64,000 nucleotides of DNA from Candidatus Zhuqueibacterota bacterium. GTDB taxonomy: Bacteria > Zhuqueibacterota > Zhuqueibacteria > Zhuqueibacterales > Zhuqueibacteraceae. Each line of letters starts with the position of its first letter. Position 1 is the first letter of the stretch. Location: positions 1 to 64,000 of the forward strand of contig JAKEEU010000128.1 in NCBI GenBank assembly GCA_022616415.1, read 5' to 3'. Positions 1-64,000 of the stretch are shown here, one piece after another. Position numbers and translations under genes: made by a program. The notes under the pieces were generated by a model that was given only the letters and a program-made list of their open reading frames with translations, searched no databases and was not told the DNA's origin.

Positions 1-122
1 AAAGAGAACCGCAACGAAAGAAGCTTTGGAGACGGCTCCAATTGTCGTTGCTCACAGAAAGGGAACTGCCACAGAAAAAATCACACGGATCAAAAAACCA
101 CCCAGATTTCTTTTCCATAAAT

Positions 123-151
123 TTGACCCCGTGATCGCGTTTTGCTATATT
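123..151 (+). promoter_or_regulatory. sigma-70-like promoter upstream of the RpiR gene
   Basis: A -35 box TTGACC (123-128) and a -10 box TATATT (146-151) are separated by exactly 17 bases, close to the sigma-70/sigma-A consensus. A strong ribosome-binding site GGGGAG (173-178) and an ATG at 186 follow. Seen in sequence; activity is inferred. Confidence 0.6.
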
Positions 152-362
152 TTCTCTTGAACCAAACACCTCGGGGAGTAAAGTTATGACCAACCAACTG
201 TTAACCGAAAAATATAGCGAGCGTATCGCGGGTGTCTTAATTCTTATTTTTATTAAAATGGAACTTTTGTTCCGACAGCGGCAACTTACGGTTTTTTTGC
301 CTTCCTGTCAAGGAAAAAATGAAAAATTTTGTAATGCCTCAGATTTTACGAGTGGAGAGAAA

Positions 363-438
363 TGTCATCCCGCTGTAGCGGGATCTTTTTTCAATCCAAC
401 ACTGTGCTCGGCCGGAAAAAGATGCTTCCAGCATGACA
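363..438. repeat. dispersed ~75-bp imperfect palindrome, copy 1
   Basis: Begins TGTCATCCCG and ends GCATGACA, with the inner arms GGGATCTTTTTT and AAAAAGATGC also complementary in outline. Related copies lie at 7779-7850 and 44319-44390. This copy sits between the promoter at 123-151 and the probable start of the RpiR domain, so it lies in the leader or N-terminal extension of that gene. Confidence 0.7.
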
Positions 439-581
439 GGTTAGTTGTCCACCAATCCGATGGTTTACAAAATTATTCGGAGGCAGGCGAAAAGCGCTTG
501 CGAATCACCGCATTCGTGCTTATCTTCGTTTTTGGAACATTTGGCCCAGAACAATCAAATAAAATTCCAATTGAGGCCCCC

Positions 582-1430
582 ATGGCGCAAACCTCGGCAT
601 CGGACAAGCTGCAAAAAAGCGTTCGCGAGAAGCTCCTCGAGCTGACCCCGATCGAAAGAAAAATCGCCTCCTACCTGATCGAGCATCACAAGGAGGTTGC
701 CCTGATTTCGATTCACGAATTGGCCGGCCGGCTGGAGGTCGGCCGCGCTTCGATCGTCCGGCTCACCAACAAACTTGGCTATGGCGGCTTTGCTGCGCTG
801 AAGGCCAAGCTGAAAATGGAGCTACGGGAAGACATCACGCCGTTGGAGCGGTTTAAGGTGACGCTCGATCGCCGCCAGGACGACGGGCATTTTGAAGCTC
901 ACAAAATCGCCCGTCAGGAAGTGCAAAACATCAATGCCACGCTGCAACTGTTCGACAAAACCATGTTTCGCAAAGCCGTCAAAATCATTTGCCGCGCGGA
1001 GAATATTTTTACGATGGGAATGGGCATATCGAACTACGTTGCCGAGCTGACGGCTTATCTTTTCAAACGCATCGGTTTCCGCGCCACGGCGCTCAATCAA
1101 CCCGGACTCAAGTTTACCGAGCAATTGATCGCCATCGACCGGCGCGACGCTTTGGTGGCATTTTCCCTGCCGCCTTATTCGCGGGAAACAATCGACGCTG
1201 CCGCCTTTGCCAGAAAACAGCGTGCGCGAATCGTCGCGTTGACCAACGCGGCCACCGCGCCGATCGTGCAATTTGCCGACACTTACTTATTGGCGAAAAC
1301 GGAAAGCAGCGTCTTTTCAAATTCTCTTTCGGCGCTCCTGGTCCTGGTCGCGGCGCTCTCTGCCGAAGCCGCCAACACCGACCGCGCCCGCTCGCAGGAA
1401 GCGATCAAAAAGATCATTGCGTTAAGATGA
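582..1430 (+). CDS. MurR/RpiR-type transcriptional regulator with SIS domain
   Basis: Predicted DNA-binding regulator that senses a phosphosugar-like ligand. Residues 25-75 form the RpiR-type helix-turn-helix (IHELAGRLEVGRASIVRLTN). Residues 130-260 match a SIS sugar-isomerase-like sensor domain (TMGMGISNYVAELTAYLFKR). The 282-aa length from ATG 582 is typical of the family. The same frame is open back to an ATG at 186 that has a good ribosome-binding site and a consensus promoter. The extra 132 residues span a dispersed repeat and resemble no domain, so I favour 582, although its own ribosome-binding site is weak. The divergent neighbour is a TonB receptor, which may be a target; that link is a guess. 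Confidence 0.85.
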   Translation: MAQTSASDKLQKSVREKLLELTPIERKIASYLIEHHKEVALISIHELAGRLEVGRASIVRLTNKLGYGGFAALKAKLKMELREDITPLERFKVTLDRRQDDGHFEAHKIARQEVQNINATLQLFDKTMFRKAVKIICRAENIFTMGMGISNYVAELTAYLFKRIGFRATALNQPGLKFTEQLIAIDRRDALVAFSLPPYSRETIDAAAFARKQRARIVALTNAATAPIVQFADTYLLAKTESSVFSNSLSALLVLVAALSAEAANTDRARSQEAIKKIIALR

Positions 1431-1550
1431 GAGACTTTTTAACTTCTATAAATATCCCAACGCGGATAAGCCTACAGCCGCAGGCCCCAACTAAACAGGG
1501 AAAATTATCCGCCGAGCGCTCTCTATAAGAAGCTCTGCACGACAAGCAAA

Positions 1551-4229
1551 TTATAGATTGAGTTGCAGACGCCCATAGTAAAAGCCGCCGTTCATGCCAA
1601 ACTGCGTCACCCGACGGCTGTAGATGAATCGACCACTGCTGATATTGGCGGCCTTGGTTTGTTTGTCAGGAAAGGTGTTGAAAAGATTGATCGCTCCGGC
1701 TGAAACTCTTACGCCTTTCACCACTTCGAGGGCGAGATCAACGTCGAACACCGTTTTCGCCCCAAACGTTTCGTCATTGGCAGGATCCGAGGGATGGCGA
1801 TATTGAATCTCGCCGAAGTAAGTTGCACGCGCCAGGCCGCTAAAGCGCCCAATGTTGTATCTTGCCTGGGCGCTATATTTTTGCCGGGGCAGCGCATCCT
1901 CGAGACGATTTTTTTCCTCACGATTGAAAAAGATGTCCGCCAGCACGGGGTCAACAAGCTGGGGTGGAACATTAATTCTGTCCACTTTCGTCTCGGTAAA
2001 ATTCGCTGCTCCGCTCAGATTGAGGCGGCCGGCTCCCAATCTGGTCCCATAGGCAACCACCATGTCCACGCCATTGGTCTCTGTGTCAACCCCATTCGCA
2101 AAGAACTGTGCCTCGCTGACCGAAGGGAATGGCGCCAGCAATTGCGCGACCTTGGCGTTTGTCGTGGTAAACCGGCTGGACAGAACGATGCGGTCATCAA
2201 TGGTGACACGATAATAATCCGCCGTGATCGACAAATTATTGATCGGCTGGACGGTGAAGCCGGCGCTAATATTGAACGAATCTTCCGCCTTCAAGGCGGG
2301 AATGCCGAATGCTTTTGTCACCGAGCTCAGATTGTTGCTGGTCAATACCTGTATGGGAACCAACTCGCCGCCGATGAGAAGGAATTGCGTGCTGACGTTG
2401 TTGAACCAAACCTGATGAAGCGACGGCGCGCGGAAGCCCGTGCTCACCGCCCCGCGCAGCGCAAAATTGTTGACCGGCTCGTAGCGCGCGGTCAGCTTGC
2501 CGGTAACCTTGTTTCCAAAGTCGCTGTAGTTCTCAAAGCGCCCGGCGACGCCAACGAGAACTTGATCGGATAACTCGGCTTCAACGTCCGCATAAGCCGC
2601 AATATTGTGCCGGAAGCGATCGACTTCATTCGAAGGTTGGAACCCCGGAAAAACTTGAGCCCCGGGAACTTTTGGCGCGCCAGCAGAAGTCGTATCGCCG
2701 CCGAATACATAAGACGCCTCCTCACCCGCCTGGATCTCGAAGTTGTCCACTCTGAACTCGCCGCCAAAGGCCACGTTGACCGGCGTGCCATTGACGTCAA
2801 AGGCTCTCCAGAAATCGATATTTCCCGTCGTTTGTCTGAAGCTTAGCGTGCCGGCATCGAATGAAGTCGGGCTATCCGTGCTGAGCGAGGCGTTGATCGA
2901 GTTTTCAATATTGAACTTGAAGCCGTTGCTGCCGTTCGTCACACTCAGATCGACGATCCAGTCGTGAAAAGTCCCCTTCACACCCGCCGAGATCGAGCGA
3001 TCGTTGATCTGCGTGTGGATCTCGGGCAAGAAGCCGTCCGGATAAATCGTGCGGTTCACTTGCGCTTCACTAATGGGGAATCGGTAAAAGCCGCTTGCGA
3101 TGCCGTTGCGAAAGGACGCGCCGCCGAAAGCGTAAAACTCGGCGCCCCGCTCGCCAAGCGGCACGGACGAATTGAAGAAGACGTGACCAACCACCGCCTT
3201 GGCCTGACCAATGATCATGGAATTACGGTCGAAATTGCGCTCGCGGATCAAGCGCTCATCCTCGACCGGATTACTGGTGTAGACCCGTCCGGTAAAAGCG
3301 CCTGCCCGGTTCGTCCGGCCGCGATCAAGGAATTCACCCGCGACGTTGAAGAATCCGCGGTCCCCGATTCGGAAACCATAATTCGTCGAGCTTTTGTAGG
3401 TTTCGCCATCACCTTCTCCGGTCACACCGGAACTGCCCTCGATCTCCACATTATTGGTCTGCGACTTCAACACGATGTTAACGACACCGGCAATCGCATC
3501 GGAGCCGTACTGAGCTGCAGCGCCATCGCGAAGCACTTCGATGCGCTCGATGGCCGATTGGGGAATGGCATTCAAATCCACGCCGACGGTGCCGCGGCCA
3601 AAGGTGCCGTTGACGTGAACCAGCGCGCTGGTGTGCCGCCGTTTGCCGTTAATCAAGACCAGCACCTGATCGGGGCCAAGACCACGCAAGCTGGCCGGGT
3701 TGATGTGGTCGGTGCCATCCGCAATGGTTTGGTGTGAGGCATTAAAAGATGGGGCGAGGTACGAAAGGGTTTGGTTCAACTCCGGCTGTCCGGACTGCCT
3801 GATCTCGACATTGGAAAAAACGTCGATCGGCACGGGCGTCTCAACGGCGGTGCGATCGGATCGGGAGCCGATAGCCACCAGGCTTTCGCCAAATTCAATG
3901 GCGCTTTGAGCGAGCTCAAAGTTGACGGTCACCGTTTGTCCGGCGGAAACCGTGACATCTTTTACGACCGTTTCATACCCAATGAAGCTCGCTCTTAGCT
4001 TGTACGTGCCAGGCCGAACTTGCAACCGATAGGCTCCCTGCGGATTCGTGATTGTGCCAATCAGCGTGCGCGGTATGAGGAGATTGGCGCCCGGCAGTAG
4101 TTCTTGTGCTTCTGCCGAGACAACGGTTCCGGCAATTGTCCCCATTTCCTGGGCACGAGCTGACGTTGAGATAAAAAACAAACTGAGAACGGCCAGTAGG
4201 GTTGGGATAACAAAGTGTTTTGACCTCAT
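1551..4229 (-). CDS. TonB-dependent outer-membrane receptor
   Basis: Imports a siderophore, vitamin or oligomer across the outer membrane using TonB energy; the substrate cannot be read from sequence. The 892-aa protein has a signal peptide (residues 1-26, ending SARAQ) and a carboxypeptidase-regulatory-like beta-sandwich at about 31-115 (GTIAGTVVSAEAQELLPGAN). The plug follows at about 125-250, with a typical INGKRRHTSALVHVNG segment and IERIEVLRDGAAAQYGSDA. A 22-strand-type barrel continues to the C-terminus, containing ALRGAVSTGFRAPSLHQVWF. The N-terminal regulatory-like domain is typical of Bacteroidota-like phyla. A consensus promoter lies at 4367-4395. It is monocistronic as far as I can see, and no SusD partner is adjacent. 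Confidence 0.93.
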   Translation of the reverse strand: MRSKHFVIPTLLAVLSLFFISTSARAQEMGTIAGTVVSAEAQELLPGANLLIPRTLIGTITNPQGAYRLQVRPGTYKLRASFIGYETVVKDVTVSAGQTVTVNFELAQSAIEFGESLVAIGSRSDRTAVETPVPIDVFSNVEIRQSGQPELNQTLSYLAPSFNASHQTIADGTDHINPASLRGLGPDQVLVLINGKRRHTSALVHVNGTFGRGTVGVDLNAIPQSAIERIEVLRDGAAAQYGSDAIAGVVNIVLKSQTNNVEIEGSSGVTGEGDGETYKSSTNYGFRIGDRGFFNVAGEFLDRGRTNRAGAFTGRVYTSNPVEDERLIRERNFDRNSMIIGQAKAVVGHVFFNSSVPLGERGAEFYAFGGASFRNGIASGFYRFPISEAQVNRTIYPDGFLPEIHTQINDRSISAGVKGTFHDWIVDLSVTNGSNGFKFNIENSINASLSTDSPTSFDAGTLSFRQTTGNIDFWRAFDVNGTPVNVAFGGEFRVDNFEIQAGEEASYVFGGDTTSAGAPKVPGAQVFPGFQPSNEVDRFRHNIAAYADVEAELSDQVLVGVAGRFENYSDFGNKVTGKLTARYEPVNNFALRGAVSTGFRAPSLHQVWFNNVSTQFLLIGGELVPIQVLTSNNLSSVTKAFGIPALKAEDSFNISAGFTVQPINNLSITADYYRVTIDDRIVLSSRFTTTNAKVAQLLAPFPSVSEAQFFANGVDTETNGVDMVVAYGTRLGAGRLNLSGAANFTETKVDRINVPPQLVDPVLADIFFNREEKNRLEDALPRQKYSAQARYNIGRFSGLARATYFGEIQYRHPSDPANDETFGAKTVFDVDLALEVVKGVRVSAGAINLFNTFPDKQTKAANISSGRFIYSRRVTQFGMNGGFYYGRLQLNL

Positions 4230-4366
4230 AGCTACCTCCCTCTTGTGTGATGATTGAATGTTTAAGAATTTTTTTAGCCATTAGGGAATGGCCGATTTTC
4301 AATGATTTGAGACTAACAAAGCCAGTCAAATGATCCCCGTCAATATCAATTGTTCCAGCGGGTGGA

Positions 4367-4395
4367 AAGTTACAACTTTTTCTTTTGTTTGTCAA
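4367..4395 (-). promoter_or_regulatory. sigma-70-like promoter of the TonB receptor
   Basis: On the minus strand TTGACA (4395-4390) and TAACTT (4372-4367) are spaced by 17 bases. Transcription would start near 4360, giving a leader of roughly 130 nt before the ATG at 4229. Confidence 0.5.
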
Positions 4396-4507
4396 GAAAA
4401 ATTTGAATCGGTCCGTGTGGGTTTTTAATCCGGGTGAATTTTACTTCCGTGGGATTTTCAATTCTGTGGGCGGATAAGTTTTCAAATTTTTCTAAAACGG
4501 GCATACC

Positions 4508-6661
4508 TCAAGGCTTTAAGCTCTTATACTTTCCATTCAGCCAGTTCTCCAAATCCGAGCCATACCATTTGGAGAAACGCCGATCCGACGGCCCGCCGGC
4601 AAGGTTGGTATGAACTTCATCGTTGGCCAAATCCGTCACCATCCGAAACGACGGCGTGAAGCTGGTGATACGGCCCGCGCTTTTGTAAATTTGGCCTTGA
4701 TGCGGCGTCGCGCGTCCGCCGCGCAGCGCCACGGGGCCGCGATCAAAACCGGCAAACCCAGGCAGTTTTTCACCCAAAATCAGATGCGTCAATTTGATTT
4801 GGTTCACTTCGCCCCAGGGCATGGGCGCAACTTTGAGAGCATTCTCGGCGACACGCCGAAAGAGGTTATCACGGTTTTCGCCGCCGAACCAGGCCGATTT
4901 CTTCGAAAGCAAGATGCGATCGACATTATCAAAAAAATCAATAAAGAAGCCGGTTTCTTTTGCAAGAAAATCCGCTACATCTTTTCCAAAACCGTTTTTG
5001 CCGAAGACCTCTTGCAAAAGCGCCTGATAGAATTGCTCAAATAGAAAAGCGCCTTCGGACTCGGGATTATAACGATAATCCCATTCACGCAAAACTTTTC
5101 CCTGCGGCGTGTCGGGCAAGAGCGGCTTCAGAATACGCATGAAAAGCTCGGCTTGCAGCGAGTAAACGTCATAATGAATTTTGAAATTATCCTCAACCGT
5201 CATGTCCGCGCGTTCAGCCAAAAGTTGCGAGAGGCGACTCGCCCGATATGATCCCATGCAAATATTAATCGGCTTGGCAATTCCCCACTTGTTGAGATCG
5301 TCATTCGCTGTCACAAAAAACCCGGCTTCGGGATTCAAGCAACGTGGCAAATCTTTGTAGTCAACGAAGCCTTGCCAGTCATTTTCTTTTTTCCAGCCTG
5401 GCAACGGCACAAAACCGGAAATGCCGGCGCGTCGCTTCGGCATCAAACCCGACATTTGACAGCCGATGTTGCCATGCCGATCCGCCAACACCCAGTTGAA
5501 AGCGCTCTCAAGACGGCCAAGATGATGCATACCTTCTTCGACCGAGGCCGCATGCCACATCTTGAAAGCGGAATTGAGAGAAGCCGCGCCAAATGTCGAG
5601 GGCGCCCAACGGGTGGAGAGATAAAAACCTCCTTCAAATGGATTGCCCTCCAGCACGCCATGTTCGTTCTCATAAAAAGTGATTTCAACCGACGGCTTTT
5701 TCTTTCTTTTAATAATCTCCTTCCGTTGTCGAAATTCAGTCCACTGATTCTCATCTCGCAAGAATCTGCCATCCCTGCAATGCTCGATCCACGAATCAAC
5801 TGCATCCATGAACGTGTACGTCGCGCCCCACGCGACGTCGGAATTTCTTCCGATCAAAATTCCCGGCAAGCCCGGCATGGTTGCGCCCATGGCGTAGCGA
5901 TTTTCAGTTTTGAGAACCAGCTCATACCAAACATTGGGAAGACGATTGGTTTCCAAATGCGGATCGTTGGCCAGAATCGGTTTGCCTGAGGCCGTCTTCG
6001 TTCCGGAAATGACCCAATTGTTGGAAGCCATCATGGTCGGAACGATGTGATTCCACTTTACGCTGGTAGGCACGATGCGTTCGGAAAGCTTGACTTTTTT
6101 GAGCAACTCAATATCGAGGCCGCCAAGAATTTCCGGAAAAAGCTCGTCGAGCTTCTCGCGGCTGACGCCGGCTTGCACCATTTCGATAAACAGCCGCTCG
6201 ATTTCTGCTTGCGACTGCGCCAGCGTTAGATAGCCGACCATCCTGGCGAGCAAAATGACATCTTCAAGCTTCCACGGCTCGGCGCGATAGCCGAGAAGCT
6301 TAAATTCCCACGGAATTTTTTTGGCAAAGCAGGCATTGGCGCCGTCGCCATAAGCGCGGGAAAATTTTTTAGCCTCCGGCGCGAGCTTGTCAATCTCCGG
6401 CGCCGCCGCTCCCGCCCAATTCATACGCCGGAAGAACGTGTCGATGGCGAGCATCTCGTCACTTGCTTCGAGAAATTCCGAGCCGCGGCCCTGGCCGAGA
6501 ATGCGCATGAGCAACATTTGCATGCCGCGATCCATCGCATGACAGTAGCCCATGCCGTAATACAAGCCGGTTTCGTCGCTCGCCTCGACGTGCGGAACGC
6601 CGTGCTCGTCGCGCCAAATTTTTCCCCAGTTTTCATCAACGCGATAAGGGTGATTTGGCAA
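4508..6661 (-). CDS. penicillin acylase family protein (Ntn-hydrolase)
   Basis: An N-terminal-nucleophile amidase that would cleave an acyl amide such as a beta-lactam side chain or an N-acyl-homoserine lactone. The family matures by autocatalytic cleavage just before a serine. Here the conserved SNNW motif gives Ser213 as the predicted nucleophile, followed by the family motif KPILANDPHLE and later GLPGILIGRNSDVAWG. The length (717 aa) is normal. No signal peptide is obvious in the proposed N-terminus, whereas many homologues are periplasmic. The start is TTG at 6661, chosen because GGAGG lies 5-6 bases upstream. Part of a group of amide hydrolases extending to 17.6 kb. True substrate unknown. 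Confidence 0.9.
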   Translation of the reverse strand: MPNHPYRVDENWGKIWRDEHGVPHVEASDETGLYYGMGYCHAMDRGMQMLLMRILGQGRGSEFLEASDEMLAIDTFFRRMNWAGAAAPEIDKLAPEAKKFSRAYGDGANACFAKKIPWEFKLLGYRAEPWKLEDVILLARMVGYLTLAQSQAEIERLFIEMVQAGVSREKLDELFPEILGGLDIELLKKVKLSERIVPTSVKWNHIVPTMMASNNWVISGTKTASGKPILANDPHLETNRLPNVWYELVLKTENRYAMGATMPGLPGILIGRNSDVAWGATYTFMDAVDSWIEHCRDGRFLRDENQWTEFRQRKEIIKRKKKPSVEITFYENEHGVLEGNPFEGGFYLSTRWAPSTFGAASLNSAFKMWHAASVEEGMHHLGRLESAFNWVLADRHGNIGCQMSGLMPKRRAGISGFVPLPGWKKENDWQGFVDYKDLPRCLNPEAGFFVTANDDLNKWGIAKPINICMGSYRASRLSQLLAERADMTVEDNFKIHYDVYSLQAELFMRILKPLLPDTPQGKVLREWDYRYNPESEGAFLFEQFYQALLQEVFGKNGFGKDVADFLAKETGFFIDFFDNVDRILLSKKSAWFGGENRDNLFRRVAENALKVAPMPWGEVNQIKLTHLILGEKLPGFAGFDRGPVALRGGRATPHQGQIYKSAGRITSFTPSFRMVTDLANDEVHTNLAGGPSDRRFSKWYGSDLENWLNGKYKSLKP

Positions 6662-6838
6662 TGCTTCCTCCTCTCCTGTCGATGTTAAACAGTCAAACGA
6701 AACTCCGCCTCAAACCTTATAGGCGCAGCCGGCGAGAGCTTGGAAACTTTTAATCCCCCCACGGATTGAAGAACCCCACAGAAAATTTTCAAAAATCGGT
6801 GGGATTCTTCAATCCATGGGGAACATTTGCTATGTTTT

Positions 6839-7738
6839 TTATTGTGCCGCAATCGCAACCACCGCCAGCTTCTCCCCTTTCGGACTAACCGCCAATCGCG
6901 TAATGCCCTTCAAACCGGCATCAGCAAAATCTGCAATTTCCTGCCACTCGCCATTTTTCCTTGGATCGCATTGAAAGAGCTTGGAATCCTGCCCCATCAG
7001 CAAGATGCCTTGCGGCGTCCACGCATAATCTTCGCTGCCTGGAAGTGTTTTGACGAGCGCCGTGATCGTGCGCATTTTCAAATCCAGTCGCTTGATGAGC
7101 CATTCATTCTCGCCAACCTTATGTACGAAGCTGATGGCTTCCTGTTTTGGAAATTTATGCAGCGAGCGACCGATGTTTTGCGCGACGATCTCGGCGTTGC
7201 CGGTACGAATCTCGGCGATTTGCAGAGTTGGTGGATTACCCAACACAAAGAGTGCGACGGTATTGGCATCACCCCAAGCGTGATAGCCAACCGGTTTCAC
7301 ATTCTCCAAAACCAACGTCGGCTCTCCGCCTGCTATCGGAAACTTCCACAAGCGCTGCGTCGAGTCTTTTTCCACGCGCACCACGGAGAAAAATTTGCCG
7401 TCCGGAGTGACAGTTGGTGAAAACTCACTCTCGAAAGTTTGAGTTATTCTTTTGATCGTGTTGTCGGCGATATTGTAGTGATAAATGTCGGCTTGGCCAT
7501 CGTCGCGGATCGAAGTGTAAAGCAAGCTCTTTCCATATGGCAGGAATGATGGTTGATTGTCATAACCTTGCCATTCGGTGATTTGAACTGGTTGGCCAAG
7601 CTCGATTTGGCCGTCGCGCATTTTCATATCGACGAGGAAAATGTCTGCCGTGGGTGGCGCGGTTTGGCTGAGTATGCAGGTTGCGCGAACAACAATGATC
7701 AAAATGATGGCAAAAACTGGTGGGAGTTTGATTTTCAC
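6839..7738 (-). CDS. exported TolB/PD40-like beta-propeller protein
   Basis: Predicted periplasmic protein with WD40-like (PD40/TolB-type) blades. Two clear blade motifs are QPSFLPYGKSLLYTS and SEFSPTVTPDGKFFSVVRV, and a C-terminal segment RLAVSPKGEKLAVV is a third. The start is placed at GTG 7738, where GAGG lies six bases upstream and the product begins with a clean signal peptide (MKIKLPPVFAIILIIVVRA). Such proteins often act as binding or scaffolding modules, and no catalytic residues are evident. The function is not known, and the location next to the hydrolase genes does not decide it. Confidence 0.75.
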   Translation of the reverse strand: MKIKLPPVFAIILIIVVRATCILSQTAPPTADIFLVDMKMRDGQIELGQPVQITEWQGYDNQPSFLPYGKSLLYTSIRDDGQADIYHYNIADNTIKRITQTFESEFSPTVTPDGKFFSVVRVEKDSTQRLWKFPIAGGEPTLVLENVKPVGYHAWGDANTVALFVLGNPPTLQIAEIRTGNAEIVAQNIGRSLHKFPKQEAISFVHKVGENEWLIKRLDLKMRTITALVKTLPGSEDYAWTPQGILLMGQDSKLFQCDPRKNGEWQEIADFADAGLKGITRLAVSPKGEKLAVVAIAAQ

Positions 7739-7778
7739 GATTATCCTCAAGGTTTTGGCAAACCCTCACTGGCGTTAT

Positions 7779-7850
7779 TGTCATTCCGTAGGAATCCTTT
7801 TACAATTCAAGCCGACTGCTGAGAACAAAAAAGATTCCTGCAGAATGACA
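7779..7850. repeat. dispersed ~75-bp imperfect palindrome, copy 2
   Basis: Starts TGTCATTCCGTAGGAATCC and ends GATTCCTGCAGAATGACA, so the two ends are near-perfect reverse complements. Related to 363-438 and 44319-44390. It lies between two minus-strand genes. Confidence 0.75.
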
Positions 7851-7877
7851 TTTTTATTTATTTTTGTAAATTAACAA

Positions 7878-9005
7878 TTATCCACAAACCTCGTGAAACA
7901 GCCGAACGAAATTGCCGCCGATAATTTTTTCGATAGCATCGTCTTTGTAGCCGCGCTTTGCCAGCGCCTCTGCCAGGCGCAGTAAACGTTGCGCGCTATT
8001 CAGCTCGCGCACGTTTATGTGCGAGGGAATTTTTTCCGCGCCGGGTAAGCCAAGATTACGTTTGGCATAAGATTGATGTCCGGCCAGCACCTCCGCCTCC
8101 GGCGTGGGGTCTTCGAGAACCGGTCCGTCGCTGCCAAACGCAACGTGCTCGACACCGGCAATTTTGACCGCGTAGTCGATATGATTCAGCACGTCGTCAA
8201 TTGAAGTCGTGGCACGATCAGTCAACCAAACGCTCATATTGTAAACACCAAAAATGCCGCCCTTCTCCGCTATCGCACGGATGTGCTCATCCGGCTTGTT
8301 GCGCAACGTCGGATAAAGCGCGCGGCAACCGGCGTGCGTGATGGCGCAAGGCTTTTGGGAAAGCTGAATCGCCTCCATAGTCGTATTGTCGCCGCAGTGC
8401 GAGAGATCGATGAGCATGCCCAGCTCGTTCATGCTCGCCACCACTTTTTCGCCGAGCCGGCTGAGGCCGGCGTTGCTCTTCTCCCGAAACGAATCGCCGA
8501 CGGCATTACGCTCGTTGTGGGTCAATTGCAAAACGCGAATGCCGAGATCGTAAAAAAGCTGCAGATTCTGCAGATTGTAATCATTGACCGACGCGGTGGA
8601 GGCATCGAGGATCGAAGCATCCTGGCAGGAGAGAATGACGCCGAATTTCTTTTGTTGTTTGACAAACTGCAAATCCGCGGCTTTCGCAACTTTGACGAGC
8701 TGATCGTTTCTCTTGAAAGCGGCATTCCAGTTTTGCAGGGCTTGAACGGCGCTAAGAAAAGTGCGCGGATAAATCTGCAAATCGACCACTGCCGCGGTAA
8801 GTCCGGCATCGATGGCCTGCCGGACGTCAAACCAAATGTTGTCGTTGGTCAAAATATCAATGGCGATCGCGCGTTGGTAGACGTCGGTGCCGGCACGCTT
8901 CGCGCCGGTTTGCGTCCGCATCGTTGCAAGGGCGGCAAAACTCGGCACACTCGCGAGAGATAGCGCGCCGAGGCTGTTGCGAATGAAGGTTCTGCGGGTC
9001 ATCAT
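7878..9005 (-). CDS. exported membrane dipeptidase (M19) homologue, metal site apparently altered
   Basis: Belongs to the peptidase M19/renal dipeptidase family, whose members cleave L-D or D-D dipeptides. A twin-arginine-type leader (TRRTFIRNS) directs export. The start is ATG 9005, seven bases after AGGAGA. The later family histidines are visible (LIDLSHCGD, CAITHAGCRALYPT), as is the VAFGSDGP segment near the end. The usual N-terminal HxD metal motif appears to be replaced (AIDILTNDN), and the GIEGG-like segment with the bridging glutamate reads LSCQDAS. The binuclear zinc site may therefore be incomplete, and the protein could be an inactive or repurposed homologue. Neighbours include other D-amino-acid-bond hydrolases. 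Confidence 0.82.
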   Translation of the reverse strand: MMTRRTFIRNSLGALSLASVPSFAALATMRTQTGAKRAGTDVYQRAIAIDILTNDNIWFDVRQAIDAGLTAAVVDLQIYPRTFLSAVQALQNWNAAFKRNDQLVKVAKAADLQFVKQQKKFGVILSCQDASILDASTASVNDYNLQNLQLFYDLGIRVLQLTHNERNAVGDSFREKSNAGLSRLGEKVVASMNELGMLIDLSHCGDNTTMEAIQLSQKPCAITHAGCRALYPTLRNKPDEHIRAIAEKGGIFGVYNMSVWLTDRATTSIDDVLNHIDYAVKIAGVEHVAFGSDGPVLEDPTPEAEVLAGHQSYAKRNLGLPGAEKIPSHINVRELNSAQRLLRLAEALAKRGYKDDAIEKIIGGNFVRLFHEVCG

Positions 9006-9031
9006 GGGTTTTTCTCCTACAATGTGCAAGC

Positions 9032-9097
9032 GAAGTCGGGCTTGCGCACGACGATTTTTCTGGTTTAGTAAAATCTTGCGAGCGCGAGTCCGACTTC
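9032..9097. repeat. imperfect inverted repeat at the 3' end of the dprA-like gene
   Basis: Arms 9032-9047 (GAAGTCGGGCTTGCGC) and 9082-9097 (GCGCGAGTCCGACTTC) match at 14 of 16 positions. The hairpin overlaps the last codon of the dprA-like gene and precedes the M19 homologue, so it could act as a terminator or processing signal. No strong T-tract follows. Confidence 0.5.
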
Positions 9098-10073
9098 ACT
9101 TAACGCTTAAATCAAATAACGTCATTTGCTCTTTTTGATTTGTATCAGATTCCGCCGGCGTTGCCTTGTCTTGCGGTCGTTCGGAAGAATCCTTCAGCAA
9201 TCTATTTCCCTCGGCATCCACGACAATCGCGCCTTTCGCAATCAAAAGTTGGTTCGCATTCTTTTCATCGCTTTCGGGCTGGCGCACGTAAATGGTTCTC
9301 CCCTTCTTCAAGCCGTCCATCACGCCCGTCCAGGTGCCGCCTTTATCGTTCGATTCGGCAACATAAATTTCCTCCGCCAAACCGTAAATGTAAACATTGC
9401 GCGCCATCGCCAAACCGGCGTCCCAACCCGCTTTCGGGAAAAACGTGCTGAGCACCAACACATCGCCTTCAACAATCTGCGCGTAATACTTCTTCATGCC
9501 GCTGCCAAACGTTAAAATTCCCTGCGGCAAAACAATAATGCTGTGACCGATATATTTGATGCTGGAGTCGAGTGCCTGCTTATCAACGCCTTTGGCAAAT
9601 CCGCTCACCACCACTTTGAATTCCGCCGCGCATTTTTTGGCGATGGTATCGGCAAACTGCAGCGCGCGCTCCGAAGCGTTGCGCGAGCCCACCACCGCGA
9701 CCGACGGCTCGTTGAGCAGCTTGATATTGCCTTTCACATACAACAACGGCGGCGCCTGTTTCATTTGCAAATTTTTCTTGAGCGTTGCCGAGTATTCTTT
9801 CGCGTTGATGGGAATCATTTGAAAGCCCTGCGCCAGCAGCTCTTCCGCCATGAAAGCATAATTCGAGAGCTGCACCTTGGCTTCGTTCAGTGCGTTCACT
9901 TCTTTTGGCGTCAATGAAAATTCGTTCTGCCAGGATTCCGGCGGCAACGCAAAGAATTCCTGCAGTTGCATTTTACGCTGGTGCAAAATTTCCACCAGCA
10001 GCCGATTGACGCGCTCGGTGCGCCATTTGGGCAAATGTGCGAGCGCCATCCAATAGGGATATTCGTTGTTCAT
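9096..10073 (-). CDS. DprA/Smf-like Rossmann-fold protein
   Basis: Family members bind single-stranded DNA (DprA loads RecA during transformation), and related Smf-like domains occur in predicted immunity modules. The Rossmann core lies at about residues 125-290, with the GSR motif (PSVAVVGSRNASERALQFAD), VVVSGFAKGVDKQALDSS and FGSGMKKYYAQIVE. The N-terminal about 100 residues are not a recognisable SAM domain. No DML1 winged-helix domain is seen at the C-terminus. The ATG overlaps the stop of the upstream RecQ-PRTase gene in an ATGA arrangement, so the two proteins are probably made together. That pairing suggests a DNA-processing or defence role rather than classical competence. Confidence 0.82.
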   Translation of the reverse strand: MNNEYPYWMALAHLPKWRTERVNRLLVEILHQRKMQLQEFFALPPESWQNEFSLTPKEVNALNEAKVQLSNYAFMAEELLAQGFQMIPINAKEYSATLKKNLQMKQAPPLLYVKGNIKLLNEPSVAVVGSRNASERALQFADTIAKKCAAEFKVVVSGFAKGVDKQALDSSIKYIGHSIIVLPQGILTFGSGMKKYYAQIVEGDVLVLSTFFPKAGWDAGLAMARNVYIYGLAEEIYVAESNDKGGTWTGVMDGLKKGRTIYVRQPESDEKNANQLLIAKGAIVVDAEGNRLLKDSSERPQDKATPAESDTNQKEQMTLFDLSVK

Positions 10074-12409
10074 AAGTATTCAGTAAGCTTTTTTATGCGC
10101 GAACGGATGGCGCCTTTTTTTCTTCCCAATCGTTTGGCGATTTCAGCGACAGGCGTTTTCCGTTCGACCAAATTCAACAACTCGCGATCTTCTTCAGGCG
10201 TCCAACTTTTATAAGCATTGGGAAATTGCCGGCGCAACCGCTGAAGAAAACCATCTTCTTTCGGCGATAAAGCATTCAAATCTCCACGCCCGATCTGCTC
10301 CGTCGTATTTTCATTTTCGCTTGTGCTTCGATTTTCTTTCTCCGGTAGCGCAGCAGCCGGCGGTTTTGCTCGCGGCGGAATGGATTGTGAAGTGGCGTAT
10401 CGAGAACCATCATTTTGCACGCTGCCAATCGTTTTAGCAATGGCCAGCGGAGTTATTTTAATCGCGCCCAAGCCGTGCAACACTTTTGCAATCTCCCTGA
10501 TCGTCGCGCCGCTGTCGAAAATATCGTCGACCAGCAAAATCGACGCGCCCGCGATTTCCTCCGGTTTTTCATGCGTAAAAGCGTCTTTGACATTGTCGCG
10601 TTTCAGCAAACTGTTTTGAAACACTTTCTGCGGCTGGGTGGGCTTGGATTTGACGAGGCGATGTGAGATTGGAATGGCGAGGTAGCGCGACAATTTCTCC
10701 GCGAAATTTTTAACGAGATCACCGGATTCGGTGGGCGGAACATGCAAAAGCCGATCAAACTTTTCTTTGCTGAAACGCGCGCGGCAAGCTTGCAGAGTTT
10801 GCTGCACGAGATCATCGGGAAAATCGCCGCCGTGCTGATATTTGCAGCGATGAATCACCGCGCCGATATTGGAGAAGCCATAATAAGACGCCGCCACGCC
10901 GTTGACGAGGTTGCTGGCGGCATCCTGCACTTCCAACACCGGATAGTCCGAGGCACGAAATTCTTTGACTCTTTTTTTCCACGCCGCGCTGGGAACATAA
11001 CGCCGCCGCACGCAATCATCGCTCGCTTGCCCGGCTTGATCGCCGAGATAGGAACAGAGATATTTCATGCCGCCGCTTTTGGCCTCGGCATACGCGATCA
11101 TGCCATCCAACTCGCGCAACTTGAATTGCCGCAGCTCTTCAAATATTTTGATATTCAGCGCCGGCGCATTGTGTTGCAGCTCATATTTGCGCCGGCCTTC
11201 ATACTGCGCCTCCCGCACGATGTTTTGATCAACCAAATCGCCGAGAATCACCTGCACCTGCTTGCCTTCGAGATTGGCCGTTTTCATCAGCTCAAATTCA
11301 TTCATCGGCGCTTGGCGCAAGGCGGTGATGACGCGCTGATAATGGTTGGCTGCCGGCCGGCTGTTTTTGATAAAAAATAACGGCAAATCTTTATCCGCCA
11401 GATTGTAAAGCAGAACGATGCGACTAGGCAAACCGTCGCGGCCGGCGCGACCGATTTCCTGGTAGTAGTGAATCAGCGACGCCGGCATTTGCGTGTGTAC
11501 GATAAAACGCAGATCGGGCTTGTCAATGCCCATGCCGAGCGCATTGGTCGAGACCACGCATTGATAGCGATTCGCCTGCAATCCTTTCTCGATTTTTTTG
11601 CGGGATTCGGCGTCGAGTCCGGCGTTGTAGTTGACCACCGAAAATCCGCAGTGTTGCAGCCAATTTGCATACAACTCCGTATTGACACGCGTTCCCGTGT
11701 AAACAATGCCCGTGCCTTTTTGCAACGGCAGAAACTCCGCCAGCCACGCGAGCTTGGCGTCTTCCGAATCGACGCGAATGACCGCGAGACGAAAATTCGG
11801 ACGCATCAGATCGCCGCGCACGAGCCGCACGTCACCGCTGATTTGTTTGATAATATCATCCGCCACGCGCGCCGTTGCGGTTGCCGTCGTCGCGAGCACC
11901 GGAAAGTTTTTCGGCAGCAAGCGCACGAGATTGATGATACGGCGAAAGGCGGGGCGGAAATCGTGTCCCCAAATCGAAATGCAATGCGCCTCGTCAATCA
12001 CCACCATCGCGAGGCTGATTCGGCGAATCGCCTCGAGCCACGCCTGATCTTCCTGCCGCTCCGGCGCAATATAAAGTACTTTGAGTTGTCCCTTTTTCGC
12101 GCGCTCGAGAATGGCGCGATTCGTCGCCGTCTCCTGCTCGCTGTTAATGCATTCGGCAGAGATATTTTTGGAGCGCAAATAGGAAATTTGATCGCGCATC
12201 AACGCGATGAGCGGCGAAAACACCACCGTCGTGCCGGAAAATTGCGTCGCCGGAAATTGGTAGCACAAAGATTTCCCGAAGCCGGTTTTTTCTATCAACA
12301 AAATTCGCTCGCCGCGCCAAAGATTTTCAATCACGCGCCATTGGTCGTCAAAAAAATGCGCATGACCGAAAATTTCGTGCAGCTTTTGTTCCGCCAGCTC
12401 GCGGTTCAT
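10070..12409 (-). CDS. RecQ-family helicase fused to a phosphoribosyltransferase domain and a SANT/Myb-like tail
   Basis: Multidomain protein of about 779 aa from ATG 12409 (a TTG at 12433 is the alternative). A RecQ-type helicase core comes first: P-loop TGFGKS near residues 42-47, DEAH at 139-142, motif VI QEIGRAGRDG near 317-326. The zinc-binding region is degenerate (only the cysteines of CSYLGDQAGQASDDC remain). A phosphoribosyltransferase domain follows with a PRPP loop at about 624-636 (ILLVDDIFDSGAT), as in ComF-type proteins. The last 50 residues look like a SANT/Myb or HTH DNA-binding unit (WTPEEDRELLNLV, IAKRLGRKKGAIRSRIKKL). The stop overlaps the dprA-like start. Unwinding is predicted from the motifs; the role of the PRTase is unknown. 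Confidence 0.88.
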   Translation of the reverse strand: MNRELAEQKLHEIFGHAHFFDDQWRVIENLWRGERILLIEKTGFGKSLCYQFPATQFSGTTVVFSPLIALMRDQISYLRSKNISAECINSEQETATNRAILERAKKGQLKVLYIAPERQEDQAWLEAIRRISLAMVVIDEAHCISIWGHDFRPAFRRIINLVRLLPKNFPVLATTATATARVADDIIKQISGDVRLVRGDLMRPNFRLAVIRVDSEDAKLAWLAEFLPLQKGTGIVYTGTRVNTELYANWLQHCGFSVVNYNAGLDAESRKKIEKGLQANRYQCVVSTNALGMGIDKPDLRFIVHTQMPASLIHYYQEIGRAGRDGLPSRIVLLYNLADKDLPLFFIKNSRPAANHYQRVITALRQAPMNEFELMKTANLEGKQVQVILGDLVDQNIVREAQYEGRRKYELQHNAPALNIKIFEELRQFKLRELDGMIAYAEAKSGGMKYLCSYLGDQAGQASDDCVRRRYVPSAAWKKRVKEFRASDYPVLEVQDAASNLVNGVAASYYGFSNIGAVIHRCKYQHGGDFPDDLVQQTLQACRARFSKEKFDRLLHVPPTESGDLVKNFAEKLSRYLAIPISHRLVKSKPTQPQKVFQNSLLKRDNVKDAFTHEKPEEIAGASILLVDDIFDSGATIREIAKVLHGLGAIKITPLAIAKTIGSVQNDGSRYATSQSIPPRAKPPAAALPEKENRSTSENENTTEQIGRGDLNALSPKEDGFLQRLRRQFPNAYKSWTPEEDRELLNLVERKTPVAEIAKRLGRKKGAIRSRIKKLTEYL

Positions 12410-12438
12410 TTTGCCGCAATCTTCATTATTCAAATTTA

Positions 12439-12464
12439 ACGCCTAAAGGCGAAACTACGAACCT
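12439..12464. repeat. short palindromic repeat ACGCCT-AA-AGGCG family, copy 1
   Basis: ACGCCTAAAGGCG followed by an AACTACGAACCT tail. Two related units in opposite orientation occur at 28264-28337. It sits immediately upstream of the RecQ-PRTase gene. Confidence 0.55.
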
Positions 12465-12548
12465 CAAGGCCCAGCTCCGGATTTGGAATTGACTTTTGTT
12501 TAACTTCAATTTAAAACAAAGCGCCAAAAAGTCAATCAAATATTCTAT

Positions 12549-12577
12549 TTGACTTTTATGGAAGTTCCTTGTATATT
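12549..12577 (+). promoter_or_regulatory. sigma-70-like promoter for the 12.6-13.1 kb gene pair
   Basis: TTGACT (12549-12554), a 17-base spacer and TATATT (12572-12577). The gene beginning at ATG 12598 follows within 21 bases, with GAGG as ribosome-binding site. Confidence 0.6.
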
Positions 12578-12597
12578 TTCAGTTGAACGAGGCCGCG

Positions 12598-12819
12598 ATG
12601 CTACAGGTACCCTATCAATTACAAGGGGCGCTTTACACCAAACATGATATTGTCTTGCTTGAAATCAAAGGAAGCGAGATTGTTTATCACGATCCCGAAG
12701 TCGGCTCAACTTTATCCGCGCCGCCGGACATTTTTAAAAAGGCTTGGCAACAAGCGAAAAGCGAGGTGATCTTGATATGGCCCGTCGAAAAAACATTTCT
12801 TCCAAAGTCAAAGAGATAG
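12598..12819 (+). pseudogene. C39-peptidase-like C-terminal fragment
   Basis: A 73-aa product. Its body resembles the C-terminal half of peptidase C39 / papain-like domains: a KHDIVLLEIKG strand where the catalytic His is expected, then YHDPEVGSTLSAPPDIFKKAW and a final hydrophobic strand EVILIWP. The catalytic cysteine half is absent, so it is either a truncated gene or a small derived protein. It has its own promoter and ribosome-binding site and overlaps the next gene by 43 bases, so it is probably still expressed. Family assignment is inference from pattern; the truncation is visible. Confidence 0.45.
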
Positions 12820-13103
12820 CTGAAATCTATTTGCTCGAACACATCGGTGAGAGAGCAGTAAGCGGATGGCCGCGTTTTGACGAAGATCGCCGACGCTGGA
12901 TTGTTGCCATCATGTGCGAAACCCCGCAGGGTGTTTTGCCTGCCGGCAAGATCGAGTTGGATGAAAATCTCGATTTAGTTTATGCCACGCCGCGCGACGC
13001 CATGGTGCGCGTCGTCGAAGAACAATTGCGCCGCCTGCCCCACCTCGTTTTCGCCGACGCCGATGAGCTTAAAGCCAAAGGTATTGACGTCCTTGCCGTT
13101 TAG
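12777..13103 (+). CDS. small conserved hypothetical protein coupled to the C39-like fragment
   Basis: A 108-aa soluble protein starting at ATG 12777, seven bases after GAGGTGAT. It overlaps the preceding gene by 43 bases, which implies translational coupling. The N-terminus is basic (MARRKNISSKVKEIAEIYL). The centre reads GWPRFDEDRRRWIVAIMCET, followed by PAGKIELDENLDLVYATP, suggesting an alpha/beta fold with paired strands. I do not recognise a family with a known function. The tight pairing with a protease-like partner would fit a small regulatory or toxin-antitoxin-like pair, but nothing in the sequence proves it. Confidence 0.6.
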   Translation: MARRKNISSKVKEIAEIYLLEHIGERAVSGWPRFDEDRRRWIVAIMCETPQGVLPAGKIELDENLDLVYATPRDAMVRVVEEQLRRLPHLVFADADELKAKGIDVLAV

Positions 13104-13136
13104 CGAAAATTTTGAACGCCTGGCGCAACGACGAAC

Positions 13137-14039
13137 TCACGGCGCCAGCGCCGGACTATACGTCACAATGAACTCCAAAAATTTCGACGCTTCGATCATG
13201 TCTTTGCCAACGAACTTGATGCTGTGTGCATCAGCGCGCTGCACGATGGGCAGGTAACTCAGAATTTCCGCAGGGCGATAATTCTTGAAGCGCACTTCCA
13301 ACTGAATCGGCGTCTTTAATTTGTAAGACTTGAATTCTTTGATCCTCCCGACGGCCTTTTTGACCTTCTCGCGAATCAAATCATAAGCAGCGTCGGGCGT
13401 CAAGGTTTTGGCGGAGTGAAAGCTATATGCCCATTTCACGGTTGCGCCTTCGATATTGCCGAGCAGCGCCGTGGCTTCTTTCACAATGGCATCATCGCCG
13501 GAGATCATGATCACCGGCACGTTGAAATGGCCGGCAATCGCCGCGTTGATGCCGGCCTCCGGCATGGAAATGCCGTTGAGCCGCACATCAGCAAGTGTAG
13601 CGCTGGAAATCGTATGCGCGCGCACGCCTTCCGAATTCGTGGTGCTCGTATGATAGCCGAGAAAAATAACGCCGTCGAAAGTCTCGTCGATGCCCTGCAT
13701 CATCATTAACGGGCGCGGCCACGAGCGCACGACATGCACGTTCTTAGGCAGCTTGTCGATGAGCAAATTCTGCCCGTTGCCGTGCGAATCGCCGACGAGA
13801 ATTTCCGTCGCGCCGGCGGCAAACGCGGCTTCGATGGCAGCATTCACTTCGGCGGTCATAAACTCGCGGGCGCGCTGATACTCAAATCCGTCCGGGCCAA
13901 GTTGATCATTCGTCACCACGCCGACGACGCCTTCCATGTCAGCGGAGAGGTAGATTTTTAATTTCTGCTGAGCATTACCGGTGGCGGCAAAACCAGACAT
14001 CAAAACTATGAACGCCAGATAAAATGTGAAGCGTTTCAT
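13137..14039 (-). CDS. exported M55 family metallopeptidase (D-aminopeptidase-like)
   Basis: Homologue of DppA, a zinc D-aminopeptidase that removes N-terminal D-amino acids such as D-Ala. The signal peptide covers residues 1-23 (ending GNAQ). Family metal-binding motifs are visible: SADMEG near residues 32-37, GDSHGNGQNLL, and LGYHTS. A further conserved segment is INAAIAGHFNVPVIMISGDD. The length (300 aa) is about 25 residues longer than cytosolic DppA, which the signal peptide explains. Start at 14039 with AGGAG seven bases upstream. Together with the neighbouring M19 homologue and deacylase it suggests processing of D-amino-acid-containing peptides in the periplasm. Confidence 0.92.
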   Translation of the reverse strand: MKRFTFYLAFIVLMSGFAATGNAQQKLKIYLSADMEGVVGVVTNDQLGPDGFEYQRAREFMTAEVNAAIEAAFAAGATEILVGDSHGNGQNLLIDKLPKNVHVVRSWPRPLMMMQGIDETFDGVIFLGYHTSTTNSEGVRAHTISSATLADVRLNGISMPEAGINAAIAGHFNVPVIMISGDDAIVKEATALLGNIEGATVKWAYSFHSAKTLTPDAAYDLIREKVKKAVGRIKEFKSYKLKTPIQLEVRFKNYRPAEILSYLPIVQRADAHSIKFVGKDMIEASKFLEFIVTYSPALAP

Positions 14040-14122
14040 TTCGTTGCTCCTTTTCTGACGGGAGTGTGAACTTTTTAGTCCACAAGCGCATTGCGGACAA
14101 GAAAGTCCGCGCTCCCTTCTCG

Positions 14123-14317
14123 TTAATAAGACCGATCCCCGCCCAGCAATCCACCCAGCAGGCCGCCGCCGATGCCGGCAATGCCGGTTTGTTCTTCTCG
14201 CGATTTATACCTAGCCACGGCATAGATGCGATCGGCGAGGCGTGAGAACGGCAGGCTTTGCAAATAGACGAGCCCAGGACCGGTGATTTTAGCGACAAAC
14301 AACCCTTCTCCGCTCAA
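14123..14317 (-). pseudogene. AIM24/TIGR00266-like C-terminal remnant
   Basis: An open stretch of 64 codons overlapping the end of the deacylase gene. It reads GEGLFVAKITGPGLVYLQSLPFSRLADRI, which resembles the C-terminal end of AIM24-type beta-helix proteins (normally over 200 aa). It ends in a glycine-rich tail (GIGGGLLGGLLGG) as in that family. The only available start is TTG, and the rest of the gene is missing. Most likely a 3' remnant; translation cannot be excluded. Confidence 0.5.
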
Positions 14318-16017
14318 TATTTAGCCAGACCAGTCTTCTGGGTTACGCCGCGCCCTCGCACCACGCGTCCAGGCATCGCGCCGGTATGCTCGCCGTCTTT
14401 CAAAACTTGTGTGCCGTTGACAAAAACGTGAATCACGCCAGTCGCGTATTGCTGCGGACTCTCGACCGTGGCGTGATCTTGAATTTTTGCCGGATCAAAA
14501 ATTACGACATCGGCAAAATAACCGGTTTGCAAAGAGCCGCGACGCGCGATGCCGAGATTCGTTGCCGGCAGCGAAGTCAATTTGCGAATCGCTTCTTCGA
14601 GCGAAATGACTTTCTCATCGCGAACGTACTTGCCGAGCAAGCGCGCAAAGTTTCCATACGCGCGCGGGTGCGTGCTCGATTTGAGGAAGACGCCCTCAGG
14701 CGCTTGCGATGGCGCATCCGAGTCGAAACTCACCCACGGCAGCGCAATTTGCTTCTTCACATTTTCTTCGGACATCAGAAAGTAAACGGCCTCCACCCTG
14801 CTGCCGTCTTGAATCACCAGATCAATTGCCGTTTCAGGCGGCGTCGAACCGCGCATCTTCGCCACGTCCGCAAGTGATTTTCCCGTGAGCGGTTTCAGCG
14901 AATCGGATTTGAATCCAACCAGCAAAACATTTTCCGGGCCAGCGTGAAGAAAAAGATTTTCCCACTCGTCGGTGGGCGCAGTCATTTCTTTGATGACGCG
15001 TTTGCGAATCGCGGCATCTTGCAAACGTCTCACCCATTCTTTGTAGCCGCCTTCTTGCACCCACGGCGGCATCGAGGCGTCGAGTCCGGTGGCGCCGGCG
15101 GTGTACGTATACATGTCGGCGGTTACGCGCAAGCCCTGCGCGCGGGCGGATTCCACTTTGGCGATGACTGCGTCCATTTTTCCCCAGTTGGATCGCCCCG
15201 CGGCTTTCAGGTGATAAATTTCGGCGGGAATGTTTGCTTCGCGCGCAATCGTGATCAGCTCATCAACCGATTCGAGCAGGCGGTTGCCCTCGCTCCGTAT
15301 ATGGGAGATGTACGTGCCGCGGTATTCTGCGGCGACTTTGCACAATTCGATCAACTCATCGGTTTTCGCATAAAACGCCGGCGCGTAGATGAGCGAGGAG
15401 CCGACGCCGAGGGCGCCTTCTGCCATCGCCTGCCGCACCAGCGCTTTCATTCTCTCCAGCTCTTCGGGAGTTGGCGGCCGGTTTTCGAAGCCGATTTCAT
15501 GAATTCGCACTGTCGTCGCGCCCACAAACGAGGCGATATTGGGTGAGATGCCGCGCTTCACGAGATAATCGAGATACTCGCTGAGCGTCGTCCATTCAAT
15601 TTCAAATTTGATGTCTCCCTGTTGTTCCTTTTCCTCTTTTTTCATCTTGTCATTCAACGGCCCCATTGACCAACCCTCGCCAAACACTTCGAGCGTCACG
15701 CCCTGGCAAATGTCGCTTTGCGAACGGCCGTCTTCGATGAGACTGATCGTCGCCCAACTGAGCATGTTGATGAAGCCGGGCGCGACCGCCATGCCTCTGG
15801 CGTCGATCTCCTGCTTGCCGCGCGCGTCGTTCAACTTGCCAATCGCGGCTATCGTATCAGCGTTGATCGCGACCTCACCAGTGATTGGTGCAGCGCCGCT
15901 GCCATCGTAAATCGTGCCGTTGCGAATGACGAGATCGTATTCGATTTTGGGGGAACAAGCAGGCAGGATGAATACCGGAAGTACAAGCACGCAGAAAAGG
16001 CGGCCGGATCGCAGCAT
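14314..16017 (-). CDS. lipoprotein of the N-acyl-D-amino-acid deacylase family
   Basis: Amidohydrolase-superfamily protein; characterised relatives remove the acyl group from N-acyl-D-amino acids. The N-terminus is a lipoprotein signal with lipobox LPAC (Cys21). The fold begins with DLVIRNGTIYDGSG and ends with ADVVIFDPAKIQDHAT and VIHVFVNGTQVLKDG, both typical of the family. The usual HxH/HxD metal motif after PGFI is missing: the text reads APGFINMLSWA, so the metal site must differ from that of D-aminoacylase. Later conserved segments (GVGSSLIYAPAFYAKTDELIEL, YISHIRSEG, IYHLKAAG) are intact. Start 16017 has GAGGAGG upstream. A palindrome that could be an operator lies at 16066-16096. Confidence 0.86.
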   Translation of the reverse strand: MLRSGRLFCVLVLPVFILPACSPKIEYDLVIRNGTIYDGSGAAPITGEVAINADTIAAIGKLNDARGKQEIDARGMAVAPGFINMLSWATISLIEDGRSQSDICQGVTLEVFGEGWSMGPLNDKMKKEEKEQQGDIKFEIEWTTLSEYLDYLVKRGISPNIASFVGATTVRIHEIGFENRPPTPEELERMKALVRQAMAEGALGVGSSLIYAPAFYAKTDELIELCKVAAEYRGTYISHIRSEGNRLLESVDELITIAREANIPAEIYHLKAAGRSNWGKMDAVIAKVESARAQGLRVTADMYTYTAGATGLDASMPPWVQEGGYKEWVRRLQDAAIRKRVIKEMTAPTDEWENLFLHAGPENVLLVGFKSDSLKPLTGKSLADVAKMRGSTPPETAIDLVIQDGSRVEAVYFLMSEENVKKQIALPWVSFDSDAPSQAPEGVFLKSSTHPRAYGNFARLLGKYVRDEKVISLEEAIRKLTSLPATNLGIARRGSLQTGYFADVVIFDPAKIQDHATVESPQQYATGVIHVFVNGTQVLKDGEHTGAMPGRVVRGRGVTQKTGLAKY

Positions 16018-16065
16018 ATCGTTCCTCCTCGGTTGGGTGTGAAATGATCGACAGCCATGAAAAAA

Positions 16066-16096
16066 TATACTTCAAAGTATAATACTTTGGAGTATA
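16066..16096. promoter_or_regulatory. near-perfect 15-bp palindrome, possible operator
   Basis: TATACTTCAAAGTAT is followed directly by AATACTTTGGAGTATA; the halves match as reverse complements at 14 of 15 positions. It is AT-rich and sits 49 bases upstream of the deacylase start, where a repressor could block transcription. The regulator is unknown. Confidence 0.5.
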
Positions 16097-16169
16097 CTCA
16101 TGATAATTTCGCGAGCACAAAAAGGCAAGTGAATTTTACAAGCGCTGAAGCGTTTTGTGCTAATCGACG

Positions 16170-17606
16170 TCAATTGGCCGGCACCGGCGGCGGGCCATCG
16201 GGAATGTAAGGCTTGTAGCTATGACCCTTCGTCTTCCCTTTAAATTCGGTTTGAATCGCTTCGCGTGTTTTGGCGTCTTCAAACAAATCCACCATCGTTG
16301 CAGCGAGAACTTTGGCGGCGTACAACATGCCCTTGTGACCAATCGACATGCCGCCACACGCGACGACCGGCCAAGCATGCCACGGCGCGCCCTCGGCTGC
16401 GGTCGTGACAGAAACGTGCAACGTCGGCACAATCCAGCTCACATCGGCAACATCGGTCGAACCGCCAGGCGGATCGGGCTTTGGCTCTTCAAGGGGTTGA
16501 ATCGCGCCGTTGAGCCCTTTCTCTTCGGCGCCGGTGGCGCGTTGAATGGCACGGGCGAACGCTTGTTCTTCGTCGGTGTATTTGATCGGCCCGAGCCAAG
16601 TGAGATTTGCCTGCAACAATTTGGCGCCAGCCACGTTGACGAGCATTTCGTAGTCGCCGGTTTGAATGGTGAGTTTCGATTCGACACCGGCCATCATCGC
16701 TGCGCCTTTGGCGATCTCGCGAACGCGCGCCAAAACTTCTTCGACGCCGTTGCGTTTCGAGTCGCGCACCCAGCACCAAATTTTGGCGTACTCGGGAATC
16801 ACATTGGGAACGTCGCCGCCTTTTTGAATGGTGTAATGAATACGGACGGTCGGCTTCACATGCTCACGCAGCATGTTGAGGCCGTGCGTGAACAACTCGA
16901 GTCCATCCACGGCGCTGCGGCCATTCCACGGATCGAATGCGGCGTGCGCGGCTTTGCCTTGAAACTCGACAATGAAATCCACCAGAGCCAGCGAGCTTTG
17001 CACATCGGCGCGCGTTTTTTCATCAGGATGCCAGGCGAGGCACACATCGAGATCATTGAACAAGCCATCGCGCGCCATGTAGATTTTGCCGCCAACAGAT
17101 TCTTCTGCCGGTGTACCGTAAAAGCGAATCGTGCCTTTGAGCTTGCCGGCCGCAATTAGCTCTTTAATGGCAACTGCCGCTCCGAGACTGCCCGCGCCGA
17201 AGAGATTGTGTCCGCAACCGTGCCCCGCAGCGCCCGCTTCGTAAGCTTCTTTCACCGGCGAAGCTTTTTGCGAAATTCCTGGCAGCGCATCAAACTCGCC
17301 GAGAATGCCTATAATGGGTTTGCCTTCACCGTAAGTGGCAACAAATGCCGTTGGCATGCCAGCGGTGCCACGCTCTACTTTGAAACCTTGCTGTTCGGCG
17401 TAATCTGCCAACAACTTTGCAGATTTAATCTCTCGCAAAGCGGTTTCGGCAAATACCCAAATTTGGTCGCCGAGGTTGATCAGCTCTGTTTTCCGCTTTT
17501 CGATGGATGAAACGGCCTCGGTTTTTTTCTTGAAGTCGCCCCCAGCAAAGACTACGGATGAAAAAAGAAAAAATAGATTAGCAATGCGACACAAACGCAA
17601 TTTCAT
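16170..17606 (-). CDS. exported M20 amidohydrolase, AbgB-like
   Basis: M20 metallopeptidase/amidohydrolase similar to aminobenzoyl-glutamate utilisation protein B, which hydrolyses N-acyl amino-acid amides. The 478-aa protein has a signal peptide (ending VVFAGG). Metal-site motifs are GEFDALPG and AAGHGCGHNLFG, followed by TPAEESVGGK and AWHPDEKT. The dimerisation/lid domain begins at VDFIVEFQGKAAHAAFDPW. The C-terminus contains STDVADVSWIVPT and WHAWPVVACGG, typical of AbgB-like proteins. A TTGACA-17-TTTTAT promoter lies just upstream. Substrate is inferred only at the level of an amide bond. Confidence 0.92.
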   Translation of the reverse strand: MKLRLCRIANLFFLFSSVVFAGGDFKKKTEAVSSIEKRKTELINLGDQIWVFAETALREIKSAKLLADYAEQQGFKVERGTAGMPTAFVATYGEGKPIIGILGEFDALPGISQKASPVKEAYEAGAAGHGCGHNLFGAGSLGAAVAIKELIAAGKLKGTIRFYGTPAEESVGGKIYMARDGLFNDLDVCLAWHPDEKTRADVQSSLALVDFIVEFQGKAAHAAFDPWNGRSAVDGLELFTHGLNMLREHVKPTVRIHYTIQKGGDVPNVIPEYAKIWCWVRDSKRNGVEEVLARVREIAKGAAMMAGVESKLTIQTGDYEMLVNVAGAKLLQANLTWLGPIKYTDEEQAFARAIQRATGAEEKGLNGAIQPLEEPKPDPPGGSTDVADVSWIVPTLHVSVTTAAEGAPWHAWPVVACGGMSIGHKGMLYAAKVLAATMVDLFEDAKTREAIQTEFKGKTKGHSYKPYIPDGPPPVPAN

Positions 17607-17657
17607 AAAATCCTCCGCTCCGAATGATGATGACTTCTTTCACTAATCCAGTTAGGG

Positions 17658-17686
17658 ATAAAATATTTGTAGAAAGACATTGTCAA
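17658..17686 (-). promoter_or_regulatory. sigma-70-like promoter of the AbgB-like gene
   Basis: On the minus strand TTGACA (17686-17681), a 17-base spacer and TTTTAT (17663-17658), about 50 bases upstream of the start codon at 17606. Confidence 0.5.
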
Positions 17687-17744
17687 ACGAGCCGCAATCC
17701 TCTTCTTCCGACGGATACCGAGCATCCGGCTCCTGAAGGAGCAA

Positions 17745-18302
17745 TTACAAACTTTTCCGCAAAAACTCTCGAATCGGCATTTCCTCAATATACAACTCTT
17801 CTAAAACCGCGTTGCCATCTTTGACCCGCACGGTCACATAAACGTCTTGCGCCTCCCTCCTGCTGTGCTCGCGATAAGCGGCTTCGGCGACAGGCGCGAG
17901 TTTCTCATCCATGTAATAGCGATCAAAAGGAAATTGTAGATAGACCAAGCTATCGGTGATGTTGCTCACGCGGCATTGCACATAAGCTTTATCATTGGGG
18001 CGATTGGCAGAGACTTTAGCAATGCGTGCAAAGCCGTGCTCATCTCCAGTAAGCTCGGCATAAACTTTTTGGTTCATTGCCAGTTTTTCATCCGGTGGAA
18101 TCGGCGCGGTGTTTTGCTCAAATTGCAACGCCACATAGCGTCCGCGAAAGGCGTCATACGGATCGACCGGCGCGGCGCGAAAGCGGAATTGGCGGCCGTG
18201 GCGCAAGGTGATTTCGCGGTTGGCGATCATCCAAACGGGCACGGCGAGCTGGAAAACAGATAAAACAGAAAATACTATCAAAGAGTATTTTTGTTTGATC
18301 AT
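17745..18302 (-). CDS. GDYXXLXY-domain membrane-anchored protein
   Basis: A 185-aa protein with one N-terminal membrane segment (residues 6-25) followed by an extracytoplasmic beta-rich domain. The family signature appears as DPYDAFRGRYVALQFEQN, with R in place of the usual D of GDY. A second conserved element near the end reads DVYVTVRVKDGNAVLEELYIE. Start chosen at ATG 18302 with GGTGA eight bases upstream, because the preceding 16 codons fall inside an inverted repeat. This family is typically encoded next to DUF2157 proteins, as here. Cellular function unknown. Confidence 0.82.
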   Translation of the reverse strand: MIKQKYSLIVFSVLSVFQLAVPVWMIANREITLRHGRQFRFRAAPVDPYDAFRGRYVALQFEQNTAPIPPDEKLAMNQKVYAELTGDEHGFARIAKVSANRPNDKAYVQCRVSNITDSLVYLQFPFDRYYMDEKLAPVAEAAYREHSRREAQDVYVTVRVKDGNAVLEELYIEEMPIREFLRKSL

Positions 18303-18326
18303 GGTTTTATCACCCTTTTGAAAAAG

Positions 18327-18398
18327 TCCCAACGGATAGAAACAACGCAACGGATAAAAAAACTTTATAATCCGTTGCGTTGTTTCTATCCGTTGGGA
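18327..18398. repeat. perfect 29-bp inverted repeat with a 14-base loop
   Basis: Arms 18327-18355 and 18370-18398 are exact reverse complements (TCCCAACGGATAGAAACAAC at the outer end). The right arm supplies the last codons and the stop of the DUF2157 gene. As RNA it would form a very stable hairpin between two co-directional minus-strand genes. Shorter relatives containing CCAACGGAT / ATCCGTTGG occur at 21872-21939 and 24709-24732. Confidence 0.85.
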
Positions 18399-19711
18399 TT
18401 CCTATTGATTTTCCGAATAATAATCCAATTCGTCAGCAAAAATCCCATTCCCACCAAGATGAACGCCAATCCCCTAATCACAAATCCCAAATCGCTATCG
18501 AAAAATCTGGCCACGATCAGGGCGGCGAGAATGAGCATGCCGGCATTGACGGTGCCCAAATGGCCGTTGCGGATGCCGCTAATGGTTGTGGCGAGGCCGA
18601 GCGCGAACAAATAGAGATTGAACAGAATGAGTGCAAATACCTCGCTCGTCAATGATGCAGTCACCACATAACCGATGATTGAAATGAACGGCATCATGCC
18701 GAGGAGCAGCGTGGTGATTTGCCAATGGCGCATTTGGCTGAAGAGAAAATACAATGCAACGAAAACGAGGGCGGCGGCCAAAACGTAATCAAAGATCGCG
18801 GCAACGGAGTAAAACGCTGCGCCGGTGCGATAGTGTTCCCACCCAATTCTCTCCCACGGCCATTTGTAAGTCAACAGAAATGCCAGCACGGCGATGCCGG
18901 CAGCGCCAAAGGTTTGAAACGGACGCTGCCAAAGCGTTGGCGCTTCGTCGAAATAGGAACTTCCCACGAGAAACAAAGCGGCAAAGAGTCCGCTGTAAAC
19001 CACGATCCAAAGCCCTGGCAGCGCACCCTCCAAAACGATGCCGGTGGCGACGCAGAGACTCAGCGAAATGCCCGACGCCAGCGAGACGGCGCGAACGCCG
19101 TAGCGATTCTCTTTCACAGCTTGCCAAAAGTGTGGAATAATAAGCACGGCCAATGGCCAGAAAAAGAGCACGTGTCCGGCTTCATATTGGCGAACGCCCG
19201 CCCACGCGGTGATTCCCCAAAAATATAAGAGCGCAGGGACACTGGCATTGAGCAGATAGACCAACGGCACGCCCAACAGCATCCACGTCAGCAAAAATTT
19301 TCCGGTGTCGCCGGAGATGTGATAAGTTTGGCCGATAAGTGAAATCGACGCGCCGATGGCGAGCATGAGAAATGTCGCCGTGCCTTCCCGCCAAGCGACC
19401 GACTCGCTTTTTCTGATGAGCGTCCACCCTGCCAAAGCTTGGCCGGCGAGCAAAGGCGCAAACGAGAGAACAGTTCGCGTGGCGCGGGAAAGCTCATCCC
19501 AGTTGTGTGCGAGCAAGAGAATGATGCCGGAGCCCACCAACAACGCGCCCAACACGCCGAAGATGATCAAGGCAATTCGGCTCTTGCTGCCTTCTTTGAT
19601 CTCGCCGTAATAAGCACGGAGCTTTTCCGTAATTTCGGCGGTGATGACGCCGTCATTCATCAACGCCGGCAATTCACGATAGAGCCATTGAATATGCTTG
19701 GAATTTTTCAT
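18386..19711 (-). CDS. DUF2157 polytopic membrane protein
   Basis: A 441-aa integral membrane protein. A cytoplasmic N-terminal region of about 45 residues (MKNSKHIQWLYRELPALMND) contains the short helical DUF2157 core. It is followed by around 12 hydrophobic segments starting at IALIIFGVLGALLVGSGIIL. Residues LLLAHNWDELSRATRTVL after the first helix are the conserved family segment. Its C-terminal NPNG and stop codon come from the 29-bp inverted repeat, suggesting that insertion of the repeat reshaped the tail. Likely functions with the GDYXXLXY protein encoded downstream. Biochemical role unknown. Confidence 0.85.
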   Translation of the reverse strand: MKNSKHIQWLYRELPALMNDGVITAEITEKLRAYYGEIKEGSKSRIALIIFGVLGALLVGSGIILLLAHNWDELSRATRTVLSFAPLLAGQALAGWTLIRKSESVAWREGTATFLMLAIGASISLIGQTYHISGDTGKFLLTWMLLGVPLVYLLNASVPALLYFWGITAWAGVRQYEAGHVLFFWPLAVLIIPHFWQAVKENRYGVRAVSLASGISLSLCVATGIVLEGALPGLWIVVYSGLFAALFLVGSSYFDEAPTLWQRPFQTFGAAGIAVLAFLLTYKWPWERIGWEHYRTGAAFYSVAAIFDYVLAAALVFVALYFLFSQMRHWQITTLLLGMMPFISIIGYVVTASLTSEVFALILFNLYLFALGLATTISGIRNGHLGTVNAGMLILAALIVARFFDSDLGFVIRGLAFILVGMGFLLTNWIIIRKINRNPNG

Positions 19712-19739
19712 GCGTCAAAAATAGAACGTAATAATTTTG

Positions 19740-20729
19740 TCAATTTTTTGCAACGACATGGGCATATTCCGATTTCCCCGTCGCCGTCAAAAATTCAACC
19801 AGCAATTCACGACGAGATAGGCGAAACCATGCAAAACCAAGATTGGTTGAGGCATAAATCGTGTCTTCTTTCCATTCAACGTCGCGGCACTGGGAGCCGG
19901 TTCCGGAAATGAGATAATAAACGTGTTTATTCGCCGGCTTGATGAGTTGCTGATCGTGATCATGGCCCGAGAGGTAGAGGTCGATTTTAGATTCGATGAT
20001 GGATTCAAGCGCTGCGCGCAACGCGCGGGTTTCCGGGTCATCGCCGTGATAGCCGCCGGAATAAAGCGGATGATGGCCAAAAACGATTTTCCAGCGAGCG
20101 CGCGATTTTTCCAGCTCGCTTTTGAGCCAGGTGATTTGTTCCGCGGCTTGTGGATCACCGGCGGCAATCGGATTCGTGTCCAAAGCAAAAAACTGCACGT
20201 TGGTTGAATCATCGACCTGGTGAGTAAAAGTGTAATATCGCGCCGGCATTTTCCATCTTTTGCTCAAGCCGGTATATTCGACTTGCGCCTCCGCATTGCC
20301 GCGATAATCATGATTTCCCAGCACGGCGTCGAAGGGAACTTGCAAAGAAGGCTGGTTGTACATATCTTCAAACTTCGCCTGAAATTGTTTGTCATAGACA
20401 GACTCGACGCCATCCTCGTAGAAATTATCCCCCAATAATAAAACGAGCTCGACCGGATCGACACGAGCCTTTTCCGCCATGCCGAAAGCAACGGCGCGCT
20501 GTCCCGTGCCGCCGGTGCCGAAATCGCCGACGGCGATGAATTGCAGATATTTCACTCCGGGCGTTTTGGCCGGAGTCTCAAATTCAGGCTGCCGGGCATT
20601 TTTGACTTCACAAACGCTGCTGCAATTCCATAAAGTCAGCGAGCCGATGATAACAAAAAAGCAATGTACCGAAAACAAAAAGCTTGATGACCCAAAGATT
20701 GTAGAATGATCTAGTTTGAACTTTTTCAT
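19740..20729 (-). CDS. exported metallophosphoesterase, purple acid phosphatase-like
   Basis: Calcineurin-like dimetal phosphoesterase related to tartrate-resistant acid phosphatase. All five motifs are visible in order: GDFGTGG, GDNFYEDG, GNHDY, FGHHPLYSGG and GHDHDQQ. The N-terminus carries one hydrophobic segment (about residues 14-36) as signal or anchor. Length 329 aa. A strong GAGGTGAAAG precedes ATG 20729, which lies ten bases after the stop of the upstream phosphotransferase gene, so the two are probably co-transcribed. It would hydrolyse phosphomonoesters in the periplasm; the physiological substrate is not known. Confidence 0.9.
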   Translation of the reverse strand: MKKFKLDHSTIFGSSSFLFSVHCFFVIIGSLTLWNCSSVCEVKNARQPEFETPAKTPGVKYLQFIAVGDFGTGGTGQRAVAFGMAEKARVDPVELVLLLGDNFYEDGVESVYDKQFQAKFEDMYNQPSLQVPFDAVLGNHDYRGNAEAQVEYTGLSKRWKMPARYYTFTHQVDDSTNVQFFALDTNPIAAGDPQAAEQITWLKSELEKSRARWKIVFGHHPLYSGGYHGDDPETRALRAALESIIESKIDLYLSGHDHDQQLIKPANKHVYYLISGTGSQCRDVEWKEDTIYASTNLGFAWFRLSRRELLVEFLTATGKSEYAHVVAKN

Positions 20730-20738
20730 CTTTCACCT

Positions 20739-21812
20739 CTATTCCCACAACCGGGTTATTCTCTTCTTTGCCATCGCCAACACTGCCATTTTGCCGCACG
20801 CGCGAACGACGTGAATCAACGGCGCGAATCTTTTGTCGTGCGTCAATCCTTGCTTGTAGCGAGAATAAATCTGCTGGACGATCACGGCGATTTTGAACAA
20901 GCCGTAGACATAATAAAAGACAACATGAGGAATATCACGTCCACTCTTTTGAGCGTAACGTTCAACAAGTTGCTCGCGATTCAAGTTGCCAGGCAACGCC
21001 GTCAAGCCGAACATCATCACCTCCGGCGGATCATCCGCTTCGATCCAAAGGCTCAACGTCGTTCCCAAATCCATGAGTGGGTCGCCGATAGTGGCCATTT
21101 CCCAATCCAACACGGCGATGAGGTTGGACAGATCGTCGGGATCGAGCACGAGGTTGTCGTATTTGTAGTCGTTGTGAATGAGCGCCGCGCCGGATTCTGC
21201 CGGCAGATTGGCGTTGAGCCACTCGATGACTCGATCAATTTCGGGAATATCGTCCGTGCGCGCATTTTGGTAGCGTTGCGTCCAACCACGAATTTGGCGC
21301 TCGACATATCCTTCCGGCTTGCCGAGACCGCTCAAACCGGCTTCGCCATAATCGATTCGATGAATTGCAACAAGATTGTCGATGCACGATCCGGACAAGC
21401 GGCGCATGAGTTCCGGCGACAAATTTATTCCGGCGGGCGGCTTCGCTCGCAGAATCACGCCTTTAACGCGCTCCATCACGTAGAACGGCGCGCCGATGAT
21501 TGATTCGTCGTCGCAGTAAAGCAAAGGCATTGGCACTTTGGGATAGACTTGGATCAAATTCGTAAGAATGCGATACTCGCGCGCCATGTCATGCGCCGTC
21601 TTGATTTTTGCGCCGAACGGCGGGCGGCGCAAAACCAGTTCTCTTTCGCCAAAGCGCAACAAATAAGTCAGATTCGAGTAGCCGCTGGGAAATTGTTGGA
21701 TGGCAAGCGAACCAAGCAATTCGGAAAGCTTCGCTTTGAGATACGCTTCGAGCTGATTCGTATTTAGCTCTTCACCGGCGCGGATGGCTCGAGGTTGGTC
21801 AAGCTCGTTCAT
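20739..21812 (-). CDS. phosphotransferase family protein (APH/ACAD10-like kinase fold)
   Basis: Kinase-fold protein of the aminoglycoside-phosphotransferase/choline-kinase-like group, often associated with acyl-CoA metabolism. The catalytic loop reads LIHNDYKYDNLVLDP and the metal-binding loop AVLDWEMATIGDPLMDLG. The N-lobe contains GYSNLTYLLRFGERELVLRRPP. Length 357 aa from ATG 21812, chosen because GAGG lies five bases upstream; the frame continues another 21 codons upstream without family support. Encoded immediately before the metallophosphoesterase. Substrate cannot be predicted, and an antibiotic-resistance role should not be assumed. Confidence 0.88.
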   Translation of the reverse strand: MNELDQPRAIRAGEELNTNQLEAYLKAKLSELLGSLAIQQFPSGYSNLTYLLRFGERELVLRRPPFGAKIKTAHDMAREYRILTNLIQVYPKVPMPLLYCDDESIIGAPFYVMERVKGVILRAKPPAGINLSPELMRRLSGSCIDNLVAIHRIDYGEAGLSGLGKPEGYVERQIRGWTQRYQNARTDDIPEIDRVIEWLNANLPAESGAALIHNDYKYDNLVLDPDDLSNLIAVLDWEMATIGDPLMDLGTTLSLWIEADDPPEVMMFGLTALPGNLNREQLVERYAQKSGRDIPHVVFYYVYGLFKIAVIVQQIYSRYKQGLTHDKRFAPLIHVVRACGKMAVLAMAKKRITRLWE

Positions 21813-21871
21813 CAATACCTCACTCGCAAACAACGCATTTTCAAAACAATTTTTCCAGCGGATAAAATCGG

Positions 21872-21939
21872 CCAACGGATTTACAATAAAAATATATCTA
21901 TAAAAGAGTCCGCTATCAGTGGCAGCTTTTATCCGTTGG
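21872..21939. repeat. CCAACGGAT / ATCCGTTGG inverted repeat, second copy
   Basis: Nine-base perfect arms (21872-21880 and 21931-21939) with a third related word, CCAGCGGAT, at 21855-21863. It lies between the MarC gene end and the phosphotransferase start. Related to the 29-bp inverted repeat at 18327-18398. Confidence 0.5.
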
Positions 21940-21980
21940 ACGTTTTTTTATATGCAGACCGGAAGTCCGCACTACGCCAA

Positions 21981-22610
21981 CTATCGAAATATCTCCGGAA
22001 ACGAATCCCGAATCCCATTGATGACAAATTGAATCGCCATCACTGCGAGAATCAGGCCGAGCAGGCGCGTCATGATATTGATGCCGGTCTCGCCGATTTT
22101 CATGAGGTACGTGCTGGCGTAGCGATACGTGAGATAAGAAATCACTCCGGCGGTGAGAATGGCGAGAATGAGAATGCCGGTTTCGAGAGCGCTCTTTGCC
22201 TGCGTTTGCAGCGTCATCACTGTGGCGATGGCGCCGGGGCCGCTGATGAGCGGAATGGCGAGCGGCACAATGGCGACGTCGTCTTTGGTTTGTGCTTCGA
22301 CCTGCTCGCCAGGGGTGATGCGCACGCGCGATTTTTGCGCCGAGAGCATGTGCAAGGCGATGCCGAAGAGAATCAAGCCGCCGGCAATGCGAAACGCGCC
22401 GATGGTGATGCCGAAGATTTTAAAAATAATCCCGCCGGTTAACGTGAAAAGAATGAGGATGGCGACGGCCGCAAGGCAGGCGCGGCGGATGATGGCGTGG
22501 CGCTCTGGCGGCGAATAGTGATTGAGCAGGCTGGCAAAAATCGGCGTGTTGCCGAGCGGGTCGGTAATCACCAACACGGCAACGAAGGCGTTTAAAGTAA
22601 AAGTGAGCAT
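21981..22610 (-). CDS. MarC family integral membrane protein
   Basis: UPF0056/MarC family, six predicted transmembrane helices; transport substrate unproven, and the historical link to multiple antibiotic resistance was not upheld for E. coli MarC. Recognisable segments are VITDPLGNTPIFASLL near the N-terminus, AFRIAGGLILFGIALHML, and the conserved VPLAIPLISGPGAIATVM. The start is placed at ATG 22610 (209 aa); TTG 22625 is also possible. Single gene between the phosphotransferase and the divergent VOC gene. Confidence 0.92.
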   Translation of the reverse strand: MLTFTLNAFVAVLVITDPLGNTPIFASLLNHYSPPERHAIIRRACLAAVAILILFTLTGGIIFKIFGITIGAFRIAGGLILFGIALHMLSAQKSRVRITPGEQVEAQTKDDVAIVPLAIPLISGPGAIATVMTLQTQAKSALETGILILAILTAGVISYLTYRYASTYLMKIGETGINIMTRLLGLILAVMAIQFVINGIRDSFPEIFR

Positions 22611-22620
22611 TTTTATGGCT

Positions 22621-22660
22621 TGCAACGAAAAGGGAGCTGCAACGAAAGAGAAACGGTGTA
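22621..22660. repeat. GCAACGAAA-containing short repeat
   Basis: TGCAACGAAAAGGGAGCTGC followed by AACGAAAGAGAAACGG. Related short units occur at 1-26 (AGAGAACCGCAACGAAAG) and 27777-27811. Their function is unknown. Confidence 0.35.
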
Positions 22661-22703
22661 GTAAAATAATGCAGCGTGTTCACAAACTCAAGCAAATTCT
22701 TCA

Positions 22704-22732
22704 TTGACTTTGCGAATGGCAGTTGATACATT
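22704..22732 (+). promoter_or_regulatory. sigma-70-like promoter of the VOC gene
   Basis: TTGACT (22704-22709), a 17-base spacer and TACATT (22727-22732). An AGGAGG ribosome-binding site and ATG 22757 follow directly. Confidence 0.65.
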
Positions 22733-22756
22733 CAGGGCAAACGAAAGGAGGTTGCC

Positions 22757-23140
22757 ATGATTAAAATCGATCACATCGACCACGTAGCGCTGGCAGTGAA
22801 AGACCTAAAGCGCTCGATGCAGTGGTACCAAGAAGTGCTGGGGTTGGAGCGGCGCTACGAAGAGGCATGGGGTGAAGTGCCAACCATGCTATGTGCGGGA
22901 AATACTTGCATCGCGCTCTTCCCCACCAAAACACAAGAACCCAAGCCAACGCCGGATTACGACGCGGTTGCGATGCGGCACCTGGCTTTTCGCGTCGGCC
23001 GCAAAAATTTTGAAGGGGCGCAGGTTGAGCTGCGCAATCGCGGCATTGCGTTCGAATTCGAGGATCACGACATCGCGCATTCGATTTATTTCAGCGATCC
23101 GGACGGGCATCGCCTGGAATTGACGACGTACGAATTTTAA
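22757..23140 (+). CDS. VOC/glyoxalase-fold protein
   Basis: Vicinal-oxygen-chelate metalloprotein of 127 aa with two beta-alpha-beta-beta-beta modules. Metal-ligand positions are plausible at IDHVALAVKDL (His near the N-terminus), MRHLAFRV (second module) and the C-terminal glutamate in DPDGHRLELTTYEF. Family members include glyoxalases, fosfomycin-resistance thiol transferases and dioxygenases, and the sequence does not distinguish these. It is the only plus-strand gene between 13 and 38 kb and has a consensus promoter and AGGAGG of its own, so it is an independent transcription unit. Confidence 0.88.
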   Translation: MIKIDHIDHVALAVKDLKRSMQWYQEVLGLERRYEEAWGEVPTMLCAGNTCIALFPTKTQEPKPTPDYDAVAMRHLAFRVGRKNFEGAQVELRNRGIAFEFEDHDIAHSIYFSDPDGHRLELTTYEF

Positions 23141-23183
23141 TGAAGAAAAAAAGGCGGTGGTTTGATCCAAAGTGTTTCATTTC

Positions 23184-24467
23184 TCAAACTGCAAGCGTGC
23201 GATCGTGCCGAATCGCGACGAGCGTGATGTCATCGTGCTGCGGCTGATTGCCCCGATGCGTCGCGCCATCCTGAAAAACGGCTTCACATAATTGCGGCGG
23301 CGAAAGAGGTGCGTGCTTCAGCAAAACTACTTTCAGATTTTCCAAACCCCATTCTGTGCTCTTCGCATTAAATTGCTCGAATAAGCCATCGGTGTAGAGC
23401 AAAAGCAGATCGCCTATTTCTGCTACGCATTTAACAGAGTCAACCGCCAAGTTCTCATTCAATCCCAAAGCCGGCGCCGGCGTGCGAATTTCCTCGACAG
23501 CTTTGGTGGCGGCGCGATGGAGCAAAACCGGCGGATGGCCGACGGTGACAATTTCAACCTGGTTTTGCCGAGAGACGGTAAAATTAGTAGTAGGCAGAAT
23601 GACAAAAGCTGCGGTCACAAAGGTATGTTTCGGCGCGAGGCGGCGGACGCTGCGATTCAGGCGCTGGAAAAGAGCTTGCGGGTCTTCATCTCCGGCGGCC
23701 AAATTTAACAACTGGCTTTTGAGCATGGCCATCAACAAACCGGCGGCCACGCCGTGGCCCGAGGCATCCGCCACCAACACACCGAGCCTGCCATTCGGAA
23801 GCTCGATGTAATCGAAATAATCGCCCGCCACCGTGCTCGCCGGCCGCACGGTGCCGAAGAGATGCCAACCGTCCATTTTTCTTTCCCGAGGCGGCAGCAG
23901 ACTCTCCTGAATGCGATGAGCAACTTTTAATTCCGATTCCATCGTCGTGCGTTTCTCCATTTCACGGCCGAAGGCGCGCACGAAGAAAATATAACCCAGC
24001 ACGATCATGCCGATAGTTATGATTATATCGCGCGCCAGCACGTGGTTCATACTTTCGCGATATTGGCGAATGGCATTTTGCGCGACGATTTGCGCCGGCG
24101 ACTGAGATTGGCTTTCAGTCTGAACGGCATGTCGCATACGCCATGATGATTCCCACTTCGCCAGCGCAACTGTGAGCAAAAAGAATGCAATCGATCCGAC
24201 AATCACCCAAACGGCACGATCAAAAGTGAAAACCATGTAAGCGGCAAAAATGCCGGAAAGCAACAAAAACAGCAAGGCAAAACCAAGCGGGCGCGGCGTT
24301 GCCGGCAAGCGCAGCAGTTGATTGAGAATCCCTATCGGCGCAAAGAGGCAAAATGCCGCCAGCGCAAAGCCGAGCCGCTCTCGTCGCGGCCGCAAGAGCC
24401 ATGGGTTTTTGCGGAGCCGGCGAATGCGTAAAATGGCCTTCTTTCCTTCCTCTACCTTGGTCGTCAT
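23184..24467 (-). CDS. membrane-anchored PP2C/SpoIIE-type serine phosphatase
   Basis: RsbU/SpoIIE-type phosphatase that would dephosphorylate an anti-sigma-factor antagonist in a partner-switching pathway. The N-terminal about 220 residues carry several hydrophobic helices. A linker ELKVAHRIQESLLPP, characteristic of this family, precedes the catalytic domain. Catalytic motifs are GDYFDYIE, VADASGHGVAAGLLMAM, TVGHPPVLLH, LLLYTDGLFEQF and the terminal DDITLVAIR. Length 427 aa. No kinase or sigma-factor gene is next to it; a truncated STAS domain lies about 6 kb away at 30.2 kb. Confidence 0.9.
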   Translation of the reverse strand: MTTKVEEGKKAILRIRRLRKNPWLLRPRRERLGFALAAFCLFAPIGILNQLLRLPATPRPLGFALLFLLLSGIFAAYMVFTFDRAVWVIVGSIAFFLLTVALAKWESSWRMRHAVQTESQSQSPAQIVAQNAIRQYRESMNHVLARDIIITIGMIVLGYIFFVRAFGREMEKRTTMESELKVAHRIQESLLPPRERKMDGWHLFGTVRPASTVAGDYFDYIELPNGRLGVLVADASGHGVAAGLLMAMLKSQLLNLAAGDEDPQALFQRLNRSVRRLAPKHTFVTAAFVILPTTNFTVSRQNQVEIVTVGHPPVLLHRAATKAVEEIRTPAPALGLNENLAVDSVKCVAEIGDLLLLYTDGLFEQFNAKSTEWGLENLKVVLLKHAPLSPPQLCEAVFQDGATHRGNQPQHDDITLVAIRHDRTLAV

Positions 24468-24567
24468 AAATCATTCTTTAAATAATTTGCGCAAAATTCC
24501 TACTGGTGATGAAGTCTTATAATGGTCATTCCGCGCCTCAAAGTCAAGGCAAACGCTAAAATTTTAT

Positions 24568-24681
24568 GTGGGCACGGTGGAGGGGCATCTCTATTACAGT
24601 CGCGATGAGGGCAACGGTTGGGAGCTGATGGCGGAGTATCTGCCGCACATTTATGCGGTAACAGCGGCAGTTGTATCTTGA
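24568..24681 (+). pseudogene. C-terminal remnant of a BNR/sialidase-like repeat protein
   Basis: The plus strand reads GTVEGHLYYSRDEGNGWELM then AEYLPHIYAVTAAVVS and a stop. This matches the end of Asp-box (BNR, SxDxGxxW) glycosyl-hydrolase-like or photosystem-stability-like propeller proteins, where LPxIYxV is the usual closing strand. No upstream portion is present, so this is a 3' fragment of about 38 codons. Confidence 0.5.
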
Positions 24682-24708
24682 CAATAAAACACCAAAGGAT
24701 AGATCAAG

Positions 24709-24732
24709 CCCAGCGGATGCTTTATCCGTTGG
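24709..24732. repeat. CCAGCGGAT / ATCCGTTGG small hairpin, third copy
   Basis: CCCAGCGGAT (24709-24718) and ATCCGTTGG (24724-24732) pair at eight of nine positions with a very short loop. Related to the repeats at 18327 and 21872. It lies downstream of the thiamine-binding-like gene. Confidence 0.4.
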
Positions 24733-24752
24733 TGAAAATCGAAGAAAAAAAA

Positions 24753-25058
24753 TTATTTCTTAACCTGGAATCCCAACAAATTTTCCACCGACTTGATTTT
24801 GTCCTCCGGCAAACGCTCGCCGTCTTTGAAATCGTCGATTTTGATGCGGGTCATCACGCGATCCGACATTTTCCGCACGGCTTCGTGGCATTTGCGGACG
24901 ACGGTCATCGCCGGCTCCCATTCTCCAATTAAAATCGTTCCCATTGGGGTCAAGCGATATTCCATGCCGCTTTCGTGGACGATTTTTACGGCAGCGGCGA
25001 TGTATTTGCCGATGTGGGATTCTTCACCGATGGGCAGGATGCTGAATTCGATCATCAT
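24753..25058 (-). CDS. MTH1187/YkoF-type thiamine-binding family protein
   Basis: A 101-aa protein of the former DUF77 family; structurally known members form ferredoxin-like tetramers, and YkoF binds thiamine. Segments typical of the family are IEFSILPIGEESHIGKYIAAAV, GMEYRLTPMGTILIGEW and the C-terminal RVMTRIKIDDFKDG. No thiamine transporter genes are adjacent and no TPP riboswitch is visible upstream, so ligand and role remain inferred from family alone. Confidence 0.85.
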   Translation of the reverse strand: MMIEFSILPIGEESHIGKYIAAAVKIVHESGMEYRLTPMGTILIGEWEPAMTVVRKCHEAVRKMSDRVMTRIKIDDFKDGERLPEDKIKSVENLLGFQVKK

Positions 25059-25110
25059 AAATGAAGGGCTCCTCTCCTTGAATTGCTCGCTCTCCTATTG
25101 GTACTTGGCT

Positions 25111-25542
25111 CTACAAAGTCCAATCTTCAATTCGTAGATTTGGCACTTTGCAGAAATCACGATGATTGCGCGTCAGTAAGATTGCGTTTTGCGACAAAGC
25201 GATACTCGCAATTCTCAAATCCAATGTGCTAATCCGAACACGCTGATGTTTTAACCGTTCGGCAAGATCGGCTGCACTTTCGTCAAATGCAAGAATTTGC
25301 GATGTGCTAAAATACTGAATAATTTTCTCAAGCTCGTGATAGGCCATGATCAACTGTGATACGGAGGTTGCTTTGTTGATAAAGGCCATCCAGCCTTGAA
25401 ATTGTTCTTGGAAACTGATGATGGTAACAAAAATAAGATCTGGAGAGAAGCGCGCCAGTTTGGCCTTCAGAATGCTGAACGCCGGTTCAGATTGTCGCTG
25501 GAAAATGCTTAGATGGTCTGTGTCCAAAACATAATAATTCAT
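25111..25542 (-). CDS. PIN-domain (VapC-like) toxin
   Basis: A 143-aa PIN-domain protein, predicted Mg-dependent endoribonuclease. Acidic residues at expected places are in YVLDTDHLS (first Asp), SFQEQF (Glu), and STLDLRIASIALSQNAILLTRNHRDF (third and fourth positions). Its ATG overlaps the stop of the preceding antitoxin-like gene (ATGA), the usual antitoxin-first arrangement. This is a complete toxin-antitoxin pair; a second antitoxin of the same family without a toxin is fused to moaE nearby. Confidence 0.88.
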   Translation of the reverse strand: MNYYVLDTDHLSIFQRQSEPAFSILKAKLARFSPDLIFVTIISFQEQFQGWMAFINKATSVSQLIMAYHELEKIIQYFSTSQILAFDESAADLAERLKHQRVRISTLDLRIASIALSQNAILLTRNHRDFCKVPNLRIEDWTL

Positions 25543-25754
25543 GGCGCTGCCTCAGCCTCTGCGCGTTCTTTTTCGCGAATTGCCTGGCCTAAAGCCAAAA
25601 TTTCCTCAAAGGCGGGATCGTCCTTGAATAAACCCGCATTCTCGAGCCACCACACGCGTGGTGGTCTTGCAGAAAGTTGCGCCTTGAGAGTCTTGAGTTC
25701 TCTTTCCAGCGTCGCCACTCTTTCTTCTAATAATGTCAAATTATTTGCTTCCAT
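25539..25754 (-). CDS. coiled-coil antitoxin-like protein paired with the PIN toxin
   Basis: A 71-aa acidic protein. The N-terminal half is a heptad coiled coil (LTLLEERVATLERELKTLKA). The C-terminal half contains a Trp-Trp motif (RVWWLENAGLFKDDPAFEE) and a charged helix (GQAIREKERAEAEA) that probably wraps around the toxin. AGGAG precedes the ATG. A clear paralogue forms the C-terminal 70 residues of the MoaE frame at 25906-26118. Antitoxin function is inferred from gene order and overlap. Confidence 0.8.
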   Translation of the reverse strand: MEANNLTLLEERVATLERELKTLKAQLSARPPRVWWLENAGLFKDDPAFEEILALGQAIREKERAEAEAAP

Positions 25755-25905
25755 TGGCTGCTCCTTTAAAATCTTGATTAGGTAAACCCTGAAAAGAAAT
25801 CATTGCAATATGATACAAAATCTTTAACCCCTTGTCAAGGGTTTTCTACCCCTAAGCACGAAAAGCACCAAAACATATAACTTCCTTTCAACTTTTTTCG
25901 GAATT

Positions 25906-26118
25906 TCAATCTGCTTGTTCGGCCTCGCTACGTTCTTTCTCCCGATTAGCTTCGCAGAGCGCCACCATCTCATCAAAGAGAGGGTTGTCTTCAGACATGC
26001 CTACCATCTTCTGCCACCAAGGTTCTTTTGGCTTTTCAGAAAGCAGCAACTTGAGGGCGGCGGCTTCCTTTTCAAGTTTTGCGATTCTTTCTTCCAGTGT
26101 TAAAATATTGGCCACCAT
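25906..26118 (-). CDS. antitoxin-like coiled-coil protein nested in the 3' end of the moaE frame
   Basis: A 70-aa paralogue of the antitoxin at 25539-25754, sharing the coiled coil (LTLEERIAKLEKEAAALKLL), the WW motif (EPWWQKMVGMSEDNPLFDEM) and the REKERSEAE tail. An excellent ribosome-binding site GGAGGAG lies just before its ATG at 26118, so it can be made as a separate protein. The same codons also extend the MoaE frame without a stop. No PIN gene follows directly, only about 150 bases of AT-rich spacer before the next antitoxin gene. Orphan antitoxin or remnant of a second module. Confidence 0.75.
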   Translation of the reverse strand: MVANILTLEERIAKLEKEAAALKLLLSEKPKEPWWQKMVGMSEDNPLFDEMVALCEANREKERSEAEQAD

Positions 26119-26544
26119 TTTCTCCTCCGTTTGAATTGGTATCCCTTCAACCCAAAAACTTCCATCCGGACGGAATTCTTTTTTCCAGATCGGCACGATT
26201 TTTTTTAGCGTGTCAATCGCAAAGCGGCATGCTTCAAACGCTTCGCCGCGATGAGCGCAGGCGACAGCGATGGCGACGCTGATTTCGCCGATTTTGAGAT
26301 AGCCGGTGCGATGCATGATGGCGATGGCGCGCACCGGCCAGCGTTGGCGCGCTTCGGCGGCAATTTTTTCCATCTGCCTCAGCGCCAAACTCTCGTAAGC
26401 TTCATATTCGAGGCCGATGACTTTTTCGCCACGAGAGTTGTCGCGCGTTTGGCCGAGAAAGAGCACGACGCCGCCGGTGCCGTCGTCGCCGACTTGGGCG
26501 AGAACGTCGGCGGGGTTGATTGGTTGATCTGTGAGTTGACACAT
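25906..26544 (-). CDS. moaE: MoaE, molybdopterin synthase catalytic subunit, with read-through into an antitoxin-like domain
   Basis: MoaE transfers sulfur from MoaD thiocarboxylate to precursor Z to make molybdopterin. Residues 1-134 are a normal MoaE: GGVVLFLGQTRDNSRGEKV, LEYEAYESLALRQMEKIA, IMHRTGYLKIGEISVAI, ACRFAIDTLKKIVPIWKKE, WVEG. The usual stop after WVEG is missing. The frame continues through eight linker residues (IPIQTEEK, which encode a ribosome-binding site) into a 70-residue antitoxin-like coiled coil. Either a genuine fusion or loss of the moaE stop caused by insertion of the antitoxin gene. moaD lies about 1 kb upstream, separated by two unrelated genes. Confidence 0.88.
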   Translation of the reverse strand: MCQLTDQPINPADVLAQVGDDGTGGVVLFLGQTRDNSRGEKVIGLEYEAYESLALRQMEKIAAEARQRWPVRAIAIMHRTGYLKIGEISVAIAVACAHRGEAFEACRFAIDTLKKIVPIWKKEFRPDGSFWVEGIPIQTEEKMVANILTLEERIAKLEKEAAALKLLLSEKPKEPWWQKMVGMSEDNPLFDEMVALCEANREKERSEAEQAD

Positions 26545-26589
26545 TTACTTCAAACCTCTAAAAAAGTAGTGCATCGCCCAAAGTAAATA

Positions 26590-27000
26590 TCAGCTTCTTT
26601 CTTCTTGCTCATCTCTAAGAACTTTCTTCTCGTCACCAAGGATTTTACTAACGAATCCATCAACGTTGGCCATCTGGTATTCCACCGACCTCATTAATTC
26701 CCAAATTCCTGCAACTTGGGGAAATTCCCATTCCTTTTGCCAATTCTCTGTGAATAGTGCAACGATCGCACTGTTATCCCAATAAACCCTGTCGTGATCA
26801 GGATCGTACGCTTTATATCGCACTTCATAAATTCCTAGGTTGCGCCCCTCGTACTTGGTTCCGTAAAACGCTGTAACAAAGTCATCTGTTGCAGAAGTGA
26901 GGCCGGCTGGAGGATCCATGCGTCTCCACTTGAGTTCCCCTTCTTGCGTTAAACGATTAAGCTTAGAGATCACAGAAATAAATTTACGATTCGTATCCAT
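26590..27000 (-). CDS. hypothetical protein of the module between moaD and moaE
   Basis: A 136-aa soluble protein. The N-terminus reads NRKFISVISKLNRLTQEGELKW, a helix often seen in small proteins of accessory regions. It is followed by a mixed alpha/beta region (DDFVTAFYGTKYEGRNLGIYEVRY, VYWDNSAIVALFTENW) and an acidic tail. No catalytic motif is recognisable. It starts two bases after the stop of the small membrane protein gene upstream, so the two are a pair. Their position inside a moaD-moaE operon suggests insertion of a mobile or defence-type module. Function unknown. Confidence 0.7.
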   Translation of the reverse strand: MDTNRKFISVISKLNRLTQEGELKWRRMDPPAGLTSATDDFVTAFYGTKYEGRNLGIYEVRYKAYDPDHDRVYWDNSAIVALFTENWQKEWEFPQVAGIWELMRSVEYQMANVDGFVSKILGDEKKVLRDEQEERS

Positions 27001-27002
27001 AT

Positions 27003-27416
27003 CTATTCACTCCATTTTTTATCTTTCCAAAGATGTGTAAGGGCTTCTATTAATGCCTGGAGTTCTTCATAAATCTCCCAAGCTTGATCCCTCGATGTCG
27101 GCTTAGTTCGGCGACGTATTCTTCCAAGCAGATTCTTCGTAGTCTGTCTTACATCTCCATACAACTTTGTTTTGAGATTTTTCAAGGTTGATTCGCATAC
27201 TGGAAGAACTGATTCAACGTCTCTCTGGCTTTCTACAAAATTACGAAGACTTTCAGACAGGGTGTTCGCATGCTTTTTCAATAACTTCATTAAATCAGGA
27301 ATTCTTGCCCTGAAGAGAAAATGAGCACGTAATCGCTTTACGTCCAATAAGACCCAAACAGAGATCAATGCGCCAATTATTGAGGCGATATTTCCTATAA
27401 CCGAAAAAGCTTCCAT
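27003..27416 (-). CDS. small membrane protein of the module between moaD and moaE
   Basis: A 137-aa protein from ATG 27416. A single N-terminal transmembrane helix (FSVIGNIASIIGALISVWVL) is followed by a basic helical cytoplasmic domain (RIPDLMKLLKKHANTLSESL; then RRRTKPTSRDQAWEIYEELQ). The architecture, one anchor plus a helical bundle, resembles effector or sensor components in small two-gene defence modules. I cannot name a family. Paired with the 136-aa gene two bases downstream. Confidence 0.7.
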   Translation of the reverse strand: MEAFSVIGNIASIIGALISVWVLLDVKRLRAHFLFRARIPDLMKLLKKHANTLSESLRNFVESQRDVESVLPVCESTLKNLKTKLYGDVRQTTKNLLGRIRRRTKPTSRDQAWEIYEELQALIEALTHLWKDKKWSE

Positions 27417-27513
27417 CCGATATGATTCCCTCGATAATCCTGAAATAAAATTTAACATCCAACAAAATCTTAAGCAAGCATAGAATTTGTAAAGCTTAAA
27501 ATATCTTGTCACC

Positions 27514-27759
27514 TCACCCGCCACTAACCGGCGGCAACAACGCCAATTCACACAAGTCTGTCAACACCGTTTCCGCCGCAACGATTTCGCCATTGACCGC
27601 AAACGAAAGCGTGCCGAGGTGTCCGCGAAATTTCGGGAAACGCTCGGCCAAAATTTGGGCAACCTGGCGAGCCGTTGTTCCGGAGGCCACTTCCAAGCTC
27701 AGTTGATTGGCGCCGGCGGCTTCACGGAGAATGGCAAAAAGCTGGATTTGTATCTTCAT
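27514..27759 (-). CDS. moaD: MoaD, molybdopterin synthase sulfur-carrier subunit
   Basis: Ubiquitin-fold sulfur carrier of 81 aa. It ends in the required di-glycine (LLPPVSGG), whose C-terminus is adenylated and thiocarboxylated by MoeB. Other typical segments are IQLFAILREAAGANQL at the start and FAVNGEIVAAETVLTD before the tail. Works with MoaE encoded about 1 kb downstream. Other moa genes are not in the window. Confidence 0.9.
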   Translation of the reverse strand: MKIQIQLFAILREAAGANQLSLEVASGTTARQVAQILAERFPKFRGHLGTLSFAVNGEIVAAETVLTDLCELALLPPVSGG

Positions 27760-27776
27760 TTTATTGGCAAAATTTG

Positions 27777-27811
27777 CAACGAAAAGAGAACCGCAACGAA
27801 AAAAGCTTTAT
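27777..27811. repeat. GCAACGAAA-containing short repeat
   Basis: GCAACGAAAAGAGAACCGCA continuing with ACGAAAAAAGCTTT. Nearly identical to bases 1-26 of the window (AGAGAACCGCAACGAAAG) and related to 22621-22660. Located between moaD and the zinc-ribbon gene. Confidence 0.45.
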
Positions 27812-28227
27812 GCCCTTTTCGGCTTTGGCACATATTTCAGCGCGTGTACATGGTTATACCCTTGATGCGCCGGATTCTCTTTGAAGCCGCGATAGATGGC
27901 GCGGCATTGGTAGCAAATCGTTACGGTCGGGATCATATAATAGAGAATGAAGTCAATCGCGGTGGCGACAAACAAACTGATGAATTTGGTGTGATAGCTA
28001 AAAATCACACCGATGGCAAAAATCAGCAAGCCAAGGCGCGGGTTGAAATCCTTTTGCAAATAAAACTTGTCGTGGCCGCAAACGCCGCAGCGCTCGACCA
28101 CGTCGGTTTTCGCGGACGTGAAATGAGACAAATTCACGTGGCAAGCGTCGCAGGCTAAGCTTGATTCCGGATTCCAATCCGTTTTTTGCTCGACGTTGCA
28201 ATGCGGGCAGATAAATTCGACGGTCAT
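27808..28227 (-). CDS. zinc-ribbon membrane protein
   Basis: A 139-aa protein with three cysteine pairs, CPHC (residues 7-10), CDAC and CGVC, and a later CYQC. These suggest two zinc ribbons flanking two short hydrophobic segments (LGLLIFAIGVIFSY; FISLFVATAIDFILYYMI). The C-terminus is basic. I recognise no named family. Downstream of the LON-domain gene on the same strand, about 100 bases apart with palindromic repeats between. Membrane-associated metal-binding protein of unknown role. Confidence 0.7.
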   Translation of the reverse strand: MTVEFICPHCNVEQKTDWNPESSLACDACHVNLSHFTSAKTDVVERCGVCGHDKFYLQKDFNPRLGLLIFAIGVIFSYHTKFISLFVATAIDFILYYMIPTVTICYQCRAIYRGFKENPAHQGYNHVHALKYVPKPKRA

Positions 28228-28263
28228 ATTTTCTCGTTTCGGAAAAATTGAGCAGCCAAAATG

Positions 28264-28337
28264 CGTTCCTAGTTACGCCTTTAGGCGTCGGAGGCACCAG
28301 CAGCAACGACAACGCCTGAAGGCGTCACTACGAACCT
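28264..28337. repeat. two inverted copies of the ACGCCT..AGGCGT palindromic repeat
   Basis: ACGCCTTTAGGCGT (28275-28288) with its AACTAGGAACG tail on the minus strand, and ACGCCTGAAGGCGT (28312-28325) with CACTACGAACCT after it. They face each other just downstream of the LON-domain stop codon. A third copy lies at 12439-12464. Confidence 0.6.
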
Positions 28338-29040
28338 AATTCAAGCTGGGGTCATCCGGTATGACGCGAATATTACGGACGACGTTGCGGAGCTTCGCCA
28401 CGTGAAACAAACGCTCGTCGATGATGCCGCGAACGATGCCGTAGCGTTTGGCCACGCCCGACATCTCCAGCAGTTGCTGTTTTTGGACAATCGGAATATC
28501 GAGAACCGCGGCGACTTGATTGACGACGGACTCGAGCGAGGCGGTGCGATCGAGCTTGTGCTCCTCCAACTCGACGCCGAGCACCTCGTTCAAATAGCGC
28601 AAAAATTGATTCAGAAAAGCCTCCCGCTCGTGCATTTGCTGGTCGGTTTCCAAAAGCAAGGGGTCGTCATCCAGCAGCCGGACGCGAGCGATGCGATAAG
28701 GATCCTCCTGCACGAAATCAGCGATCTTGAAGCGGCTCAACCCGCGCAACAGAATGTTGAAGCGTCCCTGCGGTAATTTTTCGTGCGCTTCGATTTTGCC
28801 GACGCAGCCGATTTGATGCACCGGCGGCGCGCCGAAATAATCACGCTCCCACCCCTCTTGCAGCAAGATCATGCCGATTTTTTGATCGCGGCGCAATGCG
28901 TCGTGGATCATGCATTTATAGCGCTCCTCAAAAATGTGCAACGGCAGGAAAATTTTTGGAAAGAACACGACGTTCGGCAGCGGAAATATCGGTATCCTGG
29001 GGAGAGCTACGCTCGCAGAGCGGCGTTCACGCAGGGTCAT
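28336..29040 (-). CDS. LON peptidase N-terminal (substrate-binding) domain protein
   Basis: Stand-alone LON substrate-binding domain (PUA-like fold), 234 aa, without ATPase or protease domains. Typical features are LPRIPIFPLPNVVFFPKIFLPLH at the start (split here: LPRIPIFPLPNVVFFP, then KIFLPLHIFEERY), GCVGKIEAHEKLPQGRFNI and LLRGLSRFKI. The C-terminal helical part is also typical of stand-alone members. Its ATG overlaps the queG stop (ATGA) with GGAGGAAAATC as ribosome-binding site, so it is translationally coupled to queG. Proposed role in substrate delivery or protein quality control is by analogy. Confidence 0.88.
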   Translation of the reverse strand: MTLRERRSASVALPRIPIFPLPNVVFFPKIFLPLHIFEERYKCMIHDALRRDQKIGMILLQEGWERDYFGAPPVHQIGCVGKIEAHEKLPQGRFNILLRGLSRFKIADFVQEDPYRIARVRLLDDDPLLLETDQQMHEREAFLNQFLRYLNEVLGVELEEHKLDRTASLESVVNQVAAVLDIPIVQKQQLLEMSGVAKRYGIVRGIIDERLFHVAKLRNVVRNIRVIPDDPSLN

Positions 29041-30173
29041 GATTTTCCTCCTTCCTGAAACGGAACCGGTGTGAATGTTGGAGGTGGCGTCTGTTTTTCA
29101 ATCGCATTTCCATCCACTTTAGTCTTCAACTTTTCGTAAGCCCAACGCGCATGCTCTCGCAACAGTCCCTCCGGATGTTGCAGAAAACGCGCGACGATGG
29201 GCAGGTATTCGTCCATGCCGCTGTTGCCAAGCGCCACCAGCAAGTTGCGCATGAACCCGCGCCATTTGGCGCGTTTGATCGGCGAGCGGCGAAATTTTTG
29301 GCGAAACGCTTCTTCGTCCATTTCAGCCAGCGCCGCGAGCGGCGGCGCGACAGTGTCAGGCCTCGGCAAAAAGGCGTGTTCGGAAGTAACAGCGGCTTTG
29401 CGGTTCCACGGACAAACATCCTGGCAAATATCGCAACCGAAAACGTGCTGCCCCATTTGCGGCCGCAGCGCTTCCGGAATTTCGTCGCGCAGCTCGATGG
29501 TCAAATAAGAAATGCAACGGCGCGCGTCGAGTTGATACGGCGCGATGATCGCCTCGGTCGGACAGGCGTCGATGCAGCGGCGACACGTGCCGCAGCGATC
29601 CGGTGGCGGCGCATCAAATTCGAGCACGAGATTGGTGATCAGCTCGCCGATGAAAAACCAACTGCCGAGGCGTTGGTTGATCAAATTGGTGTGTTTGCCG
29701 AACCAGCCGAGTCCGGCATATTTGGCAAACACGCGGTCGAGCATCGGACCGGTATCGACGTAGTACCGGCCTTTGTAATCCGGCCCGACCTCCTGCGCGA
29801 AAAATTTGTGCAATGCCGCCAGTTTTTCGCGAAGAACGTCGTGATAATCATCACCCCAGGCGTAGCGCGAAATCCAGCCGCGCCGCGAATCTTGAATTTC
29901 TGTTGATAACGGCTGCGCGGTGTGATAAACGACACCGATGACGATGACCGACTGGGCTTCGGGCAAAATCTGCCGCGGATCGAGCCGCGTCGGCAATTGC
30001 CGCTCCAAATAATGCATCTCGCCGGCGTGGCCTTCTTGCAGCCATTGCGGATAAAAGCCAAGCTCTTGAAATTGAGCAACCGGAGCGACGCCGACCAACT
30101 CGCAGCCTAATTCGCGAGCGAAGGATTTTAGGCGTTCGGTGAACGGAACAGTCGAGTTTTCAATTTTTGGCAT
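29037..30173 (-). CDS. queG: epoxyqueuosine reductase QueG
   Basis: Cobalamin-dependent iron-sulfur enzyme that reduces epoxyqueuosine to queuosine in tRNA. Two [4Fe-4S] motifs are visible: CGTCRRCIDACPTEAI and CDICQDVCPWNRK. The DUF1730-type N-terminal part includes WISRYAWGDDYHDVLREKL and YVDTGPMLDRVFAKYAGLGW. A HEAT-like C-terminus follows (GFMRNLLVALGNSG). I place the start at ATG 30173 (378 aa), where family similarity begins. The frame is open further upstream into an unrelated truncated STAS-domain sequence. Coupled to the LON-domain gene by an ATGA overlap. Confidence 0.92.
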   Translation of the reverse strand: MPKIENSTVPFTERLKSFARELGCELVGVAPVAQFQELGFYPQWLQEGHAGEMHYLERQLPTRLDPRQILPEAQSVIVIGVVYHTAQPLSTEIQDSRRGWISRYAWGDDYHDVLREKLAALHKFFAQEVGPDYKGRYYVDTGPMLDRVFAKYAGLGWFGKHTNLINQRLGSWFFIGELITNLVLEFDAPPPDRCGTCRRCIDACPTEAIIAPYQLDARRCISYLTIELRDEIPEALRPQMGQHVFGCDICQDVCPWNRKAAVTSEHAFLPRPDTVAPPLAALAEMDEEAFRQKFRRSPIKRAKWRGFMRNLLVALGNSGMDEYLPIVARFLQHPEGLLREHARWAYEKLKTKVDGNAIEKQTPPPTFTPVPFQEGGKS

Positions 30174-30611
30174 TATTTGTTGGCTATTTCTATTTTTCTT
30201 TTGCGCTGTTCGTTGAAGGTCTATCAGCAACCCATCTCCTAAATCGCCCAAATAATTCACATTTCGCATATCAACGATAATATTCACGTTGTCTTTTGCT
30301 ATTAGATATCTTCCCAATTCATAGAGCAAAAACGAATAAAATGAAAAACCATCTAAAGCCATCTCTTGGCCTGAAACATCATCCTTGGGTTCAAGGATAG
30401 TGACTGAATTTCCAATAGAAGTATATTCATCAATAATTTTAAAGTATGGTTGAGATTCAATGTTAAGCGTAAACGCAATTTGGAGATGAGATTCTGCTTC
30501 ACTCCGGTTGCCGTGATCCCAGTTATATTCCGAATAAAATTCTTTTGCAATTTCGTAATGAAGTGCCGCATTGGCTGGTTCTTCTAAAAGTTTTCTTTTT
30601 AGATCTAAATC
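30174..30611 (-). pseudogene. TPR/STAS-domain gene remnant fused in frame to queG
   Basis: Directly upstream of queG the minus strand reads KLLEEPANAALHYEIAKEFY, a TPR-like helix pair, then NIIVDMRNVNYLGDLGDGLL and IDLQRTAQKK. The latter matches the core of an STAS (anti-sigma-factor antagonist-like) domain, including the region of the phosphorylatable residue. There is no start codon after the upstream TAA, and the STAS domain is cut off where queG begins. A 5'- and 3'-truncated gene; the in-frame join to queG is probably accidental. Confidence 0.55.
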
Positions 30612-30783
30612 TTAGTGTCAGTCGATTCTCTGATAATGCGGAGTACGAACCGCCGAAATGGATGATAAAACTTATTCTTTAGGCGTGTTGACAGCGGCAA
30701 CAAGAATGGATTACGTGTTTTTTTTCTTTTAAGCATCCTGCATCGTATTGTCGATCCATTGTTTTGTGAATTTCATCTTTAAT

Positions 30784-31281
30784 TTACTCCACTTTTCTCT
30801 GTGACAGCCTCGTCTTAATCACCAGCCGATGCTCGCGGCGCACGTTGGCGTCGTGCCAACGCCGCGTCTCTTCCGGCGTGGCGGGTTGATATGGCGGCGC
30901 CATCGTGGGCTTGCCGTTATCATCGAGCGCGACAAAAGTCAAATAGGCCGAGCTGGTGTGTTGTCGCTCGCCGGTGAGCAAATTCTCCGACCAAACTTTG
31001 GCGCCAATTTCCATGGAAGTTCTAAATGCGCGGTTGAGGGCGGCTTTGACGATGATGAGTTCACCGATCTTAATGGGGTGGCGAAATTCGAGATAATCGA
31101 TGCTGGCGGTCACGACGGGACGGCGGCAATGGCGGGTGGCTGCAGTGGCTGCGCAAACATCGACGAGATGCATAACTTTGCCGCCGAGAATGTTGCCCAA
31201 AATGTTGGCGTCGTTGGGCAGCACCATTTCCATCATTTCGGCAGTGGGCGCGGCGACAAAGGCGGAAGCGTCTTCTTTCAT
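30784..31281 (-). CDS. acyl-CoA thioesterase (hotdog fold)
   Basis: YciA/ACOT-type hotdog thioesterase that hydrolyses acyl-CoA to free acid and CoA. The core motif reads MVLPNDANILGNILGGKVMH with the catalytic Asn/Asp region, followed by VTASIDYLEFRHPIKIGELI and SAYLTFVALDDNGKP. Length 165 aa from ATG 31281. Such enzymes are typically hexameric and CoA-regulated. No lipid-metabolism genes are adjacent, so chain-length preference is unknown. Confidence 0.9.
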   Translation of the reverse strand: MKEDASAFVAAPTAEMMEMVLPNDANILGNILGGKVMHLVDVCAATAATRHCRRPVVTASIDYLEFRHPIKIGELIIVKAALNRAFRTSMEIGAKVWSENLLTGERQHTSSAYLTFVALDDNGKPTMAPPYQPATPEETRRWHDANVRREHRLVIKTRLSQRKVE

Positions 31282-31310
31282 GTTCAAAAGGCGATCGTGA
31301 TAATACGATA

Positions 31311-31330
31311 AAAACAGACGAGCCGTCTGT
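31311..31330 (-). terminator. hairpin ACAGACG-GCT-CGTCTGT with T-tract after the MBL gene
   Basis: Seven-base perfect stem around a GCT apex, starting seven bases after the MBL stop codon and followed on the minus strand by TTTTATCG. Two more hairpins with the same CG-GCT-CG apex but different stems follow the isocitrate dehydrogenase and SDR stop codons. Intrinsic terminator is the simplest reading. Confidence 0.55.
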
Positions 31331-31336
31331 GCTACG

Positions 31337-32401
31337 TTACTCGCCGAGGTGAATTTCCATGCCTTCTTGCGCGGCGATCACATTTTTAAAATGCTGGCGC
31401 GCATACGCTTCGACGCGCGCCATGCTTTCATCATCGTGCCGCGGATCGTGATGAAAGAGCACGAGCTGCTTGACCTGGGCTTTGTGGGCAACTTCGCAGG
31501 CCATATCGACCGTACTGTGGCCAAAGCCCTGTTTGGGAGAGAGCAAATCCGTGTATTCTTCATGCGTGTATTGCGCGTCGTGAATCAGCACGTCGGCGTC
31601 CTGCGCAAATTTGATGAGCCGTGAATCGCCGCCGGTGTAGCCTTCCGTATCGGTGGCGTAGACGACGGTGTGGCCGTTGTTCTGCACTTTGAATACGTAC
31701 ACGCCGTCTTTCGGATGCGAATAACTGTGCAACATGGTCACCAGCAGGTCTTCGTGATGAAGCGCGGGCAACTCTTCACGCGCGCTGATGACACGCGGCA
31801 CTTTGTTGGAGTTGCGAAACAGCAGCCGATCAGTGTCTGCCATGTTCGCGATGATCTTGTGCGAATTCATCTCTTCCAGGCGCACCGGACAATAGCGCGC
31901 GTTCATGGTCTCGGAAATGCTCTCGCGCAAATCAAAGCCCAAAAGCTGCGGGCCAAAAACGTAGAGCGAAGTTTGGCTGAGATAAGCGGGCTGAAAAAAC
32001 GGCAAAGCCTGGATGTGATCGTGATGGGTGTGGCTGAGCAAAATCGACAAAACCAGCGCTTTCTCGGCATCGGAAGAGTCGGGGCCGCCGCCGTTTTGCG
32101 CGCGGTATTCCGAGAGAATGGCGTCGCCGAGACCGATGATGCCGGTGCCGGCGTCAAAAATGATGCGGTGATAGGGATTGCGAATTTCGACGCAGGAGGT
32201 GTTGCCGCCGTATTTTACCGTCTTCGGGCCGGGGACGGGATAACTTCCACGCACGCCCCAAAATTTCACCACGAGTGCGCCCTTCGACGAATTGCCCCCG
32301 TTGTTTGAAGAACCCGCTTGGGCTTGATCTACCGCACGCAAATCTTCCTGAGCAGAGCCCTTCTTCGGATGCGCTGCCGAAGGGAGGTTGCTAATGGCCA
32401 T
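31337..32401 (-). CDS. MBL-fold metallohydrolase
   Basis: Metallo-beta-lactamase-fold protein resembling the PhnP/RNase Z-like and cyclic-phosphodiesterase branch. Metal motif HTHHDHIQALPFF (HxHxDH), then LHSYSHPKDG, VYATDTEGYTGG and LFHHDPRHDDE supply the remaining ligands. The fold begins at VKFWGVRGSYPVPG with the conserved GGNTSC. The about 45 N-terminal residues are low-complexity and rich in Ala, Gln and Ser. GAGGAACTT precedes ATG 32401. Substrate not predictable. Confidence 0.88.
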   Translation of the reverse strand: MAISNLPSAAHPKKGSAQEDLRAVDQAQAGSSNNGGNSSKGALVVKFWGVRGSYPVPGPKTVKYGGNTSCVEIRNPYHRIIFDAGTGIIGLGDAILSEYRAQNGGGPDSSDAEKALVLSILLSHTHHDHIQALPFFQPAYLSQTSLYVFGPQLLGFDLRESISETMNARYCPVRLEEMNSHKIIANMADTDRLLFRNSNKVPRVISAREELPALHHEDLLVTMLHSYSHPKDGVYVFKVQNNGHTVVYATDTEGYTGGDSRLIKFAQDADVLIHDAQYTHEEYTDLLSPKQGFGHSTVDMACEVAHKAQVKQLVLFHHDPRHDDESMARVEAYARQHFKNVIAAQEGMEIHLGE

Positions 32402-32485
32402 AAGTTCCTCTTGAGCTGCACGGAAAAATCAATGATAAAAGAAACGAGCAATATTTTCCTCCCTCGCCGCATTCTTGACGTTTTC

Positions 32486-33373
32486 TTACGAGAATTTGAA
32501 AACCTTGCCGAGAATCGTCATGCCTTTCTCGTCCTCGGCGTTTGCCGCGCTGATTTGCTCAGCCAGCCGCGCGGCAATTTGTCGAAACGCTTCCTTCACC
32601 GGCGAATCGGCTTTTTGCGCCACCACCGGCTCGCCTTGATCGCCGCCCTCGCGTATGCGGATGTCGAGCGGCACTTCACCGAGAAAAGGCACGCCAAACT
32701 TCTCCGCTGCGGCTTTGCCGCCGCCGTGAGAAAAAATCTCGGTGCGTTCGCCGCAGTGGGGGCAGGCGAAATAGCTCATGTTTTCGATCAAACCTAGCAC
32801 CGGCACTTCGACTTTGCGGAACATGTTGATGCCTTTTTTTGCATCGCTCAATGCCACGTCCTGCGGCGTGGTGACAATGACGGCGCCGGCGAGCGCGACG
32901 GATTGCGAAAGTGTGAGCTGGGCATCACCGGTTCCCGGCGGCATGTCGACGATCAAATAATCCAACTCGCCCCACTCGACGTCGGTGAGAAATTGTTGAA
33001 TCATGCGTCCCACCAACGGGCCGCGCCAAATCACCGCGGTGTCGCCCTGATTGACGAAGCCGATGGAAACAATTTTCAGACCGTATTTTTCAATCGGCGC
33101 GATTTTTCCGGAAGGCGCGCCGGCCAGTTGTTTGCCTTCGGTGCCGGTCATCATCGGCACGTTGGGGCCGTAAATGTCGGCATCCAAGAGACCGACTTTA
33201 GCGCCGGTTTGCGCCAAGGCGACGGCGAAGTTCACGGCAACAGTCGATTTGCCAACACCACCTTTGCCGCTGGCGACGGCGATGATGTACTTGGCGCCGG
33301 GCACTGCGAGGCGGCTCGGCTGTTGTGGAGGAGGTGTTGCCAAAGGCAATCCTTTTTGCTGGAAGTCAGGCAT
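32486..33373 (-). CDS. Mrp/ApbC-type Fe-S cluster carrier ATPase
   Basis: P-loop NTPase that holds and delivers iron-sulfur clusters. The deviant Walker A SGKGGVGKSTVAVNFA is followed by GLLDADIYGPNVPMMTG and YLIVDMPPGTGDAQLTL. The cluster-binding CxxC is in YFACPHCGERTEIF. The N-terminal MIP18/DUF59 domain of many Mrp proteins is absent. The start is uncertain between ATG 33373 and 33415, and neither has a strong ribosome-binding site. Confidence 0.9.
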   Translation of the reverse strand: MPDFQQKGLPLATPPPQQPSRLAVPGAKYIIAVASGKGGVGKSTVAVNFAVALAQTGAKVGLLDADIYGPNVPMMTGTEGKQLAGAPSGKIAPIEKYGLKIVSIGFVNQGDTAVIWRGPLVGRMIQQFLTDVEWGELDYLIVDMPPGTGDAQLTLSQSVALAGAVIVTTPQDVALSDAKKGINMFRKVEVPVLGLIENMSYFACPHCGERTEIFSHGGGKAAAEKFGVPFLGEVPLDIRIREGGDQGEPVVAQKADSPVKEAFRQIAARLAEQISAANAEDEKGMTILGKVFKFS

Positions 33374-33447
33374 GACATTCTCATCTAAAATTTGTGTCGT
33401 AACAAAAATCGTCATTAACCGGCAAGCTTCGCGTGGTCATTATCAAC

Positions 33448-33786
33448 TCATACTTGAACTCGTCGGCGATTAACGATTCTTCTATCATCTAAAAATTCCA
33501 CTGGTTTTGCATCCCTGCCACGTTCCCACATTAAGGAGAAAAACCAAATGCCGCTCTCTCCAATACAAAAGTCCGCAGGCGTGAAGGTCATCTTTGAATC
33601 AAGAGGCGGCTTTGGCTGTTGTGGATTATACTCTGCTTGCCAACCGAATACCTCGCCTTGCCATGCCTTTCCCTTTGCGTGCAGTTTAGCGGCAAATTTC
33701 CTAACCTCATCGAGGTTGGGAATGGCAAGTGGAACAATCGCGGCATAATCATCAAGCGTTTTAATTTTAGCTTTAGCAATCGCCAC
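33448..33786 (-). CDS. small protein partner of the DUF4160 protein
   Basis: A 112-aa protein beginning with GTG 33786, which overlaps the end of the DUF4160 gene by 14 bases. It starts with a basic helix (AIAKAKIKTLDDYAAIVPLA) and contains WQGEVFGWQAEYNPQQPKPP and a Trp-rich IWFFSLMWERGRDA. No domain is recognised. DUF4160 genes commonly sit beside a second small gene in toxin-antitoxin-like pairs, and this overlapping arrangement fits that pattern. Which member is toxic is not apparent. Confidence 0.6.
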   Translation of the reverse strand: MAIAKAKIKTLDDYAAIVPLAIPNLDEVRKFAAKLHAKGKAWQGEVFGWQAEYNPQQPKPPLDSKMTFTPADFCIGESGIWFFSLMWERGRDAKPVEFLDDRRIVNRRRVQV

Positions 33787-34021
33787 GTTTCCGTTGTTCC
33801 TGGCGCCATGCTTCAATGATGTCATCATAATATTCTTCCAAAATTCTTTCGATCTCATGAAGTTCATGATCTCGAAACCGACGCGATTTTGCTAATGTGA
33901 TTGGCGTTAACCAGTATTTCGCTTCCTTGCCACCTTTTCCAATATGGATATGTGTCGGTTCGTCGAGATCTGCTTCATAAAACCAAAATCTGTAGCCTCT
34001 AACGCGTAAAACGACCGGCAT
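33773..34021 (-). CDS. DUF4160 family protein
   Basis: An 82-aa member of DUF4160. The family pattern is clear: a GYRFWFYEADLDEPTHIHIG segment with conserved Glu/His residues, then AKYWLTP, and a C-terminal helix ELHEIERILEEYYDDIIEAW. AGGAAAAGAT precedes ATG 34021. Family members are found in pairs with other small genes and are suspected toxin-antitoxin components; biochemical function is unproven. Confidence 0.85.
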   Translation of the reverse strand: MPVVLRVRGYRFWFYEADLDEPTHIHIGKGGKEAKYWLTPITLAKSRRFRDHELHEIERILEEYYDDIIEAWRQEQRKRGDC

Positions 34022-34054
34022 ATCTTTTCCTGTGTCAGGAAATTGCGTACCGTT

Positions 34055-34534
34055 TCAGTGCAACTGAAAAACCACGTAGAACAAAAGGAACAAGCCTGCC
34101 GCCAAATCTCCCAGCGTGAGAAAAATGGCGATGCGGTGCAGCGTGGCGAAACGCGCGCGCGCCGGTGAATCCGCAGGCGCACTGTCGAAGCAGCCGATGA
34201 TTTGGCGCAGTTCGTCCATCCGCGGATTCAGATAAAAATATTGCCCCATCCAACTGCTGGACAGGAAAAAGATCGCGACGACTTCCGCGAGTGAGGGTGC
34301 TGGCAAAAGGCCCTCGGAAGAGCGCGAGGTGCTGAAAGCGACCAATCCCAATATAAAAAATATTTTCCAAATGTCAAACGTTTTCAAATACGTGCCGACG
34401 AGCGTTCCGGCGCGGCTCGCCGAGGGCACGAACTGGAAGGTTTTGGGAGTCACGACAAAGGCGAGCACGAAGGCGCCACCCACCCACAACGAGAGGGTGG
34501 TCAAATAAAGGTACAACGCGATACGCTCAAACAT
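34055..34534 (-). CDS. DUF4149-like membrane protein
   Basis: A 159-aa protein with four hydrophobic helices: YLTTLSLWVGGAFVLAFVV, WKIFFILGLVAF, SLAEVVAIFFLSSSW and TLGDLAAGLFLLFYVVF. The Trp-Val-Gly-Gly first helix and a conserved periplasmic segment between helices 3 and 4 resemble DUF4149/TMEM205-like proteins. Start at ATG 34534 with AGGAGG twelve bases upstream. Function unknown. Confidence 0.65.
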   Translation of the reverse strand: MFERIALYLYLTTLSLWVGGAFVLAFVVTPKTFQFVPSASRAGTLVGTYLKTFDIWKIFFILGLVAFSTSRSSEGLLPAPSLAEVVAIFFLSSSWMGQYFYLNPRMDELRQIIGCFDSAPADSPARARFATLHRIAIFLTLGDLAAGLFLLFYVVFQLH

Positions 34535-34603
34535 GGTGCGATAATTCCTCCTAAACATGACAAAATCCTATTTTGAAAACTTTGATTTCAAATTTACAAC
34601 TTT

Positions 34604-34756
34604 TCACGCCACGTGAAATGATACTCCACTCGGTTTTGAAAACAGCAGAACGAATTGGCCATCAAGCCAGCGAACAAGGAGTTTTGCCGGAGCGCCCGAG
34701 GGATTCCCGAGACCGGAAACAAGAATATTCGTGTCTACGACGGCTTTAATAGTCAT
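34604..34756 (-). pseudogene. truncated PIN-family toxin
   Basis: A 50-aa frame beginning MTIKAVVDTNILVSGLGNPS and continuing APAKLLVRWLDGQFVLLFSK before a premature stop. The start, with VVDTNILVSGL, is the N-terminal strand of the PIN_3 toxin family (normally about 130 aa). Three of the four acidic active-site positions are missing. It directly follows the RHH antitoxin-like gene, so this is a decayed toxin-antitoxin pair. The frame is short and easily missed by gene callers. Confidence 0.75.
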
Positions 34757-34759
34757 GCC

Positions 34760-35023
34760 TTATCGGGTTTTAGCATATTTTACACGCCGATACTCGCGGA
34801 TGCGTCGATCTAAATCTTTCTCGTCGATGCCGCCGCGCGCTTGCACCTCTTGTTGAATCTCCCGAACCAATTTCTTGAGTTGCTGCCGCTTTCGGGCATT
34901 TTTATCTAAATAAAACTCGAGCGCTGCATTGAGGACTGCTTCCAGGTTTCCTTTAAATTGCTTATTGGCAATCTCTCTGATCGATTCGGACAGCGGCGGA
35001 GAAAGTTGTAAAGTGACTTCCAT
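34760..35023 (-). CDS. ribbon-helix-helix-like antitoxin
   Basis: An 87-aa protein with an N-terminal strand EVTLQLSPPLSESIREIANK and a helix LEAVLNAALEFYLDKNARKR compatible with a CopG/MetJ-like fold. A charged C-terminal extension (EIQQEVQARGGIDEKDLDRRI) would bind a toxin. The stop is four bases before the start of the truncated PIN toxin. It may persist as an orphan antitoxin because its toxin is broken. No strong ribosome-binding site is seen. Confidence 0.7.
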   Translation of the reverse strand: MEVTLQLSPPLSESIREIANKQFKGNLEAVLNAALEFYLDKNARKRQQLKKLVREIQQEVQARGGIDEKDLDRRIREYRRVKYAKTR

Positions 35024-35072
35024 TTTATAGACCTCACAAATGAAGATTTAATTTATTTCGGCAATTTTGTTT

Positions 35073-35089
35073 GCAAACGAGCCGTTTGC
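35073..35089 (-). terminator. hairpin GCAAACG-GCT-CGTTTGC after the isocitrate dehydrogenase gene
   Basis: Perfect seven-base stem around a GCT apex, beginning two bases beyond the TAA stop. Same apex as the hairpins at 31311-31330 and 37156-37178 but with a different, self-complementary stem. The following bases AAACAAAATT are not a clean T-tract. Confidence 0.45.
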
Positions 35090-35090
35090 G

Positions 35091-36107
35091 TTACTTCATC
35101 TCCGCAATAATCGCCTCCACCATGTCCATCGTCTTAGCCTTGCCGCCGAGATCGGGCGTCAGCACTTTGCCTTGCTGCGTCACCTGATGGATGGCTTGGC
35201 GGATTCTTTGGGCGGTTCGCATTTGCCCAATATGCTCCAGCATCAATATACCGGACAAGAGTATGGCTAGCGGATTTGCGATGCCTTTTCCGGCAATATC
35301 CGGCGCGCTGCCGTGAACGGCCTCGAAGACGGCGTACTTGTCGCCGATGTTGGCGCCGGGCACCAAGCCGAGGCCGCCGACCAAACCGGCGCACAAGTCC
35401 GAAACAATGTCGCCATAAAGATTAGTGAGCACGAGCACGTCGTATTGCTGTGGCCGCATCACGAGCTGCATGCACAGGTTATCGACGATCACTTCCTGAT
35501 ATTTGATCTTCGGATAGGCATTGGCGACCTTCTTGGCGGTTTCCAAAAACAGGCCGTCGCTGATCTTCATGATGTTGGCCTTGTGTACGGCGGTCACTTT
35601 TTTGCGACGATGTTTGACGGCGTAATCGAAGGCGAACTCGACGATGCGCTTCGAAGCCTTGCCGGTGATGATCTTCAGGCTTTGCGTCACGCCGGGCGCA
35701 ATCCTGTGCTCGATGCCGGCGTAAAGGTCTTCGGTATTTTCGCGCACGACGACGAGATCAACGTCGCCAAAACGGGAGGCAATCCCTGGCAGATTTCGCA
35801 CCGGCCTGAGATTCGCGTACAGATCGAGCGTTTTACGCAATTCGACGTTGACGCTTGCGAAGCCTTTGCCAACGATGGTGGTGAGTGGACCTTTGAGCGC
35901 TACTTTATTTTTCTTAATGGTCTCGATAACGTGGTCGGGCAGCGGTTTGCCATATTTCTGCACCACGCCGACGCCGGCTTCGACTTCTTCCCATTCCAAA
36001 TTGGCGCCGGCGGCGTCAATCACTTTGACGGCTGCGGTACTGACTTCCGGGCCGATGCCATCGCCGGGGATCAACGTTACGCGCTGAATGGTATTCTTTT
36101 TAGGCAC
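35091..36107 (-). CDS. NAD-dependent isocitrate dehydrogenase (isocitrate/isopropylmalate dehydrogenase family)
   Basis: Oxidative decarboxylase of the TCA cycle, converting isocitrate to 2-oxoglutarate; LeuB-type enzymes are the alternative. LIPGDGIGPEV opens the fold. RENTEDLYAGIEH (the isocitrate-type substrate loop), AVHKANIMKISDGLF, NLYGDIVSDLCAGLVGGLG and EAVHGSAPDIAGKGIANP are all intact. The Asp/Ile in GDKYAVFEAVHGSAPDIAGK fits NAD rather than NADP use. Length 338 aa, as in short mitochondrial-type IDH3 homologues. Neither leuC nor leuD is adjacent, which favours isocitrate. Confidence 0.88.
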   Translation of the reverse strand: MPKKNTIQRVTLIPGDGIGPEVSTAAVKVIDAAGANLEWEEVEAGVGVVQKYGKPLPDHVIETIKKNKVALKGPLTTIVGKGFASVNVELRKTLDLYANLRPVRNLPGIASRFGDVDLVVVRENTEDLYAGIEHRIAPGVTQSLKIITGKASKRIVEFAFDYAVKHRRKKVTAVHKANIMKISDGLFLETAKKVANAYPKIKYQEVIVDNLCMQLVMRPQQYDVLVLTNLYGDIVSDLCAGLVGGLGLVPGANIGDKYAVFEAVHGSAPDIAGKGIANPLAILLSGILMLEHIGQMRTAQRIRQAIHQVTQQGKVLTPDLGGKAKTMDMVEAIIAEMK

Positions 36108-36130
36108 GTTGTTTTGAATGACTCCTTATA

Positions 36131-36170
36131 AGAAATCGGCCTTGAGAACGAAATCCCAAGACCGATTTCT
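36131..36170. repeat. imperfect hairpin between sod and the isocitrate dehydrogenase gene
   Basis: AGAAATCGG (36131-36139) pairs perfectly with CCGATTTCT (36162-36170), extended inwards by CTTG/CAAG across one mismatch. No T-tract follows on the minus strand, so it is a weak terminator candidate at best. Confidence 0.4.
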
Positions 36171-36196
36171 CTATTGGATAAAAATGAGAACATCAA

Positions 36197-36823
36197 TTAC
36201 TTGACGAATTTCTTGTACCGCTCGTTGACGCGGCCCCAGTGCAGATTGCCGATGAAGTTGTCAATGTATTTCGCGCGTCCCGGGCCGTCTTTGTGATAAT
36301 AAGCATGCTCGAAGACGTCGCAGGCAACGAGAGGAATGCCGCCCCAAATCGCGCCGTAATGATGCTCGTCCACGAGAACGTTGAGCAGGCGCTTGCTCCA
36401 TAGCGCGTCGTAAACCAAAAGTCCCCAGCCGCTCAATTTCGCCGAAACGCAGCAGGCTTTGAAATCGGCTTTCCAATTATCGAACGATCCGAACTCTTTC
36501 TCGATTGCCGCTTTGACGTCCGCGCCTTTGGCGGCATTGCCGTCGCCGCCGAGAACTTCCCAATACACATCGTGCAACAGCGCGCCGGCGTGGTTCCAGG
36601 TGTAGCGGCGTTTCAATTCGCCAATCTCGCTATAATTGCCGTTCGCTTTGCTGCGATCCGCGGTTTCAAGCGCTTTCTCAATATTATTGAGAACGGTCAC
36701 GTAACCTTTGTGATGCGTGTTGTAATGCCAATCCGTGGTCTCCGGGCTGACGACGTTTTTGAGCAACGTCTTCGCTTCTTCATCGGAGTACGGACGCGGG
36801 GTGAGTTTATACTCGTAAGCCAT
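36197..36823 (-). CDS. superoxide dismutase, Fe/Mn family
   Basis: Cytosolic enzyme that dismutates superoxide to oxygen and hydrogen peroxide. Metal ligands are visible in HHKGYVTVLNNIEKA, TWNHAGALLHDVYW and CDVFEHAYYHKDG. The C-terminal domain also carries the conserved WGLLVYDALWSKRL and AIWGGIPLV. Length 208 aa from ATG 36823, chosen because GGAGG lies six bases upstream (an in-frame GTG is two codons earlier). A consensus promoter lies 66 bases upstream. Metal preference cannot be decided. Confidence 0.94.
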   Translation of the reverse strand: MAYEYKLTPRPYSDEEAKTLLKNVVSPETTDWHYNTHHKGYVTVLNNIEKALETADRSKANGNYSEIGELKRRYTWNHAGALLHDVYWEVLGGDGNAAKGADVKAAIEKEFGSFDNWKADFKACCVSAKLSGWGLLVYDALWSKRLLNVLVDEHHYGAIWGGIPLVACDVFEHAYYHKDGPGRAKYIDNFIGNLHWGRVNERYKKFVK

Positions 36824-36888
36824 AACCAACCTCCTATTTCCTCTTGGTGAATGATGTACAAGAATTGATGCGAATTTGTGACAAATTC

Positions 36889-36917
36889 AATATCGGAAAT
36901 TTATGCTAAAAAGTCAA
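36889..36917 (-). promoter_or_regulatory. sigma-70-like promoter of the superoxide dismutase gene
   Basis: Minus-strand TTGACT (36917-36912), a 17-base spacer and GATATT (36894-36889). The remaining region up to 37150 is AT-rich without a recognisable gene. Confidence 0.55.
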
Positions 36918-37155
36918 TGCAAGATTTAATATCGTGCGGGGCGGCATCTTGTAACACGAGCAGCCTGCCCACTGTCACTAATTTTTTAAGAAAACATTTT
37001 TGCAAGATGATTGTGGCAAAATAATTGAAAAGCTTTTAGATCATCTTGCCATAATTATCTTGCCAGGTATTGCGCCTTGATTCATCTCTGCAGGCGCTCT
37101 ACTTTTCTTGAAAAGTTAGCGATGTTGAGCAGCTTGCCTATTGAGAATACCGCAT

Positions 37156-37178
37156 AACCCAGTCGAGCCGACTGGGTT
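37156..37178 (-). terminator. hairpin AACCCAGTCG-GCT-CGACTGGGTT at the SDR stop codon
   Basis: Ten-base perfect stem around a GCT apex; the TAA stop of the SDR gene is part of the stem. Same CG-GCT-CG apex as the hairpins at 31311 and 35073 with a completely different outer stem, so base pairing rather than sequence is conserved. Confidence 0.5.
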
Positions 37179-37893
37179 ACGGATTGGTCGGGCGAATGTC
37201 GATCTCGCTCACCATCGCGCGTTGCGGCATTTTGATGGACATGACGATCGTTTCGGCAACATCCTCCGGGCGGACAATTTCTTTCTTGGGGGAATGCGGC
37301 GAGCCGGTGCGGCCGGTGGCAAAACCGGTATCGACCGAGCCCGGGCAAACCACCAACACGCGAACGCCATATTGCCGTTCTTCCAGCATCAAACATTGGC
37401 TGAACGCGCGCAAGCCCCATTTGGTTGCGGCATAGCCGCCACCGTTGACAAAGGTATTTTTGCCGGCAAGCGAGGCAAGGTTGATCACAAAGCTTTCTTT
37501 AGCCTGGCGCAAATGCGGGAGCGCCTCGCGCGTGGCGAGAAAAACGCCGCGCAAATTGACGGCGAACATTTCGTCCCACTCCGCGGTTTTCATCTCCGCC
37601 ACCGTTTTAAAATAACCGAGGCCGGCGTTGTTGACGAGAACGTGCAGCGCGCCGTAATGATCCACGGTTTTGGCAATCATCTCGCGCGTTTGTTTCTCAT
37701 CCCGCACGTCGGTGGGAATAATCAAAGCTTCCGTTTTGAGCGCGCAAATTTCTTGCGCTACGCTTTCCAGCTCCTGTTGGTTGCGAGCGGCAAGCGCCAG
37801 CTTTGCTCCTTCTTGCGCCAACGCCAGAGCGATGGCCCGACCGATGCCGCGGCCGGCGCCGGTTACCAAGGCGGTTTTGTTTTTGAGATCCAT
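37177..37893 (-). CDS. short-chain dehydrogenase/reductase
   Basis: Classical SDR of 238 aa, similar to 3-oxoacyl-ACP reductases. The cofactor motif is TGAGRGIGRA and the second motif NNAGLG. The catalytic Tyr and Lys appear in GGGYAATKWGLRAFS, with the Ser in NLASLAGKN. The start is ATG 37893, eight bases after AGGAG; the frame extends 34 codons upstream without similarity. The product ends ISEIDIRPTNP-like, as in this subgroup. Substrate unknown. Confidence 0.9.
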   Translation of the reverse strand: MDLKNKTALVTGAGRGIGRAIALALAQEGAKLALAARNQQELESVAQEICALKTEALIIPTDVRDEKQTREMIAKTVDHYGALHVLVNNAGLGYFKTVAEMKTAEWDEMFAVNLRGVFLATREALPHLRQAKESFVINLASLAGKNTFVNGGGYAATKWGLRAFSQCLMLEERQYGVRVLVVCPGSVDTGFATGRTGSPHSPKKEIVRPEDVAETIVMSIKMPQRAMVSEIDIRPTNP

Positions 37894-38028
37894 ATCAAAC
37901 GCTCCTAAATATAAAGTATCTTCCAGATTTGTTCGTTTGCTTCCACGAATAATATGGTCTTCGTTTTGTGGAAATGCAATCTTTTTTTTCAACACGCCGT
38001 TCGGGCGTTATATTTCAAAATTCGTGCT

Positions 38029-38055
38029 TGTTATTTTAAAAAAAATTGTTATAAT
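38029..38055 (+). promoter_or_regulatory. possible promoter of the 38.1 kb gene
   Basis: A perfect -10 box TATAAT (38050-38055) with TTGTTA (38029-38034) as a -35 candidate at a short spacing of 15. ATG 38122 follows after about 60 bases. Confidence 0.4.
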
Positions 38056-38121
38056 AAATTTCCATCATCTCGGGCTGCATCATCGTACGAAATCATCTCA
38101 AACGAAAAGCAGGAGTTGATC

Positions 38122-38904
38122 ATGAGGAAGCTTCTACCCACCGCGTTGTTGTTGCTCGTTGTCATTGTTCTGCTGGCCGCTGCTCATCCGCCCTCGGCCC
38201 GTCTCAAAGGCGTTATTCTCTACAACCGCGCTGTGCCGGCGTTGCAACCGCTCACCGTCTCCAGCCAGCATGCTCTCTGCGGCCAAAGCATACCGAATGA
38301 GACGCTGGTCGTTCACAAAAAAGGCGGACTCCAAAACGTTCTCGTCTTTCTGGCCAATATCAAACCGGAGAGCCTCCCTCCTCTCGATCTGAATTTGGAA
38401 ACACGTGCTTGCCGTTTTCAGCCGCACGTTTTGGCGCTCGGCGTCGGCAGCCAATTGACGATCCACAACAACGATCCGATGCTGCACAACGTCCACGCCC
38501 GGCTGCACGAATTTATTCCCAGCTGGGACCAAACCAGCACGCTCGACATTTTCCAAGATAATGATGAAGCCTCTTTCAATTTCGCTTTCCCCAAGAAAGG
38601 CGGCGTTGCCGTGGATACGCTGAATAAGCCCGGCTTGATTCGCCTGCGCTCGGATACCGGCTATGAATGGATGAGCGGTTATATTTTGGTGATGCCGCAC
38701 CGCTATTTCGCCGTCACCGATGCCGAAGGCAAATTTCAACTGCCGGAGCTGCCGCCGGAACGCTACGACTTGGTGATGTGGCACGAAACCCTCGGTGTGA
38801 AGCGGCAAATCGTCGACGCCAAAGCCGGCGGCAAAAACGAGCTGCTGATCAAATGGTTCCCGGAAGAAATCGTCAATAGCGTAGATACAACCAAAGTTAA
38901 TTAG
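38122..38904 (+). CDS. exported cupredoxin-like / carboxypeptidase-regulatory-like protein
   Basis: A 260-aa secreted protein with signal peptide (residues 1-21). The middle resembles the plastocyanin-like methylamine-utilisation type fold: VGSQLTIHNNDPMLHNVHA places His residues where a type-1 copper or related site would be. The last 60 residues form a small beta-sandwich (YFAVTDAEGKFQLPELPPERY, DLVMWHETLG) like carboxypeptidase regulatory domains. The start at ATG 38122 has AGGAG six bases upstream. Likely a periplasmic or surface protein; copper binding is a hypothesis, since only part of the usual ligand set is recognisable. Confidence 0.7.
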   Translation: MRKLLPTALLLLVVIVLLAAAHPPSARLKGVILYNRAVPALQPLTVSSQHALCGQSIPNETLVVHKKGGLQNVLVFLANIKPESLPPLDLNLETRACRFQPHVLALGVGSQLTIHNNDPMLHNVHARLHEFIPSWDQTSTLDIFQDNDEASFNFAFPKKGGVAVDTLNKPGLIRLRSDTGYEWMSGYILVMPHRYFAVTDAEGKFQLPELPPERYDLVMWHETLGVKRQIVDAKAGGKNELLIKWFPEEIVNSVDTTKVN

Positions 38905-38959
38905 GATTGCGGTTGTATTTTTTGCAATAAGCCTTTCACTACATTTCTACAATTTGCAA

Positions 38960-38989
38960 TTGACATAGTGAGATGGGATCTCCTTAAAT
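38960..38989 (+). promoter_or_regulatory. sigma-70-like promoter of the CHRD gene
   Basis: TTGACA (38960-38965), an 18-base spacer and TTAAAT (38984-38989), about 135 bases before ATG 39126, which has AGGAGG as ribosome-binding site. Confidence 0.45.
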
Positions 38990-39125
38990 GGCGAAGCCAC
39001 TATGCAAGTGCAATGTTATTATTTGCCGTTCTTTGTGGCATTGCTTTTGAAACTCTTTTCGTGGTTGTAGACTTCAACTCCAATCAACGGCGTTTCTCTT
39101 TTGACCCTAAGCAAGGAGGCTCACT

Positions 39126-41054
39126 ATGAAAAGAGTGCTATTGCTGATTTTTGTTTTTGGGGTGCTGTTTTGGTCGCATCAAGCCGTTCACGCACAAATT
39201 CACTTCACCGCAAAATTGAACGGGGCGCAGGAAAATCCGCCGGTAACAACGACCGCGAGCGGCACTGGCGTCTTTACGCTCAATCAAGACTTGACAGAAC
39301 TACATTATGTCATTACGTATCGAGGGTTGAGCGGAACACTTACAGCCGGAGGCCATTTTCATACAAGCCCTGCCGGCAGAAACGGACCGGTGGTCAGAAA
39401 CATCGCTTCGAGTGGCGACCCCGCTTCCGCCACCATATCCGGAGTTTGGCGAAGCACTGATGCCACTCAGCCTCTGACCCAGGCGCTTGTCGATTCCCTC
39501 CTGACCGGAAAAGTATATGTCAACTTCCACACGGCAGCCAACCCCGGTGGTGAGATTCGCGGCCAGCTCAATCTGTCAACGCCTGTTCATTTCACCGCGA
39601 CATTAAGTGGAGCCGGAGAAGTTCCACCCGTCACCACTACTGCAAGCGGCACGGGCAACTTTACACTCAATCCCGAACGTACGGAGTTGCAGTACGACGT
39701 CACCTACCGAGGTTTAAGCGGAACACTCACAGCGGGAGGCCATTTTCACACCGGCGCTGCCGGCAGAAACGGGCCGGTGGTCAGGAATATTGCTTCGGGC
39801 GGCGACCCAGCTTCCGCCACCATATCCGGAGTTTGGCGAAGCACGGACGCAACCCAGCCGCTTACTCCCGCGCTTGTCGATTCCCTCTTGACCGGAAAAG
39901 TGTATGTCAACTTCCACACGGCAGCCAACCCCGGTGGTGAGATTCGCGGACAAGTCATGATCGCAACAGCGATATCGTTCATGGCGAAGCTCGATGGCGG
40001 CCAGGAAAATCCTCCCGTCACGACAACAGCGAGCGGAACCGGTTCGTTTGCATTGAACCTTGATCGCACCGAACTAAAGTACGAGGTCACTTATATCGGT
40101 TTGAGCGGAACACTTACAGCCGGAGGCCATTTTCATACAAGCCCTGCCGGCAGAAACGGACCGGTGGTCAGAAACATCGCTTCGAGCGGTGATCCCGCTT
40201 CCGCCACCATATCCGGAGTTTGGCGAAGCACTGATGCCACCCAACCGCTTACTCCCGCGCTTATCGATTCCCTCCTGACCGGAAGGATTTATGTCAACTT
40301 TCACACGGTAGCCAACCCCGGTGGTGAAATTCGCGGCCAACTCCGATCACCTGCCGGATTTGCCTTTACGTCAAGGCTTGACGGGGCGCAAGAAAACCCT
40401 CCCGTCTCCACGACTGCGAGTGGAACGGGGGCGTTTGCTTTGAATGCCGATCGCACGGAGGTGCAGTATGATATCACCTACATTGGCTTGAGTGGAACAC
40501 TTACAGCGGGAGGCCATTTTCACACCAGCCCTGCTGGCAGAAATGGACCGGTGGTTAGAAATATTGCCTCGGGCGGCGATCCCGCTTCCGCCACCATATC
40601 CGGAGTTTGGCGAAGCACTGATGCCACCCAGCCGCTTACTCCGGCGCTCGTCGATTCGTTCCTGACGAGCAAAATTTATGTCAATTTCCATACGGCGGCG
40701 AATCCCGGAGGTGAAATTAGGGGACAATTAAGATCCGGCAAGAGCCTTCTCACCTCGGTTAAAGAAAACCCCGGTACCATTCCGCTGTCATTTAAGCTTG
40801 AACAAAATTATCCCAACCCCTTCAACCCCTCGACGACGATCAAGTTCGAGCTGGCCAAATCCACGCGGGTTTCGTTGAAAATTTACAGCTTGCTTGGTGA
40901 GCTAGTTGCGACACTGATCGACAACGAATTGAAAGCTCCAGGGACGTACACAACCACATTCGATGCAAGTTCATTGACGAGCGGCGTATATTTCTACAAA
41001 CTCGAAACCGACGCCGGTTTTGCAGGAACGCGAAAACTGTTGTTCATGAAATAA
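39126..41054 (+). CDS. secreted four-repeat CHRD-domain protein with T9SS-type sorting domain
   Basis: A 642-aa exported protein with signal peptide (1-25, ending AVHAQ) and four tandem CHRD domains of about 128 residues. Each contains GTLTAGGHFHTSPAGRNGPV (or a close variant), SATISGVWRSTDATQPLT and VNFHTAANPGGEIRGQL. The C-terminal 85 residues are a Por/T9SS-type sorting domain (LEQNYPNPFNPSTTIKFEL, then SGVYFYKLETD). CHRD domains occur in chordin and bacterial surface proteins; their biochemical activity is unclear. The histidines in GGHFHT and NFHT could bind metal. The repeats are almost identical at DNA level in places, indicating recent duplication or gene conversion. Confidence 0.92.
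   Translation: MKRVLLLIFVFGVLFWSHQAVHAQIHFTAKLNGAQENPPVTTTASGTGVFTLNQDLTELHYVITYRGLSGTLTAGGHFHTSPAGRNGPVVRNIASSGDPASATISGVWRSTDATQPLTQALVDSLLTGKVYVNFHTAANPGGEIRGQLNLSTPVHFTATLSGAGEVPPVTTTASGTGNFTLNPERTELQYDVTYRGLSGTLTAGGHFHTGAAGRNGPVVRNIASGGDPASATISGVWRSTDATQPLTPALVDSLLTGKVYVNFHTAANPGGEIRGQVMIATAISFMAKLDGGQENPPVTTTASGTGSFALNLDRTELKYEVTYIGLSGTLTAGGHFHTSPAGRNGPVVRNIASSGDPASATISGVWRSTDATQPLTPALIDSLLTGRIYVNFHTVANPGGEIRGQLRSPAGFAFTSRLDGAQENPPVSTTASGTGAFALNADRTEVQYDITYIGLSGTLTAGGHFHTSPAGRNGPVVRNIASGGDPASATISGVWRSTDATQPLTPALVDSFLTSKIYVNFHTAANPGGEIRGQLRSGKSLLTSVKENPGTIPLSFKLEQNYPNPFNPSTTIKFELAKSTRVSLKIYSLLGELVATLIDNELKAPGTYTTTFDASSLTSGVYFYKLETDAGFAGTRKLLFMK
39196..40740 (+). repeat. four tandem ~387-bp CHRD-encoding repeats
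   Basis: Units begin near 39196, 39583, 39970 and 40357. Long stretches are nearly identical, for example around GGAGGCCATTTTCATACAAG (units 1 and 3) and CCGCCACCATATCCGGAGTT (all four). This favours unequal crossing-over and copy-number change. Confidence 0.8.
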
Positions 41055-41162
41055 GGCTTGCCGCGATTGCCGCTTCGCACCCGGCCCATACTCGTGCTCT
41101 TGCTCGCTCGAGACGCTGGCGGCGAGCAAGAGTGCGAGAGAGCTCAAAATCGGAACCTTAAT

Positions 41163-42194
41163 ATGCGCAAATCAAAAATCATTAGAACGCTGGCACTTTT
41201 TCCGATTATTGTTGCTTTTATAGTTCTTGTTGGCGAAACTGCATTGGCGCAGACTCAAGTTAATATACCTGCCGGCAGAGACAACACACTTTATGAAAAT
41301 AACAACGGCGCGCTCAGCAATGGCGCCGGTGAGTATTTTTTTGTCGGCAGAACCGGGAGCGGCGAGCGCCGGCGGGGCTTGTTGTTTTTTGACATTGCGG
41401 GCAATATCCCGGCCGGAGCCACCATCAACAGCGTCACACTCAGGCTCAACATGTCGCGAACCATTTCAGGCTCTCTACTTGTCGGGCTGCACCGAGCATC
41501 GGCGGATTGGGGCGAGGGCACCTCAAATGCCGTTGGCGAAGAAGGCTCGGGCGCCAATTCAACAACCGGCGATGCAACGTGGAGACACCGCTTTTTTAAC
41601 ACCAGCTTTTGGACCAACCCCGGAGGGGATTTTGTTGCAATGGCCAGCGCGGAACAATCAATTTCCGCTATCGGTTTTTATACCTGGGGTTCCACGCCGG
41701 AGATGGTCAACGATGTGCAGAGCTGGCTCGATAACCCCTCGAACAATTTCGGCTGGTTGCTTCTCGGTGTTGAAGGTTCACCCAGTACGGCCAAACGATT
41801 TGACTCCCGACAAAACCCCAACGCCGCATCACGCCCCCAGTTGACCGTCAATTACACCGGCACCGTCGCCGTAAAAGATAATTCTTCCGGCCAACCGGCG
41901 GCATTTGCCCTGCACGAAAATTTCCCCAATCCTTTCACGGCCTCCACCCTCAATTCCGCCACGGTTATCCGCTACGAGCTGCCGCGGAGCGAGAAAGTGA
42001 GCTTGGCGATTTACAATCTTCTCGGCGAAAAAATTCGGACGCTCGTCAATGCGCCCGAAAGCGCGGGAAGCAAACAAGTCATTTGGAACGGCGCGAATGA
42101 CGATGGGGTGAAAGTGGCAAGCGGCATATACATTTATCGTATCGAAGCGGGCACATTCACGGCCACACGCAAACTGACGTTCATCAAAAATTAA
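41163..42194 (+). CDS. secreted DNRLRE-like protein with T9SS-type sorting domain
   Basis: A 343-aa exported protein from ATG 41163; signal peptide ends TALAQ. The body has the beta-jelly-roll pattern of DNRLRE-type domains: PAGRDNTLYENNNG, RRGLLFFDIAGNIPAGATIN, VTLRLNMS, and a closing WLLLGVEGSPSTAKRFDSRQ followed by RPQLTVNY. The C-terminal 85 residues form a sorting/FlgD-like Ig domain (FALHENFPNPF, VSLAIYNLLGEKIRTLV, ASGIYIYRIEAG). It lies 108 bases behind the CHRD gene and may be co-transcribed. Presumably surface-exposed or released; no enzymatic function is inferred. Confidence 0.85.
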   Translation: MRKSKIIRTLALFPIIVAFIVLVGETALAQTQVNIPAGRDNTLYENNNGALSNGAGEYFFVGRTGSGERRRGLLFFDIAGNIPAGATINSVTLRLNMSRTISGSLLVGLHRASADWGEGTSNAVGEEGSGANSTTGDATWRHRFFNTSFWTNPGGDFVAMASAEQSISAIGFYTWGSTPEMVNDVQSWLDNPSNNFGWLLLGVEGSPSTAKRFDSRQNPNAASRPQLTVNYTGTVAVKDNSSGQPAAFALHENFPNPFTASTLNSATVIRYELPRSEKVSLAIYNLLGEKIRTLVNAPESAGSKQVIWNGANDDGVKVASGIYIYRIEAGTFTATRKLTFIKN

Positions 42195-42207
42195 ACCAAA
42201 GAGCACC

Positions 42208-42265
42208 TGACCGGCCGGTTGTATGTAGCGATGTTTTGCAATATTATATGATCTCCGGCCGGTCA
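42208..42265. terminator. GC-rich inverted repeat after the DNRLRE-like gene
   Basis: TGACCGGCCGG (42208-42218) and CCGGCCGGTCA (42255-42265) are exact reverse complements, and the flanks GCAC/GTGC extend the stem. The 36-base loop and lack of T-tract make a classical intrinsic terminator unlikely. It could be a bidirectional structural element separating the surface-protein genes from the 42.5-57 kb cluster. Confidence 0.4.
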
Positions 42266-42376
42266 GCGTGCATTTCAACGATTCAATTCTCACCACTGCG
42301 ATTGCTAAAATAGCCATCGCGCTCGCCCGCCTTGTAATTTTAATAAATCTTTCTCATCTTTTTTTTGCAAATTCAT

Positions 42377-42404
42377 TTGATTTTGCGCAAAAACCGCTTA
42401 TATT
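42377..42404 (+). promoter_or_regulatory. probable promoter of the 42.5-57 kb cluster
   Basis: TTGATT (42377-42382), a 16-base spacer and TATATT (42399-42404). The leader of about 155 nt contains a small hairpin (TCTGGA / TCCAGA, 42408-42428) and ends in GGAGAA before ATG 42567. Confidence 0.5.
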
Positions 42405-42566
42405 TTGTCTGGAGATCTCAAGTCCAGATTTCACCGGTTGGCGACACTAATTTGAGTGGGTGTTCGTTCAAAAAACAAAACGTGAAAATTTTATTTTAAT
42501 AAAACTTTTTGCATTTGCTCTCGTAACATGTTGACCAGCGACACAATATTTGACGGAGAACGAAAA

Positions 42567-44303
42567 ATGAAACGTGCACTTTTTTGCCATACAGTCTTGG
42601 CGCTCTTCGTGATGGCGATTGCAACCAATCAGGCCATCGCGCAACGAGTCAAATACCTCGGCACGCCGAAATCGCTGAGCACGGTTCTCAGCGGCTCGCC
42701 CAAATCGGTGAGCAGCGCCGGCGCCACGAAACTTCCAGTCATCACCTGGGGCGGGGACATCGCGACGATCTATGCGAATGGCGGCAGCACAACCTCAAAA
42801 GGCAGCAGCTTCGATAATGAAGGTCTCGAGATTGAAATTTTTCGCGAAGACAATTTCGTGACCCAAGCGCAAAAATGTCTGGACGGCGAAACGCCGTATC
42901 TGCGCGGCACAATGGGCATGATCAATATGGCTGCTTCGGCTTTCGCAGCGAAAGGCGTCAATCTCGTACCGTTTTATCAACTAACGTGGTCGACCGGCGG
43001 CGACGCCATGGTTGTGCGCGGCAACATCAAACGCGTGCGCGATCTGCGTGGAAAGAAAATTACCTTGCAAGCTTATGGCCCCCATCTCGAATACCTCGGC
43101 AAAGTGTTAGCCGACGACGGCCTCACGTTTCGTGATGTCACGCTCGTGTGGCTGCCAGATCTCACTCTCCCTCCCTACGACACGAAAGGAATGGCAACCG
43201 ATCCGGCGAGTGCTATGCGCGCCGATCCCACGATTGATGCGGCGCTCGCCATCATTCCCGATGCATTGGCGCTCACTTCCGGCGGCAACGTCGGCACCGG
43301 CGCCGAAATGTCGGTGAAAGGCGCGAAAATTCTGCTCACGACGAAAACCGCTTCGCGCATTATTGCCGATGTATACGCCGTGCGCTCGGATTATCTCGAG
43401 CGCAACCGCAGCGAGGTCGAAAAGCTCACGCACGGTTTGTTGCGCGCGCAGGAAGCCTTGCAACTTTTGCAGCAGCAAAAATCGTCGCGCCAAGCTGAAA
43501 ATCTGCAACTGCTCGGCAAAGCCGCGGATATTCTTCTCGGCAGTCCGCAAGCCACCGCCGATGCCGAAGCGTTGCTCGGGGATTGCGAGTTTGTCGGCTA
43601 TCCCGGCAACGTCGCATTCTTTACCGGCCAGGGCACGCTGCGAAATTTCGAGCGACTCACAAGTGAAATTCAAAGCTCGCTCTTGAGTCTCGGACTGCTT
43701 TCTGCCAAAGCGCCACTCAATCAGGCCAATTGGGATTATGCCAAACTCTCTGCCGGCCTGAAAAATACCGCGGGTGTCACGCTTGCCAAACCCGCCTTCG
43801 ATCCAAAGAAAGTTGAAAAGAAACTCGCTGTTGAAACTGAAACGTGGGCGGAAGAAGGCACGCTCTTTCTCTCTGAAATCAATTTCGAGCCGAACCAGAA
43901 CGATTTTCCTGAGAGCAAATATGCCGTCGATTTCCAAAAAGCTTTGGAGTTGGCGCAGACGTATGCCGGCGCGCTCTTCGTGGTGGAAGGCCATTCCGAT
44001 CCGCTCGGCGTTTTGAAAGCGCGGCAGCAAAACGAGTCGCCGGCGGTGATCAATCAAATGATCCAAAGCGCCAAAAATCTCTCCTACGAGCGCGCACAAG
44101 CGGTGGTGAAAAGCTTTTTGGCTTATGCCAAAAGACGCAGCATTGCGCTCGATGAGTCGCGCTTCGTTCCGGCGGGATTGGGCATTAATAGTCCCAAATA
44201 TAATCCACCGAAAACCAAAGAAGAATGGAACGCCAACCGCCGCGTCGTTTTTCGGCTTAAACAAGTGGAAGCGGAATTGACGGAGTTTACGCCATTGCAG
44301 TAA
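42567..44303 (+). CDS. periplasmic substrate-binding protein fused to an OmpA peptidoglycan-binding domain (1)
   Basis: A 578-aa exported protein with signal peptide ending AIAQ. Residues about 45-330 resemble a type-2 (NMT1/SsuA/NitT-like) solute-binding protein: KLPVITWGGDIATIYANGG, YQLTWSTGGDAMVVRG, RVRDLRGKKITLQAYGPHLE and DAALAIIPDALALTSGG. From about residue 430 an OmpA-type domain follows: LFLSEINFEPNQNDFPES, LFVVEGHSDPLGVL, LSYERAQAVVKSFL, VPAGLGINSP and a terminal NRRVVFRLKQVE. The OmpA domain would anchor the sensor to peptidoglycan. Start has GGAGAA six bases upstream. First gene of the PspA-centred cluster; a second such fusion is at 47239. Ligand unknown. Confidence 0.88.
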   Translation: MKRALFCHTVLALFVMAIATNQAIAQRVKYLGTPKSLSTVLSGSPKSVSSAGATKLPVITWGGDIATIYANGGSTTSKGSSFDNEGLEIEIFREDNFVTQAQKCLDGETPYLRGTMGMINMAASAFAAKGVNLVPFYQLTWSTGGDAMVVRGNIKRVRDLRGKKITLQAYGPHLEYLGKVLADDGLTFRDVTLVWLPDLTLPPYDTKGMATDPASAMRADPTIDAALAIIPDALALTSGGNVGTGAEMSVKGAKILLTTKTASRIIADVYAVRSDYLERNRSEVEKLTHGLLRAQEALQLLQQQKSSRQAENLQLLGKAADILLGSPQATADAEALLGDCEFVGYPGNVAFFTGQGTLRNFERLTSEIQSSLLSLGLLSAKAPLNQANWDYAKLSAGLKNTAGVTLAKPAFDPKKVEKKLAVETETWAEEGTLFLSEINFEPNQNDFPESKYAVDFQKALELAQTYAGALFVVEGHSDPLGVLKARQQNESPAVINQMIQSAKNLSYERAQAVVKSFLAYAKRRSIALDESRFVPAGLGINSPKYNPPKTKEEWNANRRVVFRLKQVEAELTEFTPLQ

Positions 44304-44318
44304 CAACTTCCCAACCAA

Positions 44319-44390
44319 TGTCATTCTGGAAGAATCTTGTTTGATACCAGCACAGGGCTTGACACAAAAAAGATCCTTTCAGGATGACAT
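44319..44390. repeat. dispersed ~75-bp imperfect palindrome, copy 3
   Basis: Starts TGTCATTCTGGAAGAATCTT and ends AAGATCCTTTCAGGATGACA. Same family as 363-438 and 7779-7850. It fills the spacer between the SBP-OmpA gene and the vWA lipoprotein gene. Confidence 0.75.
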
Positions 44391-44415
44391 GCTACTGGAA
44401 CTCATAAATGTCATC

Positions 44416-45210
44416 ATGAAAAAATTTTACTATTTTGTTGTTTGCTTGATTGTACTTTCACAGTGCATTGGCTGTCAAAAGCGAGAAAAGCAACAAACGA
44501 CCGCAACGAATCAACCAACCGTAGAGACCTCGCAACAGGCCGAGCCAACCTCGGACTTCGCAACTTCGGACATCGGACAAATTTCTTTAGCCCGCAACTT
44601 CTATTTCATCTTCGACGGCAGCGGCAGTATGCGCGATGCGTTGAGCAGCGATTGCGGCGGCGATCAAACATTTAAACGCAAGCTCGAGGGCGCCAAATGG
44701 GCGGTGGCGGAGTTTTTGAAAAAAGTGCCGGAAGATGTCAATCTCGGACTCTATGTTTTTGACGAGAACCATCGCAACCGCTCCGAGCGAGAAGTTGTGC
44801 CGTTGGGAACGAATAACATGGCCGCTTTCCTGCAAGCGATTAACGCCATCGAAGCCGGCGGCGGCACGCCATTGGCGGAAGCCATCCGCTTCGGCGCCGA
44901 AGTTTTGGCCCGGCAACGCGAGCAACAACTCGGCTACGGCGAGTTCCGGCTCATCGTCGTGACCGACGGCCTCGCCGATGACATCCCCCAAGCTGCCGAA
45001 TTTGCCACTGAGAATGCGATTCCGATTTACGCCATCGGCTTGTGCATTAAGGAAGATCACCCGCTGCGACAGTATGCCGTGTCGTATCGCGCTGCCGATA
45101 ATTTTGAAGATTTGGCCAAAGCCCTCGAAGCGACGGTGGTGGAGACGGAGTTTTATGATGCGAAGACGTTTGAGGCGCTTACTGGACATATGACAGAGTC
45201 GAAACAGTGA
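44416..45210 (+). CDS. vWA-domain lipoprotein
   Basis: A 264-aa lipoprotein: ATG 44416 gives MKKFYYFVVCLIVLSQCIGC with a plausible lipobox (IGC). After a Gln/Thr-rich linker the von Willebrand factor A domain runs from about residue 60 to 230. The MIDAS metal site is complete: FDGSGSM, the threonine in AGGGTPLAEAI, and VVTDGLADD. It probably binds a protein partner through a metal ion on the periplasmic face. The 3' end of this gene is duplicated at 46257-46409. Second gene of the PspA-centred cluster, and almost certainly its periplasmic interaction module. Confidence 0.9.
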   Translation: MKKFYYFVVCLIVLSQCIGCQKREKQQTTATNQPTVETSQQAEPTSDFATSDIGQISLARNFYFIFDGSGSMRDALSSDCGGDQTFKRKLEGAKWAVAEFLKKVPEDVNLGLYVFDENHRNRSEREVVPLGTNNMAAFLQAINAIEAGGGTPLAEAIRFGAEVLARQREQQLGYGEFRLIVVTDGLADDIPQAAEFATENAIPIYAIGLCIKEDHPLRQYAVSYRAADNFEDLAKALEATVVETEFYDAKTFEALTGHMTESKQ

Positions 45211-45227
45211 TTGAATCGGAGGGCATG

Positions 45228-45650
45228 ATGGGAATATTTGAATGGTTCGGAGAGAGTTATAATCCCGGTCCGGCAGGGTCGGTTGAATTTGGCAATCGCA
45301 AACGCCCCAAGCGTCCGCGTTATCAGGTGATGGCACGCTTTACGATTGCTCTTGTCTTGCTCGGGCCGGCGTGCTATTTGATATTTTCTAACGTCGATAA
45401 CGCAAACGCGAAAGCCATTGCTATTGTTTTGGGTATTGCTTATCTTGCTCTTGGCTATTTCGTGCATCCCGCGCCGGACACGAGCAATCTCGGTTGGTTT
45501 GGCGGTTTGATTGATCACCCTTTTCGATATTCAGATGACGTCAACCGTTTTTTGATCGTGCTCGAATTTTTTCTGCTTCCGGCTCGCTTCGTGGCCGAGT
45601 CGATTGTTGATTTCATCATTCTGGTGCGGAACAATGAGGTAAGAGATTAA
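45228..45650 (+). CDS. small polytopic membrane protein of the PspA-centred cluster
   Basis: A 140-aa protein from ATG 45228 (GGAGG five bases upstream). Two clear transmembrane helices (FTIALVLLGPACYLIF; AIAIVLGIAYLALGYFV) are followed by a third hydrophobic segment (FLIVLEFFLLPARFVAESIV). The soluble loop between helices 2 and 3 reads NLGWFGGLIDHPFRYSDDVN. I recognise no named domain. Its GTG-preceded frame overlaps the vWA stop, so translation is probably coupled. Confidence 0.7.
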   Translation: MGIFEWFGESYNPGPAGSVEFGNRKRPKRPRYQVMARFTIALVLLGPACYLIFSNVDNANAKAIAIVLGIAYLALGYFVHPAPDTSNLGWFGGLIDHPFRYSDDVNRFLIVLEFFLLPARFVAESIVDFIILVRNNEVRD

Positions 45651-45656
45651 GGACAA

Positions 45657-46256
45657 ATGGGAAGTGAAACATCAAATATGGACATCGAAGAAAAAGTTAA
45701 AAACTGGTTTATACCGCTTTCCCATGGCGACAAAACGTTGGGACAGGCGTACCAGGAACTTCAATCATTTGGCCTGAAGCAAAGTGAGATCCCTTACATT
45801 ATCCAACTTGTTGAGAACCCCAAATTCGATCTCCCCGGATTTGACCTCTTTCACGGCGCCGTCAATCTGCAAACGCATGACTATATTCATATCATTCTCG
45901 GGCGAGGTCTGTTGCCCAAAGACGAGGCCTTTGTGATCGGATTTACGATGGGCAGTACCGACCGCGTGACCACCAGCGAAGAACGTCTGTATGCCTTTTT
46001 TGCGAAATATCTATATCCAAGAGAATACCGCTTTACCGATGAAGATGTTCGTGTGTTTAAAGATGCCTTGCGACTCGGCTTTATTTCGGATTGTAAGCCC
46101 CTCTCTCAAATTGACTATTCCCCACACTTGCATCGGCCATTGCGTGAAATTCGTAAAGCCTTGGGCATAGAAGAAGATCTGCTGAGGGCTTATTACGCGA
46201 TAGAAAAGCGGCGATACCCCAATTCACCTGAAAGTCAGAGATTGCTTGAATCGTAG
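45657..46256 (+). CDS. Coq4-like metal-site protein
   Basis: A 199-aa helical protein. The central segment LQTHDYIHIILGRGLLPKDE contains HDxxH followed by eleven residues and Glu, exactly the metal-ligand spacing described for the ubiquinone-biosynthesis protein Coq4. The surrounding FDLFHGAVN and GFTMGSTDRVTTSEERLYAF are also helix-like and compatible with a Coq4-type fold. It begins seven bases after the membrane protein gene, with AAGGA upstream. No quinone-biosynthesis genes are near, so a role in lipid or quinone binding is a hypothesis only. The stop at 46254-46256 abuts the duplicated vWA fragment. Confidence 0.55.
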   Translation: MGSETSNMDIEEKVKNWFIPLSHGDKTLGQAYQELQSFGLKQSEIPYIIQLVENPKFDLPGFDLFHGAVNLQTHDYIHIILGRGLLPKDEAFVIGFTMGSTDRVTTSEERLYAFFAKYLYPREYRFTDEDVRVFKDALRLGFISDCKPLSQIDYSPHLHRPLREIRKALGIEEDLLRAYYAIEKRRYPNSPESQRLLES

Positions 46257-46409
46257 TATGCCATCGGCTTATGCATCAAAGAAGATTATCCGCTGCGGCA
46301 ATATGCCGTCTCCTATCGCGCCGCCGATAATTTTCAAGACTTGGCCAAAGCGCTGGAAGCGACGGTGGCGGAGACGGAGTTTTATGATGCGAGAACGTTT
46401 GAGGCATTA
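46257..46409 (+). pseudogene. duplicated 3' fragment of the vWA lipoprotein gene
   Basis: This stretch encodes YAIGLCIKEDYPLRQYAVSY and RAADNFQDLAKALEATVAET, nearly identical to the C-terminal part of the vWA protein (45028-45180). It begins immediately after, and in frame with, the stop codon of the Coq4-like gene and has no start of its own. A partial tandem duplication of the vWA gene, with the two genes 45228-46256 lying between the copies. A short membrane-helix-like reading (LLLSTIFLAYGAFAIIYYAR) follows in another frame at 46440-46500 and may be a second remnant. Confidence 0.8.
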
Positions 46410-46613
46410 TGTCTCATCAGCTCCACAGTTGTATCGGTTTGGTCTTCTCTTAAGCACAATATTTTTGGCTTACGGTGCTTTTGCAATAATCTATTATGCG
46501 CGAGAGCAGATCGCAAAGTATAAGTTTATTTGCATGAGCACCTGAATTGCTGTAAATTTGAGGAAGGCTGTTTTGCTGAATCGAGCTATGTGCAATTGTA
46601 TTTTATGGAGTGA

Positions 46614-47168
46614 ATGCCAATGACTCGCAAAAAGAAAGAACCGCAAAATCAAACGTCATCACGATATCCTATGGCAGCGGACAAAGTCCGTGAGAAGCCA
46701 CACAAGATTTCCGAGGTACAGGCTGAGTATGGCATCATCGTACAAACAGGTAAATCGGATAATCCCAAAATCTTGAAGACTTATTCAAGCCGTTTGGCAG
46801 AGCAAAAACGAAAGCTGGTGGCTAAATCCGCGAAGCTAAGCATCGCCTCACCCCGATATATTGCCGGCGTCGAAATGCCCGATACCGTTTGGCAATTTGC
46901 CAGAAAAAATGCGCTTTTCCCGCATTTGGAAACGGCACTACGCTTGGTGCATGAGTGTTTCCCAGAGGTCAAAAGCATCAAACTCGCTTATGAATTTGAT
47001 TGGGAAATTAAAAACGAAAGCTGGATCGCAATCAACATCCAAGTTCCCGGAGAAGTTGACAACGTCCTGAAGCAGTATTTATTCTTTAATCGTCAAATCC
47101 CGCAACAAATTCTACCTGATAAAAGCGATAAAATTCTGCTCGGCATCGGCGGGCTTGGCAACCCATGA
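46614..47168 (+). CDS. hypothetical protein of the PspA-centred cluster
   Basis: A 184-aa soluble protein with a basic, disordered N-terminus (MTRKKKEPQNQTSSR), then VQAEYGIIVQTGKSDNPKIL and a C-terminal alpha/beta region (WQFARKNALFPHLETALRLV; WIAINIQVPGEVDNVLKQYL). Start ATG 46614 follows GGAG; ATG 46620 is equally possible. No recognised domain. It sits between the vWA duplication and the second SBP-OmpA gene and could be an insertion, since its flanks look rearranged. Confidence 0.6.
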   Translation: MPMTRKKKEPQNQTSSRYPMAADKVREKPHKISEVQAEYGIIVQTGKSDNPKILKTYSSRLAEQKRKLVAKSAKLSIASPRYIAGVEMPDTVWQFARKNALFPHLETALRLVHECFPEVKSIKLAYEFDWEIKNESWIAINIQVPGEVDNVLKQYLFFNRQIPQQILPDKSDKILLGIGGLGNP

Positions 47169-47238
47169 GCGCATTGAAGCTAAATTAGAAAACCAGTTTT
47201 TTTAAAAGCAACAAGCGACCAGTAACAAGCAACCAGTC

Positions 47239-48807
47239 ATGCCCATCAAACGCTCAACCATCGGCGTCTTTCTGCTGCTCGTCTTAGGGGCTTTGGCCAT
47301 CGGGGTGTGGAAATTTCTCGCACCCCGTTTTTTTGCCAAAGGCCAAGTGGCCACCTCGGATGCGGCGAAGATTCAAGGCAAAATTGCGGGCGCCGGTGAC
47401 AATTATATTGGCTACGAATTCATCCGCTCCAGCGAGATGAAGCGCGCGCTCAGCCAACAAGGCTTCTTGTTGGATTGGCAGGAAGACAATGGTGATTATC
47501 GAAAACGTCTTACTGAATTCGCCCAGGGCAATTACGATTTCATCGTTCTGCCGATCAACTCGTATTTGACTCACGGCGCGGCGCACAAATTCCCCGGTGT
47601 TATCACCACAGTTATCAGCGAGTCCAAAGGCGCAGATGCGATTGTCGGCTACGCGGATCGGGTGACTGCCACGAATGGTCACGAGGTTAAAATCAATGCG
47701 CTGAACAACGCCAATCTTCGCATCGCGTTCACGCCGGATTCGCCCAGCTCGTTTCTCTTGAGCATTCCGGTGGTGCACTTCGGCCTCGACCAGCTTCGTT
47801 TTGCTGGCCCGTGGCGCGTTGAAGCGCAAGGCTCGAAAGATGCGCTGGAAAAACTCCAAAAAAAGCTCGTGGACGTGGCGATTCTCTGGGAGCCGGATGT
47901 GTCGCGCGCGCTCGAGATCAACGGCGTCAAGGTCATTTTCAGCTCGGAACAAGTGCGCGGCTTGATTATCGACGTCATCGTGTTCAGCCGCGAGGCGATT
48001 CGCAAGCGTCCGGAACTGGTGAAGATGTTTCATCGCGACTATTTCCGCGCCATCCAAATTTACACCAATGACCGGCCACGCATGACCAAAGAGTTTGCGA
48101 AATCTGCCGACCTCAGCGAAAAAGCCATTGAGAACATTCTCAACAAAATTGATTATGCCGATCTCGCGGAGAACGCGCTGCAATGGTTCAATCTCAGGAG
48201 CAGTGGCGTCGTCGGTGACGAACAGATTATCAACTCCATTCGCTCGATCACGGACATTATGATCCGCAATGGCGAGCTGAATACCGATCCGCTGGAAAAC
48301 AATCCTTTTCTCATCACCAACCGCGATTTCGTGGCGGAGCTGTATCAAAGCGGCGGCCTCGCCAGCTTGGGCGCGCCACCTACCGCGCCGAAAGATTTTG
48401 CCCCGCTTTCTGAGGGAGAATGGAAAGCGCTGCGCGAAATCGGCACGATGGCGATTCGCCCGATCACGTTTCAACAAAGTGCGGGCATCTTGGCTCTCGC
48501 CGGCAAGCTGGAGGTCGATGCCGCCGCACAGGCGCTCATCAATAACTATCCACAATATCGCGTTCTCATCAAAGGCCACACCTCGCGCGGCAACGTTGCC
48601 GAAGCCGATCTCAAGCTGTCACAGGATCGCGCCGAGGCGGTAAAAAAATATCTCGAGGTGGTGCATGGCATCGATCCCGACCGTCTGCGCGCCGTCGGGT
48701 TGGGTTCAGCGGAACCCCTCCCCCGCTTGCCTAATGAATCCGAACGCGCGTATCAGTATCGCCTGCCGAGAGTCGAGTTCGTGTTGGTCGAGGAAAATGC
48801 GATTTGA
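47239..48807 (+). CDS. membrane-anchored substrate-binding protein fused to an OmpA domain (2)
   Basis: A 522-aa protein with an N-terminal anchor (STIGVFLLLVLGALAIGVWK). The following about 320 residues have a type-2 solute-binding pattern: YEFIRSSEMKRALSQQGFLL, GNYDFIVLPINSYLTHG, RIAFTPDSPSSFLLSIPVVH, KLVDVAILWEPDVSRALEIN and LIIDVIVFSREAIRKRPELV. The C-terminal about 110 residues are OmpA-like: RPITFQQSAGILALAGKLEV, YRVLIKGHTSRGN, LSQDRAEAVKKYLEVVHGID and AVGLGSAEPL. Paralogous in architecture to the gene at 42567 but anchored in the inner membrane, so the pair could bridge inner membrane and cell wall. Ligand unknown. Confidence 0.88.
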   Translation: MPIKRSTIGVFLLLVLGALAIGVWKFLAPRFFAKGQVATSDAAKIQGKIAGAGDNYIGYEFIRSSEMKRALSQQGFLLDWQEDNGDYRKRLTEFAQGNYDFIVLPINSYLTHGAAHKFPGVITTVISESKGADAIVGYADRVTATNGHEVKINALNNANLRIAFTPDSPSSFLLSIPVVHFGLDQLRFAGPWRVEAQGSKDALEKLQKKLVDVAILWEPDVSRALEINGVKVIFSSEQVRGLIIDVIVFSREAIRKRPELVKMFHRDYFRAIQIYTNDRPRMTKEFAKSADLSEKAIENILNKIDYADLAENALQWFNLRSSGVVGDEQIINSIRSITDIMIRNGELNTDPLENNPFLITNRDFVAELYQSGGLASLGAPPTAPKDFAPLSEGEWKALREIGTMAIRPITFQQSAGILALAGKLEVDAAAQALINNYPQYRVLIKGHTSRGNVAEADLKLSQDRAEAVKKYLEVVHGIDPDRLRAVGLGSAEPLPRLPNESERAYQYRLPRVEFVLVEENAI

Positions 48808-48811
48808 AAAT

Positions 48812-48865
48812 TCGTGAAACGTGAAGCGTAAGGCGTAAAACGTAAAGCGTAAAACGTAATAAAGC
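48812..48865. repeat. CGTAAAACGTAA-type word repeats (spacer)
   Basis: Short tandem-like words CGTGAAACGTGAAGCGTAAG and GCGTAAAACGTAAAGCGTAA fill the gap before the next gene. The same words recur at 53036-53165, 55022-55047 and 55384-55470. Confidence 0.6.
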
Positions 48866-48870
48866 CGAAT

Positions 48871-49800
48871 TTGAGAAATTCAGCCGCCGTGAATTCTGAA
48901 AGTCCGACAAAGCCGCCGGCATTCGATTCGACGCCCGGTGCCATTGAAAAATACATTTTGAGCGAAACCCTGCAAAATCCGCTGACGACATTTTCTGCGG
49001 CGGTCGCGATTTTGTCCGGTCTGTACATGCTGGCCTTTGGCGCCAACAACGCCTCTCTCCTGCTCGCGCTCGGCGCCGGTGTTCTTAGTGTTGGGACGTT
49101 CATCTTCAACTATTTTATCCGCGGCGAGCGCTTGGCGCAGGATTATGTGCGTAAGCAGTTGGAGCAGCGGCGCGCCAATCGTGAAAACGAGATCGTCATC
49201 ATACACGACGAATTTCGCCGGTTGAATGATAAAGAAGGCGAGCAAGCGGCGCTGGAATTGCATCAAGCGTATCAAAAATTCAAAAGCTTTTTGCAAGCTC
49301 GCGAGGCACGAGGCACTGCGATGATGAAATCGATGCGCCTGCAAATTCTTGCCGAGGATACATATTTTCAAGGCGTCGAGGTGCTGCGTACTGCCGCGGG
49401 GATTACGCGCGCGCTGCAGGAGATCAATGTCGAGAAACTGCAACGTGAAGTGCAGGATTGGCAAAAGCTGCGGGATGCCGAATCCGTCGATCATCGTGAG
49501 TTGAGCGCGCTGGAGCGTCGTATCGAGTTGAATCAACAGCGGATCAATTCTTATCGTCAACGGCAAAGCGCATTGGCAGAATTATTTGCTGAAGCGGAGG
49601 CTTGCGAAGCGAGCCTTGAAGAAGCGTACATGCAATTTGCCGGCGCCGAATCCGCTGTGGCTTTGCCAAAATCCAATGTCGATAATGCCATCACGCGCCT
49701 GGAAACGGCGGTGGCGGCGGCGCGGCGAGTTGAAACCAGGATCAAAAATATGAGTGCGGCAGATGAGATTTATCTGGCCGCTAGCGAGAAGGCCAATTAG
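48871..49800 (+). CDS. membrane-anchored coiled-coil protein of the PspA-centred cluster
   Basis: A 309-aa protein. Two adjacent transmembrane helices lie at about residues 40-85 (TTFSAAVAILSGLYMLAFGA; LLLALGAGVLSVGTFIFNYF). A cytoplasmic alpha-helical coiled coil follows to the end (YVRKQLEQRRANRENEIVII; LQREVQDWQKLRDAESVDHR; LERRIELNQQRINSYRQRQS). The start codon is uncertain: TTG 48871 or GTG 48889, with no clear ribosome-binding site. Likely a membrane receptor for the PspA-like protein, by analogy with PspB/PspC or other partners; this is inference. Confidence 0.75.
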   Translation: MRNSAAVNSESPTKPPAFDSTPGAIEKYILSETLQNPLTTFSAAVAILSGLYMLAFGANNASLLLALGAGVLSVGTFIFNYFIRGERLAQDYVRKQLEQRRANRENEIVIIHDEFRRLNDKEGEQAALELHQAYQKFKSFLQAREARGTAMMKSMRLQILAEDTYFQGVEVLRTAAGITRALQEINVEKLQREVQDWQKLRDAESVDHRELSALERRIELNQQRINSYRQRQSALAELFAEAEACEASLEEAYMQFAGAESAVALPKSNVDNAITRLETAVAAARRVETRIKNMSAADEIYLAASEKAN

Positions 49801-49825
49801 ATCCCAATATGTCAATAGGTGCTTT

Positions 49826-50977
49826 ATGACTGAACTTAAAAATCTCATTGCGGCCGGCGAAAGCTCGCATCTCGAATTTAAATCCGAGCAAGTCAAGCCC
49901 GAGGATTTAGCTAAAGAAATAGTTTCTTTTCTCAATTTTCAAGGCGGCAAAATTCTGCTCGGCGTTGAGGATGACGGCACGATTTCCGGTGTCTCCCGTC
50001 CGGATGTGGAAGAGTGGGTAATCAACATCTGCCGCAACAATGTTGTGCCACAGATCATACCCGGCTATCAGGAGTTTACTGTAGAAGGCAAAGCCGTCGT
50101 TGTGCTCGGCATTCCTGCCGGAATAGCCAAACCGTATCATACACAAAAAGGCGATTACTACATTCGCGCCGGCAGCACCGCGCGCAAAGCTTCACGTGAG
50201 GAGCTTTCGCGCCTGTTTCAAGATTCCGGCTTGATTCATTATGAAACGACGCCGATTTCAGGAACCACGTTAGCCGAGTTGAATTGGCAACGGCTCCATG
50301 ATTATTTCCTCAATCTGCATCCAGCGCACCTCAATCTCAATGATGAAGATGAAAACGCGCGCAACAAAATGCTGCAGAATCTCGACATTTTGGCACAAGC
50401 TGACGGTTCGACGACTGTTGTGGGCATGTTGATGTTTGGCCTGCAACCGGAGCGTCATTTGCCGCAAAGTGAAGTTTTGTTTGCCCATTTCAAAGGAAAA
50501 GAAATTAGTGACGAGTTGCTGGATCGCAAAAGTCTCACCGGTCCGCTGCCGCAAATTATCGAGGATGCGCAGCGAGTGTTGAATTTAAATTTGCAAACCG
50601 CTTCCCAGATTGAAGGCATGAAGCGAATCGATCACGTCATTTTTCCAGACAAAGTTTTGCGCGAGCTGATTATCAACGCGTTGCTACACCGTCGTTGGGG
50701 CCTCATGGGAAATGTGAGAATCTTCTTGTTTGAGGATCGCTTACAGATCAGCAGTCCCGGTCGCTTGCCTAATGGTGTGACGATTGAAAAAATGAAAGAG
50801 TCAACCCACGTTCCGCGCAACCCTATTCTGATGAAATTTTTGCAGGATTATCACTTCGTCGAAAAGCTCGGACGTGGCATTCCGATGGTCGTTCGTGAAA
50901 TGAAAAAGCTCGGCGTTCGCGAACCGGATTTTCACGAAAGCGGTGAGGAATTTATGGTGACGCTTTATCGAGAATGA
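49826..50977 (+). CDS. AlbA_2/Schlafen-like putative transcriptional regulator with HATPase_c_4 domain
   Basis: A 383-aa protein from ATG 49826 (AGGTGC upstream). The N-terminal Schlafen/AlbA_2 domain reads ESSHLEFKSEQVKPEDLAKE, IVSFLNFQGGKILLGVEDDG and GDYYIRAGSTARKASREELS. The C-terminal part is a GHKL-type HATPase_c_4 domain (VLRELIINALLHRRWGLMGN, ISSPGRLPNGVTIEKMKEST) ending in GRGIPMVVREMKKLGVREPD. The family is often annotated as RecG-like helicase or DNA-binding regulator. Sitting inside the PspA-centred cluster, it may regulate it, or it may be a passenger. Confidence 0.88.
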   Translation: MTELKNLIAAGESSHLEFKSEQVKPEDLAKEIVSFLNFQGGKILLGVEDDGTISGVSRPDVEEWVINICRNNVVPQIIPGYQEFTVEGKAVVVLGIPAGIAKPYHTQKGDYYIRAGSTARKASREELSRLFQDSGLIHYETTPISGTTLAELNWQRLHDYFLNLHPAHLNLNDEDENARNKMLQNLDILAQADGSTTVVGMLMFGLQPERHLPQSEVLFAHFKGKEISDELLDRKSLTGPLPQIIEDAQRVLNLNLQTASQIEGMKRIDHVIFPDKVLRELIINALLHRRWGLMGNVRIFLFEDRLQISSPGRLPNGVTIEKMKESTHVPRNPILMKFLQDYHFVEKLGRGIPMVVREMKKLGVREPDFHESGEEFMVTLYRE

Positions 50978-51028
50978 TTGAAACATTTCCATATTTTTTA
51001 CAAGCAAACAAAAAAGGAGAAATAAAAG

Positions 51029-51868
51029 ATGGAAGAACAACCTGGCATCCTGCAAGCGTTGTGGCGCTTCATCACGTTCTATCGTGTCCGCAAAGCGCTC
51101 GGCCTCGTGCGCGCAGCCAACAAACAGTTCACCGGCTCGACCTCCGGCATCCGCGACGCCTTCGATATCGAAATGAATCAGAAGGTGCAGGAATATAAAC
51201 AACTCGAATCCGCGGTGGCCGAAGTTGAAAACGTCATCGAAAGCAAGCGTCTCGAATTGGAGCGCTTGAATAACGAGGAAAAAGAACTGCTGAAAAAACG
51301 CGAAGGCGCGCTGGCCCTGGCGGAAAAGTCGCAGGTCGAGGGCAACAACGACGCCTTTGCGCAGCATCAAGCCGCGTTCACGCGCTTTCAAAGCCGCATC
51401 AACGAGGCTGAGGAACGGCAGAAATCGTTGGCCGAGCAAACCAAGCAATATGAAGACAGCATGAAAAAATACATGCTGCAGCTCACGAAGATGCAGGCGT
51501 ACGTCCAATCGCTGCCCGCGAAAAAAGCCGAGGCGATTGCGGATTTTGTTTCGGCGAAAAGAATTATCGAATTGAATCACAGGCTGATGGGCATCAAGAC
51601 TTCGTTTGAAGAGGGGCCGGTGTCGCTGGTGCTCGAAGAAAATCGCCGGCTCACGGCGCAAGCGCGCGTTACTGAAAAGATGGCCGGCACCAGTGTCGAG
51701 CTGCAAGACACGATGTATGCCGACGCCGGCCGCTCTTCCGAAAGCGGCGATGTTTTCACCAAGATGCTCGCCGCGCGCAAGGCGCAGAAGGAAACGCAAG
51801 CGGCGCCGGCGGAAAAAGAGGCTGCCAAGCAAACGGCCGGCTCCGGCAATGATCGTCCGAAAATCTAA
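51029..51868 (+). CDS. PspA/IM30-like coiled-coil protein
   Basis: A 279-aa largely helical protein resembling PspA/IM30/Vipp1 (ESCRT-III-related) membrane-remodelling proteins. It starts with an amphipathic segment (ILQALWRFITFYRVRKALGL), contains the long hairpin coiled coil (EYKQLESAVAEVENVIESKR; RFQSRINEAEERQKSLAEQT) and ends in an unstructured Ala/Glu-rich tail. PspA proteins bind stressed inner membranes and form rods or rings. An AAGGAG site precedes the ATG. It is flanked by coiled-coil and ABC-transporter genes, which makes membrane stress or membrane organisation the likely theme. Family assignment rests on pattern and architecture. Confidence 0.75.
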   Translation: MEEQPGILQALWRFITFYRVRKALGLVRAANKQFTGSTSGIRDAFDIEMNQKVQEYKQLESAVAEVENVIESKRLELERLNNEEKELLKKREGALALAEKSQVEGNNDAFAQHQAAFTRFQSRINEAEERQKSLAEQTKQYEDSMKKYMLQLTKMQAYVQSLPAKKAEAIADFVSAKRIIELNHRLMGIKTSFEEGPVSLVLEENRRLTAQARVTEKMAGTSVELQDTMYADAGRSSESGDVFTKMLAARKAQKETQAAPAEKEAAKQTAGSGNDRPKI

Positions 51869-51932
51869 ATGGAGTGTTGGATTTTTGGATTAATGGAGTT
51901 TTGGATTCTTGGATTACTGAAACGGAGAAATT
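51869..51932. repeat. TGGATT-type word repeats (spacer)
   Basis: Words such as GGAGTGTTGGATTTTTGGAT and TAATGGAGTTTTGGATTCTT fill the gap after the PspA-like gene. The same vocabulary appears as an inverted repeat at 54022-54135. Confidence 0.5.
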
Positions 51933-51935
51933 CAA

Positions 51936-53036
51936 ATGAACCGCAATAAGATTTTTGTCACACTTTTTGCTGTCTGTCTTCTCATCTTCTTAGTTTTGAC
52001 TTTTGTCGTTACGCCAAATTCGACGACTTTTGCTCAAAACAAAAAGCCCAAGTTCACGCTGATGTGGTCGATCTACGTCGGCTGGATGCCGTGGCCGTAT
52101 GCGGCGGAATCCGGCATCATCAAAAAATGGGCGGACAAATACGGCATCGAGATCGAGGTGCGACAGGCTGATTATATTCCCTCCATCGAAGCTTATGTCG
52201 CCGGCAAGGCGGAGGCTTGTGTGATGACGAACATGGAATGTCTCGATATGCCGGCGGCTTCGGGAATTGACAATACGGTCGTCGTGGCCGGCGATTTTTC
52301 GAATGGCAACGACGTGCTTTATACGCGCGACGATCTGCAAGTTCCGCAACTGCGCGGCAAGCAGGTTGCATTGGTGGAGTTGTCGGTGTCGCATTATCTG
52401 CTCGTGCGCGCGCTCGAGTTGAAAGGTAACGGCCTGACCGAGAAAGACGTCAAAATTCTCAACACCAGCGACGCAGACATCGCGCCGGTTTTTGTTTCCA
52501 ACCCTTCGCAGAAAGCCGTGGTGACGTGGAATCCGATGGCTTTGGAAATCGAGCAAACGCCCGGCGTGAAGCGCGTGTTCGACTCGGCGGCGATTCCCGG
52601 CGAGATTCTCGATTTGCTGGTGGTAAAAACCGACGTGCTGAAAAAAAATCCCCAGCTCGGCAAAGCGCTGGCGGGCGCCTGGTACGAGATCATGGGCATC
52701 ATGTCCACGCGCAGCCCGGAAGCGGAAAAGGCCATCGCGCGCATGGCGGAATTGTCGGGCGCCACTCCGGCATCCTTCAAGCAGCAGCTTAAAACCACGG
52801 CGATGTATTATCGCGCTCAAGACGCTGTCGCATTCACGCAATCGCCCGAACTGTTCCGCAACATGGATTTCGTCCGCAAATTCTGCTTCGAACACAAGCT
52901 GCTCGGCGAAAACGCCAAATCAGTTGATGAGGTCGGTATCCAATTTCCCGATGGAAGAATTTTGGGCGATTCCAAAAACGTGAAGATGCGGTTCTCGACG
53001 GAGCACATGCAAATGGCGGCGGCGGGGAAGCTGTAA
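51936..53036 (+). CDS. ABC transporter substrate-binding protein, urea-carboxylase-region/NitT-TauT type
   Basis: A 366-aa periplasmic protein with N-terminal signal/anchor (IFVTLFAVCLLIFLVLTFVV). The mature start TLMWSIYVGWMPWPYAAESG and the stretch KAEACVMTNMECLDMPAASG closely resemble the substrate-binding proteins encoded next to urea carboxylase genes. Family conservation continues in VVVAGDFSNGNDVLYTRDDL and QVALVELSVSHYLLVRALEL. It is followed by a matching permease and ATPase, so a full importer is present. No urea carboxylase or allophanate hydrolase gene is in the window, so the substrate may differ. Confidence 0.88.
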   Translation: MNRNKIFVTLFAVCLLIFLVLTFVVTPNSTTFAQNKKPKFTLMWSIYVGWMPWPYAAESGIIKKWADKYGIEIEVRQADYIPSIEAYVAGKAEACVMTNMECLDMPAASGIDNTVVVAGDFSNGNDVLYTRDDLQVPQLRGKQVALVELSVSHYLLVRALELKGNGLTEKDVKILNTSDADIAPVFVSNPSQKAVVTWNPMALEIEQTPGVKRVFDSAAIPGEILDLLVVKTDVLKKNPQLGKALAGAWYEIMGIMSTRSPEAEKAIARMAELSGATPASFKQQLKTTAMYYRAQDAVAFTQSPELFRNMDFVRKFCFEHKLLGENAKSVDEVGIQFPDGRILGDSKNVKMRFSTEHMQMAAAGKL

Positions 53037-53165
53037 AACGTAACTCGTAAAACGTAACTCGTAAAACGTAATTCGTAAGACGTAATTCGTAAGACGTAAC
53101 TCGTGAAACGTGTAACGGTCTCACGATGAAAGAGCGTTACACGTTTCACGTTACACGATCAAACC
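53036..53165. repeat. CGTAAAACGTAACT-type tandem word repeats and a GTTACACGTTTCACG palindrome
   Basis: Four or five ~15-base units (AACTCGTAAAACGTA, AATTCGTAAGACGTA) are followed by GCGTTACACGTTTCACGTTA, which pairs with GTGAAACGTGTAACG at 53103-53117. The array occupies the whole spacer before the permease gene. Confidence 0.7.
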
Positions 53166-53196
53166 GAAAGACCAAAACGACGAGGAGATTCTCGCA

Positions 53197-54015
53197 TTGC
53201 GATTGCGCGACATTTTCGGCCTTTATGCCAACCTTCCGCGCTGGCTAAAGACTTTTCTGGCCATTCTGCCTTTTGCATTCATCATTTTCGGCTACATTGT
53301 TATTGCCGATCAACGTCACGAAGAAAACCCGAACGACAAAGTGACGCCGAGCATTCAACAACTCGTTGACGGCTTTTATCGCGCGACAATGGAGCCGGAT
53401 CGTGATGGCAAGATTCGGCTTTGGGTGGATACCGCTGCCAGCTTGCGGCGATTGGCGATTGGGGTTTTGCTCGCGGCAATGGTGGGAATATTATGCGGAC
53501 TTCATCTCGGCGTGATGCCGTTCTTTGAAGCAACCTTTTTGCGGTTTGTAACTTTTTTTGACAAAATACCGGCGCTCGCCTTGTTGCCGATTTTGTTCAT
53601 CACGTTGGGATTGGAAGAGATCGCCAAAATCGCTTTGATTTTCATCGGCATCGTGCCGACGATTACGCTCGACACCTACTTACGCGCCAAAGAAATTCCG
53701 CAAGAGCAATTGGTCAAAGCCTTCACGCTCGGCACTTCGGATTTTGAAGTCACATACAAAGTGGTATTGCCGCAAATTTTTCCCAAAGCGTTGGACTCGG
53801 TTCGGCTCAATCTCAAAGGCGCATGGCTCTTCCTCATTGCCGCCGAATCCATCGCCGCCACCGAGGGACTCGGCTATCGCATCTTCGTCGTGCGGCGCTA
53901 TCTGGCGATGGATATCATCATTCCGTATGTGATTTGGATCGCGTTGCTGGCGTTTTTGATGGATTTTATTTTGCGGCTGTGGGTGAAAAAGGGATTTCGA
54001 TGGCTGCAGGCGTAA
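53197..54015 (+). CDS. ABC transporter permease, NitT/TauT type
   Basis: A 272-aa inner-membrane permease with six predicted helices. Typical sequences are LWVDTAASLRRLAIGVLLAA, LALLPILFITLGLEEIAKIA, and the EAA-loop region EQLVKAFTLGTSDFEVTYKV followed by VVLPQIFPKALDSVRLNLKG. The final segment (ATEGLGYRIFVVRRYLAMDI) is characteristic of the urea-carboxylase-region transporter subgroup. The start is TTG 53197 with GAGGAG ten bases upstream. Forms the importer with its neighbours. Confidence 0.93.
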   Translation: MRLRDIFGLYANLPRWLKTFLAILPFAFIIFGYIVIADQRHEENPNDKVTPSIQQLVDGFYRATMEPDRDGKIRLWVDTAASLRRLAIGVLLAAMVGILCGLHLGVMPFFEATFLRFVTFFDKIPALALLPILFITLGLEEIAKIALIFIGIVPTITLDTYLRAKEIPQEQLVKAFTLGTSDFEVTYKVVLPQIFPKALDSVRLNLKGAWLFLIAAESIAATEGLGYRIFVVRRYLAMDIIIPYVIWIALLAFLMDFILRLWVKKGFRWLQA

Positions 54016-54021
54016 ACGCGG

Positions 54022-54135
54022 AGTGATGGAATAATGGATTGTTGGATCGATGGATTATTGGAGCAATGGAAGTTCCATCACTCCAGCGATCCAACAATCC
54101 ATTACTCCAACACTCCAATACTCCATTATTCCAGG
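54022..54135. repeat. inverted TGGATTATTGGAG-type word repeats
   Basis: The left half (GAGTGATGGAATAATGGATT and following) and the right half (GATCCAACAATCCATTACTC and following) are imperfect reverse complements, centred near 54070. The structure fills the spacer between the permease and ATPase genes and could fold into a long hairpin. Confidence 0.7.
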
Positions 54136-54140
54136 TTTAT

Positions 54141-55028
54141 ATGAGCGACATCTTTGTAGTCAAACTCGAGGACGTGTACCAGCGCTATCATCGCGATGGC
54201 AAACTGGCGACCATTCTCAATGATATCGATTTAAAAGTGCGGCCCAACGAGTTTGTCACCGTCGTCGGCCCGAGCGGCTGCGGCAAATCCACGCTCTTGC
54301 GGTTGATCGTCGGCTGGGAGCGCGCCAAATCCGGCACGGTGCGAATTGACGACGTCGCAGCCGGCTCGCCCAATCGCGATCGCGGCATCGTCTTTCAGAA
54401 GTATTCGCTCTTTCCTCACCTCACCGTTTTGGAAAATGTCATTTTGGGCCTGGAACTGGAGCAGATTCGCTTTCTAGAGAAATATCTTTGGTACCCCGGC
54501 TATTTTCGTCGCCGCAAAGTCTGGGTCAAGGAAGCCATGACTTTCCTCGAGCGCATGCGCCTGAGCGAGCATGCCAACAAATATCCCCACGAGCTTTCCG
54601 GCGGCATGCAGCAGCGCGTGGCGATTGCGCAAGCTCTCATCATGAAGCCGAAGATCATTCTTATGGACGAGCCGTTCGGCGCGCTGGACCCCGGCACGCG
54701 CGAGGACATGCAAGTGTTTCTCCTCGAATTGTGGGAACAGTACGAGATGACGATTTTCTTTGTGACGCATGATCTTGAAGAAGCGCTCTTTCTCGGCACG
54801 AGAATCATCGTGCTGTCGCCATATTACACGATTGACAGCGGCGAAGCGGAGGGCGCCAAAATCGTAATGGATCGAAAACTGCCTGGCCCGGCAGCAACGC
54901 GAGTCAAATATTCGCCGGAGTTCAACCAGCTTCTCGAAGAAGTCAAATTGCGCGGCTTTGTGAAGGACTATAAACAGCACATCAGCGAATTTGATTTGTC
55001 GCACCCGGACTCGTGGAAAACCGTGTAA
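54141..55028 (+). CDS. ABC transporter ATP-binding protein, NitT/TauT type
   Basis: A 295-aa ATPase from ATG 54141. Walker A GPSGCGKST (residues 43-51), Q-loop region IVFQKYSLFPH, signature LSGGM (152-156), Walker B IILMDEP (172-178) and the switch histidine in FFVTHDLEEAL are all present. An unusual insertion of about 20 residues after the Q-loop (IRFLEKYLWYPGYFRRRKVW) and a C-terminal extension of about 60 residues occur in the same subgroup as the permease. A 34-codon upstream extension of the frame lies in the inverted repeat and is rejected as coding. Confidence 0.94.
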   Translation: MSDIFVVKLEDVYQRYHRDGKLATILNDIDLKVRPNEFVTVVGPSGCGKSTLLRLIVGWERAKSGTVRIDDVAAGSPNRDRGIVFQKYSLFPHLTVLENVILGLELEQIRFLEKYLWYPGYFRRRKVWVKEAMTFLERMRLSEHANKYPHELSGGMQQRVAIAQALIMKPKIILMDEPFGALDPGTREDMQVFLLELWEQYEMTIFFVTHDLEEALFLGTRIIVLSPYYTIDSGEAEGAKIVMDRKLPGPAATRVKYSPEFNQLLEEVKLRGFVKDYKQHISEFDLSHPDSWKTV

Positions 55029-55047
55029 CGTGATACGTGTAACGCTC
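55022..55047. repeat. ACGTGTAACG-type word repeat (spacer)
   Basis: GTAACGTGATACGTGTAACG overlaps the stop of the ATPase gene and shares its words with 53036-53165 and 55384-55470. Confidence 0.45.
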
Positions 55048-55091
55048 TATATTTGAAAAAATCTCTTTAACTTAGGGAAATGGAGGAAGCT

Positions 55092-55307
55092 ATGGCAACG
55101 GCAAAATTTCGTTTCGATTTCGAAAATCTCGAATCTTCTCAAAAGGCTTTTCGATGGAATCGTGACGTGTTCCGTCGCAGCTTAAAATTTAGGCGTTTGC
55201 TTCAGTCGTCGGTTGGCGATCAATTGCGGCGTGCGGCGTTGTCGATTCTAACCAATATCGCCGAGGGCAGCGGATACGATTCGAAGGCGCAAAAGAAGCG
55301 TTATTAA
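55092..55307 (+). pseudogene. truncated four-helix-bundle (23S rRNA IVS-type) protein
   Basis: A 71-aa frame from ATG 55092 (GGAGGA upstream). FDFENLESSQKAFRWNRDVF and GDQLRRAALSILTNIAEGSG are hallmark segments of the four-helix-bundle family also found in 23S rRNA intervening sequences, where members are normally about 120 aa. The frame stops right after SKAQKKRY, so helices 3 and 4 are missing, and no continuation is found in other frames. A passenger fragment, not an obvious part of the system. Confidence 0.75.
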
Positions 55308-55383
55308 AGGCGTTGATAAGCCAAAAGCTAAAAATGCGAAAAACGGTAATGGCAAACAAACCAAAGAAGACCATCAGAAATAA

Positions 55384-55470
55384 GATCGTTACACGTTTCA
55401 CGAACTAACAAATCACCGAACTAGCAAAGCTGTCAACTCATAGACCGTTACACGTTTCACGGTACACGAG
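55384..55470. repeat. two GTTACACGTTTCACG units (spacer)
   Basis: GATCGTTACACGTTTCACGA near 55383-55402 and CCGTTACACGTTTCACGGTA near 55445-55464 flank a short AT-rich stretch directly upstream of the AAA+ gene. Same words as 53036-53165. Confidence 0.6.
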
Positions 55471-55471
55471 A

Positions 55472-57238
55472 ATGAAAGAAGAAATAGTGCAATTACGTCC
55501 AAGCTTCCTCAACGACCTCAACCGCCTCTACCGCCAGCGCAAGAAAAACGTCATCCTGATGACGGGCAACATTCACGATTCGTTTTGGGACACGACAACG
55601 AACGAGTTCGCGCCGATGGATCAGGTGCTTTACAGTGCGCTACGCGAGCATTTCACGATTGTTTTTGTCGACATGGCTGGCATCTCGTTTTTAAGCGCGG
55701 AAGACGAATTGGATTTTGCGCGCGTGTGGAAATCAGCGGAGCATCTCTTGCCTGCCGAAGGTTTTCGTGAGCAGGAGCTTGAGGAATTTCGCAATGCCGT
55801 CGCCAACAACACATTTCAATCTCTCGCGGCGCTGGTGATGTTGAAGCATCTCACCGAGCGCATGGTGCGTTTTCGGAAAAAGCACGCCGAATTGAAGCCG
55901 TTGGCGATCATCGTGCGGCTGGCGGGAACGTTGTTTCCCGAGGGCGAGATCAATCGGTTGCCGGAGCTGGATAAGAATCGCCTAGCGTTTTTTTATGCCT
56001 GGCTGACGCAACCCGAATTCCGTGAGGAAAAAGATTTCTTCATTCTGCTCAATCGCACCAACTCCGAAGTGAACAGCTTGCTGCGCGCGCTGCCGCACAC
56101 CGCCAGCATTTCGATTCCACTGCCTGACGAGGAACAGCGGCGGCAATTCGTTGAGCACTTTTTGAAAAATCCCAAATTTGGTGAGGCGCTACAACTCGAA
56201 GGCGGCAAGGAGAGATTTATTGCAGACAGCGCCGGACTCACACTGGAGGTGCTCAAAGATCTTTTTGAAGATGCCGTCAGCGAGAAAAAGCCAGTCACCC
56301 GCGCCATGCTGCTGGCCGAGATCAACAACTTGCTGCGCGAGCATCTGGGCGACATCATCGAAGTGGAAATTCCCACTTTCGGCCCCGAGGCGGTGATTGG
56401 CAACGAGGAGCACAAGCAAATTCTTGACGACGTGTTCGAGCGCTGCGAACATCGTGATACTGCCGTGTCTGCTATTCTCATTTCCGGACCGAACGGCGGG
56501 GGCAAAACTTTTTTGCTGCAAGCCTATGCCGGCAAATCCGGCCGCGTGGTGATTCGCATCAAAAATCTGCGCAGCATGTATTACGGCCAGACTTCGGTGA
56601 TGTTCGAGCTGTTCCGCTGGTATGTGCTGACGTTTGGCAAGATTCTCATTCTCGTTGATGAAGCGCACACGGCGTTTGGCTCGGTCCACTCCCCCACCAC
56701 TCACGAGGCGGAGAAACAACTCGCCGGCAACATCATCCAAATGATGGGCGACGAGCGCAATCTCGTGAAAGTGTTGTGGGGTTTGATGACCTCGCGGCCC
56801 GACGAGCTTGACCCCGATGTTAAAAGCCGCAGCCCGATTCAAATCGCCGTTTTCGATCCCGAAGGCGAGAAGAGAGTCGCGTTCATCCGCGAATTATTCA
56901 AACGCAAAGGCGTGCCGTTGGATGAACTCTCCCCTGCTGATTGGGATACCCTCATCAGCAAAACCACCAACTTCTCCGCCCGCGACTTTCGCAATCTCAC
57001 TGCCGAAATGCTGCACGCTCGTCGCAAGCATCCCCAGATCAGCGTCCTGCAAGTTCTCGACTACTGGCGCGCCGGCATGGCCATCGTCCGCGAGCGTGAG
57101 TTTCAGATGCATGTGGCGGCGATGCATTGCTCGTATCCGGCTTTGTTGCCGGAACGGTTTCGGAAGATGGGCACGGAGGAGCTTATCACGGCTACTGATG
57201 ATTTGAAATTGTTGATGCAGTTGAAACGAGGCGGATGA
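55472..57238 (+). CDS. tandem AAA+ ATPase of the PspA-centred cluster
   Basis: A 588-aa cytoplasmic protein. Residues 1-290 look like a degenerate AAA+ module: KKNVILMTGNIHDSFWD lacks a GKT, but KDFFILLNRTNSEVNSLL and ISIPLPDEEQRRQFVEHFL match sensor-1 and lid regions. Residues 300-560 are an active module: Walker A GPNGGGKT (339-346), Walker B ILILVDEAH (391-399), and a pore-loop-like RSMYYGQTSVMF. A lid-type stretch IAVFDPEGEKRVAFIRELF follows. Likely a protein-remodelling motor acting on the PspA-like polymer or another partner, by analogy with PspF/Vps4-type relations. Last gene of the cluster. Confidence 0.85.
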   Translation: MKEEIVQLRPSFLNDLNRLYRQRKKNVILMTGNIHDSFWDTTTNEFAPMDQVLYSALREHFTIVFVDMAGISFLSAEDELDFARVWKSAEHLLPAEGFREQELEEFRNAVANNTFQSLAALVMLKHLTERMVRFRKKHAELKPLAIIVRLAGTLFPEGEINRLPELDKNRLAFFYAWLTQPEFREEKDFFILLNRTNSEVNSLLRALPHTASISIPLPDEEQRRQFVEHFLKNPKFGEALQLEGGKERFIADSAGLTLEVLKDLFEDAVSEKKPVTRAMLLAEINNLLREHLGDIIEVEIPTFGPEAVIGNEEHKQILDDVFERCEHRDTAVSAILISGPNGGGKTFLLQAYAGKSGRVVIRIKNLRSMYYGQTSVMFELFRWYVLTFGKILILVDEAHTAFGSVHSPTTHEAEKQLAGNIIQMMGDERNLVKVLWGLMTSRPDELDPDVKSRSPIQIAVFDPEGEKRVAFIRELFKRKGVPLDELSPADWDTLISKTTNFSARDFRNLTAEMLHARRKHPQISVLQVLDYWRAGMAIVREREFQMHVAAMHCSYPALLPERFRKMGTEELITATDDLKLLMQLKRGG

Positions 57239-57461
57239 GGATTAAAATCTGTCTACAAGAACCCAAGATTTACCTGCGCTCTTCGCCCTATGCTTCTTGC
57301 TCCACGCTCTCTGCCCTCTGCGCCACACCCTCCGCCCCCTCACCACGATTTAACTCTTCCTCCAGAACCTGAATCGTGCCGCTGAAGTGCAACGAGGTTT
57401 CTTGCAAATTGGCTTTGCGGCCTTCCACCTCCGCCAGCAGCATGCGCTCACGTACGGCAAT

Positions 57462-57860
57462 GCGAGTCTTGCCTTTCAATGGGCGCTGTTGGAAAGCAAC
57501 AGCGCAGTGAATCCTGACACCGCCCGCAATCACATTTTTTTTGCGCTGAAACAGTTTTTCGGTCACATTCCCGCCGGCGCGGTGCGGATCGCGGCGAGCT
57601 CGACTAACGACGACCTGCTGGCGAGCGCGTTCAAACACACCGGCAAAAATCGCGCGCAAATCGTCATGATGAATCGCTCCACAATAAGCCAGAAGGTCAC
57701 GGTCGCGCTGCGCAATTTAAACGTGTCGACTTTTGCTGGCTGTCGAACTTCGGCCACTGAGAAACACCGGTCGATTGCCAGCGCAGCCGTCGTTAATAAC
57801 AAACTCAACATAACGATTCCGGCGAATGCGGTGGTGACGCTGGACGGCGAGATCATGTCG
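57462..57860 (+). pseudogene. C-terminal remnant of a GH30-like glycosidase
   Basis: The plus strand encodes FFALKQFFGHIPAGAVRIAA then SSTNDDLLASAFKHTGKN and RAQIVMMNRSTISQKVTV. This is the closing strand and beta-sandwich of GH30-like endo-xylanase or glucanase families (YALKQFSRFIRPGAVRI type). It ends with NITIPANAVVTLDG. The catalytic barrel and glutamates are absent, and the sequence upstream of 57460 does not continue the family. Between 57240 and 57460 the minus strand has a short coding-like stretch (EVEGRKANLQETSLHFSG) that I cannot assign. Confidence 0.6.
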
Positions 57861-58284
57861 TCGTTAAACTTAATCCTTGAGACACACGATGCACCGTTTT
57901 ATCCCTTAATTTTGACTTGCAAGCTTATCCCAATCCTTGGAAGTCTGCAAGGAAAAGCTTTTCTTTAAATTATTTAGTTGTTGAGAGTCCATATACTGCC
58001 ACGTCTAATATTCATTTCCGATTCTCGTTAGACTTTTAATCAAAGATCAGAGTTATGAGATCACGTTAACAACCCTTGTAGATACTACTCGGAGCTTGAT
58101 ATTCTTTAATTCTTGACATAAATTAAAGCCACTATTTACGCGGGTTTCATGAATATCAAAATTAAAGTATTTCATGCTCCGAGTAATAAGTCTTACAGCA
58201 GTTTGGACAGCTCCCGGACTCTCCACGTATGATAAGGGTGCTAGGTGATCCGTATTGGGCGCACTCAGCAAATTCTTCAGCCAC
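57861..58284. other. stretch without a confident gene
   Basis: AT-rich region. A 72-codon minus-strand frame at 58053-58271 (containing HLAPLSYVESPGAVQTAVRL) could be another fragment, but it has no ribosome-binding site and no family that I recognise. Confidence 0.3.
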
Positions 58285-58572
58285 TCATCTCAAGAGTTGA
58301 TAGTATGTTCGCCGACTATAGGCCAAGGCGGGAATGCACTCGATAATCTCTCCGTCATCGACAAAAATATGAGCTGATGGCTCTGTTTGGTTTTTGGTTG
58401 ATTCATAGAAACGCACATTGTCTGAGGCAGTAGCACCGGAGTTTCCCGTAGCATGTGTTACATTGAATTTCATGCCGGGTGTGATCAACTGACCAGACTG
58501 CCGTTTTGACCGTTTGGTCAGATATCCGGGCGTAATCAGATATTTTGCTTTGAAATCAGTTGGTTGTGCCAT
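58285..58572 (-). pseudogene. truncated peptidoglycan amidase (N-terminal half)
   Basis: A 95-aa frame. LITPGYLTKRSKRQSGQLIT, GMKFNVTHATGNSGATASDN and SAHIFVDDGEIIECIPALA correspond to the first half of an Amidase_2/PGRP-like domain (strand with zinc His, then the SAHIFVDD motif). After PALA the text becomes unrelated (YSRRTYYQLLR) and stops, so the second zinc-ligand half is lost. It starts seven bases after the holin-like gene. Paralogous in function to the intact amidase at 59106. Confidence 0.7.
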
Positions 58573-58578
58573 TGTATT

Positions 58579-58965
58579 TTATCCCATAACTGGTTGTTCG
58601 TCTGCAACATTTGACTCGACCGGCTTCGCAGCACTCTCACTTTCCGGCAAATACTTTTTGATGAACCCTTCAATGAAATCTGTGCCGGCATATCCGCTGG
58701 CAAGCAGTGTGATGATGGTCTCTTTGGTGATCGCCAGGGCAGCGCCAGACTCTGACATCCCAACAATGGCTAGTGAGCCGGCGATAAATCCGATAAAAAT
58801 GCTAACTAATAGCAGCGGAGGGGCAAAAAGATCCGAGAAGGTTTTCGCCTCTTGGTTGGCCTGATGGTGGAGTTTCTTCAAGCCGACAATAACTCGGATA
58901 CCTTGCCCGGTAACGCCTAACATCCCGCCCAGGATGAGCCGTAAAATCACATCTTGTGCTGTCAT
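58579..58965 (-). CDS. small holin-like membrane protein
   Basis: A 128-aa protein with three hydrophobic segments (VILRLILGGMLGVTGQGIRV; FAPPLLLVSIFIGFIAGSLA; ITLLASGYAGTDFIEGFI) and a charged, disordered C-terminus. Size, topology and position between two amidase genes are what one expects of a phage-type holin or a transport helper for a peptidoglycan hydrolase. An ideal AGGAGG lies five bases before ATG 58965. No specific holin family can be named. Part of the DUF2589 cluster. Confidence 0.65.
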   Translation of the reverse strand: MTAQDVILRLILGGMLGVTGQGIRVIVGLKKLHHQANQEAKTFSDLFAPPLLLVSIFIGFIAGSLAIVGMSESGAALAITKETIITLLASGYAGTDFIEGFIKKYLPESESAAKPVESNVADEQPVMG

Positions 58966-59105
58966 AATTACCTCCTTTTGGTTAAGATCATAAAGAAATT
59001 AACATATGTGCGTAAAACGCGATTTTTGCCTTGTGTGATTTAAAGAAAGACTCGGTTAGTCTAACAAAACTGCGCAGCAAGCAGAAGACAAAGTTGATTA
59101 GCCTT

Positions 59106-59687
59106 TCAGTTTTCTCGCATCGTCGCCAGCCGATTGAGGTTGTGCTCGCCAGCGTATCGTTGAGAAAACCTTTCTTTCAGCCGAGCTATGATCTCAGCCT
59201 GGTTCACGTTACGGCCAGGACATGAATCGTGTGTCGTTTCAGGGTCTTCTTTGTGCAGATGCAGCGTTTGAGTATCCAAACCTATAGCTGCATGCAGCGT
59301 CGTTAGGGCCGCGATGGTGTTGTCGAAAACGTTTACATTGACTGGCTCCATGTCGTAATCACCAACCATTTCCACTCCCCACGAAAAACGATTCCACGAA
59401 GGCGAATGAACACCCGAAGTGATGAGGGGCGTAAAGACCCAAATTAAATCGTCAGCGACGAAAAGATGTGGGCCGGCAGACCATCGCTGCTCGTCGCGAT
59501 AGTAATGCTCGAAGTTTTTCATTCGTTCCCTGCCGGTAATGTTGTGCCACTCGCTGAAGCGAGGCTTGAATGTGTTGTGCAGCACGACAAACTGCGGACG
59601 CCAGTTGCCAAAATTGAGCTGTCGAACATAATGATCAAAATCAACTGGTGTAAAGCCCTCTCCAATAATACCTTTCCATATGGCCAT
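59106..59687 (-). CDS. N-acetylmuramoyl-L-alanine amidase (Amidase_2/PGRP type)
   Basis: A 193-aa zinc amidase that cleaves the bond between N-acetylmuramic acid and L-alanine in peptidoglycan. The first zinc histidine is in FVVLHNTFKPRFSEWH. SAGPHLFVADDLIWVF is the central strand pair, FSWGVEMVGDYD carries the conserved Glu, and the last ligand region is THDSCPGRNV. No signal peptide, so like phage endolysins it would need a holin or other route to reach the wall; a holin-like gene is immediately downstream. Part of the DUF2589 cluster. Confidence 0.9.
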   Translation of the reverse strand: MAIWKGIIGEGFTPVDFDHYVRQLNFGNWRPQFVVLHNTFKPRFSEWHNITGRERMKNFEHYYRDEQRWSAGPHLFVADDLIWVFTPLITSGVHSPSWNRFSWGVEMVGDYDMEPVNVNVFDNTIAALTTLHAAIGLDTQTLHLHKEDPETTHDSCPGRNVNQAEIIARLKERFSQRYAGEHNLNRLATMREN

Positions 59688-59889
59688 AGATGAACCTCCT
59701 AAATTAACCGACGCAAGAAAATTATGAACGTGCTATATGAATTGGGATTGCTGTGACCACCGAGAATTGACACGCAAGTATTATTTCAAAATGGCAACCA
59801 AACTGGCAATCAGCGCCACCGGTGTGGAAACGCCTGAGCTAAGAGTCGCAGCGGCTTTTTGCTGCGTTCCTCTTAAGCGATTTGTTTGG

Positions 59890-59918
59890 CATATTTTTAT
59901 TTTATTTGCCCATGTCAA
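59890..59918 (-). promoter_or_regulatory. sigma-70-like promoter upstream of the amidase
   Basis: Minus-strand TTGACA (59918-59913), a 17-base spacer and AATATG (59895-59890). A hairpin CGCAGC/GCTGCG lies 10-50 bases downstream in the leader, which is about 200 nt long. Confidence 0.45.
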
Positions 59919-59963
59919 GGGCTGACACCATATATTCGTCATATTCTTCTCACATATGTTCTT

Positions 59964-60557
59964 TTACGGTTGCTTAACTTTTTGCGAGGCGTCAGCTTTA
60001 TTGCTTACAATTTTCTGGATGATATCCATTAGCAGGTAATTTCTGTCTGTCGGCGCAAGCTTTGCACAAAAGTAGTTATACATCGGTATGGTCTCCGGTG
60101 TCCTACCAAGCATTTTCCATATCGTGTCTATTCCTTGTTGACTTACTTGAAGCTTTTCATAGAGTTCAGGCTCCTTGCTCGCCAAGACAGCAACGGCGTG
60201 ACATAATTTTTCGTTCAATTGCTCAAGAGTGTGATCAATAGTTTCTATTTTAGAATAGATCTCTTTCGAGATTTTTTCCAACGATTGGGCTGCGACTGCT
60301 TTCTGGCTTTTTCTGATACTCTTTCCGGCTTGAATTTGATTGGGTAAATAACCGTCCACGACTGAAGTCAAGGAACTCTTCTCTGCCTGCAATAGAGTGC
60401 TAATGGGCGATCGTAAACCAGACAAGTCCTTTTCAGCTTCTTCCAGCCAGCGGAAATACGCATCTACAAAACGGTAGCTTTCAGTACGATAAACATTGCT
60501 GACGTCCGCGAGTTTCATCGCCTGCGTCAGGAGCTTTTCCCGAAGAATACATTGCAT
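59964..60557 (-). CDS. helical protein of the DUF2589 cluster
   Basis: A 197-aa, mostly alpha-helical soluble protein. The N-terminus is CILREKLLTQAMKLADVSNV, and the centre is coiled-coil-like (LEKISKEIYSKIETIDHTLE, QLNEKLCHAVAVLASKEPEL). Residues YRFVDAYFRWLEEAEKDLSG are a further conserved-looking helix. GGAG lies eight bases before ATG 60557, and the gene begins 18 bases after the preceding stop, so it is in an operon with the two genes upstream. No recognised domain. Confidence 0.65.
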   Translation of the reverse strand: MQCILREKLLTQAMKLADVSNVYRTESYRFVDAYFRWLEEAEKDLSGLRSPISTLLQAEKSSLTSVVDGYLPNQIQAGKSIRKSQKAVAAQSLEKISKEIYSKIETIDHTLEQLNEKLCHAVAVLASKEPELYEKLQVSQQGIDTIWKMLGRTPETIPMYNYFCAKLAPTDRNYLLMDIIQKIVSNKADASQKVKQP

Positions 60558-60574
60558 CTACGGATCTCCGTCAA

Positions 60575-61252
60575 TTATTCTGGTTGTAACGTACGTACTA
60601 CACCTCCGGATTCGCTCGCCTGTATAGCCCATTCGAGACCTTCTTCTTTCATGGTGATTTTCAGGCGCACGACGCTCCTAATCGATGCCCGTTCTTTTAC
60701 ATCAGCCGTCTTGATGTTGGCCACAATACTTGGAGTCACTGGCTCTTTGGCGATACTAACTGATGTGATCTTGGCCCTAAGCTCTCTTGCGATGGTTTCC
60801 TTTTCTGAAGCAGTTAGGGTGGTCTTCGTTTTAACCAGAGTGTCTGCAAAAGCATCTTGAACAGTACGTGCAATGGTTTCTTTCATGATAGGTACACCCA
60901 ACTGTTTTACCAACGCAAGCCGGTTCTTCACCTCATCTACAAACATTTGATGGAAAGCGGGGTCAATCTTGATATTGTTCTTGGACAAAGTCAATTCTAG
61001 CTGTGATTCTGCTGCAGCCGCAATCTTTGTTGGATCTTCCATCTCCCCAATTTCCCCTTCCACGTAATCTTCGATAAGCAAAGGCAGATCGATAGTCAAT
61101 TCAGGGATACGTATGCGAGGTACCGATAAACCTTCGAGAAGTGGTTGGTCTTTGTAGTATTCTGCCAGCGCTGCAGTTTGCTCATCAGCCACACGACGTG
61201 CACGAATTAACCCGGACATCAGTGAACCTATAAGGTCGCCCAAATTTGCCAT
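60575..61252 (-). CDS. conserved companion of the DUF2589 protein
   Basis: A 225-aa protein starting MANLGDLIGSLMSGLIRARR, VADEQTAALAEYYKDQPLLE, then LSVPRIRIPELTIDLPLLIE. The N-terminal amphipathic helix and the repeated hydrophobic IPELTIDLP strand suggest membrane or partner binding. The remainder is helical (IARTVQDAFADTLVKTKTTL) and ends with a beta-rich region (IRSVVRLKITMKEEGLEW). I recall similar proteins next to DUF2589 genes, but no function. Same operon as 61337-61924. Confidence 0.7.
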   Translation of the reverse strand: MANLGDLIGSLMSGLIRARRVADEQTAALAEYYKDQPLLEGLSVPRIRIPELTIDLPLLIEDYVEGEIGEMEDPTKIAAAAESQLELTLSKNNIKIDPAFHQMFVDEVKNRLALVKQLGVPIMKETIARTVQDAFADTLVKTKTTLTASEKETIARELRAKITSVSIAKEPVTPSIVANIKTADVKERASIRSVVRLKITMKEEGLEWAIQASESGGVVRTLQPE

Positions 61253-61336
61253 ACGTTGTCTCCTCGATATTCTAACGTATGCCGGTAAAGGAAAACTTCC
61301 GACACGCCTTTACCGGCATGCTTAACAATAATATTA

Positions 61337-61924
61337 TTAGGCTTTCGGTACTTCCTTGATGCTATTCTCGAGAACACCCAAGAGCTTTTCCATCCCCGCA
61401 GGAAGCTCATCCTGCAATGCGCGAACATGAATAATCAAGCTGTAAGTGCGTTCTATTTTGTCGGTGGCAGACGTAGATTTCTTGTTGCTATAGCTGCATT
61501 TCAACTCAGCAGATACGGGTCCCCATCCACCTTTTACCGTCAGAGACGCGTTCAATTCGGATGATGATGCCGTTGTCGACTCCGCAACAGAAGTTATCTT
61601 CGCGTTGAAATCAATTGTTACTTCTTCCACCCTTATGTAGGGAATAGGAAGCATCGTGAGAATCGGTACAGTCAGGGTAAACGGAGTAGGCGTGACGATG
61701 ATATTCCCATTAGCATCTTTCGATTCAATAGGTTTGTCGTAAGAGAAGGTGACCATCGTTGGCTTACCCGGATCAGTTGCCGCATCCGGCGCATTGAATC
61801 CAACACTCTTGATGAAATCAACCGATGTTTGCGCAGATTGCGCTTGAGCTTTGATAACAGCATTCAGCGGGCCGCCAATCATCGATTGAAAATCGATAGA
61901 TGATAATTCTTGACCAACAGCCAT
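61337..61924 (-). CDS. DUF2589 family protein
   Basis: A 195-aa protein with the DUF2589 pattern: SSIDFQSMIGGPLNAVIKAQ, SAQTSVDFIKSVGFNAPDAA, then an all-beta domain with FTLTVPILTMLPIPYIRVEE, VTIDFNAKITSV and ELNASLTVKGGWGPVSAELK. The segment TDKIERTYSLIIHVRALQDE and a C-terminal helix EKLLGVLENSIKEVP complete the family. Function of DUF2589 is not known to me. First gene of a minus-strand operon leading into amidase and holin-like genes, which hints at a cell-envelope role. Confidence 0.88.
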   Translation of the reverse strand: MAVGQELSSIDFQSMIGGPLNAVIKAQAQSAQTSVDFIKSVGFNAPDAATDPGKPTMVTFSYDKPIESKDANGNIIVTPTPFTLTVPILTMLPIPYIRVEEVTIDFNAKITSVAESTTASSSELNASLTVKGGWGPVSAELKCSYSNKKSTSATDKIERTYSLIIHVRALQDELPAGMEKLLGVLENSIKEVPKA

Positions 61925-62583
61925 GATAATCTCCTTTCAAGTTAAGTTGAGGGATTCCTTCTACCTTTGAAGTAATCTGTCGTAAGAAGAAAGGCGATGC
62001 ACCAACAACCCATTCTCGACCTCTTTACGCTGCAGGAAACCCTGTGCTCTAACCTGTCTTCATCTCTATCACCTCCTTACGGGTTCGCCATATAGTATAT
62101 CGCCTAGCGGATGGGGCATAGCCTCTCAGCTCCGCTCCTCCAACACCAGCTTGCATACGGCACTTACCACTGTTATACAGCCACGGCGCGGGTTGGTGAT
62201 TTCGATTCCCCATTTCAACCAGTCCCTAGCCCAGGCCGAATCGGTACCAGCAAAGTGGGCTTGATCAAAACATATAAACTTATTTTCACAAAGAATCGCT
62301 TCATCTTCTAAGCAATAGAATTATTCCACTTTCGGCAAAAACCTCAAGTGTTTGTCGCTGAACTTCAGAAAAAGTTTGCAACGGCGACTCGACGGCAAAA
62401 TTTAGGCCGCTCATCTTCTTTTTTTATAAGAACTTGCGTCACTTGCTAGCGTTGATCTTTTGTCAGGCTTTCATCCTCTGATAAAAAGATCCCTGCGGCT
62501 AGCAAGGTATCAATATCGCGGTCAGCCATGCAAAAGCTGCGAAGGTCTTATGTCCTCTTCTATAAATTCACATTGCGCAGATG
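61925..62583. other. long non-coding stretch upstream of the DUF2589 operon
   Basis: About 650 bases without a credible gene. It holds the leader of the DUF2589 operon, a small GCGGA/TCCGC hairpin around 62107-62141, and a 66-codon plus-strand frame (62111-62311) without support. The 62100-62160 part has a faint resemblance to structured intron RNA, not enough for a call. Confidence 0.3.
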
Positions 62584-62766
62584 TCAGACGTGCCCTGCTA
62601 ATAGACCGTTGAGCCAGCGTAACTCGTTAAGAAGATGCTCGCGAACATCGGTGTAGGGTTGCTGCAATTCGGCTGTGGTTGTGTCCACGTCAAATTTGCC
62701 TGTGATTGAAGAAAAATCCTTTACTTCGTGCTTGCAGCGAATCGTTGTGTTTGCCGCCATCGACAT
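62584..62766 (-). pseudogene. short fragment, possibly the N-terminus of an AAA-type ATPase
   Basis: A 60-codon frame ending YTDVREHLLNELRWLNGLLAGHV. The HLLNELRWLNGLL helix resembles the N-terminal helix of some AAA ATPases encoded behind small winged-helix proteins, and such a protein is encoded directly upstream. The frame then stops without a P-loop. Low-confidence call. Confidence 0.3.
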
Positions 62767-62801
62767 GTCGTGCGAATCGGTCAGGGTTCAAAAGCTCATT
62801 C

Positions 62802-63110
62802 TCACGGATTTGCATCCCCAGCGTTTCTCAGGAATTCGCCAATCTCATCGCGCTGGCTGGGATTGATCTCGTACAACGTTCTCGATCCCGGAACCTTCTT
62901 TTCCAAGAGATATCCCTTAGTCACCAACCATGTAATCGCCTTCAAGACCTGCTCCACGGCTTCTTCAATCCTTTCCTGCAACAACCACCATTCCACAATG
63001 CCTTCCAAAGTATCCCTAGCTTGTGGATTTGCCTGTAAGTGTTGCAAGATGCGCCGGGCCAATTCAGTGGAGCCTTCTTTTGTTGAGTTATTTTGTTTTT
63101 GCTCTTGCAC
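62802..63110 (-). CDS. small winged-helix-like protein
   Basis: A 102-aa protein (GTG start 63110). RRILQHLQANPQARDTLEGIVE and EEAVEQVLKAITWLVTKGYL then LEKKVPGSRTLYEINP have the spacing of a winged-helix domain (helix, helix, recognition helix, beta-wing). It could bind DNA or be a protein-interaction module. It lies upstream of a fragment that may be a decayed ATPase, so it may be the survivor of a two-gene module. No family name. Confidence 0.55.
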   Translation of the reverse strand: MQEQKQNNSTKEGSTELARRILQHLQANPQARDTLEGIVEWWLLQERIEEAVEQVLKAITWLVTKGYLLEKKVPGSRTLYEINPSQRDEIGEFLRNAGDANP

Positions 63111-63491
63111 TGGATCCTTTCGCTTTTTGGGTCAAAAAAGCAATTGAAGGCTCGCCATTAAACAGCGCCCAGGCACGCGACTCTTCACTACTTGGGTCAT
63201 GCACCATTCTGATATTTTATTCAGGCAAACTTCATTCCTAACTTTTCTATCGCTTGAGTTGCCTGAAATTGTTGAGCTTGAGACAAGTGGGCCGGGCAAG
63301 GTTACAAAGCGAGATGAGATGATTTATCATATACGAATCGCTACATCGATTCATGATCAATGGTTTCAATCATAAGGTCGGTAGGACGTTTTTAGCATAG
63401 AGGTGGGATGAAAAAAGCATAATCCGTTCAATCCGCTTACAATTTTAAAAGCGGATTGAGCAGATAAAATTTTTGCTTTTTCTGCAAGGGT
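63111..63491. other. intergenic stretch with a terminator-like hairpin
   Basis: No credible gene; a 72-codon plus-strand frame at 63023-63241 has no support. Near its right end lies the hairpin described at 63411-63458. Confidence 0.35.
63411..63458 (-). terminator. probable intrinsic terminator of the sigma-54 activator gene
   Basis: CAATCCGCTT (63429-63438) and AAGCGGATTG (63449-63458) form a perfect ten-base stem. On the minus strand it lies 34 bases beyond the stop codon and is followed, after about 12 bases, by TTTTTT (63416-63411). The stem resembles the CCAACGGAT repeat family. Confidence 0.5.
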
Positions 63492-64000
63492 TCAACTCGA
63501 GGCCGACGGCAACAATGCCTGCGGATCAATTCGATATTTCTTCACCAACTCCCCAAATGCCCGGCGGTGTTTGTGGGCGGCGCGGGCAGCTCGGGAGATG
63601 TTGCCGCCATGCTCAATCAGTAGGCGGGTAATGAACTGGCGCTCGAAGGTGGCAATGACCCCGGCTTTGGCTTCTTTGAAAGATTGCGCCGGCGGTTTAG
63701 ATTCCGTAGTATGAAGATGTGGCAGGTTGAGATCGTGGACTTGTATGGTGGAAGAGTGGCATACGGCAACAGCATGGTAGATCGCGTTTTCTAATTCGCG
63801 TATATTTCCAGGCCAGTTATATTGAGTTAGTACGCTCAGAACCCCAGGGTCAAAACCTGTGACTGGTTTGAAAAGCTGAGCAGAATACTTTTGCAGAAAG
63901 TGTTCTGCCAGCAGAGGAATATCACCTGCCCTCTCACGCAGAGGAGGCAGCAACAAGGAAACGACGTTTAACCGGTAGAACAGATCGTCGCGGAAAGCTC
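63492..64000 (-). CDS. sigma-54-dependent transcriptional activator, C-terminal part (cut by window edge)
   Basis: The frame is open to the end of the window, so only the last 169 codons are present. AFRDDLFYRLNVVSLLLPPL and RERAGDIPLLAEHFL are the end of the NtrC-type AAA+ domain, with the arginine finger region. YNWPGNIRELENAIYHAVAV is the sensor-2/lid. The C-terminal FIS-type helix-turn-helix is RLLIEHGGNISRAARAAHKH followed by RRAFGELVKKYRID. It would activate RpoN promoters; its signal domain is outside the window. Confidence 0.93.
   Translation of the reverse strand, partial: AFRDDLFYRLNVVSLLLPPLRERAGDIPLLAEHFLQKYSAQLFKPVTGFDPGVLSVLTQYNWPGNIRELENAIYHAVAVCHSSTIQVHDLNLPHLHTTESKPPAQSFKEAKAGVIATFERQFITRLLIEHGGNISRAARAAHKHRRAFGELVKKYRIDPQALLPSASS

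Follow-up and report, generated by a model that had tools for sequence, protein, structure and literature searches.

Parts of the locus studied here recall several described systems. Its cytoplasmic coil protein (51029 coil), a predicted helical hairpin with remote profile similarity to PspA, is reminiscent of the Psp system (PspA/IM30), but it lacks a match to the Pfam PspA_IM30 family, the AAA+ protein is of the classic type rather than PspF, and the partners are ABC, OmpA-like and vWA proteins. The same coil adjoins a CDC48/Vps4-like AAA+ protein, a likeness to ESCRT-III plus Vps4, where Vps4 recycles the ESCRT-III polymer. NitT/TauT importers (SsuA/TauA, and the urea-carboxylase-associated solute-binding protein (SBP) of TIGR03427) share an SBP, a single permease and an ATPase with the locus, which differs in having two extra OmpA-fused SBP paralogues, vWA, coil and AAA+ partners, and no carboxylase. 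The OmpA-like domain of SBP-OmpA1, with its D/R pair, resembles peptidoglycan anchors of the OmpA/MotB/Pal type, although here such domains are fused to ABC solute-binding domains and SBP-OmpA2 mostly lacks the Asp. Finally, in the XpaC-TelA/YaaN pair (B. subtilis; Listeria lmo1966-lmo1967) TelA lies beside a small membrane-anchored coil protein, as it does in relatives of our locus, but there TelA sits inside an eight-gene transporter operon and the neighbour, CC48, has no XpaC match. Listeria telA adjoins xpaC, and a telA mutant showed increased susceptibility to nisin (4-fold) and tellurite (2-fold) (PMC12791056).

An eight- to nine-gene envelope operon found in about 14 phyla, with its function undescribed, is uncommon. 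As an earlier note on this DNA had supposed, no system of this composition was found described among open papers; subscription papers on Ter/TelA gene neighbourhoods may mention parts. The operon joins three puzzles, which become testable side by side: the role of TelA, the sensing of envelope state by PspA-like coils, and the transporters of giant phages.

A co-inherited operon of fixed order

The window is a stretch of 64,000 nucleotides from a Candidatus Zhuqueibacterota bacterium. The ORFs listed in the earlier note are present, on the plus strand throughout, with the domains stated there (Table 1), and domain matches at 51936, 53197 and 54039 complete the NitT/TauT-type SBP-permease-ATPase set. 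That gene list had, however, omitted the AlbA_2 gene (49826-50977), the Coq4-like gene (45657) and the orphan (46614).

Table 1. Genes and gene remnant between positions 42528 and 57238 of the window.
Feature	Position	Strand	Description
SBP-OmpA1	42528..44303	+	Exported NitT/TauT-type solute-binding domain with fused C-terminal OmpA-like domain
vWA protein	44413..45210	+	Lipobox-like N-terminus, complete MIDAS; VWA_2 E=3.8e-12
Three-TM (3TM) protein	45225..45650	+	Inserted, non-core
Coq4-like protein	45657..46256	+	Accessory; weak Coq4 match
Degenerate second copy of vWA 3' end	46257..46405	+	149 bp, 88% identical; marks insertion
Orphan protein	46614..47168	+	Genus-specific
SBP-OmpA2	47239..48807	+	Membrane-anchored solute-binding domain with OmpA domain; OmpA E=5.5e-14
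CC48	48871..49800	+	Two TM and cytoplasmic coil; family without Pfam entry
Schlafen/AlbA_2 + HATPase_c_4 gene	49826..50977	+	Passenger
51029 coil	51029..51868	+	Cytoplasmic, all-helical; putative remote PspA relative; in TelA slot
Third SBP	51936..53036	+	TIGR03427 'putative urea ABC transporter SBP'; 481 bits against cut-off 333.9
NitT/TauT-type permease	53197..54015	+	BPD_transp_1 E=1.8e-17
ABC ATPase	54039..55028	+	ABC_tran E=1e-33
AAA+ protein	55472..57238	+	CDC48/Vps4-like active module (335-520) behind module without Walker motifs; PF00004 E=3.4e-12

Nine genes of the window are a true conserved operon, in the order SBP-OmpA1, vWA, SBP-OmpA2, CC48, cytoplasmic coil, TIGR03427 SBP, permease, ATPase, AAA+. 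About 14 phyla are represented among the 80 loci that a single scan recovered. Where a locus has room for it, the vWA gene comes after SBP-OmpA1 (81/81 loci); the corresponding counts are 67/68 for SBP-OmpA2 and 63/65 for CC48. Because the identical order recurs across phyla, the clustering is not due to chance, and the genes form a co-inherited unit of fixed order. The SBP-OmpA, vWA, coil and AAA+ genes thus occur together across phyla as the earlier note had proposed, and the fixed order in about 80 loci bears out its view of one system. Vibrio plasmids also carry the operon; none was found in E. coli at blastn sensitivity. A scan of genome contigs with the AAA+ protein as bait gave nothing, and plasmid matches to this bait were discarded as lying in unrelated gene contexts. 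Promoter and terminator scans gave no more than shuffled sequence.

Three genes, SBP-OmpA, permease and ATPase, make up the minimal form. In the full form a MIDAS-complete vWA protein and a two-TM coil accompany three SBP paralogues, and the cytoplasmic coil is either TelA or, together with a dedicated AAA+ protein, PspA-like. Since relatives have the trio standing alone, with no coil detected, the transporter part can act by itself.

The whole operon is present in huge phages that bear a terminase; a reduced SBP-OmpA/permease/ATPase form occurs in phage G, in Lak megaphages and in about 20 further viral contigs, and some phages have this trio plus the coil. The SBP-OmpA1 tree indicates at least two acquisitions by huge phages. 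The TelA alternative, the stand-alone trio and the huge-phage occurrence were all absent from the earlier note.

The remaining genes are not core. The 3TM gene, previously listed as a cluster member, is missing from the sister species (G002) and from every other locus. The Coq4-like gene is also missing from G002, with homologues adjoining the operon in L108, L128, L131 and L152. The 3TM/Coq4 cassette is flanked by the vWA 3' end and its second copy (about 46257-46405) and is therefore an insertion. The orphan occurs in the window and G002 only, and the AlbA_2 gene is broken in G002 and missing elsewhere.

The coil slot and its AAA+ partner

The coil slot is occupied by the 51029 family or by TelA, never by both. 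TelA holds it in most lineages, and Pfam TelA (PF05816) matched 25/25 members of the slot scanned in other loci. For the 51029 family, none of 11 members matched Pfam PspA_IM30 (PF04012), nor did anything in genome G000. A 51029 profile that included a phage member aligned with PspA in hhalign at 90% (E=1.6e-6, 204 columns), although only at 7% without this member; control profiles of TelA and CC48 gave 2% or less. These profiles suggest that the 51029 coil is remotely related to PspA, outside the curated PspA_IM30 family. Only this profile-profile link speaks for the PspA/IM30-like label given to it earlier. The hairpin is predicted at 38-104/107-161. With predicted folds of modest confidence (pLDDT 72 for 51029, 63 for TelA), Foldseek returned no significant match for either; for 51029, Vipp1 ranked 3-4 (E=0.076, not significant). 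Among operon neighbours, no recurrent family of the PspF, PspB or PspC kind was noticed.

Homology between 51029 and TelA was rejected (hhalign 0.4-0.5%; 51029 has no PF05816 match). The SBP-OmpA1 tree shows that the two coils were exchanged in this one slot at least twice, and because of this repeated swap they are likely to be interchangeable in function. The interchange offers a testable functional hypothesis for TelA.

The earlier note had coupled the coil to the AAA+ protein. This pairing holds within the 51029 lineage, where the AAA+ gene lies directly 3' of the ATPase gene in 10/10 bacterial loci, but not in TelA-type loci (0/13), and the AAA+ gene is missing from many lineages and from phages. 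The active module keeps K345, D396, E397 and R453 in 29/29 sequences. In the tandem AAA+ described earlier, the N-terminal module has no Walker motifs and appears degenerate by eye, but hhalign did not recover it as an AAA module.

Binding proteins, vWA protein and transporter

SBP-OmpA1 matches NMT1 (E=1.6e-8) and, weakly, OmpA, and is 40% identical over its full length to a Vibrio plasmid orthologue. It has the Asp/Arg pair of OmpA-type peptidoglycan anchors, D491 and R522 being kept in 85/86 loci, whereas SBP-OmpA2 has the Arg only. As its Asp is replaced, mostly by glycine, wall binding by SBP-OmpA2 is uncertain; an N-terminal hydrophobic segment is present in 74 of 78 loci. The three SBPs differ in their conserved pockets.

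The earlier note described the vWA protein as a lipoprotein with a full MIDAS. The MIDAS (DxSxS...T...D) is complete, with D92, S94, S96, T176 and D209 (alignment numbering from the upstream start) each in at least 85/86 loci, but the strict lipobox pattern is found in only 25/86. CC48 has two hydrophobic segments, and a Pfam search assigned it to no family. Its identification as XpaC was rejected, as it has no XpaC (PF10112) match and no XpaC family scored over its cut-off in the relatives.

All 24 third SBPs scanned passed the TIGR03427 cut-off. Close homologues adjoin urea carboxylase in Rhizobiales and Azospirillum, and 45 of the 53 near-invariant columns of the third SBP (two are gap columns) are common to the carboxylase-linked proteins. 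Neither urea carboxylase nor allophanate hydrolase was noticed among the window ORFs or recurred in the loci. The earlier note had reasoned that a transporter kept mainly with urea carboxylase, the other genes being scattered, would make the cluster coincidental. This refutation fails: the carboxylase-linked SBPs form one separate branch, and no scattering of the other genes is seen.

A tentative reading and its alternatives

We tentatively propose, with a probability of about 0.4, that the operon encodes one envelope-spanning machine, its ABC transporter anchored to peptidoglycan and coupled with a coil (PspA-like or TelA) that shields the inner membrane. Such a machine would be widespread and undescribed, the tethered transporter would control a membrane-remodelling coil, and huge phages of several host groups would have gained it repeatedly, as a means of protecting or supplying the envelope of the infected host. 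We regard the list of parts as well supported and infer the function, a trans-envelope sensor mechanism included. The SBP-OmpA proteins would hold the transporter to peptidoglycan and hand it their ligands, while the vWA protein may act as a metal-dependent bridge for binding proteins or the outer layer. Ligand occupancy or wall-membrane distance would alter the ABC cycle, and CC48 could relay this change to the coil, which would stabilise the inner membrane by assembling on it. Where the coil is PspA-like, the AAA+ protein may recycle its polymer, as Vps4 does with ESCRT-III. In phages, the operon might preserve the envelope of a cell during a long infection, or keep the cell fed.

Counted for this machine were order and co-occurrence, the slot swap, putative remote PspA homology with clean controls, AAA+ pairing, conservation of the SBP-OmpA1 D/R pair and the MIDAS, the stand-alone trio, phage retention and the Listeria TelA effects. 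Counted against it were the PspA link at profile level only, Asp loss in SBP-OmpA2, the coil-free trio, the patchy AAA+ gene, the unconserved lipobox and the near-complete retention, in the third SBP, of the residues of its urea-carboxylase-linked cousins.

That last point, together with TIGR03427 membership and the stand-alone trio, fits plain import, by a high-affinity importer of urea, guanidine or another small nitrogen compound of that kind. Its wall-tethered SBPs would trap ligand, the coil and vWA protein would merely help assembly, and the phage copy would serve as an auxiliary metabolic system. We consider this rather unlikely. No metabolic partner enzyme recurs among the neighbours of the loci, there is no guanidine or other riboswitch, and the urea-type SBP is missing in phage G-type and Lak forms; import would also have no need of a MIDAS protein, a PspA/TelA coil or three SBPs that differ in their conserved pockets.

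The TelA matches in the slot and the Listeria phenotypes could instead point to a resistance system, directed at toxic anions or at antimicrobials that act on the envelope, whose effector is TelA or the PspA-like coil in its place, but this is improbable given the unrelated-looking coil of the window lineage and the lack of TerD/TerC-type genes among recurrent neighbours. Lower still we place a bacteria-phage conflict system, which would serve phages in superinfection exclusion and might serve hosts in defence against phages. Repeated huge-phage acquisition and Vibrio plasmid carriage agree with this reading, and the envelope location suits exclusion, but against it are long-term chromosomal conservation, neighbours among which no defence island stood out, and a PADLOC search of known anti-phage systems that gave no convincing core-protein match, only a weak one to a MotB-like OmpA and others to generic AAA proteins (best E=7.7e-5, generic AAA+). 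That an ABC importer came to lie among unrelated genes by chance, for which urea carboxylase neighbours elsewhere and four non-core window genes (45225, 45657, 46614, 49826) might speak, is refuted by an order that is fixed in about 80 loci and intact in phages, and we give it practically no credence.

Cultured hosts of the operon include Sulfidibacter, Acanthopleuribacter, Pleionea, Vibrio fluminensis and V. xiamenensis, and Bacillus phage G is a cultured phage with the reduced form.

An operon conserved across bacteria

On the plus strand, ORF and domain scans of the window recovered every ORF named in the earlier note, with its domains as stated there. The first distant match was to Vibrio plasmids, which carry an ATPase, SBP-OmpA1 (a solute-binding domain plus an OmpA-like domain), a vWA protein, the related SBP-OmpA2, a coil protein, TelA, a urea-type solute-binding protein (SBP) and a permease. 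The order from SBP-OmpA1 to permease is identical to that of the window, and each gene is homologous except TelA. SBP-OmpA1 as query retrieved 80 loci from about 14 phyla, many of them MAGs whose single taxon labels may be wrong; the isolates include Sulfidibacter corallicola, Acanthopleuribacter pedis (two operon copies, L091 and L094, with identical SBP-OmpA1), Vibrio fluminensis, V. xiamenensis and Pleionea sediminis. Mapped with iterated HMMs and allowing for contig ends, vWA was present in 81/81 loci, SBP-OmpA2 in 67/68, the two-TM coil protein CC48 in 63/65, the coil in 56/62, the third SBP in 47/54, the permease in 45/51 and the ATPase in 42/48. These data show one conserved unit and its parts.

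The vWA protein had been described as a lipoprotein with a full MIDAS metal site. The MIDAS residues are near-invariant across loci; the lipobox, seen by eye in the window, fits a strict pattern in only 25/86. The OmpA Asp and Arg are near-invariant in SBP-OmpA1, while in SBP-OmpA2 the Arg is invariant and the Asp position mostly Gly. SBP-OmpA2 has an N-terminal hydrophobic anchor (74/78), and CC48 usually has two hydrophobic segments. Each of the three SBPs keeps its own highly conserved motifs, which suggests that each still binds something. Nine loci (Thermodesulfobacteriota, Spirochaetota, Parcubacteria) have, immediately next to the operon, a conserved cysteine-containing protein of ~340 aa with no Pfam match.

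In a sister species (G002) the gene order of the cluster is preserved, with 65-95% identity, but the three-TM (3TM) and Coq4-like genes are missing. Past these two genes the window contains a 149-bp repeat of the vWA 3' end, indicating that both are an insertion; as a Coq4-like gene also adjoins the operon in four unrelated loci, it is an occasional accessory. G002 also has a broken AlbA gene (49826 in the window) and, upstream, an extra copy of the SBP-OmpA2 N-terminus, so this stretch is rearranging within the genus. The window operon is flanked upstream by a CHRD-repeat protein and another secreted protein with type IX-like C-terminal sorting signals, and downstream by minus-strand genes, among them those for an N-acetylmuramoyl-L-alanine amidase (59106), a DUF2589 protein (61337) and helical proteins in between.

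Exchange in the coil slot

In the mapped loci the coil slot holds either TelA (25/25 scanned match PF05816) or the family of the window gene 51029, never both. The SBP-OmpA1 tree shows that this state changed more than once, so the two coils can probably replace each other functionally. Profile comparison shows no homology between them. The AAA+ gene is paired with the 51029-type coil: it directly follows the ATPase in 10/10 bacterial 51029-type loci with room, compared to 0/13 TelA-type loci. Other AAA+ proteins, of several architectures, often lie near TelA-type loci.

Is 51029 PspA-like, as the earlier note held? It has no Pfam identity, and the curated family PF04012 has no match anywhere in the 10.3-Mb genome. 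Alone, the 51029 family bears a bare resemblance to the PspA profile (7%). With a divergent phage member added, the match rose to 90% (E=1.6e-6, 204 collinear columns), and the gp247 family of Bacillus phage G reached 95.6% (E=1.2e-8), these E-values being for single comparisons. TelA and CC48, which are as helical, showed no such match, which argues that the signal is not merely that of a coiled coil. The structure model of 51029 is a long helical hairpin, for which Foldseek placed Vipp1/PspA at ranks 3-4, not significantly. We interpret 51029 as a probable remote PspA/ESCRT-III relative outside the curated family.

Ligand and function

We propose that wall-tethered SBPs would dock on the ABC transporter, whose cycle could report ligand or wall state to a coil that would act on the inner membrane. 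The reported role of Listeria TelA in nisin and tellurite tolerance (PMC12791056) fits a role in envelope protection. The main rival reading is that the transporter simply imports a small nitrogen compound. The third SBP clearly matches TIGR03427, 'putative urea ABC transporter' (481 bits, cut-off 334). Urea-carboxylase-linked SBPs, found in Rhizobiales and Azospirillum, form one branch and have 45/53 near-invariant columns (two being gap columns) in common with operon SBPs, so the ligands may be related. Across the loci no metabolic enzyme is a recurrent neighbour of the operon, and its remaining genes stay together, which refutes the reading of the cluster as a coincidence. NCBI annotation names parts only, and we found no description of this composition in the open literature; its novelty is provisional, as subscription literature lay outside the search.

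Phage carriage and reduced modules

Phages also carry the operon. All eight genes occur in order in the 595-kb phage LR756511, with a 51029-type coil. All eight also occur in a 545-kb IMG/VR contig, with TelA as coil and an HNH endonuclease inserted between third SBP and permease; both of these have terminase genes. On a 107-kb fragment, where phage DnaB and DNA polymerase genes are neighbours, the operon runs through its first four genes and is then cut off by the fragment end. Phage operons branch at two places in the tree, two as a deep pair and one within Thermodesulfobacteriota, implying at least two acquisitions.

Coordinates of operon-associated features
Feature	Location	Remarks
vWA 3'-end duplication	window 45028-45176 and 46257-46405	88%-identical; flanks 3TM/Coq4 insertion
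Upstream secreted proteins	window 39126-42194	just upstream
Downstream amidase to DUF2589 genes	window 59106-61924 (-)	
SBP-OmpA2 N-terminus copy	G002:C9:26-28.3 kb	
~340-aa cysteine-containing protein	L103:10480-11520, L110:8910-9932, L159:13617-14621	and six other loci
Divergently transcribed AAA+ genes upstream of TelA-type operons	L114, L119, L131, L134, L135, L142	single AAA; ankyrin plus tandem AAA with lid_6
Operon in huge-phage genomes or fragments	L190:13926-22488; L194:10001-20383 (IMG/VR contig); L193:9998-15386	complete in two
Reduced SBP-OmpA/permease/ATPase module	L191:10058-17143 (phage G); L200-L224 (viral contigs); L225:8842-13679, L226:8836-12730 (Lak)	

Class relatives have a stand-alone SBP-OmpA/permease/ATPase trio (L062, L064-L069, L071), mostly with the canonical GHTD...N..LS..RA motif and with no coil detected beside it within the retrieved stretch. 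This suggests that the full operon elaborates on a wall-tethered transporter. In Bacillus phage G and 24 other viral contigs (25 retrieved, one being phage G itself) the order is permease-ATPase-gp246-gp247-SBP-OmpA, with two coil genes ahead of the one for SBP-OmpA. No full-length match to this type was found among plasmids, and terminase was present in 5/6 contigs tested. An SBP-OmpA homologue was found in 15/15 Lak Prevotella megaphage records, and in the two examined, Lak-B4 and Lak-A1, translated with TAG as Gln, permease and ATPase lie beside it.
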